From assembly GCF_026151205.1 (NCBI RefSeq), contig NC_087075.1:3322359-3386358 (forward strand): a stretch of DNA of 64,000 nt, in the 5' to 3' direction. Positions 1 to 64,000 of this stretch are shown in pieces. The position numbers and the translations under genes were made by a program. Under the pieces are notes generated by a model. That model made no database searches. It worked only from the letters and a program-made list of their open reading frames with translations, and had not been told where the DNA came from. How positions within the stretch are numbered: the stretch's first letter is position 1; each line of letters begins with the position of its first letter. The DNA is from Bolinopsis microptera (taxonomy: Eukaryota; Ctenophora; Tentaculata; Lobata; Bolinopsidae).

Positions 1-1800
1 TAAAAGGTATTTCGAATCTTAACTGCTTCCCCAGGGGCGAAACTTGCAACTATAAATATTTACTAAATCGACTAAACTTGCAAAAGTTTGGGTTGCGGGC
101 CCATTTCGGATCAGTCAATGGCTGTAAACCCCCCGGAAAGGAAAATGGAGTTTAGCACAAACGCACTTCTCCCTGCAGGGAAATTTCCAGCTGCAAAGGG
201 AGCCCTGGATCAGGAACACAAAAAAGTGCCAATGCCCCAATGAGAAATTTTGGTTTTTTCCCCAAAAAAATTGGGGGGCCCCGGGGGGGGTTTCATCCTG
301 AAATTTATGTTAATTTTAAAAAAAACCCAAAATGGTGCGAATAAACAAAAAGACAAAATTTACGGACGCAACAAGCAAATTTTTGTATTTGTACAAAAAT
401 TTGGAAATTACTATCCCTTTTTATAGGTCCCTCACAAGCCGAAAAGGGAATTCCGTGAAGGGAAATGCAACAAAGGAAATGTGAACCCCAAACCCCCACA
501 CATTTTGACACTTTTTCCAATATTCAAAAAAAAAAGCAAACCCAAATCCCAAAAAGGGGACTTCGAATCAAAACGGCTTGCCAGGGGCTAAAACCCCTTG
601 AAAACTATAAATCTTGACTAAACTCGACTAACTTGCAGAAATTTTTTTGCCCCCCATTTCCTGGACCCGTCAAGGGGCGCCCAACCCTGCCCCGGCCCAA
701 TAATGGAGTTTAGAAAGAAAACGCAGCTTCTACCTGAAACGGCATGTCCGGGCGGGAAAAAGGGTAGCCCGGTTTCAGGAACCCCAAAGTGCCTCAAAAA
801 TGGAGAAAAGTTGTTTTTTCCCAAAAAATTTTGGAGGGACCGAAGGGGTTCATCCTGAATTTATTTTAATCTAAAAAAATAAAATAATTGTGTGCGAATA
901 AACAAAGACTGAAAACGACTTTCAACAAGCAAAGTTTAGTATTTGAAACAAAAATTTTGGTATTACTATACTTTTTTGGGTCCCTCACAGATGCTCAAAA
1001 GGGAATTCCTGGGGAATAAAATTGCAACATTTGATGTAACACCACCCCCACCCCTTTTTGACACTTAACCAATTTTCAAAAAAAAAAAGCGAACCATCCC
1101 TAAAAGGGTATTTCGAATTTTAAAACCTGCTTGCCACGCTGAAATTTTCCAACTAAAAATACTTGACAAACCACAAATACTTGCAAAAATTTTGGGTGTT
1201 TGGGGGCCGTTCGGGATCAGTAAACCCCCCTTTTCAACCCGGGTTCCGGCAGATAAAGGAGTTTAGCAGCAAACCGCTTCTATTTTGCACGGAAATGTCC
1301 AGCGGAAAAAGGGGGGTACCCGGATCAGGAAACCAAAAATTTGCCTGCACATGGAGAAAAGGGGTTTTTTCCCCAAAAAATTTGGAGGGACCAAAGGGGG
1401 TTCACCCCAAAAATTTTTAAGTTAATTTTAGAAATGAAAATAATTGTGCGAAAAAAAACAATAGACTAAAATACGACTCAACAACAAAGTTTAGTATTTT
1501 TTACAAAAATTTGGTTTTACTTAGGGTTTATAGGCCCCACCCAACAGATCTCAAAAGGGAAATTTTCCTGTGAATGAAATGCAACATTGTATTTTGAACC
1601 CCCCCCACCCCACACATTTGACACTTTCCAATATCAAATAAAAAACAAACCCAAATCCCTAAAAGGGAAAAATTTCGAACCCCTTAACTGTTTGCCACCC
1701 CTGAAACTTGAAACTAAAAATCCCTTGCCTAAACTCGCCCAAACTTCAGAAGATTGTTTTTGGGGGGGCCATTCGGGATCAGCCCAAGGGCGTCAACCCG
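1..1800 (+). repeat. Upstream block of the ~550-bp exon-intron repeat, ~3.2 degraded copies
   Basis: This stretch carries the same unit as the large array at 37459-64000, in the same orientation. Exon-like segments lie at about 79-245, 633-822, 1181-1355 and a partial one at about 1747-1800, spaced 546-566 bp apart. Recognisable landmarks are 'ttgcgggcc', 'ggatcagtca', 'atggagtttagca', 'ggatcaggaacacaa' and the intron text 'cgaataaac', 'caagcaaagttta' and 'tacttcgaa'. The copies are badly corrupted by homopolymer expansions of A, C and G, so no reading frame survives. Resemblance stops inside the fourth exon at about 1800. The corruption could be real decay or poor consensus quality; its homopolymer bias favours the second. 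Confidence 0.85.
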
Positions 1801-3866
1801 ACTAATTCAATACTGTTGATACATCGGTCAGCTAAAAAAGCAACGAAAAATAAGTACCCCTGGTACCCTCAGATTAACAAACTAAACTCACCCTCCCCCC
1901 CCCCCCCCCCCCCCCCCTGCATCTGGTCGTACAATCTTCTTATTTCGTATTTGATTTCTTAACATTGTCTTCGTAAGCCGTCCTATTTTCCCCTCTGATT
2001 ATCTCTGAACTCAGTTAAAGCTTTTGTAATGCTCAGTTAACAAGCTTGCTGCCTTTTAATGCTAGTTTCCCTATCTTCGTCCGTTTCTGATTGTTTTTGA
2101 TTGTTAAAGTTTACACAATTTACTCATCACAGCAATTTTCTTCGAAGGCATACCAAAACAATTGATAAGGGAAATCATGTTTTAAGTTTTTTACAACTGA
2201 CAACTGAACCCGGAAAATTCTGATAATATTCAAGTCAGTTGAAATATTTTTTTCTCATGGTGAATTTTTCCGTTCAGAAAAAAAGTAGTATTTTTGGATA
2301 ATACTCCCATGCCGATCCATCAGCTGTTTTTAATTAAATGTTTTGAATTGAAGATCTTCCATGACTAACAAGTGGGTAAACAAAAATTAGAAAATACCTT
2401 TAGAAAAACTCTAGGCTGATGTGCAATGTCTGAAAATTAAAATTTTAAAAACTCGATAATGTAAGACTCTTAATGATCAGTTAGAAAGTTTAAATTTGAT
2501 GTAAGACCATATTTTTATTTCATTTACAATTGTTATCCTTGATATGTGAAATTATTGAACACAGGAAGCAAAAATGCCCTGTTTTGGACCCGGCGAAAAC
2601 ATACCTACTTCACCCTTTCCCAGAATACACTATTTGCAAGCTGCACATTCTTGTCCATATCGCAACTCATTTGAGACCTGAAAGTTTTCATGATCACAGA
2701 CAGTATACAACAAAACTTTAGACGCTATAATCATACACATTACAAATTTGATATACGTTAGTATCCTGTTTCATCCTAGTCAAATAGTGAATTCTGAATG
2801 AACAGTGATACAAAAAATGACTGATTTTGATAGGACCACTTCGTCGATCATAATGAGATTGAAAACTAAACTTTTTACAGTACCGACCCTTTACTTGACA
2901 AAATCTATAAATAATCAGTGACTGACAGTTTACTCTGCTTCATTCTGTGTTAGTCTGTCAAAACCAGTTGGCTGTTTAAAATTCCGACCCCTGAAAAAAA
3001 CGTGTCTAATATAATGTAATATGGATACAATATACGATATATAAGTCAAAAAGTATCTAAAATAATTTTCTGCAGTATGGATCATCCACATAAAGACCAT
3101 ACCAAGAATTAGAAGCTTCTAAAACTCTAAAATTCTAAAAAGACAACCCCAAAAATTGTCAATGAATTTTCTCGTTTGCATCGTCAATTTGTTGTAGCTA
3201 AAGTAATAAGGAAAATCATACTCGTATTTGTTCTTGTTGATCAATATTAATATATTATGACAGTAAAACTATGATAACCACAACAGTGCCACACAAAAAT
3301 GAAGCAGGCATTATCAGTTATTAATTTATCTCAAATCTAAATCTGTATACGCTCTTGCACACATAAATCTCTCTCTGCCATGAACATGGCCTAACCTTTC
3401 AAACTTATGATTTAAAACATAAACCTAAACTAAAACTCGAACTGGCTCGCCTATTCACCAAACCAAGACAATAACAATTTAGCTTAGATAATTATATTTT
3501 TCTATATTTGTATAATAAGTATTATATTGACTAGTGGATTGTTTGAGGGGTCAGCACCAGGACCTCTCAAATCTAATATAACATGGCCTCGGCACTTGAA
3601 ACCTCTTCAACCTCCCCTGAATTTATTTTTAAATATTGATAATTGTTTGATTGTGCCGTAAAAATAAATATTTGTTTTATTAAATATTTGTTTTATTAAA
3701 CAAGTTATTAGTTAACAAAGTTTATCAATTCATTGCATATGTTTTACAATAAATTAACATCTTTGCAAATAAAAGCAATTTAGGATTTGTTTTTTGCCTA
3801 GGATCATACTGTACACAGATCATACCGATTAATCATCAATCAATAGATTGGATTTTCGTGGGGCGT
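1801..3866. other. Gene-less AT-rich stretch with a poly-C tract
   Basis: No recognisable coding sequence. It contains a C-run interrupted by one T at about 1891-1917 and a small tandem duplication of 'atatttgttttattaa' near 3665-3700. Open frames here are short and match nothing I know. Confidence 0.6.
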
Positions 3867-4500
3867 AGGTACATTTTTTACTACTTTAATAGGTGGTTCT
3901 GTCAGCAGAAGAAAGAGGTGATGCACATTTTGTATTATGGAACGCTTGAAACGCTTGACTCCTTCTTCTTACCCACGAAAGAAGGACATCAGACCTAGGA
4001 GGTCACTATGAGTTTCTAGAGAAAGTAACAGTTTTTCCTCCTGCGTGAACCTAGCATGGCCGTTGCACTAATCAGTAGAACTTTTCATCCCACTTTTCCG
4101 CGGAAGGAACTATGAGTTTTAAGGCCATGAGTGTTTCCGCAGAAAGCAGTACTAAGAGGCCACGGGATATTCATAGGAACTTTTAAATTGAATTTCACAT
4201 CAACATGTCGTATGTGATTTGCTTGCAAATCACAGCAAAGTATGTGTTTATACTGTACAATAAAGTGATGCGCGTGAGATCAAACCTATTGAAGGATTGA
4301 GACGAAAATTCACGTATTACAACTATTTGTTACTCAATAAGTAATTATCACTTTAGTATCCTTTTATCCTTTGTATCCTGGGGAAGAGATACTTTGTTAC
4401 TTTAATAGTGAAGTTCTGTTCAGCTGAAAGAAAGAGTGATCACATTTTGTATTATGAACGCTTGTAACGCTGTAACTCCTTCCTTGTTACCCCCTTGAAG
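3867..4500 (+). repeat. Degenerate direct repeat pair, ~110-bp copies ~520 bp apart
   Basis: Copy A (about 3868-3978) and copy B (about 4388-4500) share in order 'tactttaatag', 'gttctgt-cag', 'gaaagag', 'cacattttgtattatg', 'aacgcttg-aacgc' and 'ctcctt-ctt-ttaccc'. They differ by several small indels. The 410 bp between them shows no coding potential. This may be a partial tandem duplication or the remains of an element's direct ends. Confidence 0.6.
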
Positions 4501-4678
4501 TCCCAAATTATTTTTCCTGATGAAAGCTTCAAAATAACCGAGAAATCGACCCTTGTTATAACTCATTTTGATGACTGTTCCTGACCTAAAATTTGCACGA
4601 GAAATCGATTTAACAGGTTTTCAGAACCTTAAACACTTAATTGACATTATCCCTCAAATTGACGTTTTATAGTTGATC

Positions 4679-4733
4679 AAAAAAAAAAAAAAAAAAAAAA
4701 AATGGGGGGGGGGGGGGGGGGGGGGGGGGGGGG
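4679..4733. repeat. Poly-A run followed by ~30-G run
   Basis: About 24 A are followed by a single T and then about 30 G. Long G or C runs recur in this window at about 1895-1917, 10323-10339, 20349-20369, 28046-28066 and 28391-28411. Exact lengths of such runs are unreliable in any assembly. Confidence 0.8.
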
Positions 4734-7700
4734 CGAAGCATCAACATCATATATTTTGATCCTTAGGTTTTCTACTCATAACCTAGGGCTAGGGGTTAAG
4801 CTGAAACCGAAAGATCGAGGCAATCGTAAAACCACAACATTTTCTCCTACAACACAAATCAAATCCATCAAAGGAATTTAAGAAAATCTGCGTCTTTCCC
4901 CTGCTTCGCTGCAGTATTTCCAACTTGATCACTAAAGACCTGTTTTTCCTTCATTATCGCATCAATTGTTGAACAATTACACTAAGTTCTTTTGTTTCTC
5001 TCCCCGGCAACTAATCAAATATCAATGTTAATTTTAAGTTTTACCCCTAAAACTGCTCATAGATATTGAGCCGAGTCCATTTCTTTTACTTGAGTCCATT
5101 CTCAATCTTTACTTGATCCGATTCTTTATGAGTCCCAATCTTTACTTGAGCAATTTCTCTTTTGAGCTGATTACATGGTTTTTGTGCTTGAAGACAATAT
5201 ATTGGTAAGTAAGTAATAAGTAAAAAGTATGACATATCATCATAACACATTCTGTACAAAGTAAACAAATCATATATGGAAAAATATAAAGATCTTTACC
5301 GCCAAAATTAATAGATTATTAACTACATGTTTTAGAAGTTTTCAGGTCAAGACAAACTCTGATCCTTAGCCTTAAACTGGTTTGTCTTGACAGAAATAAC
5401 GATTGGTAACACGAGAGTTCCACTAAGCCTGATATAGTGCCATGTCCAGCAACATGTTTGTTTCTGCAAGACCAATAAACAAAAACTTTGGTTTATACTT
5501 GACTGCTCAACGCAAAGTGTCAAAGTCCTGATGCATTCCCAGCAATGTACGGAATAAATGGACATATATTCGACTGAATTCCAGGCAAGATGGTGGCATT
5601 CAACCTGTTATGGAGATGTTTTTGTAGTTTTTCAAGAATTTTTGAGCTGTTTTGTAGAATAGATCAATATAATTTAATTAACTGGCTCATCAATCAATAA
5701 GGCCGTAGTTAGCAAAGTGGGGAAGCTTGTGTAGAAAGGGGTTGTATCGAAAATAACGTGGCTTCAATGCAGACTTTGCAGTTAATCATCTCGAAATTTA
5801 ACTATTGTCAATAGTTGCATTTATTGTGCATATTTTGTCCCACACATCTGACAAATATGAATGGAGTCCCACTTCGGTACAGTTTAATGCACAGCGAGCA
5901 AATTTCACAATCTACTAATATAAAATGCGAACATATAATATAGTAATATATGAACAACATGAGACACTAAACTTCTTGAGCAGAGAAGGTCCTATACACG
6001 TTTACCTTCTAGCCAGGTTATCATTCCAGTATTATAAAGATGCCTTTAACAAATTTATTGAATATAGCTAATATAAAAACTGTATACCCTTAAAGACAAG
6101 GAATGAGTCGACTGCCCCTGTTTAATACCCATGGTGATGGATCAAAATCCAGCACTTCTTCCTCCAACAAGGTGGGCATTATCCTTAAGTTATAAGCACA
6201 TCTCAACCTTGAACCGGCCCCTGAAGAAGCTGGTACGTGCGGACAGTGTTTTCAGATCATCGAAAGATCAAACTATCGGTGGCATGCTTGTACACATAAG
6301 TAACCGTGCCATGGAACTTTAAACGTTGATAATTGGAGGAAGAAACAACTGCAAGCCAGATCAGAACCAGACTCCGAAAGTCTAAGGGCGGTTTTCCCGG
6401 GGGCCCTGTCGACCCAGGTGCCTTGCTTGTGGAAAATGTTATTTTACAAAATTTCCTGTCCCCCTGTTGCCAATTTTTTAGTGTCACCAATCTAACCAAG
6501 TTTTTTCCCTATAACTAGTATATATCTTGTCAGAGTTTATAAACCTCATTTCTTTAATGGATGTAAACTTGGAAACAGCGTATTCGGTTAACTTCCTCAA
6601 TCACCCTAAAATTCTCTAACCATCGAGTCAACATAAAGAAAAGGTATAAGAAGTGTAAATTAGTTAACCATTTTTAGATATTGATCATGATTTAGATTTA
6701 GTACCATAGCCTGCTATAATTCCTCACTTATCACACCTTTTCTGTCATTATAGTAGACGCTTTAGTTTTGACCTAAATATTAGTAAAGCAGACAAAGAAA
6801 AGGCTATGGGAAGCTAGAGAGGGGTTCTACCAACACCCAATTGAAGAAACCTTGAACGTTTTGGTATGAACACCCCTTGATAGTAACCATCTACTTTTTA
6901 AATCAGCCAGATCTTAGTTTTAGTTTTAGTATATTTGTAGATTTTACATTAGTTAAACCATTATTCAGAACGTGCATTAAATTTTTTTTACTTAAGTATA
7001 AATTTTACAGTTTTGTTGTGATTTTAAGGTGATTTTTCCGAGAATCAGTTATCAGTAGTTAGATAAGAGATAAATAAGAGTACATTTTTAACGGCTTACA
7101 GTTCTTTTTTTAAATTTCAGTTCATCAATTTTTCCCACTGCTTTTAGTTTGTAAATTTATTCTCAAATGTATATGAATCGTATTTGTTGTAGTTACTTTA
7201 ATGATATAATTCTCAGAATTGATGTAAATAAACGATGCAAAGACTTTCGAAGATCGAATACAAACCGCTTTCTTTATTGTAGAATCCAGCCCAATAAATA
7301 ATATATTATTTATCTGTGCCCATTTTTACGACACACGGCATCACTTAAAACGCGAATTCTGCAAAAGCCGTAAAAGTATACAACTGAAACGTTATTTGAG
7401 ACTGGTCAAATGACTTAAATGACGCCTAAATCACATGAAAAATAAAAATAGGTCAAAAAATAAAGTTTTAGAGCCCCCAAAATTTGGTACCCCAAGTGGT
7501 GTCCCAAAAACGCGAATAAATAGTAATAATTGTTTTAGTCTCTTTGAGTCCTTGAACACCATTTTAGGTTAGACGGGTTCCTGCTCTCAATCTAACTATC
7601 ATGACTGAAATATAGATCTACGTGGGGTCGTGGGAAAATCCTGTCCTTAGGCTTTGGCATTAACAACATCACTGAATGATTTCCCACAACAGCTACCAAA

Positions 7701-8824
7701 TATCTTGTGAGCAATAGCCCAGGAGAGTTTAAAATACCGTTTGATCCAAGTGAATTGGTCATCCCTCTATATCTACAACATTGCTGATTCAGCAGACACC
7801 TTCGTCAACAAAGCTATTAAAATCTTAATGTTCCTATCTAGAATTGGTTCACAGTAATCCCAAATAAAATCCTGTTATACCTCCATTAGCCCTTTCGTTT
7901 AGCAAAGGAGACCTAGTTGGCATATAGGTTAAACAATTATTTAGCGTAAGGGCAACAATTCACTAGCGTCCTTGAGCTTTTTGTTAAGCTCAATTACCCA
8001 ATATTTAAGATTTCCCCCCATCTTTCTTGATGTTTTTACTCCACAATGAACTATATTGTTTTTAATCACCTACACAAGTAGGATCCTTAGCTTATTTATG
8101 GTGAAGCATTCTATTCTTCTTCAGGCAAAGCGGGTGTCCAAAATACATTCCTTTTCCAAGACCCAAATTCTGAGTACGGTATTGATCACAATTATCAGTG
8201 TCGTAGAGGTATGAAACTTTTCTCAACTTTTTCTGAACAATCTGCATGAATATAGCAAGAACAGTGTTGTGAGTGCACTGAAAAACTGTTGATGCTTCAC
8301 TGATGCAGGATGCTGCATCTTGATCTGATGACTCAACAAATTTAGCAATTTTCAGATATGTTTCCATCAACATTTTTCTCTATTTTCTGATAACCTTTAA
8401 AACATTCCTGCTAACCGAAATTTTAACACATTTTTATTATTTAAAACATAAAGAATTTAATATTACCATTTTGCCCTAGTACAAGATGGGTTAAAAAGAA
8501 CCAGTGTAAATCAATCTGCGATTGCACATGGCTTGTTATATTTGTTTTAAGCATGATTTAGCCAGTGCGCTCATAATGTTTTACTTCAACACCCAACTTT
8601 TAAGATGTTTATCCAACGTTGCTAATATTAAGTCGATGTATCATGATAGTGGCTGAATAAAATGAGGCAGGGTCAGTTTGTTTATTTATACAGCAAAGAG
8701 GTGTGGTATGAGTTAAAGACCGAGAGGCTAGGAGATAGTGATGACTCAAAACATATCTAACTACTGCAATAAATCCAAACTCTCAAAGCTATAAGGCTGA
8801 CGATCGGTAAAGTAACCTGACCTG
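4734..8824. other. Gene-less stretch, nothing recognised
   Basis: The open frames are short (the longest, 8092-8373 minus, is 93 codons) and resemble no protein family I know. I see no RNA gene, clear repeat or convincing splice-bounded exon. Confidence 0.5.
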
Positions 8825-9013
8825 AGTTTAAGGCCAGAGGGGGGGGTAAATGGCACTTTTCTAGTTTTCACATATTTGATAATAGCTGCTGGAGACAAAC
8901 AAGAAGAAAAAAACCAGATCAAAATCTGACCTTGCGTTCCTGAGATATCGCGCGCTAAATTTTGAGGTTTACCTGTAATTACATGTTGAACTGGATCTTT
9001 AAACGGCTGTAAC

Positions 9014-9333
9014 TTTTTTGACCTTTCGATTCCTTAGTTGAGAAAACCGGCCACTCCCTGATCTTGAGGTTTGGTACAGTGGTTCCTTAGACAATTATCC
9101 TCATTTATTATGTGAGCGATTTTTGTTATTTGACTCGGTTCTTGAATTATGAGGTTAACTATGTCAAAAATTCGGAAAATTTAGCTGGTTAACCTCATAA
9201 TTCGAGAACCGAGTCAAATAAAAAAAATCGGTCACATAATAAATGAGGATAATTGTCCAAGGAACCACTGTACCAAATCTCAATATCAGGGGGTGGCTGG
9301 TTTTCTCAACTAAGGAATCGAAAGGTCAAAAAA
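9014..9333. repeat. Long inverted repeat, two 146-bp arms with 28-bp spacer
   Basis: Arm 1 (9014-9159) runs from 'ttttttgacctttcg' to 'gaggttaac'. Arm 2 (9188-9333) is its near-complete reverse complement, from 'gttaacctc' to 'cgaaaggtcaaaaaa'. They differ by a few substitutions such as 'gcgattttt' against 'aaaaatcggt'. A transcript across it would form a long hairpin. Confidence 0.9.
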
Positions 9334-10213
9334 TGTGTTTTGAGATAGATGCAATTTAGTGTTTTCAAAATTTTGAATATTCACTGGAATGTATCACAGT
9401 TCGTTAGTTAGGACTTTTTATAAACTTAATAACGTTTGCTTGATCAGACCTGGCCGTCCCCTAAATGATTTTAGCTACTTTCAGTAGTTAATTTCCTTGT
9501 ATTGTAAAAAATGAGGTTAACCAAGACTTCCTGTAAACACTAACTACTTAAAATTTGGTTGTTAACCTCGCTTTAGACCATATAACACTGGGATTGGTTT
9601 ATCAATATGTTATTATATATGTAGTAAAACATTTGCACAGTATAACGATTAAGTTTTTGAGGTTAAAATATAATTGATTAGTCAGGTATTCAAAAAATGA
9701 GAGGTTAACCTCATTTTTTAGCCATTTACGGGTAAAATCTTCTACTAAAATATGGTCAGTTCGAATCACCTTTGTCACGTGATTATAGTTGTAGGCATTG
9801 TGATACCAATAGATACCTCACTTCGATATTGTGGTACATTACATAAATAAGAATCGTATGTATATTCCCTACGGTACCAAAATGTGTTGGTTAACCTCAT
9901 TTTTTTCATTTTCCCAAGATAAAAGAAAGTCAATCAACACGTCATCTATTTAGAAATGTGTATACCGTAAACTTACGATGAAAATAATAACTCTATCATT
10001 TGATCTATTCTCGCTATATCTAAAAGACGAGGTTAACCTCATTTAATCACGTTTGGATATTACTTTTTCTGACAATTATGAACCTAAAATTTAGAGTTTA
10101 CATTTGCTGACCGAAATAACAAAAAATTATGGCGTGTAATAAAATATTAACCTCAATTTTATTAACCTCAATGTTGTATAGTCAATTTTGTGAAAATCGG
10201 TTAACCTCAATTA
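9151..10213. repeat. Dispersed GAGGTTAACCTC palindromic motif cluster
   Basis: Full or partial sites are at about 9151, 9187, 9511, 9561, 9658, 9701 (perfect), 9889, 10029 (perfect), 10147, 10162 and 10199, often extended to ATGAGGTTAACCTCAT. At least eleven occurrences in about 1.06 kb is far above chance for a 9-12-bp word. The spacing is irregular, so this is not a simple tandem repeat. Confidence 0.8.
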
Positions 10214-10353
10214 TAAAATAAAGTTAATCAGCTACAAATATGTGAATAGCGGCAATGTTTTTGTCATTAAAAATTAAATCGATTTAGAAAATAATATTTT
10301 GGTAGAATTTTTTGACCCCTTACCCCCCCCCCCCCCCCCTCTGGCCTTAAACT

Positions 10354-12708
10354 TGAAATTGTATGACAGTTTTTTCAAGCTTGAAGCTTCATACCATTTA
10401 AGCCATATCATGTGAATCATATTCAAGGAACTTTGGGAAAAATACCATTCTCACTGTAATCTACTCATCCAAATTTCCGATAAACTTAGCTACAACAGTA
10501 GTCAGTGAGCACGAATCTTTGGGTAATTGCTAGTAGGGGGTCTTGTTAAAAGATCATAGATCTTGTAGGGGCATCATTAAATAAAAATTTAAAGGGAATA
10601 AAAGGTACCCCTTCAGCACTTGTGCTACAAATATACTAACACTAGCTATACTATACTCCACTAGAAACGTTAAGCAAGACATAAAGTGTATTGTTTCATT
10701 TTCGAAATGACATGATTAAGAGTTGAGAGTAGCGCTCGATTTTGTACAATACTCCAAATTTTAAACACAGACCAGTGAATGTGCGCGGCGCGCACCTACA
10801 TCCATTTGCTGTGTACTATATAAATTACTATACTATGTGTATATAGTGATGAGACATTATTACTTGATTGATGATGTCAACCCTTCCAGATCGTTGCTTA
10901 CCTAATTAACAGAGCAACGATCTATTTAAAAAACCTAATCAAATTTCTCAATAGAATGAACATTTATAAAATACTTTTATGCCACACAATTGACAATATA
11001 AAATTGGATAAAATCAAAAATAATCGTTCTGTCATAAAATGGGATATTATATATATAGTAATAATAAGCTATAGTAATAGTAATAATAAGCTATAGTAAA
11101 TTCGACTTTTTGCTCAAAACTTGATACATGTTTCGTATCCAAATATCAGAGATATTATGGATACACCATGAAGGAACATCTCTGCGCGGCGTAAGTAAAT
11201 TTACAAGTTCGCGCGAAAAATTGTCTTATTTTCCTGGCGCTTTGTTCTCGCGCCGGGAGTGAATCACTAATTAGCTAACTACTTCACTAGTATAATCTAC
11301 AATCTAGATCTACAATACGAAGTAAGAGTTACCACGTTTCTCTTTTATTTCTCCGTTAAGCCTACAATTCTAATAACTAACAATGGAGTATGAGGTCAAT
11401 TAAATGTCCATAGATATGGATTATAGAAATTATATAAACACATAATTGAACAGCATGAGACAAGTGGAAAACTAACAAACGAATAGATTTCAAGCTCGTA
11501 AAGGATCGTTGCTGGATATTGGAGATTTCAAAACTGTAGTCCGACAGTCAAAGTTCTCTTGTCTAACTTTAGTGCGTATCGAACTTGACTCCAGATAGAG
11601 CACTTTAGTTCGACAGAGTCGAACCTCAGGGTTTGTCGAACTACATGGTAAGTGACGAACTAGAGTGCGTGTCGAACTTGGGTACGTGTACCGAATTTAC
11701 CATGGTAAAAACATCTTCACACCGTAAAATGGGCAAAAGCTACAATAACGGTTCCTCCGACATTGTTTACAGCGGGCAATATCCTTTATTTCATTCAATT
11801 CTTCTGAAGTGTTCATGACCAAATTACGGTCTTTAGGATCGTCCATTAATAATTTAAGGAGGCTTTTGCCGGGACAACCTATACACCCTTTTAATTTTGA
11901 CAGGGCACCTCAGAAGTAGATGGTTCTAAAACAAAACATAAATAAATCTAATCCCTTTAAAATAAATATGCTACCTTCTAGCTTACTCATAGAACACAAC
12001 TCGGAATGAGCTTTTATACTTCATATTCAAATCAAGCGGTAAGTAAATATTGATAATATAACTAACTCTACTGCATTATAATCCACCTTGCGTGGCTGAG
12101 AGGACCAATTCGTTCTCTCGACAGTTCAGGACTCAGAACCCCTTAAATTTTTTAATGGCAGGTCTATCCTGTGAAGGCACCAAATAAATCTTTGCAATTC
12201 CCATCCAAAATTCTTCTCTAAGAGGGCTATAATCCCATTGTGACGTCCGGTGTTGACGTTAGTGGCGTAACAGCCACAAGATCTTAGTGGCGAGTTGTCT
12301 AATGTCTATCCTAAGCTCATCACAATGCTGCATCTTTTCTCCCGTCAATTAGGTAGAGCGACTCCACTTTCAGATTCCGAAGGTCTTCTAACTCATTCTC
12401 TTTAGATCGCTGCACTATCTTTGGATTTCTTCAGTCTCCTGAAATATATTATGTCACAATAGATCATTAGATGATACGTAAAGATACTGTACAGGCAATC
12501 CATGATTGTTGATTTGTTTGCATACCCAAATATTTCTTTTATATTAGGATGTATTTGAAAAGTAACTTAAAACGACATGCAGAGCGACCAATAACGCCTG
12601 AATCAATGCTTGGTAGCACAAACCGGAGGTTAAAAATGAATATTTGACCACATGGTGACATGGTTGTTGCATGGGTCACTTGCAAGTTCATATATCACAT
12701 ACTTGGTT
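10354..12708. other. Gene-less stretch with minor repeats
   Basis: A ~27-bp tandem duplication built on 'tagtaataataagctatag' lies at about 11055-11100. Several 'tcgaact' words cluster at 11575-11680. A 61-codon ORF at 11633-11818 has no recognisable features. I see no gene. Confidence 0.5.
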
Positions 12709-14693
12709 TTACATTTCGGAAAGCAGCGTGGGTTTCAGAGTTCCGACTCCACTTGAGGATATGCTCCTGATAGCGTAATCCAGTTTCTTTATATTTGGGA
12801 TAACCTCCGAAACAGAAACCATGTCCCCCTCCGCCGCTTTTGTGGTGATGTAGAATGGCTTCAGTACCGCAATAGCTTTGGGCAGAAGATCCCAATCGTG
12901 AGGAGTCATCTGCAAAATTCTGTTGATCAATACTTAGCCTGTACATTGAGAAGTAAGCTAGGAATTAGGAGGTCCAGCGGACAAGAATTTGTTCCAGTTA
13001 CATTCCAGGGACATTGATTCTCTAAACTTGATGTTAACTAGTGCTACTCAGAAAATGAGAGATGAGTCAAAAGAGCTGCATGTAAACTGACCTGTTGAGA
13101 TGCAGACAACGATAACTCTGCATTTTGAGCGGTGATTGTTATTGCATATTTTTTATTCTGAAAGGCCTGGAACATCATGTAATAACTGTTCCATCTCGTG
13201 TCCACTGCAACTGGTCTGATGAGAGTTGCCTCTACTGCTTGATTTTCATTCAGTAGACGTTTACCTGCATGTGCGGGATAGTTTAACATATGATAGTTAA
13301 GAAATGATAAACGCAAGTCGTAACAACTTAACAATGATAGTTTTGCCAAGATTATGTCACTCAACGAACATGTACCTACGGCAACATTTTAATCAAACGT
13401 TATTAATGTGTACATTTCAGTAAGAAAATATTTTGAATCAGCCGTTATTATCAGATTAAGTATGTGACAATGAAATCATCAAACAGAAAACCTAAGGTAA
13501 ATGTAGTGATTCTCACCTGCAGGGGTTCTAAACTCCTTGATAAGACTCTTGATCTTTTTGATAAGCCGGTTAACTCCACTTTGAGAAAAACAGAATTCTT
13601 TACGATGAGATTCAGTAGATGGAGAAAACAGGATCCAGGCGGACAAAGCCTTTTTCATGTTCGAAGCAGTGTCGCTGATAACGCAGTGAAGTTTCTCTTC
13701 GGACAGACCCCATGCCTGCAGTACAAATGACACATTGTTCTTTAACGAGTCACGTAATAATTTGTAATTAGAAACTATGTGGGCAGCTAACGGTTAATAT
13801 TTTCTACTATCAAAAAGCTAAGCGCACTCTGATGAACTCGAAATGAGCATGTATTTCGAATTTTACAATCTATATAGCATTGGCAGTCCTGAGTTCTGAG
13901 TTTGAACTTTGATCATGGGGTTAGAAATGACACAAATTAGATATATATATGAGCTAAATTATTCAGATTTAACGATAGAACTTACCGGTATGTGCTCGGT
14001 TATAGGGAAGGCATCTCAGTACAATAACTTTTCTTTCGAAGTTTGTAGTTACGAAGTGTATTATGACCCCCAAATAGGAATCCAGCGCTTTTGACAACCA
14101 AACATCACAGCTCAGACTGTAATCAGCTCCTTTCAGTCAATAAATTTCTTCAGTTTAAACTGTACTCTATCATATAATTCAGGAAACAGTTTTGTGCGCA
14201 CCACCTTCTCTGAGGGTATGTCAAACTTCTTGTTCAAACCTGAATGAGCCGGAAGTCAGATGATCTTAATTTATCTGTAAATAATTATCCAACAAATGAT
14301 TGTCAATCTGCTGCTAATTTACTTAATAGCAATCAATTTTATCATCACAAAGAACTCAATTGGAATTGTAATCTGGAGTCATCACAGCTCGAGCCTAGAA
14401 AAGTTGTTTTTTTATTGAGCTAAGTTATTAAAAACGTCCCAAATCAATCTTACCGTCAACAAACTGTTGAAATTGTTCATTCTCAACAGTCGTGTATGGG
14501 AGCATCTGATCAATAATTCATTTCAGGAGCAACTTTTTAGATCTTTTTGACGTTCATCAGTCTAGTAACAGTGGCGCCGCTCCAGACTGCCCCCAGTGTG
14601 GGCTGATTAGAAGTCTGATAGAAGCCAAGGACTCCAAATATGGACTTCCTCCAGGATCTGGCACAGTAAAGAATGTCCACACACCGGAAACAT
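12709..14693 (-). pseudogene. hAT-superfamily (ZBED-like) transposase, intron-containing, degraded
   Basis: On the minus strand the pieces join by GT/AG splice sites. There is a possible BED-finger start with 'VWTFF' near 14660-14690, then exons at 14517-14454 (MLPYTTVENEQFQQFVD), 14239-13986 (FDIPSEKVVRTKLFPELYDR, then CDVWLSKALDSYLGVIIHF), 13774-13517 (CVISDTASNMKKAL), 13264-13092 (VAVDTRWNSYYMMFQAF) and 12909-12709 (DWDLLPKAIAVLKPF). Phases agree at the joins (1-1 for the first three introns, 0-0 at the last). 'MLP...VE', 'IPS', 'D.W', 'SD.ASNM', 'DTRWNS' and 'LKPF..T' are hAT landmarks in the right order. A one-base frameshift near 14135, an in-frame stop before 14517, loss of the finger cysteines and absence of the C-terminal dimerisation region show that it is dead. 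The hAT assignment is firm; the exact family is not. Confidence 0.85.
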
Positions 14694-14847
14694 TCCTTTT
14701 GGATTGAGACATCCTAGCCTAAGGCATGTGACAAGCACCTGCAGCAAAGCACAGATTAGATTAGATTAGATTAGGAATAATGACATAAACATCATCACTA
14801 GTTTTAAACAATCTTTCTGATTTCCTCATTATCAGAACTGTGAACAT

Positions 14848-17800
14848 TTAATATTAGCCTGTACTGGCTCAATAAAATGTGACCTCCAGATCAGTAAATT
14901 TAGGGGTGCTGGAAGAGCTGCATAGAGTCCACTAGTATTTAATATTAGCCTGTACTGGCTCAATAAAATGTGACCTCCAGATCAGTAAAATTAAGGGTGC
15001 TGGAAGAGCTGCATAGAGTCCACTAGTATTTAATTATCCTGTACTGGCTCAATAAAATGTGACCTCCAGATCAGTTAAATTAGGGGTGCTGGAAGAGCTG
15101 CATAGAGTCCACTAGTATTTAATATTAGCCTGTACTGGCTCAATAAAATGTGACCTCCAGATCAGTAAAATTAGGGGTGCTGGAAGAGCTGCATAGAGTC
15201 CACTAGTATTTAATATTAGCCTGTACTGGCTCAATAAAATGTGACCTCCAGATCAGTAAAATTAAGGGTGCTGGAAGAGCTGCATAGAGTCCACTAGTAT
15301 TTAATATTAGCCTGTACTGGCTCAATAAAATGTGACCTCCAGATCAGTAAAATTAGGGGTGCTGGAAGAGCTGCATAGAGTCCACTAGTATTTAATATTA
15401 GCCTGTACTGGCTCAATAAAATGTGACCTCCAGATCAGTAAAATTAAGGGTGCTGGAAGAGCTGCATAGAGTCCACTAGTATTTAATATTAGCCTGTACT
15501 GGCTCAATAAAATGTGACCTCCAGATCAGTAAAATTAGGGGTGCTGGGAGAGCTGCATAGAGTCCACTAGTATTTAATATTAGCCTGTACTGGCTCAATA
15601 AAATGTGACCTCCAGATCAGTAAATTTAGGGGTGCTGGAAGAGCTGCATAGAGTCCACTAGTATTTAATATTAGCATGTACTGGCTCAAAAAAATGTGAC
15701 CTCCAGATCAGTAAAATTAGGGGTGCTGGAAGAGCTGCATAGAGTCCACTAGTATTTAATATTAGCCTGTACTGGCTCAATAAAATGTGACCTCCAGATC
15801 AGTAAAATTAGGGGTGCTGGAAGAGCTGCATAGAGTCCACTAGTATTTAATATTAGCCTGTACTGGCTCAATAAAATGTGACCTCCAGATCAGTAAATTT
15901 AGGGGTGCTGGAAGAGCTGCATAGAGTCCACTAGTATTTAATATTAGCCTGTACTGGCTCAATAAAATATGACCTCCAGATCAGTAAAATTAGGGGTGCT
16001 GGAAGAGCTGCATAGAGTCCACTAGTATTTGATATTAGCCTGTACTGGCTCAATAAAATGTGACCTCCAGATCAGTAAATTTAGGGGTGCTGGAAGAGCT
16101 GCATAGAGTCCACTAGTATTTAATATTAGCCTGTACTGGCTCAATAAAATGTGACCTCCAGATCAGTAAATTTAGGGGTGCTGGAAGAGCTGCATAGAGT
16201 CCACTAGTATTTAATATTAGCCTGTACTGGCTCAATAAAATGTGACCTCCAGATCAGTTAAATTAAGGGTGCTGGAAGAATTTGCATAGAGTCCACTAGT
16301 ATTTAATATTAGCATGTACTGGCTCAAAAAAATGTGACCTCCAGATCAGTAAAATTAGGGGTGCTGGAAGAGCTGCATAGAGTCCACTAGTATTTAATAT
16401 TAGCCTGTACTGGCTCAATAAAATGTGACCTCCAGATCAGTAAAATTAGGGGTGCTGGAAGAGCTGCATAGAGTCCACTAGTATTTAATATTAGCCTGTA
16501 CTGGCTCAATAAAATGTGACCTCCAGATCAGTAAATTTAGGGGTGCTGAAAGAGCTGCATAGAGTCCACTAGTATTTAATATTAGCCTGTACTGGCTCAA
16601 TAAAATGTGACCTCCAGATCAGTAAATTTAGGGGTGCTGGAAGAGCTGCATAGAGTCCACTAGTATTTAATATTAGCCTGTACTGGCTCAATAAAATGTG
16701 ACCTCCAGATCAGTAAAATTAGGGGTGCTGGAAGAGCTGCATAGAGTCCACTAGTATTTAATATTAGCCTGTACTGGCTCAATAAAATGTGACCTCCAGA
16801 TCAGTTAAATTAAGGGTGCTGGAAGAATTTGCATAGAGTCCACTAGTATTTAATATTAGCCTGTACTGGCTCAATAAAATATGACCTCCAGATCAGTAAA
16901 ATTAGGGGTGCTGAAAGAGCTGCATAGAGTCCACTAGTATTTAATATTAGCCTGTACTGGCTCAATAAAATGTGACCTCCAGATCAGTAAAATTAAGGGT
17001 GCTGGAAGAGCTGCATAGAGTCCACTAGTATTTAATATTAGTCTGTACTGGCTCAATAAAATATGACCTCCAGATCAGTAAAATTAGGGGTGCTGGAAGA
17101 GCTGCATAGAGTCCACTAGTATTTAATATTAGCCTGTACTGGCTCAATAAAATGTGACCTCCAGATCAGTAAATTTAGGGGTGCTGGAAGAGCTGCATAG
17201 AGTCCACTAGTATTTAATATTAGCCTGTACTGGCTCAATAAAATGTGACCTCCAGATCAGTAAAATTAGGGGTGCTGGAAGAGCTGCATAGAGTCCACTA
17301 GTATTTAATATTAGCCTGTACTGGCTCAATAAAAGGTGACCTCCAGATCAGTAAATTTAGGGGTGCTGGAAGAGCTGCATAGAGTCCACTAGTATTTAAT
17401 ATTAGCCTGTACTGGCTCAATAAAATGTGACCTCCAGATCAGTAAATTTAGGGGTGCTGGAAGAGCTGCATAGAGTCCACTAGTATTTAATATTAGCCTG
17501 TACTGGCTCAATAAAATATGACCTCCAGATCAGTAAAATTAGGGGTGCTGGAAGAGCTGCATAGAGTCCACTAGTATTTAATATTAGCCTGTACTGGCTC
17601 AATAAAATGTGACCTCCAGATCAGTAAATTTAGGGGTGCTGGAAGAGCTGCATAGAGTCCACTAGTATTTAATATTAGCCTGTACTGGCTCAATAAAATA
17701 TGACCTCCAGATCAGTAAAATTAGGGGTGCTGGAAGAGCTGCATAGAGTCCACTAGTATTTAATATTAGCCTGTACTGGCTCAATAAAATGTGACCTCCA

Positions 17801-18037
17801 GATCAGTTAAATTAGGGGTGCTGGAAGAGCTGCATAGAGTCCACTAGTATTTAATATTAGCCTGTACTGGCTCAATAAAATATGACCTCCAGATCAGTAA
17901 AATTAGGGGTGCTGGAAGAGCTGCATAGAGTCCACTAGTATTTAATATTAGCCTGTACTGGCTCAATAAAATGTGACCTCCAGATCAGTAAATTTAGGGG
18001 TGCTGGAAGAGCTGCATAGAGTCCACTAGTATTTAAT
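14848..18037 (+). repeat. 92-bp minisatellite, ~34.6 copies
   Basis: The unit starts at 'taatattagcctgtactggc' and ends at 'gtccactagtattt'. Copies are more than 95% alike. Marker variants (taaaattaagg, taaaattagggg, taaatttagggg, aatatgacc, ggaagaatttgcat) give higher-order order. Two-unit alternation (~184 bp) shows at about 15160-15560 and again at about 17500-18000. Rare variants recur about 545 bp apart (near 16279 and 16826) and 640 bp apart (near 15672 and 16312), marking multi-unit duplications. A short AGATT microsatellite lies just upstream at about 14753-14775. The period is not a multiple of three and no frame runs through, so it is non-coding. Confidence 0.97.
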
Positions 18038-18700
18038 ATTGGCCCCAAAAAAGCGGTCCTGGTCCATGGTCGAGCCTTGGCTTTAACGAGTTGGAAGCAA
18101 CCAGAGAGATGGTTAGATGTATAAATTTGGGGATTGAAGTGGTTTGCAATAACCAGAGAGATGTTAAACAAATTGAACAACAGGTTGAACAAAAAAGCAT
18201 GTGTAAAAAGTTATCGAGTGATAAAATAGGACAAAGGAGAAAGCATAGATATGATCTTAGGCAGCTAGACGCCAGCTAGCTCATCGCGGTGTCACATGAC
18301 TTTAATACCACGATATCATTGGTCATCTATATATCCAATGCGAAATATAAATATAGCGCGTTTTTCATGAATTAGTAGCGCCGTACAAAAATTAAGCAGT
18401 TTGGAACAAAATTACAAGTTTTCAGTTTACAGAAATATTGAAACATTTCAATTTTGTTTGCATGGAGGTTCTAATGACTTAATAAAGTCGTTTAGATAAT
18501 AAAAATACTACAAAGATACCAAGTAAACTCACAAATATTGCAACTTGGTTAAAAACAATGCATTTAACTGTTTTGGTGGCGCGCGCGCGCCATCTCAGTC
18601 AATTACTCCCATATTTGGTCAAATAGGATAATAGGGACGCAGAATATGCGTCCCTCTAAAAAGTCCGATTCCCTTCATGGTATGCCCCTTTTTCCGCCTT

Positions 18701-19205
18701 CGGCGGCGCGCGCTTCGCGCGCGAAAAGTGGCATGCAACGTATGTCAACTCAAAACGGCAGCTTTTACTGATTTGCTCGCCCAAAAATTATTACGTGTTT
18801 TGGGTTTTTACGGTTTTGCAGCGGAATAAAACGGTTTGGTTTTTTATAGAAAACATAAATCCCAACTTTAATCATAACACTGAAGCTATTTAAAAATCTA
18901 ACCACAACCTTGACGGATGTAACTCGTCTAAATTTCTTCGAAGTAGCGCGCGCCGTTTTCTTCTCGATGGCAAGTGCTACGATGGCAAGTGCTACAAAGT
19001 AGCGCGCGCCGGTCCAGATCATTAACAATGGTCCCGGTCAAAATAATTGGTAGCCCATAACTCTCCAGGGAACCATTTTGTCCTACGTTATGTGAGATGA
19101 TTCGGAATTAGCGTCCAACAATACACTAATCTTCATTATTCTTTTACAGGAATTTTCTTGACATACGTTGCATGCCACTTTTCGCGCGCGAAGCGCGCGC
19201 CGCCG
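18701..19205. mobile_element. 505-bp GC-ended MITE-like element with 48-bp perfect inverted ends
   Basis: The left end (18701-18748) starts CGGCGGCGCGCGCTTCGCGC and runs to GGCATGCAACGTATGTCAA. The right end (19158-19205) is its exact reverse complement over 48 bp. The G+C-rich tips contain CGCGCG runs in otherwise AT-rich DNA. No transposase frame is present between them. I see no clear target duplication, so insertion as a transposon is inferred from the inverted ends only. Confidence 0.75.
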
Positions 19206-19974
19206 TAACATGTATCAAGAATTTTCCAAAATTTGGGCCAGCGATTTAGTGGGAGCGCAAAACGACAAAAGAAGTAAAAGAAATTCGGTATTATATAAAG
19301 ATTCACCGGCCTTACATAAAGGTTTCACATAGCCATGTGCCTACGCGTACTGCGTGACGCGCTTGTTTCACAAGTAGGATAGCCGCCTACGGCGGTCGCG
19401 CGCTACTGCAAGCGAGAGGGCTCTGGTTAGAGCAACATAAAGGTGTAACTGCTTTACCATCGTAAATCGAGAGAAGTAGAGGAAGAGGTTAGGAAGTTTA
19501 AAGGCTATGAGTAGTGGCGTAACGTTACTTTTAGACTCCCCCGCTCCTTTCAAAAAGTGCTCCCCTTTCTGGAGCGCGCTCTCTTTGATCGCAAGATTTG
19601 TCTGTGGTCTGAGGGCCATCGAACTCGATGATCGACGCCACAGTTTGTAAATTTTAAATTATTATATGTAGTCAAGGGATGCTCGATGAATACAATAAAA
19701 TTTTTTAATAAGTTAGCCAGCTACATTTTTGTTTTAATTATGTCAAAGAATAAAAATTGTATTCTATGATGAATTTTGTTAAAATTTGAAATTAAAACGC
19801 GCGTTAGTTTGTTATCGCTACGCCGCGCATTTCATCTAAACTGGTTTTAAATTATGTTGTTTACAAGAATCGATCGCTTGTCAGAACATCCCGATTTGTA
19901 TTTTGTTTGACCATTGTTAATGATCTGGCCCGGCGCGCGCTACTTCGAAGAAATTTAGACGAGTAACATCTGTC
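18912..19974. repeat. Second, overlapping inverted repeat pair (18912-19033 and 19909-19974)
   Basis: 19909-19974 ('gaccattgttaatgatctgg' onward) is the reverse complement of 18912-19033, except that the left copy holds about 57 extra bases. The extra bases consist of a duplicated 'gtagcacttgccatc' bounded by the direct repeat ggcgcgcgctact. The short arm therefore looks like a clean deletion, or the long arm a duplication, at that direct repeat. The left arm lies inside the 505-bp element, so the two structures overlap. Confidence 0.8.
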
Positions 19975-20869
19975 AATATTTGGTCAATCATTATATCAGA
20001 ATCCAAAATCCATATGTTGGTTCGGTCGCAAAGTGTAAACTTTCAGTTATTAGTACCAATCATAAATTGATTCTAATTAATTATTAATTCAAACACTTCC
20101 TTTTGTTTGTGACTTGTCAAATACCAATTGGCAGTGCAAATTAAATAATACTAAAATTCAAAGCTTTGTGGCTTGTGCAGACAGTAAAAGCCAGAAATCA
20201 AAATGGTGTGCTCTGTGTGCTCTTCCGAAATGTGATTTTTGTGAATCGCGTACTGGCTACTGCATACTGTACAATTTATTTAAAATCTTTGAAGTTTAAA
20301 ACTGGTTACTGGAGAATGCAGTTGGCCAGCTACTAGAGATGTATTTTGGGGGGGGGGGGGGGGGGGGGGAAGATATGGAGATATAAAATGGACAATTATA
20401 GCCAATAGAGTGGATATTATGTCATATGATGAGGGCTGATTACCGATTTAGATCTTGAATAGTTCAAGTTTAAAGGGAAATAGACAAATACCCGAGTGAT
20501 GAAGTATAATTGTAAAGTGGTGCAGAGGAAACGTACCCTTGCTAATAGATTTGACTGCCACCAACACCATTATCAAACTCGAAAGAAAGGCTACTACTTA
20601 GTAGCGTGTTACCGATTTGTTGTAAATTGTAAGATTGGAAATTGTTTTTGTAGTACTAGTCTGTGTGCCTTGTGCGTCGTGCATTTTTGAAGTATCTTAG
20701 CTCAATAGGCAATATAATGATCATCACTATTCACTCTACGACCTTTTGGCTAGATTATTAATTAATTAAAATTGAAATTTAAAAACACCACTATTAAGCG
20801 TACACTTTTACTCAGCAGTGTCACTACAACTAGTTTACAAAAATACTTTTAAAACTATATATCAAAAGC
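19206..20869. other. Gene-less stretch with GC palindromes and a G-run
   Basis: There are short palindromes such as 'gccgcctacggcgg' near 19381 and a G-run of about 21 near 20349-20369. Small ORFs (19368-19619 minus, 20114-20299 plus, 20496-20690 plus) are unrecognised and lack convincing features. Confidence 0.5.
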
Positions 20870-20955
20870 AAAATAAAGTTCTATGTATAAATTCGTTCAT
20901 AAAACTTCCAAAAAGCTAATATAATTTAGATAAGTCAAAGAGAGGGTTAAAATTA

Positions 20956-23769
20956 TTAATAAAACATTTTTGCTACCTCAGTGTCAGATAAAGTAAACAA
21001 ATAAGTCTTCAGTGCGGACTTAAACGCCTCAACAGAATAACATTGTTTAACTGAGTCTGGTAGTGCATTAAAAACTCGTGGACCAACCACACTAAAACTA
21101 CGATCACCAAAACCCTTGGTTGAACGATAAGGGACTATGAGCCTAACAGTGTGTCCATGGTGAGCATACTTAAACATATCTTGAAGGTACAGTGGCGCTA
21201 TTCCATTAATAGCCTTAAAAGATAGGAGACATATTTTAAAAATCACTCTTTTAGGTATATTAAGCCAGTGCAATTTATCAAGATCGTCGCCTAGGTGATC
21301 AAATTTATATTTTCCAGTTACTGCTTTTGCACAGGCATTTTGAATAAGCTGTAGTTGATGTATGAGGTACTTGGAGATGCCGTAAAACATGGCGTTACAG
21401 TAGTCCAAACAAGAAACAACGAGGCTATTAACAATTGTCTTAAGCTGTTTTGTAGTCAGCAGAAACCTTATCTTAGTGAGGTTGCGTAGTGTTAGGAAAC
21501 ATTTCTTCTTCAACTCAACAACATGGTTGCTCATAGTAAGCCCAGAGTCCATATGTATCCCAAGATTCTTAACTGTGCTCACAAATCGAATAGTTGTGTC
21601 ACTCCCAAAATTCACTCCCTTTATATTGATCTCTCGTAGGACGGACATAGGACCAAAAACGATTATCTGTGTTTTACTGTCATTCATTGCTAGAAAGTAT
21701 TTTTTCATCCAAGCTCTAATAGATGCAAAGCATCCCCTGAGCTTAGAGAGTAACGTTTCGCACTGGTTGATGGGTTTAAATCTCTTTAAGATCTGGTGGT
21801 CATCTGCATACCCATAAATTGTGAAGTCCATTCCTTGTACAAATCTATAGATGGATCTGATATAAAGGTTAAACAGAACAGGTCCCAGAACTGAGCCCTG
21901 AGGAACACCAAACTTAATAACTATTTCTTCAGAGAGAGTAGAACCAAGTCGAATTCTCTGAGCACGACCTTTTAGAAAGCTAGTAAACCATTTTAACACA
22001 GTGCCCCTTAGTCCTATCTCCTTCATGAGAATGTTCAGTAAGACATCATGGTCTACAGTATCAAACGCCGCCGATAGGTCAAGCATCATGACAACTGTAG
22101 CACTCTTTTCATCTGATGCAACTAGAAGATCATTCCATATTCTGATCAATAATGTTTCTGTGCTGAAGGTCTTCTTGTATGCAGACTGTTCTGGGCAGTG
22201 GAGATTATGCTTATCTAAGTGATCGTTTAGGCGCTTTAACACCACTCTCTCGATTAGCTTCCCAAGGAAAGTGAGGTTTGAGACAGGGCGAAAGTTTTTC
22301 AAGACATTAGGATCAAGAGAGTTACTTTTCAGGAGGGGAACAATATCAGCAAGTTTGACTCCGTCCATTGAACCTTGAGATAAGGATGCATTAACAATCT
22401 GTAGAAGTAATGGTAGCAGAATGCTGATGTTCTCTTTAAGCAGTGTAGTAGGTAAGATGTCAGAAGGTGAACATTTGATACCAAACTCGTCAATGATTTC
22501 CTTTAGCTCATCTAATGTGACAGGTTCAAAGGTAGACCAGTGGTAGGATTCGGGAGCTTCAGCAGAAGAGTCTGATGGAAGAGTAAACCGATCATGATCC
22601 ATATCTTTCCTAATGTTATCAATCTTAGATGTAAAGTAGGCGTTAAAGTCTGCTGCTAGCTTTGGAAGATCATCTGTGTAATCTGGCAGAGGATTAGATT
22701 GTTTACGGTCTAAATTTCTATTGACCAGCTGCCACAAAGTTCTTGGGTTGCCTTTAGAGTTTTCTACCATATTCTTAAAGTACTCCTTCTTCTTCAGATC
22801 AGCCATTTTAGAACATTCTGAGCTGATGTCTCTAAACATGATTTTATCTTCAAGCGTTGCTGTTGGTTTACGAGTTTTTGCCTCGGCTTTTCTTCTCAGC
22901 TTTCTGTAGTCCCTGTATTCATTATCAAACCAAGGTGCAGAATCAATAACAGATACCTTCTTGGAGACTATTGGAGCATGCTCATCTAGGAGTTCAGCAC
23001 ACAAGTCGTTCAAGTTGGCAACAGATGCACTCATATCAGTAGTTCCAATTTTCCCAAGATCAATCAAGTTTACTATATCGAAGAGATCACTGGTAAATTG
23101 GTCATCATCCACAGTCTTCAAATTTCTGTAAGTGATATCTTTAAAATATTTCTTTTCGAATTCCAAAGAGAAGTCACAATAGACTGGAAAATGATCTGAT
23201 CCATGCCTATTCACACTATCAACCAAAACCTTGCATTGAAGCTGATTCTTGATAGAGAAGCAGAAGATTTGGTCTAGTGATCCACCAGCAACATGGGTTG
23301 GTTCATTAACATGATGATTAAATCCGTAAGACAGAAATAAGTCAAGCGTCTTCCTAACAAGCTTGTCATTCTTATTCTCAAAATGAATGTTCAAGTCCCC
23401 AGCAATGACGAGACAATCACACTTCATGGTGATGGCTGACAGAAGTAAATCAAGTTCCTGATGAAAGATAGAGGAGAGATAACCAGGTCGATACAAAGAG
23501 ACAAACATGACCTTAGTGCCTGTTGCTGTTTTGATTGATGCAGCTGTGTACTCAAATGTAGAGAAAGTAGCAGAGCATTGGAACTGAGACATTGAGTATT
23601 CTCCCCTAAACAACAAAGCAGTTCCACCACCTTTTTTGTCTTTCCTGAAATTATGTATGATTCTGTAACCGTAAGACTTAATAATTGCAGTGGTGGGGCA
23701 GTTAACATCTGTTAGCCAAGTTTCACAGAATGCAGCAATATCAATGCTTTTGTCTGATAAGTTGCACAT
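20956..23769 (-). CDS. LINE ORF2 protein: APE-type endonuclease and reverse transcriptase
   Basis: 937 codons from the first ATG. Endonuclease signatures are E16 (ETWL), GDLN at 124-127, and S191-D192-H193. RT signatures are FRPVSNLTFL at 493-502, motif A LDLSAAFD ending at D570, GVPQGS at 621-626, and the catalytic YADD at 654-657. The protein nicks target DNA and copies the element RNA at the break. The endonuclease begins upstream of this ATG: the same frame stays open to a TAA at 23878-23880 and reads FFLFNPWSLVNKVNDIM, the usual start of the fold. This suggests the true ORF2 product is made by frameshifting or reinitiation from ORF1. No stop or frameshift interrupts it. Confidence 0.95.
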   Translation of the reverse strand: MCNLSDKSIDIAAFCETWLTDVNCPTTAIIKSYGYRIIHNFRKDKKGGGTALLFRGEYSMSQFQCSATFSTFEYTAASIKTATGTKVMFVSLYRPGYLSSIFHQELDLLLSAITMKCDCLVIAGDLNIHFENKNDKLVRKTLDLFLSYGFNHHVNEPTHVAGGSLDQIFCFSIKNQLQCKVLVDSVNRHGSDHFPVYCDFSLEFEKKYFKDITYRNLKTVDDDQFTSDLFDIVNLIDLGKIGTTDMSASVANLNDLCAELLDEHAPIVSKKVSVIDSAPWFDNEYRDYRKLRRKAEAKTRKPTATLEDKIMFRDISSECSKMADLKKKEYFKNMVENSKGNPRTLWQLVNRNLDRKQSNPLPDYTDDLPKLAADFNAYFTSKIDNIRKDMDHDRFTLPSDSSAEAPESYHWSTFEPVTLDELKEIIDEFGIKCSPSDILPTTLLKENISILLPLLLQIVNASLSQGSMDGVKLADIVPLLKSNSLDPNVLKNFRPVSNLTFLGKLIERVVLKRLNDHLDKHNLHCPEQSAYKKTFSTETLLIRIWNDLLVASDEKSATVVMMLDLSAAFDTVDHDVLLNILMKEIGLRGTVLKWFTSFLKGRAQRIRLGSTLSEEIVIKFGVPQGSVLGPVLFNLYIRSIYRFVQGMDFTIYGYADDHQILKRFKPINQCETLLSKLRGCFASIRAWMKKYFLAMNDSKTQIIVFGPMSVLREINIKGVNFGSDTTIRFVSTVKNLGIHMDSGLTMSNHVVELKKKCFLTLRNLTKIRFLLTTKQLKTIVNSLVVSCLDYCNAMFYGISKYLIHQLQLIQNACAKAVTGKYKFDHLGDDLDKLHWLNIPKRVIFKICLLSFKAINGIAPLYLQDMFKYAHHGHTVRLIVPYRSTKGFGDRSFSVVGPRVFNALPDSVKQCYSVEAFKSALKTYLFTLSDTEVAKMFY

Positions 23770-23828
23770 AATATCGTTTACTTTGTTAACAAGTGACCAT
23801 GGATTGAAAAGGAAGAATTTCAGACAGC

Positions 23829-25247
23829 TCAGTGATTTCTGTCCGTGTTGTGGCTTTGGTAAAAAGGGGTGGTCTTTTTAACTTTCTCCTGCAAATCTTT
23901 GAATATGGGGCACAAAACAGGATCATAGGCTGCATGTAGAAGCTCATTGCCATGCTTACCAGCTTTCTTGCAGTTTGAACAACACAATGGAGCGGAGCGA
24001 TCACATGTCCGTGTTTCATGTGCTCCTGCACAAAAGCCACAGACATGTTCACTTTTGCAATGACCTTGGTGACTTTTGCTATGGTGACCAAATGATTGAC
24101 AGTTAAAACATCTGAGGACAAAGAAGCTATCATAGACTTTGCAAACTCTCTGAGTTCCAATAAAGAGCTTATCACCTTGTTTAGCAATTGCAGATCGTAC
24201 AAGATTACTGACACGAACAATGGCTTTGAAGGAGTTCTGGTCATTCTTTAGGGGTACTATAGCTACTACATCAATTTTCTTGTCTTCTATACTGGTACCT
24301 GGATCATTGATGAGCAGATCTATTCCATGGTTTTGACTAACTATCATTTCCTTTATTTCCTCCTTCAAGTAATCACGCTCAAGACCAACAACTGTTATTC
24401 TTGGTAACTTTGTGGCTACGGTTGATGTACTATGTTGGGGGGAAGCTTTGCTAAGCTTCTCACGCAATGTTTCTGCCTCAGACCTAGAGTTAAGAATAAC
24501 GGCAGTATCATTAGATTTGAGCTTCATTGTGTTAACAATACTAATCTTATTCTTGATGCAGCTTTCTTCCAACATACTTTTATCAATTGGTTTGCCACTC
24601 TGATCATTCTTAATTACAATCATGCTGCGAAGTTTCTCAGTCCTCTGAGAATCATCCCATGGGTTGCAGGGAGTCATTGGAGGTTTTGCTAGAGCATTGT
24701 TTTGCTTACTTGGCAAGATTTCCTTAAGCATCTCTTTTACACCGGACAGTTCTTCAGCAAAATTCTGCTTTAACTCCTCAATCTTTCTGTCAACGTAAAC
24801 ATTAGCAGCTCCCCCTGTGCTTTGCTCTGTCATCTCCTCTTTAACTGTAATACAATGGTTACAAAAGAACAAGAATCTGCCAAATCTTTTCTCATAGGAC
24901 TTGGTGTTAGAAACAGCTGGTCCCAAATGGGAAGTGAAGCTAGATGGGGCACTAACACAATAGGAATCATCTGTGCAGCCTACCGCATGGAAATAGTTTT
25001 TACAGTCATAACACTGAACTCTGTAGTCAGGATTAACTCCCTCCTGACAGTGGTTACAACAATCATTTTGTATGATGTTGGGAGCAGCTATGTAGGTCCT
25101 TGTACCCTCTGTGTTCTGGGGAGAGAAATCAGTTATAGATGATTTAGGAGAATCAGGCATAGCTAAGTTTAGTAGGTCAGGGGTTGCTGTGTAAGGATTG
25201 TAAACTTGTAAGACAGTCGAGACTCCAACAGAAAACAATAAAGACAA
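23829..25247 (-). CDS. LINE ORF1 protein: PHD-type finger plus gag-like zinc knuckles
   Basis: 472 codons. Residues 64-132 form a C4HC3 PHD-type pattern (C64, C67, C79, C82, H87, C91, C129, C132). A central region follows, with a lysine-rich patch and hydrophobic segments like the RNA-binding middle of LINE ORF1 proteins. Residues ~380-446 hold a cluster of CCHC/CCCH knuckles (CFNCQSFGHHSKSH, CGFCAGAHETRTC, CSNCKKAGKHG). Such proteins coat the element RNA and act as nucleic-acid chaperones in the retrotransposition particle (family knowledge). The first ATG gives the stated start; a later ATG at residue 30 is possible. The frame ends in TGA at 23829-23831, overlapping the open part of the ORF2 frame by about 49 bases. 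Confidence 0.88.
   Translation of the reverse strand: MSLLFSVGVSTVLQVYNPYTATPDLLNLAMPDSPKSSITDFSPQNTEGTRTYIAAPNIIQNDCCNHCQEGVNPDYRVQCYDCKNYFHAVGCTDDSYCVSAPSSFTSHLGPAVSNTKSYEKRFGRFLFFCNHCITVKEEMTEQSTGGAANVYVDRKIEELKQNFAEELSGVKEMLKEILPSKQNNALAKPPMTPCNPWDDSQRTEKLRSMIVIKNDQSGKPIDKSMLEESCIKNKISIVNTMKLKSNDTAVILNSRSEAETLREKLSKASPQHSTSTVATKLPRITVVGLERDYLKEEIKEMIVSQNHGIDLLINDPGTSIEDKKIDVVAIVPLKNDQNSFKAIVRVSNLVRSAIAKQGDKLFIGTQRVCKVYDSFFVLRCFNCQSFGHHSKSHQGHCKSEHVCGFCAGAHETRTCDRSAPLCCSNCKKAGKHGNELLHAAYDPVLCPIFKDLQEKVKKTTPFYQSHNTDRNH
23862..23868 (-). promoter_or_regulatory. Candidate -1 ribosomal frameshift heptamer (C CCT TTT) at the ORF1/ORF2 overlap
   Basis: In ORF1 frame the codons are ACC CCT TTT TAC. 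A -1 slip gives CCC TTT TTA, exactly the ORF2 frame. The heptamer fits the X XXY YYZ rule and lies between the upstream TAA of the ORF2 frame (23878-23880) and the ORF1 stop (23829-23831). ORF2 has no ATG before its endonuclease domain. Use as a frameshift site is inference. Confidence 0.45.
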
Positions 25248-25469
25248 CCCACCGGAAGAGTTCTGACTTATGGGTCAGATACCCTTTGATAGTTTTGGTT
25301 TGAAGGGGAAGAGGGCTATCAAGGATAGAACACTCCTCTAGTAACTGTGTTAGATTATAGATAGATCATAATTCTTAGTTGTCACTCACCATAAATCACT
25401 CACAGTACACACATCACATAGCACATACACATTCGTTGAGTTAATGCTTGATGAATTTCAGAAGCTGCC

Positions 25470-26565
25470 ATGGAGACCCTGCAGCTGTTATCGATACAGG
25501 AATACCCAACAGACAAAGAACTCTTAAGGGACGTAATGCTTACTGCCGATCTGAAGAGGAACATTATAGACCAGGGTCCATGCCAGCCTCCTATCCTGCA
25601 GAATTATTACACTTGTCAGCACAGAAAATCAAAATTCTGAGAAAATGGCTATGATTTTCGCCGACATCAAAAAAGCATACTGCAACATCTGCTGGATGTT
25701 TAGAGGAAAGACTGAGTGGGCTGATGGCGTGACCCTGAGCAAGAAGGGCGGGCTTGTGAAGAGAATTGACCTACACGAGAAGTCAATTGGACACAGAGAG
25801 TGCCATAAGAACTTTGCTTTGTGCAGTTCAAAGATAGTCCCATCAACCATGCGATGTTGAAACAGCAAGGAGAGGAGGAGAACAAATGGTCAAAAGTGAT
25901 AGAGCGGGTCATTGCTGTAATCACAAGTGCTGCAAGCATGAACCTGCCTCTAAGGGGACACAGAGAAACAGTGGGGGATGGAGCGTGTAGTGGAGGCAAT
26001 TTCTTGGAGTTAATTCAATTGCTGGCACAATATGATGACTTGCTGAGCCAAAAAATTGGAACAGAAAAGGGTCGCCACAAATACTTGAGTCCTACCGTAC
26101 AAAACGAGATTATTTGCCTTATAGCTAAGAAAACGACCGACAAGATCGTTGAAGAAGTTATCAATGCTCCTTTCTTCACATTACTGCTTGACTCCACGAC
26201 CAACATCAGCAAGGTTTGTTTGCCCTTGAATTTTGAAACTATGTCATGAGAACTGAATAAGTAAAATAACTTAAGTTTTATTTCTGTCGTCAACGTGCAT
26301 TACAATTTACTTGAAATTACATACAGAATATTAAAGTATGCTTATAACTATATATAATGCTTTTTAATTTCAGATCGATCAACTAAGCATAGTTGTACGG
26401 TATGTTGTCATGGAGGACGAGAAGTTCACAATAAAAGAGAGTTTTCTCGGATTTGTTGCGATGAGTTCCTCAACTGCGGAGAACGTAGCGGAAACTGTAG
26501 TCGAGAAATTACGGGACTTGGGTATAACAATTGAACGTCTGTTGTGTCTCCGTGCTATATACTAG
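25470..26565 (+). pseudogene. ZMYM1-like hAT transposase (TTF-type finger/DUF4371 type), frameshifted
   Basis: The start at 25470 (METLQLLSIQEYPTDK to GPCQPPILQNYY) breaks at a TGA at 25638. Another frame then gives the zinc-finger part (AYCNICWMF, then H..SIGH..C). After a shift near 25815 a third frame gives the transposase core (NLPLRGHRE, GNFLELI, APFFTLLLDSTTNISK). A GT donor at 26214 and an AG acceptor at 26372-26373 join phase 0 to 26374-26565 (IDQLSIVVRYV, FLGFVAMSS, ending ERLLCLRAIY). The C-terminal half, with the rest of the RNase-H-like core and the dimerisation segment, is missing. At least two frameshifts and the truncation make it non-functional. Family membership is judged from the GHRE and LLDSTT motifs and their order. 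Confidence 0.8.
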
Positions 26566-28037
26566 TGTATTGTGCTCTGCCAATTGCATCATATGGTTAA
26601 ATTGGATGTATTATCTATTATCTGATTGAATGATTTTCAAGAGTGAGAGGCTGGAAAGGTACATTCTGTATATAGGGAGGCATAAATCAATCGGCCATAT
26701 TATGAACACATAGTTCTTTTCTTCCGGAGAGACTTTGTCAGAACAAACTCCCTCTGGACGTCAAGAACTCCGAGAAGAGAGCAGAGAGAAAGCTCTAAGT
26801 TTTAAAGTTAAATTGGAATGATTTAAAAATGGGAAAAATGTGACTTATGAAAGTTTTGTCAATGATTGTTATGTTAGGAATGTTTCGAAAGAAGTGTTAG
26901 GAAGAATCGAGGAAACCAATAATGTTAATAACAAAGAGAAACATAATGAATATCTTGCGTTAAAAAAAGGTTTTATTTATTTTTTACTGGGTATTTGTTT
27001 TGTTTTTTTAACAGTAAAAAGTGTGTCAAACAGTATATATTATATAATACATTCAATTAAATCAAGTGATGCAATAGGCAGAGCACAATCAAATTTTAAG
27101 TGTTGCAATTGGCAGAGCACAATTCATTGCTACCAATAATTTTTTGAAAAAACATTTTAACAAAACACATGATCTACTCCATTATAGGGGCAGGGATGAG
27201 GTTGTTTTTGATTGAAATAAATTTTCGTGCACATACAGAATGAATGGTTAATAATTTAATATATATGTAGACCAAGGTCTGTGCACGGGATGCTTCCTGG
27301 AAGAATCCAGTTCTTTTAGCGGGGCACCCTACCTAAAGCCAAATTGAGATATAATAATCATATTCCTAAGAAATAATCAGAAATCGAATACCAATCAAAT
27401 AATATGATATACGTATAGGAGTAGTAACCATATTTACTATGCAAAATGCCCCAACCACATAGTGTAAATTTATATAGAATTCAAATTCCATATCATCATT
27501 AAACCTCAATAGTCAATATAATAGCCCAAGCAAAATTAAATAACTTCTTATATACCTTACTGTCATACTACAAATTGATTAAACATTTGAAATCTGTTAA
27601 CCAGAGAATAAATTTCTAAACCTAATGCAAGTGAAATAATTTAGATGCAATAATGAATGCCTAATGTGAGTATCATCTGTCAATGTCCTTGTAAAACAGT
27701 CTGTACAAGAGATATGAGTAACTAAAATAGAAGAAAAAACAGGAAGTTGTCGTCTGTTGAAAAATAAATAAAATATCTAGAATATAAATTAGAATATAAA
27801 ATAACATTCAGTCAATGTGTCGTCAATAAACTGTACAATTATCAAATGTTAAAACTGGGTGATACAGTCACCAAAAATAAATACTAAGTATGATAAGTTA
27901 ATAAATTAAATGTGGTCTATAAAACTACCACTAAGTATAATAGGTCAATAAATTAAAAGTGGTTTATAAAACTACCACTGTGCGAATCCCTTCTCCAGTT
28001 AAAACATGTCAGTCATGTGCAAAATCAATCAGAATGG
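26566..28037. other. Gene-less AT-rich stretch with a 47-bp tandem duplication
   Basis: Two copies of 'actaagtat-ataag/ggt-aataaattaaa-gtggt-tataaaactacc' lie at 27883-27929 and 27930-27979. A 99-codon AT-rich frame at 26840-27139 has one hydrophobic run (FIYFLLGICFVFL) but no family match or codon evidence, so I do not call it. Confidence 0.55.
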
Positions 28038-28256
28038 TAAGGTGGGGGGGGGGGGGGGGGGGGGGGTCCAACTACAAAAAATACGAACGCACCCCTAAAA
28101 TTTCAAATTCGTATTCGTATTTTTTCGTATTTTTTACAAATCATCATTTTGATAAATAGAAGATCACACATCTTCGTAATTAATCAGATCTAAGCTCAAC
28201 TTAGCAGTGAAGAAACATTAAAATAATATGTAAACCATCATGTATCATACATAAAA

Positions 28257-28440
28257 CCTGGGGGTGCAACAACAAAAACGATGAACCCACACAAAATTTT
28301 GAAATTCGCTCCCTTTTTATCGTTTTTTATTAAAATTTGGGATATATTGTGATCCATTTTATGTTTTATTGGAAATCGGTCCATTTAACTGGGGGGGGGG
28401 GGGGGGGGGGGGAGCGGGGTCCAACCCGATTTCCGATATG
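28257..28440 (+). repeat. Two further G-run motifs related to the ends of the 4.8-kb unit
   Basis: 'gggggtgcaacaacaaaaacga' at about 28260 parallels the TIR (GGGGGTCCAACTACAAAAAATACGA), and is likewise followed by an AAAATTTTGAAATTCG palindromic core. At 28391-28411 a G-run precedes 'gagcggggtccaacccgatttccgat'. They may be diverged ends of sister elements nested in the larger one. Confidence 0.45.
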
Positions 28441-28881
28441 AGGGTTGATGAGGCCAAAATCGGAATCGGAAAAATGAGAAATTTACAGAATCGATCTCTA
28501 AAACCTCTCAGAAGTGATATAATTCAACCAGAACCCCTACATAATACGTATGCTAATATATATTGTGATGAGAAAACGAACCAATTGGACATTCCATTAG
28601 TATGTTTTATGTGTTTTTCCACTGCAGGGGCTAGTATGCTCACTACTAGTTGGAGTTATCATGTACTCCCAGACCCGAGTGCTTTCGCCTCTTGTGAAAT
28701 CGATTGTTTCTGCTCATTGATTTTATCCCTGTAACTTGTTATTATGTATTAGTACAACACTAGGTACCGGGTTATATTTTGTGGTCCGGTCTTTAAACAT
28801 ACCATAATATCACTATAGTACACTGCACCTTAAATGTATAGTCAAGTACATTTGTATCGTGACACATGCTTATTATTGGCT

Positions 28882-31205
28882 TGAGTCCTCCTCCTCAGTC
28901 CTCCTCCTCATCCTAAGTCTTCTTCCTCCTCAGTCTTCCTCCTCCTCCTTCTTCTCCTCCTAAGTCTTCTTCCTACTGAGTCCTCCTCCTCCTCCTCCTC
29001 CTCAGTCCTCCTCCTCCTTCTCATCAGTCCTCCTTCTCCTCTTAAGTATTCCTCCTCCTCCTCCTGAGTCCTCCTCCCCAGTCCTCATCCTCATCCTTCT
29101 TCTCCTCTTCCTTCTCCTCCTCATCAGTCCTCCTCCTCAGTCCTCTTCATAGTCGTTCTCGTCCTAAGTCCTCCTCCTCCTCCTCCTCCTCAGTCCTCGT
29201 CCTGAGTCCTCCTCCTCATCCTCCTCCACAGTCCTCTTCCTCCTCCTGAGTCCTCCCCCAGTCCTCCTCCTCATCAGTCCTCCCCCAGTCCTCCTCCTCA
29301 GTTCTCCTTCTCCTCCTCAGTCCTTCTCCTTCTTCCTCAGTCCTCCTCCTCCTTCCTCAGTCCTCCCCAGTCCTCCTCCTTCTCCTCCTCCTCCTCAGTC
29401 CTCCCCCCTTCTTATCAGTCGGCCTCCTCCTCGTCCTCGCTCTCGTCCTCAGTCCTCCTTGTCCTTAGTCCTCATCCTTTTACTCCTCCTCTTCCTCAGT
29501 CCTCCTCAGTCCTTCTCCTCCTCAGTCATCCCCCCAGTTCTCCTCCCCCTCCTCAGTCCTCATCCTCAGTCCTCCTTATAGTCGTCCTCCTCGTCCTCGT
29601 CTTCCTTCTCAGTCCTCCTCGTCCTCAGTCCTCCTCGTCTTGAGACCTCCTTCTCATCAGTCCTTCCCAAGTCTTCCTCCTCCTCCTCCTCCTTCTCCTC
29701 CTCCTAAGTCTTCTTCCTCCTGAGTCATCCTCCTGAGTCCTCCTCCTCCTCCTGAGTCCTCCTCCTTCTCATCAGTCCTCCTTCTCCTCCTCTTAAGTAT
29801 TCCTCCTCCTCCTCCTGATTCCTCCTCCTCATCCTCCTCCTCCCCATTCCTCATCCTCCTCCTCCTCTTCCTTCTCCTCCTCATCAGTCCTCCTCCTCAG
29901 TCCTCTTCATATTCGTCCTCGTTCTCGTCCTTAGTCCTTCTCCTCAATCCTCCTCATGAGTCCTCCTCCTCAGTCCTCCTCCACAGTCCTCATCCTCCTC
30001 CTCCTCCATCTCCTCTACATTCTCCTCCTCATCTCGTCCTTAGTCCTCCTCCTCCTGAGTCCTCCTCCTGAGTCCTCCTCCTGAGTCCTCCTGAGTCCTC
30101 CTCATCAGTCTCCTTCCCCTCCAGCCTCCTCCTTCTCCTCCTCAGTCCTCCTCCTACTCCTCAGTCATCCTCCTCCTCCTCCTCCTCCTCCTCAGTCCTC
30201 CTCCAGACCTCCTCCTCATCAGTCCTTCCCCAGTCCTCATCCTCCTCCTTCTCCGTCTTATCAGTCGGCCTCCTCCTCGTCCTCGCTCTCGTTCTCAGTC
30301 CTCAGTCCTCCTCGTGCTTAGTCCTCATCCTTTTACTACTCCTCCTGACTCCTCCTCCTCAGTCCTCCTCAGTCCTTCTCCTCCTCAGTCATCCCCCCAG
30401 TTCTCCCACCACTCCTCAGTCCTCGTCCTCAGTCCTCCTCATAGTCGTCCTCCTCGTCCTCGTCTTCCTTCTCAGTCCTCCTCGTCCTCAGTCCTCCTCG
30501 TCTTTAGACCTCCTCCTCATCAGTCCTTCCCCAGTCCTCCTCCTCCTCCTCCTTCTCCTTTTTATCAGTCGTCCTCCTCCTCGTCCTCGCTCTCGTTCTC
30601 AGTCCTCAGTCCTCCTCGTCCTTAGTCCTCATCCTTTTACTACTCCTCCTGACTCCTCCTCCTCAGTCCTCCTCAGTCCTTCTCCTCCTCAGTCATCCCC
30701 CCAGTTCTCCCACCACTCCTCAGTCCTCGTCCTCAGTCCTCCTCATAGTCGTCCTCCTCGTCCTCGTCTTCCTTCTCAGTCCTCCTCGTCCTCAGTCCTC
30801 CTCGTCTTTAGACCTCCTCCTCATCAGTCCTTCCCCAGTCCTCCTCCTCCTCCTCCTTCTCCTTTTTATCAGTCGTCCTCCTCCTCGTCCTCGCTCTCGT
30901 CCTCAGTCCTCATTCCTCCTCCTTCTTAGTCATCATCCTTTTACTCCTCCTCCTCCTCCTCAGTCCTCTTCAGTCCTTCTCCTCCTCAGTCATCCCCCAG
31001 TTCTCCTCCCCTCCTCAGTCCTCGTCCTCAGTCCTCCTCATGGTCGTCCTCCTCGTCCTCGTCTTCCTTCTCAGTCCTCTTCCTCCTCCTCCTTCTCCTC
31101 CTCCTCCTCCTCCTCCCCTTGGCCTTCCTCCTCAGTCTTCCTCAGTCCTCCTCCTCTTCCTTTTCCTCCTCCTCCTCAGTCCTCCTGGCTCCTCCTCCTC
31201 TTCAG
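28882..31205 (+). repeat. 2.3-kb polypyrimidine tract (TCC/TCCTCAG repeats) with 304-bp higher-order copies
   Basis: The plus strand is almost purely C and T, with 'agtcctcctcctc' phrases; the minus strand is GAGGA-rich. A 304-bp block starting 'atcagtcggcc/gtcc-tcctcctcgtcctcgctctcg' recurs at 30260, 30564 and 30868, with a diverged copy near 29414. Mirror-symmetric polypurine-polypyrimidine tracts of this kind can form triplex (H-DNA). Open frames inside (29657-29884 minus, 30314-30625 and 31040-31297 plus) are only repeat translations. Confidence 0.95.
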
Positions 31206-31301
31206 GGGATCATGTTTGCGAAAAGTGGAAGGCTAAAGGTAAACACTTTATCACGGCTCTAACGACTAACGTTCCAGGACCTTATAACTGGCCTTGAAGG
31301 G

Positions 31302-32237
31302 ATGGTTCATTATCTAGTCCAATGTGCAACTAAGTACAAGGACTGTGATATTGCTCCCTGGCATTTTGTTTCCGACTCTTGCGAACAATTGCAATTGTTT
31401 GCTCTCCTTCGCACTGGCTTCCACAAAGATCGCCAGACGAACCTATCGAGTGCTTCGTTTGTGCACGGGGCAGCAAGGAAAAATCGGTGCCTTGAGCTTG
31501 ATGCGAAGGGCAGCCATCTTGTTGCGAATGACGTTGCACACACTCGGGGGAAGAGACTGATTCCCAATCCCAACCAAACACGGGTGTACAAGGGCAGAGA
31601 CACCAGCCTCGAGAAACTTAGGAAAGCACTCAGGGAAGGCATCGACATGGGGAAGGATATGATTCGTGCTCACACAAAGCTGTCCGGGTGCGAACTCGAT
31701 ATACCTACTGAACCCGACTGTTACACTCTAGTTGATGATGATGACAGGGAAGAGGCTGAGCTTGAGGCTCCCAATGATGATGATGATGAAATGGAGATTT
31801 ATAACCAGTCAACTGGAGTTCTCACAACCGACGGCCGTTGGTACCATGTTGATACTGCTGCTGAGAAGTTCATGAACGACGGTCGGTCATCAATGGCAGG
31901 TCATACACGCCAAAGGAGAATCAAAGGCTACAGTATCGCCAGGGTGTCACTTTCTCGGCCATGTGAATCGCTTGGAAAAGACTGTAAACGTGTATCTGTT
32001 GGTGACAATGGCTGGTTCGACAAGAAAAAATTCAAGCAACAGGTCAAGTTCCGCGGGCAGGCTCTGTTCATGTCAACATCGCATATATTCAGCAAGGCTG
32101 ACAGGTCGTCTGTCTGCCGTGTACCCACTAACTCCTTTTGTTCTACCCATCAGAACTATTATGTTTGGGTGAAGTCTGATGTAGATGGTAAGATTTACCT
32201 ATCAAAAGAAGTTTTGAAGATCACTAAGAGAATTTGA
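31302..32237 (+). CDS. Hypothetical 311-aa protein inside the 4.8-kb element
   Basis: The ORF is intact to TGA at about 32235-32237. Composition and codon use look protein-like, with conserved-looking phrases FVSDSCEQLQLFALLRTGF, GAARKNRCLELDAKGSHL and GKRLIPNPNQTRVYKGRD, an acidic spacer (VDDDDREE, NDDDDEME) at about residues 143-163, and a basic C-terminal part. I recognise no family. The frame is open upstream to about 31271, so the N-terminus may lie in an earlier exon. 31206-31235 (DHVCEKWKAK) could splice over a very short 39-base GTAAAC...TTCCAG intron to continue as DLITGLEGMVHYL in phase, which is speculative. Its place inside the TSD-bounded unit makes it either that element's own protein or captured host sequence. 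Confidence 0.6.
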   Translation: MVHYLVQCATKYKDCDIAPWHFVSDSCEQLQLFALLRTGFHKDRQTNLSSASFVHGAARKNRCLELDAKGSHLVANDVAHTRGKRLIPNPNQTRVYKGRDTSLEKLRKALREGIDMGKDMIRAHTKLSGCELDIPTEPDCYTLVDDDDREEAELEAPNDDDDEMEIYNQSTGVLTTDGRWYHVDTAAEKFMNDGRSSMAGHTRQRRIKGYSIARVSLSRPCESLGKDCKRVSVGDNGWFDKKKFKQQVKFRGQALFMSTSHIFSKADRSSVCRVPTNSFCSTHQNYYVWVKSDVDGKIYLSKEVLKITKRI

Positions 32238-32941
32238 AGTTTTTCTCTATTTTTAATCCTAAGGAATTTAAGCTGTTACTATAACCATGACTACTTTGTG
32301 TAATAAGTTTATCTAAAGAAAGATCTGATAGAATATTAATATGAATGTGCCATATATAGTCTATATATTATAATATATAATGGGTTCAGCCGAAGCTGAT
32401 TAAATTTCGTTTTAGGGACCCAACTTACCAGATTTTAAAAGTATGCGTATTTGGCAAAAATATTCTGTGATGTAGCAATCAAAGACCTTTATAAATCACA
32501 ATTAATACATCATAATATCTGAATTGTGATAATATCCCAGTGATTTTGACATTTACGCTTACGTGAGATTGACAAGCAGCTAAACTCCAATTATTAATTA
32601 GTAGGTAATCGTAGTATTGTATTTTCATTTGTTCACCAGTTTTGCTGCGTCTTATTTATCTTCTCTGATGTCATACAGTGTATACTGTATATATACAAAG
32701 ATACAAAGGAGAATACCAATGGATTTATAGATCCATTTCTCTGGGATATTTCGTTATTTCTAGAGTAAAAAATGTTGGTAAAAAATACGAAAAAATACGA
32801 AAAAATACGAACGCACCCCTAAAATTTGAAATTCGTATTCGTATTTTTTGTAGTTGGACCCCCCCCCTAAGGTGGTCAAAAAGGGAATATCCTTTCGACA
32901 TAAATTATATATGCCTCAGATTTAAAAGAATAAGAAGATAC

Positions 32942-33989
32942 TTAGTTATCGTCGACTATGATTGCAGTGTAAAATTTGTCATATGAATTGTCGACGGTGT
33001 AATTAGGGTCTGTTGTTATAGATGAGAGTAGCTGTTTCTTATACGAATCACTTAAGCTTTTAACATCGGGCAGATTTCGTAGATCTGTTGGAACATTATT
33101 CCAACATTTTGCCCCCAAGTATTGAAAGTTTTTATGTGATGTTGATCTATTAACATATAGGTTGCAGCTTTCGCCGCTCCTACTACCTCCTGATATGTAA
33201 CTAAATTTGTTCATAAAGTTTGTAGGACAATTGTCATGGATGATTCTAAACATATAATTAGACAGATGGAGTTGTCGTCTAAGATGGAGTGGTAACCATT
33301 TCATGTCTCTATAAACATTAAGGCTGCTCTCTGTTTGTGGAACGTTGAGAGCTATTTTGGCTACCTTTTTGTACAGAGTGTCAAGTTCAGCAAGTTTTGT
33401 CTTGCCAGTTCTACAATAGATCGTGTCTAAATAATCGAATTGTGGCAACATGAGTGCATTGGCAAACATTTTCCTATATTTAATGGGTAGCAGTGCTTTG
33501 CTTCTATACATGGCACCAATTCTCTTCATGACCTTCCTAATAATATAATCTACATGGCTTTTGAAGTTTAATTTACTATCTAGAATGAGGCCAAGATATT
33601 TTGTCTCTTTGCACTCCTTGATTGTGAAAGTTACCTCATTACATTCAATGGTTAATTCATCATGTTGATCAACAGAATCAAACAATAGGAATTCAGTCTT
33701 CTTTTCATTGAGTGATAATTTATTTACACTGAGCCATTTAAAGATTGTCATAAGTTCTATTTTCATGTTTATAAATGTGCTTCTGCAGGTTTGATCAAAG
33801 AATAGTGCACCATCATCTGCAAATAGAAAGGGCTTAGATAGGTTACAGGCATAAATGATGTCATTTATGAAGATACTAAATAATATAGGCCCAATGATGC
33901 TTCCTTGTGGTACACCACTCAGAACTTCTAAAAATGAGCTTATTTTGCCATTGATCCTTGTGCATTGATATCTACAAGATAAGAAGTTC
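32942..33989 (-). pseudogene. LINE-2 reverse transcriptase, C-terminal half
   Basis: The frame starts within the inserted TTAA element, but LINE sequence begins at about NFLSCRYQCTRINGKIS. GVPQGS, FADD (residues 71-74 of the open frame) and the thumb region (KTKYLGLILDSKLNFKSHV and onward) follow, to a stop at 32942. Fingers and motif A are missing. The tail (SHKNFQYLGAKCWNNVP) is the usual C-terminal motif of CR1/L2/Jockey-like ORF2. It belongs with the endonuclease fragment at 35309-36154 on the same strand. Confidence 0.88.
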
Positions 33990-33993
33990 TTAA

Positions 33994-35304
33994 AGGATGA
34001 GGGGACCTTAGAAAAAGTTTTTTTCTCGTTCAAATCCTTTTATTACATTAATCGTATAAACCACTTTAGTGAAATCCGCAAAGTTGTATTTCATTTGCGC
34101 GCCGAGATATCCCGCCAAAACAATTTGAACCTGTGACGTCAATTATGTGAGTTGCTCTGATCCGCGCATATAGAAATACAGGTAAAATGAGCGTACGGGC
34201 CGACTAAATTACTAATTAAGAATACATTAACAATTTACGATACTAACGAGCCTATAACCAATGGAGAGGAGACTTTTTATGACCGGTTGAAAAAAGAATT
34301 ATCACCCTACGATAACCATGAGCCGAGATACACCTGAAATAAGATTGAAGTCACACAGAAAGGCATGTAAATAATGTATATTTATAGCTCCCAACGTAAC
34401 ACCTAGCAACTCCCTGTATCGTACCACAGTTGATATATCAACATGTCATATCAACACAACACGGTCCTAATAAAAATGGATCGGGTAGGTATGAAATGCA
34501 TGTCTTCATTCCAGTTGGACACCAAGCAGCAAGCTTTTAAGTTCTAACTCACTATGTGACACTACTTATAAGGTAAGCAAGATTTGCAACTATTACACCA
34601 AGCAATATAATATTATACCAAGCATAGCAGACGAACACATCCACATTCGTTACGCTTTACACTCAAGTCACAGCAAACTAAAACGGTAAATTATAAATGA
34701 GTGTACAACTAAAGGCCGGTACACGCTCAGTGTCAAACCGCACGTGCGCACTCAGATAGGACTAGAGGCGCCAAGGGCCAGCTAGTTAAATGTATTCTAC
34801 TACATCATACATTCAATCGTTTTTTAGATCTTCTGTGGCAGCGCTTTTTAATTGTGTCCATATCGGGTTTCAAACAAGTCAAAACAAAATAGCAGTTTGT
34901 GGTTTAGTTAGCGGATGCTACTTATCTTAGCTATTTATAAATAGAAATACCTACTACAACTACAAGAAAGCCTTTCTGAGTTACATTTAACTATTAAAGA
35001 GAATTATTCGTAACTTAGACTAATTCAGTGCAACCAAAGATACCGCTCTCGCAAACGCCAAAGGTAACACGACGTAATTAAATCAGAACAGAACAAAATG
35101 TTGACACGAGCAAAGGGTGCGCGCGCACGTTGGTCTTAACACATAAGTGACGTCACAGCCCAAAATTGCTATCAGCCAATAGGAGCGCGGCGTGATATTG
35201 CACGAATTATCGATTTCACAGTCCGGCGTATTTTTTGATTCTACACACTTTCACAGGACTTAAACGCGAATATTTGGAAGTAAATTCTAAGGTCCCCTCA
35301 TCCT
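33994..35304. mobile_element. 1,311-bp TTAA-flanked (piggyBac-like) non-autonomous element
   Basis: Inverted tips AGGATGAGGGGACCTTAG and CTAAGGTCCCCTCATCCT are bounded on both sides by TTAA (33990-33993 and 35305-35308). Weaker inverted similarity continues about 200 bp inward: 'tagtgaaatccg' against 'ctgtgaaatcg', and 'gtgacgtcaattatgtg' against 'gtgacgtcacttatgtg'. TTAA duplication is the hallmark of piggyBac-type and some other elements. No transposase frame is present. It sits in the middle of LINE-2. Confidence 0.75.
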
Positions 35305-35308
35305 TTAA

Positions 35309-36154
35309 AAGTTCAGTAGAAGGTTTATGTATGAACTTTTCATGCCTTTCTATGGTCTTGCAAGGGAAGAAGGTTGCATATGCCTGTTCAATATGATGAC
35401 AAAGGCCAGCAGTGATAGCTTCAACATCTGTACTTTCCAATAGTGGACTGTAATCAGAACAGGTATCTAGATAGTCTAAGAATTGTTTAACATTACGTTT
35501 ACAATGATTTCTAATTTCAACCTTTTCAAATTTAGGAGCTATAGGTACTTTACAATCTATCTCACACATAATAGCTTGATGATCCCCAATACGTTCATCA
35601 AGAACAGAAGATTGAACAAAATCTGCATAACAGTTAGTGAATATTACATCAATAGTAGTCTGGGTAAAATTGTCTCCACGTTTAGCAACTCTAGTTATCC
35701 CTTGAATGGTTTGAACTAGATTGTAACATCTCAAGGTCATATCTAATTTTTTGTACTGGGTGGATGAGATATTATTCTGGTCAATGTTTATATCCCCAAT
35801 CCAGATAACCTTTTTCCCATTCAATTTTTTCATGCAAAAATGAATGTACTCAATAAAGTTATCAACACTGCAATAATTTCCAGAGCGATAGAAGCAGCAA
35901 ACATTGATCTTGCTATTCTTAAGCTTCACCCATAATGTTTCAATGTTATCAAGCTTACTATCCATAACTAATTCTGTGTAAGCTAGTTTTTTGTTTATCA
36001 TTAAGCCACAACCACCCCTAGAACTGTTTGGCCTGTCGCATCGCATAAGGTTGAAGGAGGAAGGAATATTTATGGTGTCTGTGTCAATAGTATCATTAAG
36101 ATTCATCTCATTTAGGGAAAGTATGTCTAATTTATGATCTCTAATAGATAGAGA
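35309..36154 (-). pseudogene. LINE-2 endonuclease domain
   Basis: Reads from about LSIRDHKLDILSLNEMNL. Endonuclease marks, numbered from the ATG at 36106, are RGGCGLM at 30-36, GDIN at 104-107, IDVIFT at 152-157 and GDH at 174-176. LINE sequence ends near HKPSTELLK at the TTAA site; the ORF's last ~30 codons belong to the inserted element. About 300 residues expected before the RT fragment are absent. I see no ORF1 upstream. Confidence 0.88.
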
Positions 36155-36948
36155 TAGAATAAATATGATAGCTGAATCTCACGTTTGGTGTCCACCTTCT
36201 TTCCTCGGTACCCTCGTTGAGCAATCAGAGTTGTTCTCAACATTGCAAATCTTATCCTTGTTCTTACATGTCTTACTACATCACAGTACCTCTCCTTCCT
36301 TTTTCTTGCAATGAGGTCTGCTACTCTGTTGACAAACTGCTTACACTCTTTAGACATTCCTCCAGATTTGAGGAATACAGCCGGGGTGAAAGTAGCCTTC
36401 TCTACATTCAACACTCTCTCCAAGTACTCGTCCTTCTTCTCCTTCTCGTTCTTTTCGTATACTTCTTGAAGAGTTTTTGTCCTGTTTGATAATCAATTGG
36501 GGTGTGAAACCCTTATGTCAAGAAAGGTCTTATCAAATGGAGTCCAAACTCCTCTAGCAGATACATCAAGCCGAGCTTGGTCACCTGTTATAGTCTTGGG
36601 GTTGAGGCAGTCACCCTCATTTACCTTCTAGTTCTGTAGCTGGGGTTCAACTTTTACATCATGACATACCTCACGAAGGAGATTTGCCATTGTGTCTCTG
36701 TTGTTGTGGGTCATTATCACGAAGCCCCCTAGCTTACGGGTGAGAAGGTGGTCAAGATCACTTGTTTTCCCACATCGACAGGTGATGGGAGTGTTTGGTA
36801 TCCACCAGCTGTAGCGTAAGCAGACACTGTCACGAAACTCCTCTTTGTTCAGAGTGTAGCCATACTGCTGAAGTGGCAATGTGTTAAGCCAACTGGACGC
36901 TCCCTTTTCTCTTGCTGCTAGTAATGCTCTCTTTAGAGGAGGTGCCAC
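36130..36948 (-). pseudogene. Retroelement C-terminal region with restriction-like-endonuclease-type signature, two in-frame stops
   Basis: One frame runs the full length, broken only by TAG (after EPQLQN, near 36628) and TGA (after RVSHPN, near 36502). In order it has CRCGK (C57, C59), DLDHLL (H67), THNNRD (H81), EVCHDVKVEP, ARLDVSARGVW, FLDIRV, then VLNVEKATFTP and a basic RTRIRFAMLRTTL. C-x-C...H...H-N...EP...D...D-x-R-V resembles the C-terminal layout of REL-type retrotransposons, and near-identical families occur in cnidarian and sponge genomes as I recall them. Both points are inference. It abuts LINE-2, which starts about where it ends. Confidence 0.55.
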
Positions 36949-37290
36949 ATCTTTCAGCTATAGCATTAAACTTGGCTCGGAATTCTTCAATGTTTTGATC
37001 ATTTCTTTCCCCGATTTGGTGAGGTTACTGGATGCAGTGTACCTAACATTTCAGTTTAATTATTAATTTTTAGAAATATCCTTGATAATGTGTGATGATT
37101 TGATTGGAAACTTTCATCAAACGAAAGTTGTGTCATTATTATTCGACTCGATTTGATTTTTAAATATTTCCCCTTAAAATGTGTATGGAAAATGTCCCTA
37201 CAATCTTCAATATCCTTTGAAAAAACAAGTAATTGTTGTCAAAAATTGAAATTTATTTGATTTATTGTGACCATCAAATATTTAGGTAGG
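36949..37290. other. Intergenic stretch before the prefoldin fragment
   Basis: AT-rich, nothing recognised. It may hold the 5' UTR or an intron end ('aaatatttag' just before 37287) of the prefoldin gene. Confidence 0.4.
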
Positions 37291-37458
37291 ATGGGTGCCG
37301 ACAAGGTAGACAAGGTAGACAGAGAACACAGGGGCATCCCTCAGGCAGTCTTTCTTGAAGATGTGGACAGTTACATGTCATCCACTACCCCTGAAAAGAA
37401 TGCAGCTGCAGTACTCAAAGATTTTGATGAACAACTCCAAAAGTACAAATACATGGAA
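37291..37458 (+). pseudogene. VBP1: Prefoldin subunit 3 (VBP1), N-terminal 56 residues, truncated by the repeat array
   Basis: From the ATG the frame gives GIPQAVFLEDVDSYM and then AAAVLKDFDEQLQKYKYME, the conserved start of prefoldin subunit 3 and its first coiled-coil helix. Prefoldin is a cytosolic hexameric chaperone that hands actin and tubulin to the CCT chaperonin. The family is usually about 190-200 residues; here similarity stops after KYKYME at 37458, and the next bases (TCCCATCACAGATG) are array intron sequence. There is no splice donor at the junction, so this is a rearrangement, an array insertion or a misassembly rather than an exon end. Confidence 0.85.
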
Positions 37459-37659
37459 TCCCATCACAGATGTTCGAAAGGAATTCCTGTGAATGAAATG
37501 CAACTATTGTTATGAACTACACCCGCACACACTTTGACACTTATCCCAATATTCAAATAAAGCGAACCATCCTAAAAGGGGTACTTCGAAATCATTAAAA
37601 CTGATTGCCAGACGGCTGAAACTTGCAGTCTATAAAATACTTGACTAAACTCGACTATT

Positions 37660-40600
37660 ACTTGATGATGATTGTGTTGGTGGCCAGTATCTGGAATCAA
37701 GTTCAAGTGGCTGTCAAGCCTGTCCGGCAGATCAATGAGAGTTTAGCAGCAAAACCGCTGACTTCTTCTGCACAGCATGTCCAGCTGACATAGAGGTAGC
37801 TCTGGTATCAGGAACACAAGAAAGTGACTGCACTGGAGTAGTTGTTTGTTTCCTAAAAATTGGGGGGAACGAAGGGTTTCATCGATCAATTTATTTTAAT
37901 CTTGATTGACAATAATGGTGCGAATAAACATAGAATGAAAATACTGAGCAACAAGCAAGTTTAGTTAATTTGTAAAATAATTGGTATTACTATACGTTTA
38001 GGAGGTCCCATCACAAGATGCTCGAAGAATTCCTGTATGAATGAATGACAACTATTGTAATCATGAACACCACCCGCACACACTTTGTCACTTATCCATA
38101 ATATTCAAATAAAAGCGAACCATCCTAAAAGGGTACTTCGAATCTTAAACTGCTTGGCCCAGCGGCCTGTAACTTGCAGTTCTATAAATTACTTGACTAA
38201 ACTCGACCTTATACTTGCAGAAGATTGTGTTGCGGGCAGTTATCTGGATCAGTCAAGTGGCTGTCAAGCCTGTCCGGCGATTCAATGGAGTTTGCAGCAA
38301 ACGCAGCTTCTACTGCACGGCATTGTTCCAGCGACAAAGAGGTAGACCTCTGGATCTGGAACACAAGAAAGTGCTGCTCTTTGTGTAAGTTGTGTTTTCT
38401 TAAAAATTGGAGGGACGAGGGGGTATCTGATAATTTATGTTAATCTTAGAATATGCAATAATGTGTGCGATTAAACATAGACTGATATTTCTGTACGTCA
38501 ACAAGCAAAGTTTAGTATTTGTACAATATATTGGTATTACTATACGTTTATGAGGTCCCATTCACAGATGCTCGAAAAGGAGTTCCTGTGATTGATGCAA
38601 ACTATTGTGTTGACCACACCGCACACACTTTGCCACTTATCCAATATTCAATTAAAAGCGAAATCCCTAAAAGGGTACTTCGAATCAAACTGCTTGCCAG
38701 CGCTGAACTTGCAGTTCTATTAAATACTTGATAATCTCGTCTATACTTGCAGAAGATTGGTTGCGGGCCAGTATCTGGATCAGTTCAAGTGGCTGTCAAG
38801 CCTGTACGGCGATCAATGTGAGTTTAGCAGAAACGCAGCTTCTACCTTGCACGGCATGTCCAGCTGATCAAGAGGTAGCCTCTGGATAGGAACACAAGAA
38901 AGTGACTTGCACATGGAGTAAGGTTGTTGTTTTTTTTCTTTAAAATTGGAGGACCGAAGGGGTTTCATCCTGAAATTTATTGTTAAATTCTAGAATGAAT
39001 AATGTGTGCGAATAAATCATAGACTCTGAAATACTGACGTCAACAGCAAAGTTTAGTATTTGTACATTAATTGGGTATTACTATTCGTTTATGAGGTCCA
39101 TCCAGGGCTCGAAAGGAATTGCTGTGATCTGAAATGCAAACTATTGTTTATGAACACCACCCGCCACAATTTGACACTTATACAATATCAAATAAAAGCG
39201 AACCATCCCTAAAAGGGTACTTCGAATCTTAGACTGCTTGCCTGCGGCTGAAACTTGCAGTTCTTTAAATACTTGGACTAACTCGACTATACTTGAGATG
39301 ATTGTGTTGCGGGCCAGTATCTGACAGTCAAGTGGCTGTTCAAGCCTGTCCGGCCAGATCAATGGGAGTTTAGACAGCATAACGAGCTTCTACCTGCACG
39401 CATGTCCAGCTGACAAGAGGGAGCCTCTGGATCAGAACACAAGAAAGTGACTGCACATGGAGTAAGTTGTTGTTTTCTAAAATTTGGGAGGGACCGAAGG
39501 GGTTCATCATGAAATTTATGTTATTTCTTAGAAAATGCAATAATGTGTGCGAATAAAAGTAGACTGAAATTACTGACGGCAACAAGCAAAGTTTTAGTAT
39601 TTGTACAAATAATGGTATTACTATACGTTTATGAGGTCCCATCAAGATTGCTCGAATGGAATTCCTGTGAATGAAAATGCAAACTATTGTATATGAACAC
39701 CCACCCGCACACACTTTGACACTTATCCAATATTAAATAAAAAGCGAAACCATCCTAAAAGGGTTACTTCGAATCTTAAACTGCTTGCCAGCGGCCGATA
39801 CTAGCAGTTCTATAAATACTTGACTAAACTCGACTATACTTGCAGAAAGATTGTGTTGCGGGCCCAGTTCTGGATCTGGGGGGGTCCCCAAAAGTGGTGT
39901 CAAGCCTGTCCGCAGATCAATGGAGTTTAGCAGCAAAAAAACCGCCAGCTTCTACCTTCACGGCATGTCCAGTGACAAAGCGGGTAGACTCTGGATCAGG
40001 AACACAAGAAAGTTGACTGCACATGGAGTAATTGTTGTTTCTAAAAATTGGAGGGACCGAAGGGTTCTTCCTGAAATTTATGTTAATCTTAGAAATGCAA
40101 TATGTGTGCGAATAAAATAGACTGAAAATACTGACGTCAACAAGCAAAGTTTAGTATTTGTTACAATAATTGTATTACTATACGTTTATGAGGGGTCCCA
40201 TCACAGATGCTCGAAAGGAAATCCTGTGAATGAAATGCAACTTTGTATATGAACACCACCGCTACACCACTTTTGACCACTTATCTTATTCAAATAAAAG
40301 GAACCATCCTAAAAGGGTACTTCGAAGCTTAAAACTGCTTGCCAGCGGCTGAAACTTGCACGTTCTATAAATACTTGGACCTACACTCGGACTATACTTG
40401 CAGAAGATTGTGTTGCGGGCCAGTATCTGGATCGGTCAAGTGGCTGTCAAGCCTGTCGGCAGATCAATGGAGTTTAGCAGCAAACGCAGTTCTACCTGCA
40501 CGGCATGTCCAGCTGAAAAGAGGTAGCCTCTGGATCAGGAACACATGTAAGTGACTGCACATGGTGTAAAGTTGTTGGTTTCCTAAAATATTGGAGGGAC

Positions 40601-43600
40601 CGAAGGGGTTCATCCTGGAATATTTATGTTTATCTTAGAAATGCTATAAATTGTGCGATTAACATAGACTGAAATACTGACGTCAACAAGCAATGTTTAG
40701 TATTTGGACAATAATTGGTATTACTATACGGTTATGATGTCCCATCACAGATGCTCGAAGGAATTCCTGTGATTTGAATGCAACTATTGTATATGAACAC
40801 CACGCACTCACTTTGACACTATCCAACTATTCCAAATAAAAGCGAACCCACCCTAAATGGGTTACTTTCGAAAAAATCTTAAACTGCTTGCCAGGCGGCT
40901 GAACTTGCAGTTCTTTAATTAACCTTGACTTAAACTCGACTATTACTTGCAGGTGATTGTGTGGGGACAGTATCTGGATCAGTCTGAGGTGGCTGTCAAG
41001 CTGTTCCCGCAGATCAATGGAGTTTAGCAGCAACGCAGCTTTACCTGCACGGCATGTCCAGCTGACAAAGTGGTAGCCTCTGGATCAGGAACACAAGGAA
41101 AGTGATGCACATGGAGTAAGTTGTTGTTCCTAAAAATTGGAGGGACGAAGGGGTTCATCTGAAAATTTATGGTAATCTTAGAAAGGCTAATATGTGTGCG
41201 ATAAACATAGACTGATTACTGGGACGTCAACAAGCAAAGTTTAGTTTTGTACATAATTGTATTACTATACGTTATGAGGTCCCATCACAGATGATCGAAA
41301 GGAATTCATCGTGGAATGAAATGCATCTATTGTATATATGAAACACCACCGCACACACTTGAACACTTATCCAATATTCAAATAAAAAGCGAACCACCTA
41401 AAAGGTACTTCGAATTCCTTAAAACTGCTCTTGCCAGCGGCTGAAACTTGCAGTTCTATAAATACTTGACTAAACTCGACTATACTGCAGTAGATTGTGT
41501 TGCGGGCCAGTATCTGGATCAGTCAAGTGGCTGTCAAGCCTGTCCGGCCAGATCAATGGGAGTTTAGCAATGCAAAACGCAGCTTCTTACTGCACGGCAT
41601 GTCAGCTGGACAAAGAGGTAGCCTCTGGATCAGATCACAAAGAAGTGATGCACTTGGAGTAAGTTGTTGTTTCTTAAAAATTGGAGGGACCGAAGGGGTT
41701 CATCTGATATTTATGTTAATCTTAGACATGCAATATGTGTGCGAATAAAATAGGACTGAAATATGACGTCAACAAGCAAAGTTTAGTATTTGTACAATAA
41801 TGGTATATTACTTATACGTTTATGAAGTACCATCAACAGATGATCGAAGGAATTCCTGTGAATGAAATGCAACTATTGTATATGAACCCACCCGCACACC
41901 ACTTTGACACTTATCCTATATTACATATAAAAGCGAACCATCCTAAAAGGGTACTTCGAATCTTAAACTGCTTGCCAGCGGCTGAAACTTGCGAGTTCTA
42001 TAATTTCTGCTAAACTGACTATTACTTGCAGAATTTGTTTGTTGCGGGCCAGTATCTGGATCAGTCAAGTGGCTGTAGAAAGCCTGTCGGCAGATCATGG
42101 AGTTTAGCAGCAAACGCCGCTTTCTCCTGCACTGCATGTCCTAAAGCTGTACAAGAGGTTAGCCTTGGATCAGGAACACTAGAAAGTGGATGCACATGGA
42201 GTTTGTTGTTGTTTCCAAAAAAATTGGAGGGGGAACGAAGGGGTTCATCCTTGAAATTTATGTTTAATCTTAGAAATGCAATAATGTGTGCGAATTAACA
42301 TTAGACTGAAATACTGAACGTCAACAAGCAAAGTTTAGTATTTTGTACAATAATTGGTATTTACTTTACGTTTATGAGGTCCATCTCAGATGCTCGAAAG
42401 AATTCCTGTGAATGAATGCAACTATTGTTTATGAACACCACCGCACACAATTTGGACACTTATCCAATATTCAAAATAAGCGATACCATCCCTAAAAGGG
42501 TACTTCGAATCTTAAACTGCATGCCAGCGGCTTGAAACTTGCCTGTTCTATAAATACTTGACTAAACTGAATATTACTTGCAGAAGATTGTGTTGCGGGC
42601 AGTATCTGGATCAGTCAAGTGGCTGTCAAGCCTGTCGGCAGATAATTGGAAGTTTGCAGCAAAACGCGCTTCTACCTGCACGGCTGGTCCAGACTGACAA
42701 AGAGGTAGCCCTCTGGAATCAGGAAAACACAAGAAAGTGACTGCACTTGGAGGTAGTGTTGTTTCCTAAAAAATTGGAGGGACCGAAGGGGTTCATCTGA
42801 AATTTTATGTTAATCTTAGAAATGCAATAATGTGTGCGATAAAACATAGACCTGAAAATACTGACGTAAACAGCAAAGTTTAGTATTTGTACATAATTAG
42901 GTATTACTATACGTTTATGAGGTCCCATCACAGATGCTCGAAAGGATTCCTGTGAATGAAAATGCAACTTATTGTATATGAACACACCGCACACCCCACC
43001 TTTGACACTTATCCAAAATTCAAATAAAAGCGACAACCATCCCTTAAAGGGTACTTCGAATCTCTTAAACTGCTTGCCAGCGGCTGAAACTTGCTGTTCT
43101 ATAAATACTTGACTAACTCGGGAATATAATTGCCAGAAGATTGTGTTGGGGCCAGTATCTGGATCAGTCAACATGGCTGGTCAAGACTGTCCGGGCAGAT
43201 CAATGGAGTTTAAGCAGCAAAAGCCAGCTTCTACCTGCACGGCATGTCCAGCTGATCAAAGAGTAGACCTCTGGATCTGGAACACAAGAAAGTGACGCAC
43301 ATGGGTAAGTTGTTGTTTCCTAAAAAATTCGGAGGGACCGAAGGGGTTCCTCCTGAAAAATTTTTTGTTATTCTTAGATATGCAATAATTGTGTGCGAAT
43401 AAAAATAGGACTGAAATATGACTCAAACAAGCAATGTTTAGTTTTTGTACAATAATTGGTATTAATATACGTTTATGATGGTCCCTTCACAGATGCTCGA
43501 AGGAATTCCTGTGAATGTAATGCAACTATTGTATTTGAACACCACCCGCACATACTTTGACACTTATCTAATATTCAAATAAAAGCGAACCATTCCCTAA

Positions 43601-46600
43601 AAGGGTATAATTCGAATCTTAAAACTGCTTGCCAGCGGCTGACTTGCAGTTCAATATAATACTGGACTAAACTCGACTAGACTTGCAGAAGATTGTGTTG
43701 CGGGCCAGTATCTGGATCGTTCAATGGCATGTCAAGCCTGTCCGGGGCAGATCAATGGAGTTTGCAGCTACGCAGCTTATACCTGCACGGCAATGTCAGC
43801 TGACAAAGAGGTATGCTCTGGATCAGGACACAAGAAAGTGTACTGCACATGAGGTAAGTTGTTTGTTTCTAAAAATTGGGAGGGACGAAGGGGTTTTCAT
43901 CCTGAAATTTAGTTAATCTTAGAAATTGCATTTAATGTGTTGCGATAACTAGACTGAAATACTGACGTCAACAAGCAAGTTTAGTATTTGTACTATAATT
44001 GGTATTACTATACGTTATGAGGTCCCTTCAACAGATGCTCGAAAAGGAGTCCTGTGAATGAATCAACTAATGTATATGAAACCCCACCCGCACACTCTTT
44101 GGGACACTTATCCAATATTCAAATAAATGCCGAACCATCCCTAAAAGGGTTCTTCGAATCTTAAACTGTTGCCAGCGGCTGATACTTGCAGTTCTATAAA
44201 TACGTGACTAACTCGACTATACTGCAGAAGATTGTTGTTGGAGGGCCTGTATCTGGATTCAGGTCAAGTGGCGGTCAAGCCTGTCCGGCTAGATCAATGG
44301 AGTTTAGCAGCAAACGCTGCTTTACCGCACGGAATGTCCAGCTGACAAAGAGGTAGCCTCTGGATCAGGAACACTAGAAAGTGACTGCACATCGGTAAGT
44401 TGTTAGTTTCTAAAAATTGGAGGGACCGAAGGGGTTCATCCTGAAATTTATGTTAATCTTAGAAATGCAATAATGTGTGCGAATATACATAGACTGAAAT
44501 ACTGACGTCAACAAGCAAAGTTTAGTATTTGTACAATAATTGGTATTACTATACGTTTATTGAGGTCCCATCACAGATTCTCGAAAGAAATTCTTGTGAA
44601 TGAAATGCAACTTGGTATATGAACACCACCGCTACACACTTTGACACTTATCAATATTCAAATAAAAGCGAACCATACTCTAAAAGGGTACTTCGAATCT
44701 AAACTGCTCTGCAGCGCTGAAAACTTGCAGTTCTATAATACTTGACTAAACTCGACTATACTTGCAAGAAGATCAGTGTTAGCGGGCCAGTTTCTGGATC
44801 AGTCAAGTGGCTGTTCAAGGCCTGTTCCGGCAGATCAATGGTGTTTAGCAGCAAAACGACAGCTTCTACCTTTGCCGGCATGTCCAGCTGACAAAAGAGT
44901 TTTGCCTCTGGATCAGGAACACCACTAGAAAGTGACTGCACATGGGTATGGTTGTTTTTCCTAAAAATTGGAGAGGGACCGGAAAGGGGTTCATCCTGAA
45001 ATTTATGTTAATCTTAGAAATTGCAATAAGGTGTGCGAATAAACATAGACTGAAATTCTGACGTCAAACAAGCAAAGTTTAGTATTTGTACAATATTTGG
45101 TATCTACTATAAGTTTATGAGGTCCCATCACTGATGCTCGAAAGGAATTCCTGGAATGAAATGCAACTATTGTATATGAACACCACCCGCACACACTTTG
45201 GTCACTTATCAATATTCAAATAATAGCGAAACCATCCCTAAAAGGGTACTTCGAATCTTTAAACTGCTTGCCAGCGGCTGAAACTTGCAGTTTCTATATA
45301 TACTTGAACTTAACTCGACTATATTGGCAGAAGATTTGTGTTGCGGGCCTGCCAGTATCTGGATCAGTCAGTGCTGTCAAGCCCTGTCCGGCATGATCAT
45401 GGAGTTTAGCAGCAAACGCGCTTCTACCTGCCACCGGCATTCAGCTGACCAAAAAGAGGTAGCCTCTGAGATCGGAACACAAGAAAGTACTGCACATGGA
45501 GTAAGTTGTTGTTTCCTAAAAATTGGTGGGACCGAAGGGGTTCATCCTGAAATTTATGTTAATCTTAGAAAGCATTTAATGTGTGGGAATAAAACTTAGA
45601 CTGTAATACTGACGTCAACAAGCAAAAGTTTTGTATTTGTACAATTAATTGGTATTCTAACGTATATGAGGTCCCTTCACATGTGCTCGAAAGGAATTCC
45701 TGTGATTGAAATGCAAACTATTGTTTATGAACACCACCCGCACACACCGTTGGACACTTATCAATATTCAAATAAAAGCGAACACATCCCTAAAAGGTAC
45801 TTCGAATCTTAAACTGCTTGCAGCGGCTGAAACTTGCAGGTTCTCATAAATTCTTGCGATAACTGACTATACTTGCAGAAGAATTGATGTTGCGGGCCAG
45901 TATATGGTTCAGTCAAGTGGCTGTCAAGCCTGTCGGCAGATCTAATGGCGTTTAGCAGCAAACGTGTTCTACCTGCACGGCATGTCCAGCGACAAAGAGT
46001 AGCCTTCTGGATCAGGAAACAAGAAAGTGACTGCACATGGAGTAAGTTGTTGTTTCCTAAAAATTGGAGGACCGAGGGGTTCATCCGGAAATTTAATGTT
46101 ATCTTTGATATGCAAATAATGTGTCGTAATAAAACATAGATGATAAATATGACGTCAACAAGCAAAGTTTAGTATTTGTATCATAATGGTATTACTATAC
46201 GTTTATGAGGGTCCATCACAGGTTGCTCGAAAGGATTCCTGTGAATGAAATGCAAACTATTGTATAATGAACACATCCCGCACACACTTTATGCACTTAT
46301 CCAATATTCAAATAAAGCGAACCATCCCTAAAAGGTTACTTCGATCTTAAACTGCTGCCTGCGGCTGATAACCTTGCAGTTCTATAAATACTTGACTAAA
46401 CCTCGATATACATTGCAGAAGATTGTGTTGGAGGGGCCAGTTCTGGATCAGTCAAGTGGCTGTCAGACCTGTCCGGCAGATCAATGGTAGTTTAGCAGCA
46501 AACGCAGCTTCTACCTGCACGGCATGTCCAGCTGACAAAGCAGTAGCCTCTGGATCAGGAACACAATGAAAGTGACTGCCACAGAGTAAGTTGTTGTTTC

Positions 46601-49600
46601 CTAAAAATTGGTAGGGACCGAAGGGTTCATCTGAAATTTATGATTAATCTTAGAATGCAATAATGTGTGTGCGAATAAACTTAGACTGATATACTGACGT
46701 CAACAAGCAAAACGTTTAGTATTTGTACAATATTGGTATTACTATACGTTTATGAGGTCCCATCACAGATGCTCGAAAGGAAGTCCTGTGAAATGAAATG
46801 CAATATTGTATATGAACAACACCCGCACACACTTTTGACACTTATCCAATATTCAAATATAAGCGAACCATCCCTAAAAGGGGACTTCGATTCTTAAATG
46901 CTTGCCAGCGCTGATAAAACTTGCAGTTTATAAATTATTGACTAACTCGACTATACTTGCAGAGATTTGTGTTGCGGGGCCTGTATCTGGATTCAGTCAT
47001 GTGGCTGCAGCCTGTCCGGCAGATCAATGGAGTTTAGCAGCAAACGCAGCTTCTTCCTGCACGGCATGGTCCAGTGGACAAAGAGGTAGCCTCTGGATCA
47101 GGAACACAAGAAAGTGACTGCACATGGAGTAAGTTGTTGTTTCCTAAAATTGGAGGGACCGAAGGGGTTCATCCTGAAATTTTGTTAATCTTAGAAATGC
47201 ATTATGGTGTGCGAAATTGACATAGAGAATTAACGACGTCAACAAGCAAAGTTTTGTATGTGTACATATAATGGTATTACTATACGTTTATAGGTCCCAT
47301 CACAGATGCTCGAAAGGATTTCCTGTGAATGAAATTGCAACTATTGTATTTGAAACACACCCGCCCACACACTTTACCCTTATCCATATTCAAATAAAAG
47401 CGAAAACCATCCCTAAAAGGGTATTCGAATTCTTAAACTGCTTGCACAGCGGGCTGAAACTTGCAGTTCTATAAATACTTGATTAAACTCGCTATACTTG
47501 AGAGATTGTGTTGCGGGCCTGTATCTGGATCAGTCACGTGGCTGTCAAGCTGTCGGCAGATCAATGGAGGATTTAGCAGCAAACGCAGCATTCTACCTTG
47601 CACGGCATGTCCAGCTGACAAAGAGGTAGCCTCCTGGATCAGGAACACAAGAAAGTGACTGCACTGGAGTAAGTTCGTTGGTTCCTAAATTGGAGGGACG
47701 GAAGGGTTCATCCCTGAAATTTATGTTTAATCTTAGAAATGCAATAATGTGTGGCGAATAAACATAGACTGAAAATACTGACGTCAACAAGCAAAGTTTA
47801 GTATTTGTACAATAATTGGTATTACTATACGTTTATGAGGTCCATCAAGAATGCTCGAAGGAATTCCTGTGAATGAAAATCAAACTATTGTAATGATACC
47901 ACCCGAACACACTTAGACACTTATCCAATATTCAAATAAAAGCGAACCATCCCTAAGGGTAACTTCGAATCTTAAACTGCTTGCCAGCGGCTGAAACTTG
48001 CATTTCTATAAATACTGTTGACTAACTCGACTATACTTGCAGAAGATTGTGTGTGCGGGCCAGTATCTGGCTCAGTAAGTGGCTGTTCAAGCCTGTCCGG
48101 AAGATCAATGGAGTTAGCAGCAAAAACGCAGCTTCTACCTGCACGGCTTGTCAGCTGACAAAAGTGTTGCATCTGGTTCAGGAACACAAGAAAGTGTCTG
48201 CACATGGAGTAGTTGTTGTTTCCTAAAAATTGGAGGGACCGAAGGGGTTCATCCTGAAATTATGTTAAAATTAGAAATGCAATAATGTGTGCGAATAAAA
48301 CATTAGACTGAAATACTGACACGTCAAACAAGCAAAGTTTAGTATTTGTACAATTATTGGTATTACTATTCGTGTATGAGGTCCCATCACAGATGTCGAA
48401 AGGAAATTCCTGTGAATGAAATGCAACTATTGTATATGAACAACACCCGCACCCACTTTGACACTTATCCAAGCATTCAATAAATAAAAAGCGAACCATC
48501 CCTAAAGGGTACTTCGAATCCTTAAACTGCTTGCAGCGGGCCTGAAACTTGCAGAGTTCTATAAATATTGACTAAAACTCGACTATACTTGCAGAAGATT
48601 GTGTTGCGGGCCAGTATCTGGTTCAGTCAAGTGGCTGTCAAGCTGGTCCGGCAGATCAATGGAGGTCGTAGCAGCTAACGCAGCTTCTACCTGCACGGCA
48701 GTCCAGCTGACAAAGAGGTAGCCTTGGATCAGGAACAAAGGAAAGTGACTGCCGCCCTCAACCCATTTTTTTTGGGGGGGGGTGTAAGTTGTTTGTTTCC
48801 TAACAATTGGAGGGACCGAAGGGGAAAAGGGGTTCATCATGAAATTTATGTTAATCTTAGAATTGCAATTGATGTGCGAATAAATAGACGCTTGAATAAC
48901 TGACGTCAACAAGCAAAGTTTAGTATTTGTACAATAATTGGTATTAATATACGTTTATGAGGGGCCCTTCAAAGGATGCTAGAATGGAATTCTGTAATGA
49001 AATGCAAAATATTGAATATGAACAACCACCCGCACACACTTTGACTCTTATCCATTATTCATAATAATGCGAACCATCCCTAAAAAGGGTACTTCGAATC
49101 TTAACTGCTTGCCAGCGCTGAACTTGCAGTTCTATTAATACTTGACTAAAACTCGATATACTTGCAGAGATTGTGTTGCGGGGCCAGTATCGGATCAGTA
49201 CAAGTGGCTGTCTAGCCTGTCCGGCAGATCAATGAGGAGTTAGCAGCAAACGCAGCTTCTACGCACGGCATGTCCAGCTGCAAAGAGGAGGCCTCTGGAG
49301 CAGGAACACAAGAAGTGACTGCACTTTGAGAGTAAAGTTGTTGTTCCTAAAAATTGGAGGGCCGAAGGGGTTCATCTGAAATTTATGTTAATCTTAGAAA
49401 TGCAATAATTGTGCGAATAAACATAGACTGAAATACTGGAGACGTCAACAAGCAAAGTTTAGTATTTGTACAATAATTGGTATTACTATACGTTTATGAG
49501 GTCCATTCACAGATGCTCGAAAAGGATTTCCTGTGAATGAAAATGCAACTATTGTATATGAACACCAACCGCTACACACTTTGACACTTATCCATATTCA

Positions 49601-52600
49601 AATAAAAGCGAAACCATCCCCTAAAGGTTAATTCGATTCTTAATATGCGTCCAAGCGCGGAAATAAAAACCCCTGCAGTTTATAAATTACTTGATAAAAT
49701 CGACTATACTTGCAGAAGATTGTGTTGCGGGCCTGTTTCTGTTCAGTCAGTGGCTGTCAGCCTGTCGGCAGATCAAATGGGTTTAGCAGCAAACGCAGCT
49801 TCTCCCTGCAGGCATGTCCAGCTGACAAAGAGGTAGCCTCTGGTATCAGGAACACAGAAAGTGACTGCTTGGAGTAAGTTGTTTTGTTTTCCTAAAATTT
49901 GGAGGGACCGAAGGGGTTCATCACCTGAAATTTTTGTTAATCTTGAAATGCAATAATGTGTGGAATAACATAGACTGAAATCTGACGTCCCACAAGCAAA
50001 GTTTAGTATTTGTACAATAATTTGGTATTACTATACGTTATGAGGTCCCATCACAGATGCTCGAAAAGGAATTCTGTGAATGAAATGCAACTATTGTATA
50101 TGAACCACCACCCGCACACACTTTGACATTTATCCAATAGTGCAAATAAAAGCGAAACCTTCCTAAAAAGGGTATTCGAATCTTTATAACTGCTTGCCTG
50201 CGGCTGCAACTTGCATTTCTATAAATATGACTAAACTCGATATGCTTGCAGAAGACTTGGTGTTGCGGGCCAGTATCTGATTCAGTCAAGGGGATGTTCA
50301 TAGCCTTGTCCGGCAGATCAATGGTGTTTGCAGGCAAACGCGCTTCCTACCTGCACGGCATGTCCAGCTGACAATAGAGGTAGCCTCTGGATCAGGAAAA
50401 CAAGAAAAGTGGACTGCACATGGAGTAAGTTGTTGTTTCCTAAAAATTGGAGGGACCGAAGGGGTTCATCCTGAAATTTTATGTTAATCTTAGAAATGCA
50501 ATAATGGTGCGTATAACATAGGACCTGAAATATGACGGTCAACAAGCAAAGTTTAGTATTTGTACTATAATTGGTTTATTACTCTACGTTTATGAGGTCC
50601 CATCACAGATGCTCGAAGTAATTCCTGTGAATGTAATGCAACTATTAGTATATGAACCACCACCCGCACATCTTTGACACTTTCAATATTCAAATAAAGC
50701 GAACCATTCCTAAAAGGGGGTACTTCGATCTTAAACTGCTTGCCAGGGCTGAAACTTGCAGTCTATAAATATTGACTAAACTCGTCTATACTTGCAGAAG
50801 ATTGTGTTGCGGCCTACCATGTATCGGATCAGTTCAATGTGGCTGGTCAAGGCTGTCGGCAGATCATGGCGTTTAGCAGCAAACGCAGCTTTTACCTGCA
50901 CGGCATGTCAGCTGACAAAGAGGTTAGCCTCTGATCAGGAAACACAAGGGAAGGTGACTGCCACATGGTGTAAGTTGTTGTTTCCTAAAATTTGGAGTAC
51001 CGAAGGGGTTCATCCTGAAATTTATGTTATCTTAGAAATGCCAATAATAGTGGGCGAATAATCATTGACTGAATACTGACGATCAACAAGCAAAGATTTG
51101 TACTTTGTACAATAATTGGTATTACTATACGTTTATGAGGTCCCATCACAGATGCTCGAATGGATTCCTGGTGAATGAAATGCAACTTATTGTATTTTGA
51201 ACACCACCGCACACCACTTGGACAACTTATTCCAAATTCAAATTAAAAGCGAATCCATCCCTAAAAGGGTACTTCGAATCTATAACTGCTTGCCAGCGGC
51301 TGAAATTGCGTTCTATATATACTTGACTAATAACTCGACTTTACTTTGCTAGAAGATTGTGTTGCGGGCCAGTTTCTGGATCAGTAAAGTGGCTGTCAAG
51401 CCTGTCAGGTGATCAATGGGTGTAGCAGCAAACGCAGCTTCTACCTGCACGGCATGTCCTGCTGACAAAGAGGTGCCTCTGGATTCAGGAACACAGAAGT
51501 GACTTGCACACTGGTGTAAGTTGTTGTTTCCTCAAAATTGGTGGATACGAGGGGGTCTATCTGAAATGTATGTTAATCTTAGAAATGCAATAATGTGGTG
51601 AGGAATAAACATAGACTGAATATACTGACGTCAACAAGCAAAGTTTAGTATTTGTTACAATAATTGGTATTACTAAACGTTAATGAGGTCCCATCACAGT
51701 GTCTCGAAAGGATTTCCTGTGTATGAAAGCAACTATTGTATATGAACACCACCCGGCACACACTTTGACACTTATCAATATTCAAATAAAAGCGAACCTC
51801 CTAAAGGGTACTTCGAATCTTAACTGATTGCCAGCGGCTGAAACTTGCAGTTCTATAAATTACTTGACTAAACTCGACTATACTTGCAGAAGATTGTGTT
51901 GCGGCGCCAGTATCGGGATCAGTCAAGTGGCGGTCAAGCTGTCCGGCAGATCAATGGAGTTTAGCAGCAAACGCAGCTTCTACCTGCACGGTTGTCAGCT
52001 GACAAAGAGGTTGCCTCTGGACAGGAACAAAGAAAGTGACCTGCCCACTGGAGTAAGTTGTTGTTTCCTAAAAATTGGAGGGACGAAGGGGTTTTCATCT
52101 GAAATTTATGGTTTAATCTTAGGAATGCAATATGTGTGCGAATAAACATAGACTGAAATACTGACGTCAACAAGCAAGTTTAGTATTTGTAAAATAATTG
52201 TATTACTATACGGTTTATGAGGTCCCCATCCCATCAAGATGCTCGGAAAGGAATTCCTGTGAATGAAAATTGCACTATTGTATATGAACAACACACGACA
52301 CTACACTTTGACACTTATCCCATATTCAAATAAAAGCGAACCATCCCTAAAAAGGGTACTCTTCGAATCTTAAACTGCTTGCCAGCGGCTGAAACTTGCT
52401 GTTCTATAAATACTTGATAAACTCGACTATACTTGCAGAAGATTGTGTTGGGGCCAGTATCTGGATCAGTCAAGTGGGCTGTCAGCCTGTCCGGCAGATC
52501 AATGGACGTTTAGCAGCAAACGCTGCTTTCTACCTGCACGGCTTGTCCAGCTGGACAAAGAGGTAGCTCTGGATCTGGAAACACAAGAACGTGATGCACA

Positions 52601-55600
52601 GTGGTGTAAGTTGTTGTTTCTAAAATATAGGAGGACCGAAGGGGGTTCATCCTGAATTTATGTTAATCTTAGAAAATGCAAGAAATGTGTGGGGAAATAA
52701 AACATAGACGGTATACTGACGGTCAACAAGCAAAGTTTTAGTATTTGTACAATAATTGGTATTACTATACGTTTATGAGGTCCATCACTGATGCTCGAAA
52801 GGAATTCCTGTGAATGAAATGAACTATTGTTTTGAACACCACCCGCACACACTTTGACACTGTATTCCATTATTCAAATAAAAGCAGGAAACCATCCTCT
52901 TAAAGGGTTCTTCGAATCTTAATCTGCTTGACCAGCGGCCTCGATAACTGCAGTTCTATAAATACTTGGACTATCTCGACTATACTTGCAGAAGATTGTG
53001 TGCGGGGCCAGTATCTGGAATCAGTCAAGATGGCTTCAGCCTGTCCGGCAGATCGATTGGAGTTTAGCAGCAAACGCAGCTTACTCACCGGCACGGCATG
53101 TCCAGCTGACAAAGAGGGTAGCCTCTGGATCAGGAACACAAGGAAAGTGATGCACTGGAGTAGTTGTTGTTCTAAAAATTGGGGACCGAAGGGGTTCCAT
53201 CCTGAATTTATGTTAATCTTAGAAATGCAATTGTGTGCGAATAAACATAGACTGTAAAATACTGACGTCAACAAAGCAAAGTTTAGTATTTGTACAATAA
53301 TTGGTATTACTATCACGTTTATGAGGTCCCATCACAGATGCTCGAAGGATTTCCTGTGTATGAAATGCCTATTGTTATGTAACTCCACCGCACACACTTG
53401 ACACTTATCCAATATTCACATAAAAGCGAACCTCCCTAAAAGGGGTACTTCGAATCTTAAACTGCTTGCAAGCGGCTGAAACTTGCTGTTCTATAATACT
53501 TTGACTAAAACTCGTCTATTCTTGCAGAAGTTTGTGTTGCGGGTCAGTATCTGGATCAGTCATGTGGCTGTCAAGCCTGGCCGGCGATCAATGAGTTTTG
53601 CAGCAAACGCAGCTTCTACCTGCACGGCATGTCCAGCTGACAAAGAGGTAGCCTTGGATCAGGAAATCACATGAAAGTGACAGCTCATGGAGGTTAGTGG
53701 TTGTTTCCTAAAAATTGGAGGGACCGTAAGGGGTTCATCTGAAATTTATGTTAATCTTAGATATGCAATAATTGTGTGCGAATAAACATAGGAGAAATTA
53801 CTGACGTCAACAAGCAAAAGTTTAGTATTTGTCAATATTTGGTATTACTATACCGTTTATGAGGTCCACATCTCAGTTGCTGAAGGTTTCATGTGAATGA
53901 AATGCAACTATTTTTATGAACACCACCCGCACACTACTTTGAACACTTTATCCAATATTCAAATAATAGAGAAACCATCCCTATTAAGGGTACTTCGAAT
54001 CTTAAACTGCTTGCCAGCGCGCTGAAACTGCAGTTCTATAAATACTTGACAACTCGACTATACTTGTGAAGATTGTGTTGCGGGCCGTATCTGGGATCAG
54101 TCACGTGGCCTGTCAAGACTTGTCCGGCAGATCAATGGAGTTTAGAAGCAAACGCAGCTTCTACTGCACGGCAAGTCCAGTGACAAAGGAGGTTGCCTCT
54201 GGATCAGGATACCACAAGAAAGTGAATGCACATGGAGTAAGTTGTTGTTTCCTAAAATTTGAGGGCAGGGACGAAGGGGTTCTCTGAAAATTTATTTTAA
54301 TCTTTGAAGGCAATAGGTGTGCGATAAACATAGACCTGAATACTGAACGTCAAACAAGCAAAGTTTTTAGTTTTGGTACAATATTGGTATTACTATACGT
54401 TTATGAGGTCCCATCACAGAGCTCGAAAGGAATTCCTGTGAATGAAATGCAACTATGTAATTTGACAACCACCCGCACACACTTTGACATGATCAATATT
54501 CAATAAAAGCGGATACCATTCCCTAAAAGGGTTATTCGATTCTTAAACTGCTTGCCATGCGGCTGAAACTTGCAGTTCTCTATAAATTTTACTTGACTAA
54601 ACTCGACTATACTTGCAGATGATTTGTGTTGCGGGCCAGTATCTGGAACAGTCAATGGTGTCAAGCCTGTCCGGCAGATCAATGGAGTTTAGCAGCAAAC
54701 GAGCTTCTACCTGCACGGCATGGGGGGGGGTCCAGAGGACTAAGAGGTAGCCTCTGGATCCATGGGAAACAGATAAGTGACTGCACATGGAGTAAGTGTT
54801 GTTTCCTAAAAATTGGAGGACGAAGGGGTTCATCTGAAATTTATGTTAATCTTAGAATGCATTAATGTGTGCGAATAAACATAGACTGAAATACTGACGT
54901 AACAAGCAATAGTTTAGTATTGTACAATAATTGGTATTCTATACGGTTTTTGGGTCCCATCACTGATGCTCGAAAGAATTCCTCGTGAATGAATAAGCAA
55001 CTATTGTATTTGAAACACCCGAACACACTTTGACCACTTATCAATATTCAAATAAAAAAGGCGAACCATCCTAAACAAGGGTACTTCGAATCTTAAACTT
55101 GCTTGCAGCGAGCTGTAAACTTGCGTTTCTATAAATTTCTTGACTAAATCTAGGGACTATACTTGCAGAAGGATTGTGTGCGGGCCTGTATCTGGAATCA
55201 GTCATGGTGGCTGTCAAGCCTGTCCGCATATCAATGGAGTTTAGCAGCAAAACGCAGCCTTTACCTGCACGGAATGTCCAGCTGACAAAGAGGTAGCCTT
55301 ATGGATCAGGAACACAAGAAGTGACTGCACATGGTAGTTAGTTGTTGTTTCCTTAAAAAATTGGTGGGACCGAAGGGTTCATTCATGAAAATTGATGTTA
55401 ATCTTAGAAATGCAATTGATATTGTGGTGCGGATAAACATAGACTGAAATATGAACGTAAACAAGCAAAGTTAAGTATTGTACAATAATTGGTATTACTA
55501 TACGTTTATGAGGTCCCTTCCCAGATGCTCGAAGGAATTCCTGTGAATGTTAATGCAACTATTGTATATGACACCCCCGTCACAACTTTGACACTTATCC

Positions 55601-58600
55601 AATATTCAAATATAAAGAGATCCATCCTAAAAGGGTACTTCGAATCTTAACTGCTTGCCGCGGTCTGAGACTTGCAGTTCTATATAAATACTTGACTAAA
55701 CTCGACTATACTTGCAGAAGTTTGGTTGCGGGCCAAGTATCTGGATCAGTCAAAGTGGCTGTCAAGCCTGTCCGGCAGATCAATGGAGTTGAGTTTAGCA
55801 GCACCGCATGCTTCTACTGCACGGCTAGTCCAGCTGACAAAGAGGTAGCATCTGGATCAGGATCACAAGATAGTGACTGACATGGAGTAAGTTGTTGTTT
55901 CCTAAAAAATTGGGAGGACCGATGGGTTCATCTGATAATTTATGTTATTTAGAAATTTGCATAATGTGTGCGAATAAACATAGACTGAAATACTGACGTT
56001 CAACAAGCAAAGTTTAGTATTTGTACATAATTGGTATTACTATACGTTATATGAAGTCCCCATCACAGATGCTCGATAAGGAATCCTCAGTGAATGAAAT
56101 GCACTTCTTGTATAATGAACACCACCCGCACCACTTTGACATTATTCCAATATTCAAATCAAAGCGAACATCCCTAAAAGGGTACTTCGACTTAAACTGC
56201 TTGCCAGCGGCTGATACTTGCAGTTCTATAAATACTGGACCTAAACTGAATATACTTGCAGAAGATTGTGTGGCGGGCAGTATCTGGATAGTCAAGGGCT
56301 GTAAGCCTGTCGGAGATTCAATGGAGTTTAGCAGCAAACGCTGCTTCTGCCTGCACGGCATGTCTAGATGACAAAGAGGTAGCTCTGGATCAGGACACAA
56401 GAAAGTGACTGCACATGGAGTAAGTTGTTGTTTCTAAAAATTGGAGGGACCGAAGGGGTTCTTCCATGGAAATTTATGTTATATCTTAGAAATGCCAATA
56501 TAATGTGTGAGCGAATTAACATAGATGGAACTACTGACCGTCACAAGCAAAGTTTAGTATTTGTACAATAATTGGTTTACTATTCGTTTATGGGGAAGGT
56601 ACCCATCACAGATGCTCGAATGGAATTCCAGTGAATGAATGCAAACTATTGTATATGAACACCACCGCACACACTATGACACTTATCCAATATTCATATA
56701 AAAGCGAACCATCCCTAAAAGGAGTTATTCGAATTACTTAAAACTGCTTTGCCAGCGGTGAAACCTTGCAGTGCTTAAATACTTTGATAACTCGACTATA
56801 CATTGCAGAGATTGTGTTGCGAGGCAGTATCTGGATCAGTCAAGTGGCTGTCAAGCCTGTCCGGAGAATAATGGAGTTTGCCAGCAAACGCAGCTTCTAC
56901 CTTGCAAGGCCATGTCCAGTCTGGACCAAAGAGGTAGCCTCTGATTCAGGAACACCAAGAAAGTGATGCACATGGAGTAAGTTGTTGTTTCCAAAAATTG
57001 GAGGGACCGAAGGGGGGTTTCTTCCTGAAATTTATGATTAATCTTAGAATGCAATAATGTGTGCGAATAAACATAGACTGAATACTGACGTCAACAAGGC
57101 AACGTTTAGTATTTGTACAATATTGGTATTACTATACGTTTTTGAGGTCCCATCACCGATGCTCGAAAGGAATTCTGTGAATGAAATGCAACTATTGTAT
57201 TATGAACTCCACACGCACACACTTGACATTATCCAATATTCTAAATAAATGCGAACCTCCCTAAAAGGGTACTTCGAATCTTAATGCTTGCCAGCGGTGA
57301 AACTTGCAGAGTTCTATAAATACTTGACTAAAACTCGGACTTACTTTGGCAGGAGATTGTGTTGCGGGCCAGTGCCAGTATCTGGATCAGTCAAGTGGCT
57401 GTCAAGCCTGTCCGGACAGATCACTGAGTTTAGCAAGCAAAGCAGCTTCTCCTACCACGGTTGTCAGATGACAAGAGGTAGCCTCTGGATCATGGAACAC
57501 AAGAAAGGGACTGCACATGGAAGTAAGTTGTTGTTTCCTAAAATGGAGGGACGACGGGGTTCATCCTGAATTTATGTTACATCTTATGTAATGCAATATG
57601 TGTGAGAATTAATCATAGATGAAATTACTGACGTCAACATAAGCATAAGTTTAGTATTTGTACAATAATTGGTATTACTATACGTTATGAGGTTCCCATC
57701 ACAGATGCTCGAAAGGAATTCTGTGATTGAAATGCAACTATTGTATATGAACACCACCAGCACACACTTTGACACTTATCCAATATGCTCAAATAAAAAG
57801 CTGAACCATCCCTAAAAGGGGTACTTCGAATCTTAAATGCTTTGCCAGCGGCTGAAACTTGCTGTTCGTAAATTTTTTTTTCTTGACTAAACCTCGTCTA
57901 TACTTGCAGAAGATTGTGTGCGGGCAGTATCTGGATCAGTCAAGTGGCTGTTCAAGCCTGTCCGCAGATCAAGGTGTTTAGCAGCAAAACGCAGCTTCTA
58001 CTTCACGGCCATGTCCAGCTGGGACAAAGAGGTAGCCTCTGGATCATGGAACACAAGAAGTGACTGCACATGGTAAGTAAGTTGTTGTTTCCTAAAATTG
58101 GAGGGACCGAAGGGGTTCATCTGAAAGTTTGTTAATCTTAGAAATGCAATAATGTGTGCGAATAAACAAGACTGAATACTGACTCAACAAGCAAAGTTTT
58201 AGTATTTGTACAATAATTGGTATTTACTATACGTTTATGACGGTCCCATCACAGATGCTCGAAAGGAATTCCTGTGAATGAAATGCAAATATTGTATATG
58301 AACAACACCGCACACACTTTGGACACTTATCCAATATTCAAATAAAAGCGAACCATCCCTAAAAGGGGGATACTTCGAATCTTAATCTGCTTGCCAGCGG
58401 CTGAAACTTGCGTTCTATAAAATACATTGAATAAAAATCGACTATACTTGCAGAAAGATTGTGTTGCGGGCCCAGTAGTATCTGGACAGTAAGGTGGCTG
58501 TCAAGCCTTGTCCGGCAGATCAATGGAGTGTGCAGCAAAGCAGCTTATTCCTGCACGGCATGGTCCAGCTGACAAAAGACAGGTAAGCCTCTGGATCAGG

Positions 58601-61600
58601 AACACAAGGATAAAGTGACTGCACTTGGAGTAAGTTGTTTGTTTCTTAAAATTGGAGGGACCGAAGGGGTTCATCTGAAATTTATGTTAATATTAGAAAT
58701 GCAATAATGTGTGCGAATTAACATAGACTGAAATACTGGACGTCAACATCGCTAAGTTTCGTATTTGTACAATATTTGGTATTACTATACGTTTATGAGG
58801 GTCCCATCACAGATGCTCGAATGGAAATCTGTGAATGAAATCGCAACTATTGTATATGAACACCACCGCACACACTTTGTTTTATCCAATATTCAAATAT
58901 AAAGCGAACCTTCCCTAAAAGGGTACTTCGAATCTTAAAATGCTTTTGCCCGCGGCTGTAACTTGCCAGTCTATAAATACTTGACTAAACTCGACTTACT
59001 TGCAGAAGTTTGTGTTTGCGGGCCAGTATCTGGATCAGTCAAGTGGCGTCAAGCCTGTCCGGCAGATCAATGGAGTTTAGCAGCAAAACGCAGCTTCTAC
59101 CTGCCGGCATGTCAGCTGACAAAGAGGTATGCCTCTGGTATCAGGAACAGAATGAAGTGATGACAATGGAGTAAGTTGTGTTTCCCTAAAAATTGGAGTG
59201 GACCGAAGGGGTTCATCTGGTGGAAAATTTATGTTAATCTTAGAAATGCAATAAGTGTGAAATAACATAGACTGATACTTGACGTCAACAAGCAAAGTTA
59301 GTATTTGTACAATAATTGGTATTACTATACGGTTTTTTATTAATGAGAGGTCCCATACAGATGCTCGAAAGGAATTCCTGTGAATGATAATGCAAAATAT
59401 TGTATATGAACACACCCGCGCCAACACTTTGAATGACATTATCAATATTCAAATAAAGCGTAACCATCCCTAATAGGGTACTTCGAATCTTAAACTGCTT
59501 GCCAGCGGCTGAAAACTTGCTAGTTATATTAAATATCTTGACTAAACTCGGACTATACTTGCAGAAGATTGTGTTGCGGGCCAGTATCTGGATCAGTCAA
59601 GTGGCTGTCAAGCCTCGTCCGGCAGATCAATTGAGTTTAGAGCAACGCAGCTTTACCTGCACGGACATGTCCAGCTGACAAAGAGGTAGCTCTGGTTCAG
59701 GAACAAGAATAGTGACTGCACAACTGGAGTAAAAGTTGTTGTTTCCTAAAAATTTGGAGGGACGAAGGGAGGTTCATCCTGAAATTTATGTTAATCTTAG
59801 AAATGAAATAATGTGTGGAATATAATACATAGACTGATATACTGGACGTCAATAAGCAAAGTTTAGTTATTTGTACAATAATTGGTATTACTTTACGTTT
59901 ATGATGTCCCATCCAGGAGTGCTCGAAAGGAATTCCTGTGAATGAAATGCAAAACTATTGTATATGAACACCACCCGCACACACTTAGACAGCTATCCAA
60001 TATTCAAATAAAAGCGAAAACCATCCCTAAAAGGTACTTCGGATCTTAAATGCTTGCAGCGGCTGAAACTTGCAGTTCTATAAATACTGATAAACTCGAC
60101 TATACTTGCAGATGATTGTGTTGGTTTGCGGGCCAGTATTACTGATCAGTAAAGGTGCTGTCACAGCCTGTCGGCAGATCAATGGAGTTTAGCAGCAAAC
60201 GCGCTTATACCTGCACGGCATGTCCAGCGACAAAGAGGTTTTTTAGCCTCTGGCTTAGGAACAAGAAAAGTGACTGCACATGGTAGTAAGTTGTTGTTTC
60301 CTAAAAATTGGAGGGACGAAGGGGTTCATCCTGAAATTATGTTAATCTTAAAATGAATAATGTTGTAGACGATTAAACATATGGACTGAAATACTGACGT
60401 CAACAAGCAAAGTTTTGTATTTGTACAATAATTGGTTTTCTATACGTTTATGGAGGTCCATCCAGTGCTCGAAAAGGAATTACTGTTGAATGAAATGCAA
60501 CTATTGTATATGAACACCACCCGCACACACTTTGACCTATCCCAATATTCAAATTAAATGCGAACCATCCCCTAAAAGGTACTTCGAATTCTTAAACTGC
60601 TTGCCTGCGGCTGAAACTTGCAGTTCTATAATTACTTGACTATACTCGACTATACTTGCAGATGTTGTGTGAGGGCCAGTATCTGGATCAGTCAAGTGGC
60701 TGTCAAGACTGGCCGGCAGATAATTGTGTTTAGCAGCAAACGCAGCTCTACCTTGCACGGCATGTCCAGCTGACAAAGAGGTTAGCTCTGGATCTGGAAC
60801 ACAAGAAAGTGATGCACATGGAGTAAGTTGTTGTTTCCTAAAAAAAATGGATGTGGACCGAAGGGGTTTTCATCCTGATTATGATAATCTTAGAAATGCC
60901 AAAAATGTTTATTTTTTGTGCGAATTAATTAGCTGAAATACTGACGTCAACATGCACAAGTTTAGTATTGTACAATTAATTGGTATATTACTATACGTTT
61001 ATGAAGGTCCCATCACAGATGCTCGAAGGAATTCCTGGTGAATGGAATGCAAAAATATGGGATATGAACAACCACCCGCTCACACTTTGACACTTATCCA
61101 ATATTTCAAATACAAAGCGAACCATCCTAAAAGGGTACTTCGAATCTTAACTGCTTTGCCGCGGGCTGAAAACTTGAAGTTCTATAATACATTGACAAAA
61201 CTCGACTTACTTGCAGAAGATTGTGTTGGGGCAGTTATCTGGAATCAGCAAGTGGGCTGTCAAGCCTGTCCGGCAGTTCCAATGGAGTAGAGTGTAGCAG
61301 CAAACGGCAGCTTCTACCTGCACGGCATGTACAGCCGACAAAGAGGTAAGCCTCTTGGATCAGGAAACACAAGAAAGTGGACTGCAAATGGAGTAAGTTG
61401 TTGTTTCCCTAAAAAAAATTGGAGGGCCGAAGGGGTTCATCTGAAATTTATGTATCTTAAGATAATGCAAATAATGCGTGCGAATAAACATAGACTGAAA
61501 TACTACGTCCACAAGCAAAGTTAGTTTTGTTCAATAATTGGTATTATATACGTTTTTGAGGTCCCCTATCAACAGATGCTTCGAAAGGAATTCCTCTGTG

Positions 61601-64000
61601 AATGGAAATGCAATATTGTATATGAACACCACCCGCACACACTGTGACATTATCACATTCAAAATAAAGCGAACCATCCCTAAAAGGGTACTTCGAATCT
61701 TAAACTGCTTGCCAGGCGGTCTGAAACTTGCAGTTCTATACATCTTGACCTAAACTCGATATATTGCAGATGATTGTGTTGCGGGCCAGTATCGGTTCAG
61801 TCAAGTGGCTGTCAAGCCTGTCCGGCAGATCAATGGAGTTTTGCAGCAACGCAAGATTCTAACCTGCACGGCATGTCCGCTGACAAAGAGGGTAGGCCTC
61901 TGGATCAGGAAACACAAGAAAGTGACTGCAACATGGAGTAAGTTGTTGTTTCCTAAAAATTGGAGGGACGGAAGGGGGTTCATCCTGGAAATTTCATGGT
62001 AATCTTAGAAAATTTTTTCAATAATGTGCTGCGAATAACATAGACTGATATCTGACGTCAACAAGCAAAGGTTTTAGTATTTGTAACAATAATTGGTATT
62101 ACTATACGTTTATGAGTCCATCACAGATGCTCGAAAGGAATTCCTGTGGTATGAAATGCAAAACTATTGTTATGAACACCACGCACACACTTTGACATTA
62201 TCCAATATTCAAAAAGCGACCATCCCTAATATAGGGTACTTCGAATCTTAAAACTGGCTTGACAGCGGGCCTGAAACTGCAGTTCTATAAATACTTGAAT
62301 AACTCGACTATACCGTGAGGAAGATTGTGTTGCGGGGCCAGTATCTGGATCAGTCAAGTGGCTGTCAAGCCTGTCGGCAGAATCAATGGTGTTTAGACAG
62401 CAAACGCAGCTTCTTCCTGCAACGGCATGTTCCAGTGACAAGAGGTAGCTTGGTCAGGAACACAAGAAAGTGACTGCACATGGAGTAGTTGTTGTTTCCT
62501 AAAAATGGAGGGACGAAGGGGTTCATCCTGAATTTATGTTAATTTAGAAATGATATAATGTGTGCGAAATAAATCATGACTGAAAATACTGACGTCAACA
62601 CGCAAAGTTTAGTATTTGTACAATAATTGGTATTACTATATCGTTTATGAGGTCCCATCACAGATGCTTCGAAAGGTATTCCTGTGAATGAAATGCAACT
62701 ATTGTAGAGAAACACACCCGCACACCTTGACACTTATCCAATATTCAAATAAAGCGAACATCTAAAAGAGGTACTTCGAATCTTAAACTGCTTTGCCAGC
62801 GGCTGAAACTTGCAGTTCTATAAATACTTGGACTAAACTCGACTATACTTGCTGAAAGATTGTGTTGGAGGGCCAGTATCTGGATCAGTCAGTGGCTGTC
62901 AAGCCTGTCGGCAGATCAATGGTGTTTAGAGCAAACGCAGCTTTAACCTGCACGGCATGTCCAGCTGACAAAGAGGTAGCCTCTGGATCGGAACACAAGA
63001 AAGTGACTGTACATGGAGTAAGTTGGTTGTTTCCTAAAAATTGGATGGACCGATGGGGTTCATACTGAAAATTTATGTTAATCTTTTAGAAATGCAATAA
63101 TGTGTGCGAATAAACATAGACTGAAATACTGACGTTCATCAAGCAAAGTTTGTATTTGCAATAAATGGTTTTACTATAGTTTATGAGGTCCCATCACAGA
63201 TGCTCGAAGGAATTCCTGTGAATGGTAATGAACTTTTGATATGAACACCACCGCACACCGTTGACACTTATCCAATATTCAAATAAAGCGAACCATCCCT
63301 AAAAGGGGTACTTCGAATCTTAAACTGCTTGCCAGCGGCTGAAACTTGCAGTTCTATAAATACTTGATAAACTAGACTAATACTTGCAGAAGATTGTGTT
63401 GGGGCCAGTATCTGGATCTGTCAAGTGGCTGTCAAGGCCTGTCCGGAGAATCAATGGAGTTTAGCAGCAAACGCAGCTTCTACCTTGCACGCATGTCCAG
63501 TGACAACAGAGGTAGCCTCTGGATCAGGACACAAGAAAGTGATGCACATGGAGTTATGTTGTTGTTTCCTAAAAATTTGGAGGGACGAAGGGTTCATCCT
63601 TGAAATTTATGTTAATCTTAGAATGCAATATGTGTGCGAATAAACATAGCTGAAATACTGACGTCAACAAGCAAAAGTTTAGTATTTGTACATTAATTGT
63701 ATTACTATCGTTTTGTGGGTTTTTTCCCATTCACACGTTGCTCGAAAGGAATTCTCGTGAATGAAATGCAAACTATTTTATATGAACACCACCCGCACAC
63801 ACTTTGACACTTATCCAATATTCAAATAAAAGCGAACCATCCCTAAAAGGGTACTTCGAATCCTTAAACTGCTTGCCAGCGGCTGAAACGTGCAGTTCTA
63901 TAAATCTTGACTAAACTCGACTATACTGCAGAAGATTGTGTTGCGGGCAGTATCTGGACTCAGTCACGTGGCTGTCAAGGCCTGTCCGCAGATCAATGGA
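37660..64000 (+). CDS. Array of ~48 Ephrin-receptor-like (GCC2/GCC3) cysteine-rich exons
   Basis: The majority sequence of each unit is an exon of 165 bp between TATACTTGCAG and a GTAAGT donor. It reads AA + 54 codons + A, so both introns are phase 1 and the join codon is AAA (Lys). The 55-residue module runs DCVAGQYLDQSSGCQACPAD, QWSLAANAASTCTACPADK, EVASGSGTQESDCTW, then K. The six cysteines have spacing C-x11-C-x2-C-x14-C-x2-C-x16-C, the pattern of Ephrin_rec_like/GCC2_GCC3 modules in extracellular receptors and matrix proteins. Disulphide-bonded repeats in a secreted or membrane protein are the expected role. Because each copy carries indels, only the consensus is readable. No start codon, signal peptide, membrane segment or final exon lies in the window. 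A decayed or satellite-amplified exon is an alternative. Confidence 0.75.
37833..63931 (+). other. Repeated ~382-bp intron of the array, with branch-site-like and AATAAA motifs
   Basis: Each spacer starts GTAAGTTGTTGTTTCC and ends TTGACTAAACTCGACTATAC TTGCAG. 'gactaaac' about 25 bases before the AG is a plausible branch site. Two AATAAA hexamers recur per spacer, in 'gcgAATAAAcatag' and 'attcaAATAAAagcg', with occasional losses that look like sequence error. The spacer is closed by stops in all frames in the consensus and has no coding resemblance. Confidence 0.7.

Follow-up and report, generated by a model that had tools for sequence, protein, structure and literature searches.

The tandem amplification of a single coding exon together with its intron raises the question of whether the resulting array belongs to a gene, and of what protein it would encode. 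In the 64,000-nucleotide stretch of Bolinopsis microptera chromosome C4 analysed here (the window), the original prediction described such an array at positions 37459..64000 (+ strand), continuing past the window end. Both claims held: this interval contains 49 near-full-length units plus partial ends, all direct repeats in the same orientation, and the array, larger than first described, reaches its right limit at C4:3455161. As assembled it spans 95,345 bp, of which the first 26.5 kb lie inside the window. The spacing of units in the fetched part has a median of 546 bp, giving about 173 units (95,345 bp / 546), an estimate from length that includes the unread C4:3446359-3450999 rather than a unit-by-unit count. 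Because the array is long and uniform, a chance origin is excluded. Rfam at gathering thresholds returned no match in the window. A second array block lies upstream (about C4:3311782-3324114); its first seven full units are clean, with 0.05% substitutions and a period of 540 bp, the period of clean copies, compared with about 546 bp in the main noisy array. Its 3' end is visible in the window as three diverged or noisy units of about 72% identity (65..1756, + strand). The retroelement- and satellite-rich stretch between both blocks (1757..37458, no strand assigned) may be one large intron of a gene to which both blocks belong.

In clean units, the exon is 165 bp long, has the boundaries AG|AAGATTG...TGGA|GTAAGT, is symmetric in phase (1-1) and encodes six cysteines; it is accompanied by an intron of about 375 bp. 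Pfam profiles assign the module to the Ephrin_rec_like/TNFR-like type. With PF07699 (Ephrin_rec_like, curated cut-off 23.1 bits), one module scores 20.8 bits, three consecutive modules 36.7 and the annotated protein P0001 55.5, so that three modules in a row pass and a lone module fails. With PF23091 (TNFR_ELAPOR1_6th, cut-off 33.2 bits), the corresponding scores are 27.4, 63.4 and 58.9, the single module again lying below the cut-off. The predicted single-exon module with its own intron, symmetric phase and a six-cysteine Ephrin-receptor-like domain was thus borne out in the clean units. The junction phase is supported by P0002 and P0003, which represent sister genes and not the C4 array; they come from contigs of 1,031 and 1,304 bases, respectively, which are too short to contain the introns, and in them the module is joined to a hydrophobic tail and to a domain at the N terminus.

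The main array itself is noisy. Across 157 units, substitutions amount to 4.1% per unit, deletions to 2.4% and insertions to 3.6%, an error rate of about 10% of bases that hardly differs between exon and intron. Among 108 noisy exons aligned from exon base 1, just 7 have an uninterrupted reading frame. The consensus taken by majority from 159 noisy units nevertheless equals the clean unit at 165/165 exon positions, and differs from the clean copies at the array ends by one intron base; the exon predicted to be open is therefore open as a consensus, as few single noisy copies are. The noise starts suddenly at window position 37459, ends near C4:3454390, and has a pattern as in unpolished long reads. 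The assembly was made with wtdbg2, TGS-GapCloser and Pilon, according to the accessible part of its description, and such long-read gap closing is consistent with a repeat gap filled by unpolished reads (PMC10232365). A selection test within the noisy array was rejected, since sequencing error dominates there. The signs of a non-coding array named beforehand, exon divergence equal to intron divergence and loss of frame, are nominally present inside the array, but they stem from sequencing error, and clean copies, a few excepted, keep their frames.

All of the 61 clean exons counted are open and have six cysteines; 60 also have the GT donor at the expected place, the remaining one lacking the GT only. 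The count leaves aside all noisy C4 units, the C8 unit at 4899 (in-frame 5-aa insertion), the C12a matches at 4581-4741 (one with a stop), a partial C12a match at 9307-9372, and a 62nd clean exon at the edge of the C3 array, which 8 inserted bases and 1 deleted base have disrupted next to an intact intron. When the polished exons were checked for stops, 61 of 62 thus proved open. Clean exons are intact on both sides of the noisy C4 stretch, and 24/24 module exons on C10 are open across 24 kb despite retroelement insertions. Tandem, symmetric, open units of this kind are those of a coding-exon VNTR of the LPA KIV-2 type, the C3 edge exon being the exception. A satellite devoid of coding meaning was rejected for the clean copies, whose frames are intact on several chromosomes, though not for the C4 array.

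The last clean module exon, at the right end of the array (C4:3454706-3454870), is separated by a 471 bp intron from a phase-compatible TSP1 exon (C4:3455342-3455518, phase 1-1, 36.5 bits with PF00090 against a cut-off of 21.6 bits). Many Ig exons follow, then a hydrophobic exon ending at C4:3471298, which probably encodes a transmembrane segment. Visual inspection, by which signal peptides and transmembrane segments were assessed, showed no signal-peptide-like start between the last module and the TSP1 exon, and no C4 signal-peptide exon was identified. One Sushi-like stretch on C4 falls just below the Pfam cut-off and another has no match. Relatives of the Ig part are P0007, from a 3,956-base contig and with several Ig families, and P0008, whose model, at odds with the arrangement proposed for C4, includes a single module and lacks a TSP1 match.

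Genes on other chromosomes carry the same module, with runs of 24 on C3 and on C10. On C10, an exon for the start of P0001 precedes the 24 open modules, which are followed by 13 repeats of another domain, one akin to the N-terminal portion of P0008. P0001, the one annotated C10 protein found, has six modules and, by eye, an intron-like end. C1 and C8 contain N-terminal and tail exons of the P0002/P0003 type with phase-1 junctions. Pfam recognised neither the two Ig-like exons of C10 nor the Sushi-like exons of C10 and C3, and these single exons therefore carry no Ig or Sushi label here. The 40 intron matches scored, out of 356 candidates, all lie within module arrays (96-100% identity) and lend a mobile-intron (introner) reading no support.

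We consider it probable that, as a whole, these features reflect an amplified coding-exon array in a giant type I surface protein gene, with modules under positive selection. The symmetric phase 1-1 exon of 165 bp and its intron of about 375 bp would have been amplified in tandem to about 173 copies, unequal crossing-over among identical units being the likeliest route. With all exons spliced, the modules would amount to about 9,500 residues, followed towards the C terminus by TSP1, many Ig domains and a transmembrane helix; the related genes on other chromosomes have fewer copies. The huge repetitive extracellular protein originally envisaged is likely; splicing across the C4 array is what we infer from the exon phases, and no transcript or annotated protein spanning the array or the array-TSP1 junction was found.

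That missing transcript is also what would be expected if the C4 array were a satellite-like, non-expressed expansion beside, or in an intron of, a functional receptor gene, with few or no exons spliced. The extreme copy number and uniformity, the retroelement-rich surroundings, the six modules and intron-like end of P0001 and the broken C3 edge exon agree with such silence, but it is unlikely in view of the intact clean exons flanking the noisy stretch, the intact exon in the consensus shared by 159 noisy units, a last module exon that can be spliced to TSP1 with no signal-peptide-like start seen between, and the C10 exons, all open despite retroelement insertions. Still less probable, in our opinion, is that the copy number is an assembly product, with 95 kb of raw reads in a gap and a true array much shorter or longer. 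Read-through of SMRTbell hairpins would yield alternating strands, whereas every unit here has the same orientation; clean units stand at the right end and in the left block, and runs of 24 modules occur on C3 and C10. The abrupt limits of the noise do point to such a product, as does the gap-closing step given in the accessible part of PMC10232365.

Returning to the reading as a selected surface protein, the comparison of exon and intron rates gave a mixed answer: nearly all clean copies keep their frames, yet exons diverge more than introns in 25 of 28 locus pairs, chiefly by amino-acid changes, which is the pattern of accelerated exon evolution (exon over intron, nonsynonymous excess). The exceptions are two near-identical pairs and C10-C12b, where the order is reversed (exon 8/165, intron 24/364). 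On a locus tree without the near-duplicates C13a and C1, nonsynonymous (N) changes are 46.5/125, synonymous (S) changes 5.5/37 and intron changes 40/370; N exceeds intron (p=4e-10) and S (p=0.026; p=0.0019 on an intron-only tree), with the caveat that S changes are few and that, owing to gene conversion, every tree is an approximation. The N:S ratio is 63:8 between loci and 13.5:9.5 within loci (p=0.002), and its excess over the intron mutation spectrum has p=0.0056. The within/between test used 42 of 46 supplied units, a length rule having dropped C4_12850, C13_5286, C10_15309 and C10_19714; relative to the 61 exons it omits 6/24 units of C10, 1/5 of C12b, 2/5 of C12a, 1/2 of C1, 2/3 of C11, 1/3 of C3, C8 and the C4 downstream unit, and C2, C5, C6, C7 and most of C3 lie outside the comparison. 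Neighbouring C3 units differ at 16/165 exon positions (N14:S2) and by two intron mismatches. Within C10, introns are more variable than exons, and across the 36 distinct units taken together the rates of N, S and intron change lie nearer to each other (0.61, 0.47, 0.41). A tree of all units including those at array edges (N 143.3, S 28.7, intron 919 over 370) was discarded, their trailing sequence being non-homologous.

As far as sequence comparison goes, we take this to reflect positive selection acting between loci together with homogenisation within most arrays: units are homogenised locally, whereas between loci, and between C3 neighbours, exons differ mainly by amino-acid change and introns are nearly identical, as might be expected of recognition, adhesion or other interaction proteins. 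Intron-homogenising gene conversion between loci, or intron constraint, could produce the contrast with no positive selection, and the near-identity of introns across chromosomes (96-100% in the scored matches, 0-6.6% different in locus pairs) and the recurrence of certain exon states at different loci, as exchange would produce, are in line with this. However, the S rate is close to the intron rate (0.150 vs 0.108, p=0.29), therefore the excess is limited to nonsynonymous sites, and N:S differs between and within loci. We consider this explanation somewhat unlikely, and gene conversion may act alongside selection.

It is a rather doubtful idea, although a suggestive one, that the arrays form a ctenophore recognition system of exon cassettes, in which introns keep arrays recombining, modules diversify, and long Ig/TSP1 receptors vary. 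Near-identical introns would then permit fast change in module number and order, selection would diversify modules between genes, and the receptors could serve recognition of self, mate, prey or microbes. We know of no variable receptor system described in ctenophores, and, if transcribed, the C4 array would to our knowledge rank among the longest series of near-identical single-exon domains that any gene contains. It would also illustrate a route by which a giant extracellular protein grows. That exons diverge more than introns between loci is an indication of selection on the modules, and it turns the existence of recognition molecules into a directly testable question for ctenophores, placed as sister to other animals in the accessible part of PMC10232365.

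The type of system is already known from LPA kringles and spider silk; its scale and pattern are unusual. In the sections available of PMC11462820, the LPA kringle IV type-2 coding VNTR is likewise a coding module in tandem within one gene, and its array, too, is hard to sequence, but its 5.6 kb units number 1-40 per allele, compared with 0.54 kb and about 173 as assembled for our single-exon module. Silk genes (Argiope MaSp2, Flag) share regular near-identical introns and several related loci, and their iterated introns are thought to help homogenisation via unequal crossing over; silk introns are, however, said to diverge fast between genes, whereas ctenophore introns are almost identical and exons diverge, and the ctenophore module, unlike silk repeats, is cysteine-rich (PMC9779670, PMC3522626, in the parts available). 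Accelerated evolution of venom gene exons is similar in the unusually fast change of gene-family coding regions, but concerns separate duplicated genes, in the portions available of PMC2711939 and PMC6062510, and not repeated exons inside surface-protein genes. The predicted structure of six-module P0001 (mean pLDDT 75.6, pTM 0.39), built on a two-sequence alignment, is too shallow to establish a rod shape. A PDB sequence search gave no match at E<=0.01, and the best Foldseek matches of this low-depth model, the Chlamydomonas mastigoneme filament (PDB 8wa2) and ELAPOR1 (9vql), resemble it slightly (TM-scores 0.05-0.26). Mnemiopsis leidyi P0012 (961 aa, ACHWQZ_G003239) also has modules of this kind in a row, but they number about ten, by eye, and are mutually diverged.

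The original prediction of a tandem array running beyond the window end was borne out: in the genome assembly that holds the window (at C4:3322359-3386358; 232 contigs, 264,652,675 bases in all), unit alignment followed ~546 bp units on the forward strand from window position 37459 to 64000 and on to C4:3455161. The main array on C4 thus totals 95,345 bp, or ~173 units, a length-derived count for a span of which all but 4.6 kb was read. Further upstream, at about C4:3311782-3324114, there is a second block, which ends in the window at positions 65-1756. Its first seven full units are clean, with a period of 540 bp and a mutual difference of 0.05%, and the 15 units after them are poor (13.7% substitutions). 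The stretch between the two blocks contains a satellite of 91 bp, present as 35 tandem copies with 97% matches at window 14846-18044, along with reading frames of retroelement type. By eye, frames resembling retroelement reverse transcriptase and endonuclease were recognized at window 20956-23769, 32942-34033, 35216-36106 (- strand), and window 32900-34000 has at least 39 other copies with 99-100% identity among the matches listed. Window 28886-31200 is a 2.3 kb TCC-rich low-complexity sequence with a strong strand skew. The sequence adjoining the left edge of the array (window 36200-37458) has a full-length 97% copy 144 kb upstream (C4:3214308-3215580), hinting at a local duplication or a misplaced contig.

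Comparison of 157 main-array units with the clean unit gave rates of 4.1% for substitutions, 2.4% for deletions and 3.6% for insertions, the substitutions being near equal in exon (3.85%) and intron (4.18%). The majority exon had been described as open; this holds for the consensus of 159 units, which is the clean unit except for one intron base, but not for single exons, as only 7 of the 108 that align from exon base 1 onward keep the frame and lack a stop codon. All other substitutions in the 159 units stay below 13% per position, and deletions reach 14-19% at seven positions. The noise is sequencing error across a very uniform array, and the noisy stretch probably consists of raw reads put into an assembly gap; the copy number on C4 therefore depends on the assembly. 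The latter was produced from PacBio libraries with wtdbg2, HiRise, TGS-GapCloser and Pilon; the project libraries were CLR and HiFi, the type used for B. microptera being unstated in the text cited (PMC10232365).

Module matches were found on C1-C8 and C10-C13 (150 scored of 619 candidates). Among the clean exons, 60 of 61 are open with six cysteines and a GT where expected, and the remaining one is open without a GT at that place. A 62nd exon, belonging to the unit that borders the C3 array on its upstream side (L052, unit at C3:7372127-7372668), is disrupted by two indels, an insertion of 8 bp and a deletion of 1 bp, its intron being intact. Across eight locus consensuses, exons are gap-free in 28/28 pairs and introns carry indels in most pairs. 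The sister-gene protein P0003, whose source contig of 1,304 bases is too short for introns, comprises a hydrophobic start, an N-terminal domain, one module and a hydrophobic tail; its exons are present on C1 and C8, with the N-domain donor and the tail acceptor in phase 1, as the module requires. P0002 has two modules and its near-identical relative P0004 ('isoform X2') one, which suggests that module inclusion is variable. The N-terminal domain, for which no Pfam family was found in P0003 or P0004, is hugely amplified genome-wide (150 scored matches of 405 candidates; e.g. C5:22187035-22187436).

Exon divergence exceeded intron divergence in 25 of the 28 pairs of locus consensuses; C4-C13a and C13b-C1 are practically identical, and C10-C12b is reversed (exon 8/165, intron 24/364). 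When synonymous, nonsynonymous and intron rates were compared on the best tree of six locus consensuses, nonsynonymous changes (46.5/125 sites) exceeded intron changes (40/370; p=4e-10) and synonymous ones (5.5/37; p=0.026), with p=0.29 for synonymous versus intron, all p-values here and below being only guides because changes are not independent under gene conversion; in the noisy array, exon and intron are about equal. For 36 distinct units among 42, the nonsynonymous to synonymous partition was 63:8 between loci versus 13.5:9.5 within loci (Fisher p=0.002); against an expected nonsynonymous share of 0.759, this is an excess between loci (p=0.0056) and a deficit within them (p=0.08). Overall rates over these 36 units are closer (nonsynonymous 0.61, synonymous 0.47, intron 0.41). 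Within C10, variable sites number 9 in the exon versus 54 in the intron, and in C3 one pair of neighbouring exons differs at 16/165 sites (14 nonsynonymous, 2 synonymous), the two introns there showing 2 mismatches and one gap. We take these sequence patterns to reflect positive selection between loci, together with homogenisation and purifying selection within most of the arrays; gene conversion may also play a part.

Precedents for repeated coding modules exist in LPA kringle IV-2 (PMC11462820) and in the silk genes of spiders, whose near-identical introns are believed to help homogenisation (PMC9779670, PMC3522626); silk introns are, however, reported to diverge quickly between genes, the opposite of the B. 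microptera module loci. Fast-changing coding regions are known in venom genes (PMC2711939, PMC6062510). The array is undescribed in the titles and abstract openings of the listed open-licence ctenophore papers on tandem exon repeats, these domain names and allorecognition, and the Mnemiopsis immune-repertoire paper (PMC11797021) does not use the word 'ephrin' in its main text.

The proposed Ephrin-receptor-like identity was recovered for modules in series: three consecutive modules pass the PF07699 and PF23091 cut-offs, and a single module misses them. A six-module model (pLDDT 75.6, pTM 0.39) matched chains of the Chlamydomonas mastigoneme at E 1.6e-8; ELAPOR1 and TNF-receptor structures gave weaker matches, and TM-scores were low throughout. 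On C10, the exon for the start of P0001, a database protein of that array, is followed by 24 modules, all open, and then by a ~106-residue domain repeated 13 times; some gaps in the series contain retroelement frames. Both the Mnemiopsis protein P0011 and P0008, the latter in its N-terminal part, match the repeated domain; two single exons of the repeat had no Pfam match, and the label 'Ig-like' is therefore by relation only. C3 has 24 module matches, then a cysteine-bearing exon, considered as Sushi-like and given no support by Pfam.

The last C4 module exon (C4:3454706-3454870) is followed, after 471 bp in which no signal-peptide-like start was seen, by a phase 1-1 TSP1 exon (C4:3455342-3455518; PF00090, 36.5 bits, cut-off 21.6). 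Next come Ig-type exons and a Sushi stretch scoring just below the cut-off (20.3 versus 20.7). A further Ephrin_rec_like exon (46.3 bits) is also present, as is a hydrophobic exon that probably encodes a transmembrane stretch and has its end at C4:3471298. P0007 and P0008, relatives of the Ig part, have strong Ig-family matches; the C4 array lies outside both, and P0008 has no TSP1 match. At a guess, the N-terminus of the C4 gene might come from an N-domain exon that lies 16 kb upstream of the two array blocks. An inverted, tail-to-tail copy of the post-array Ig gene is found at C4:3481.4-3495.7 kb (L049, L050).
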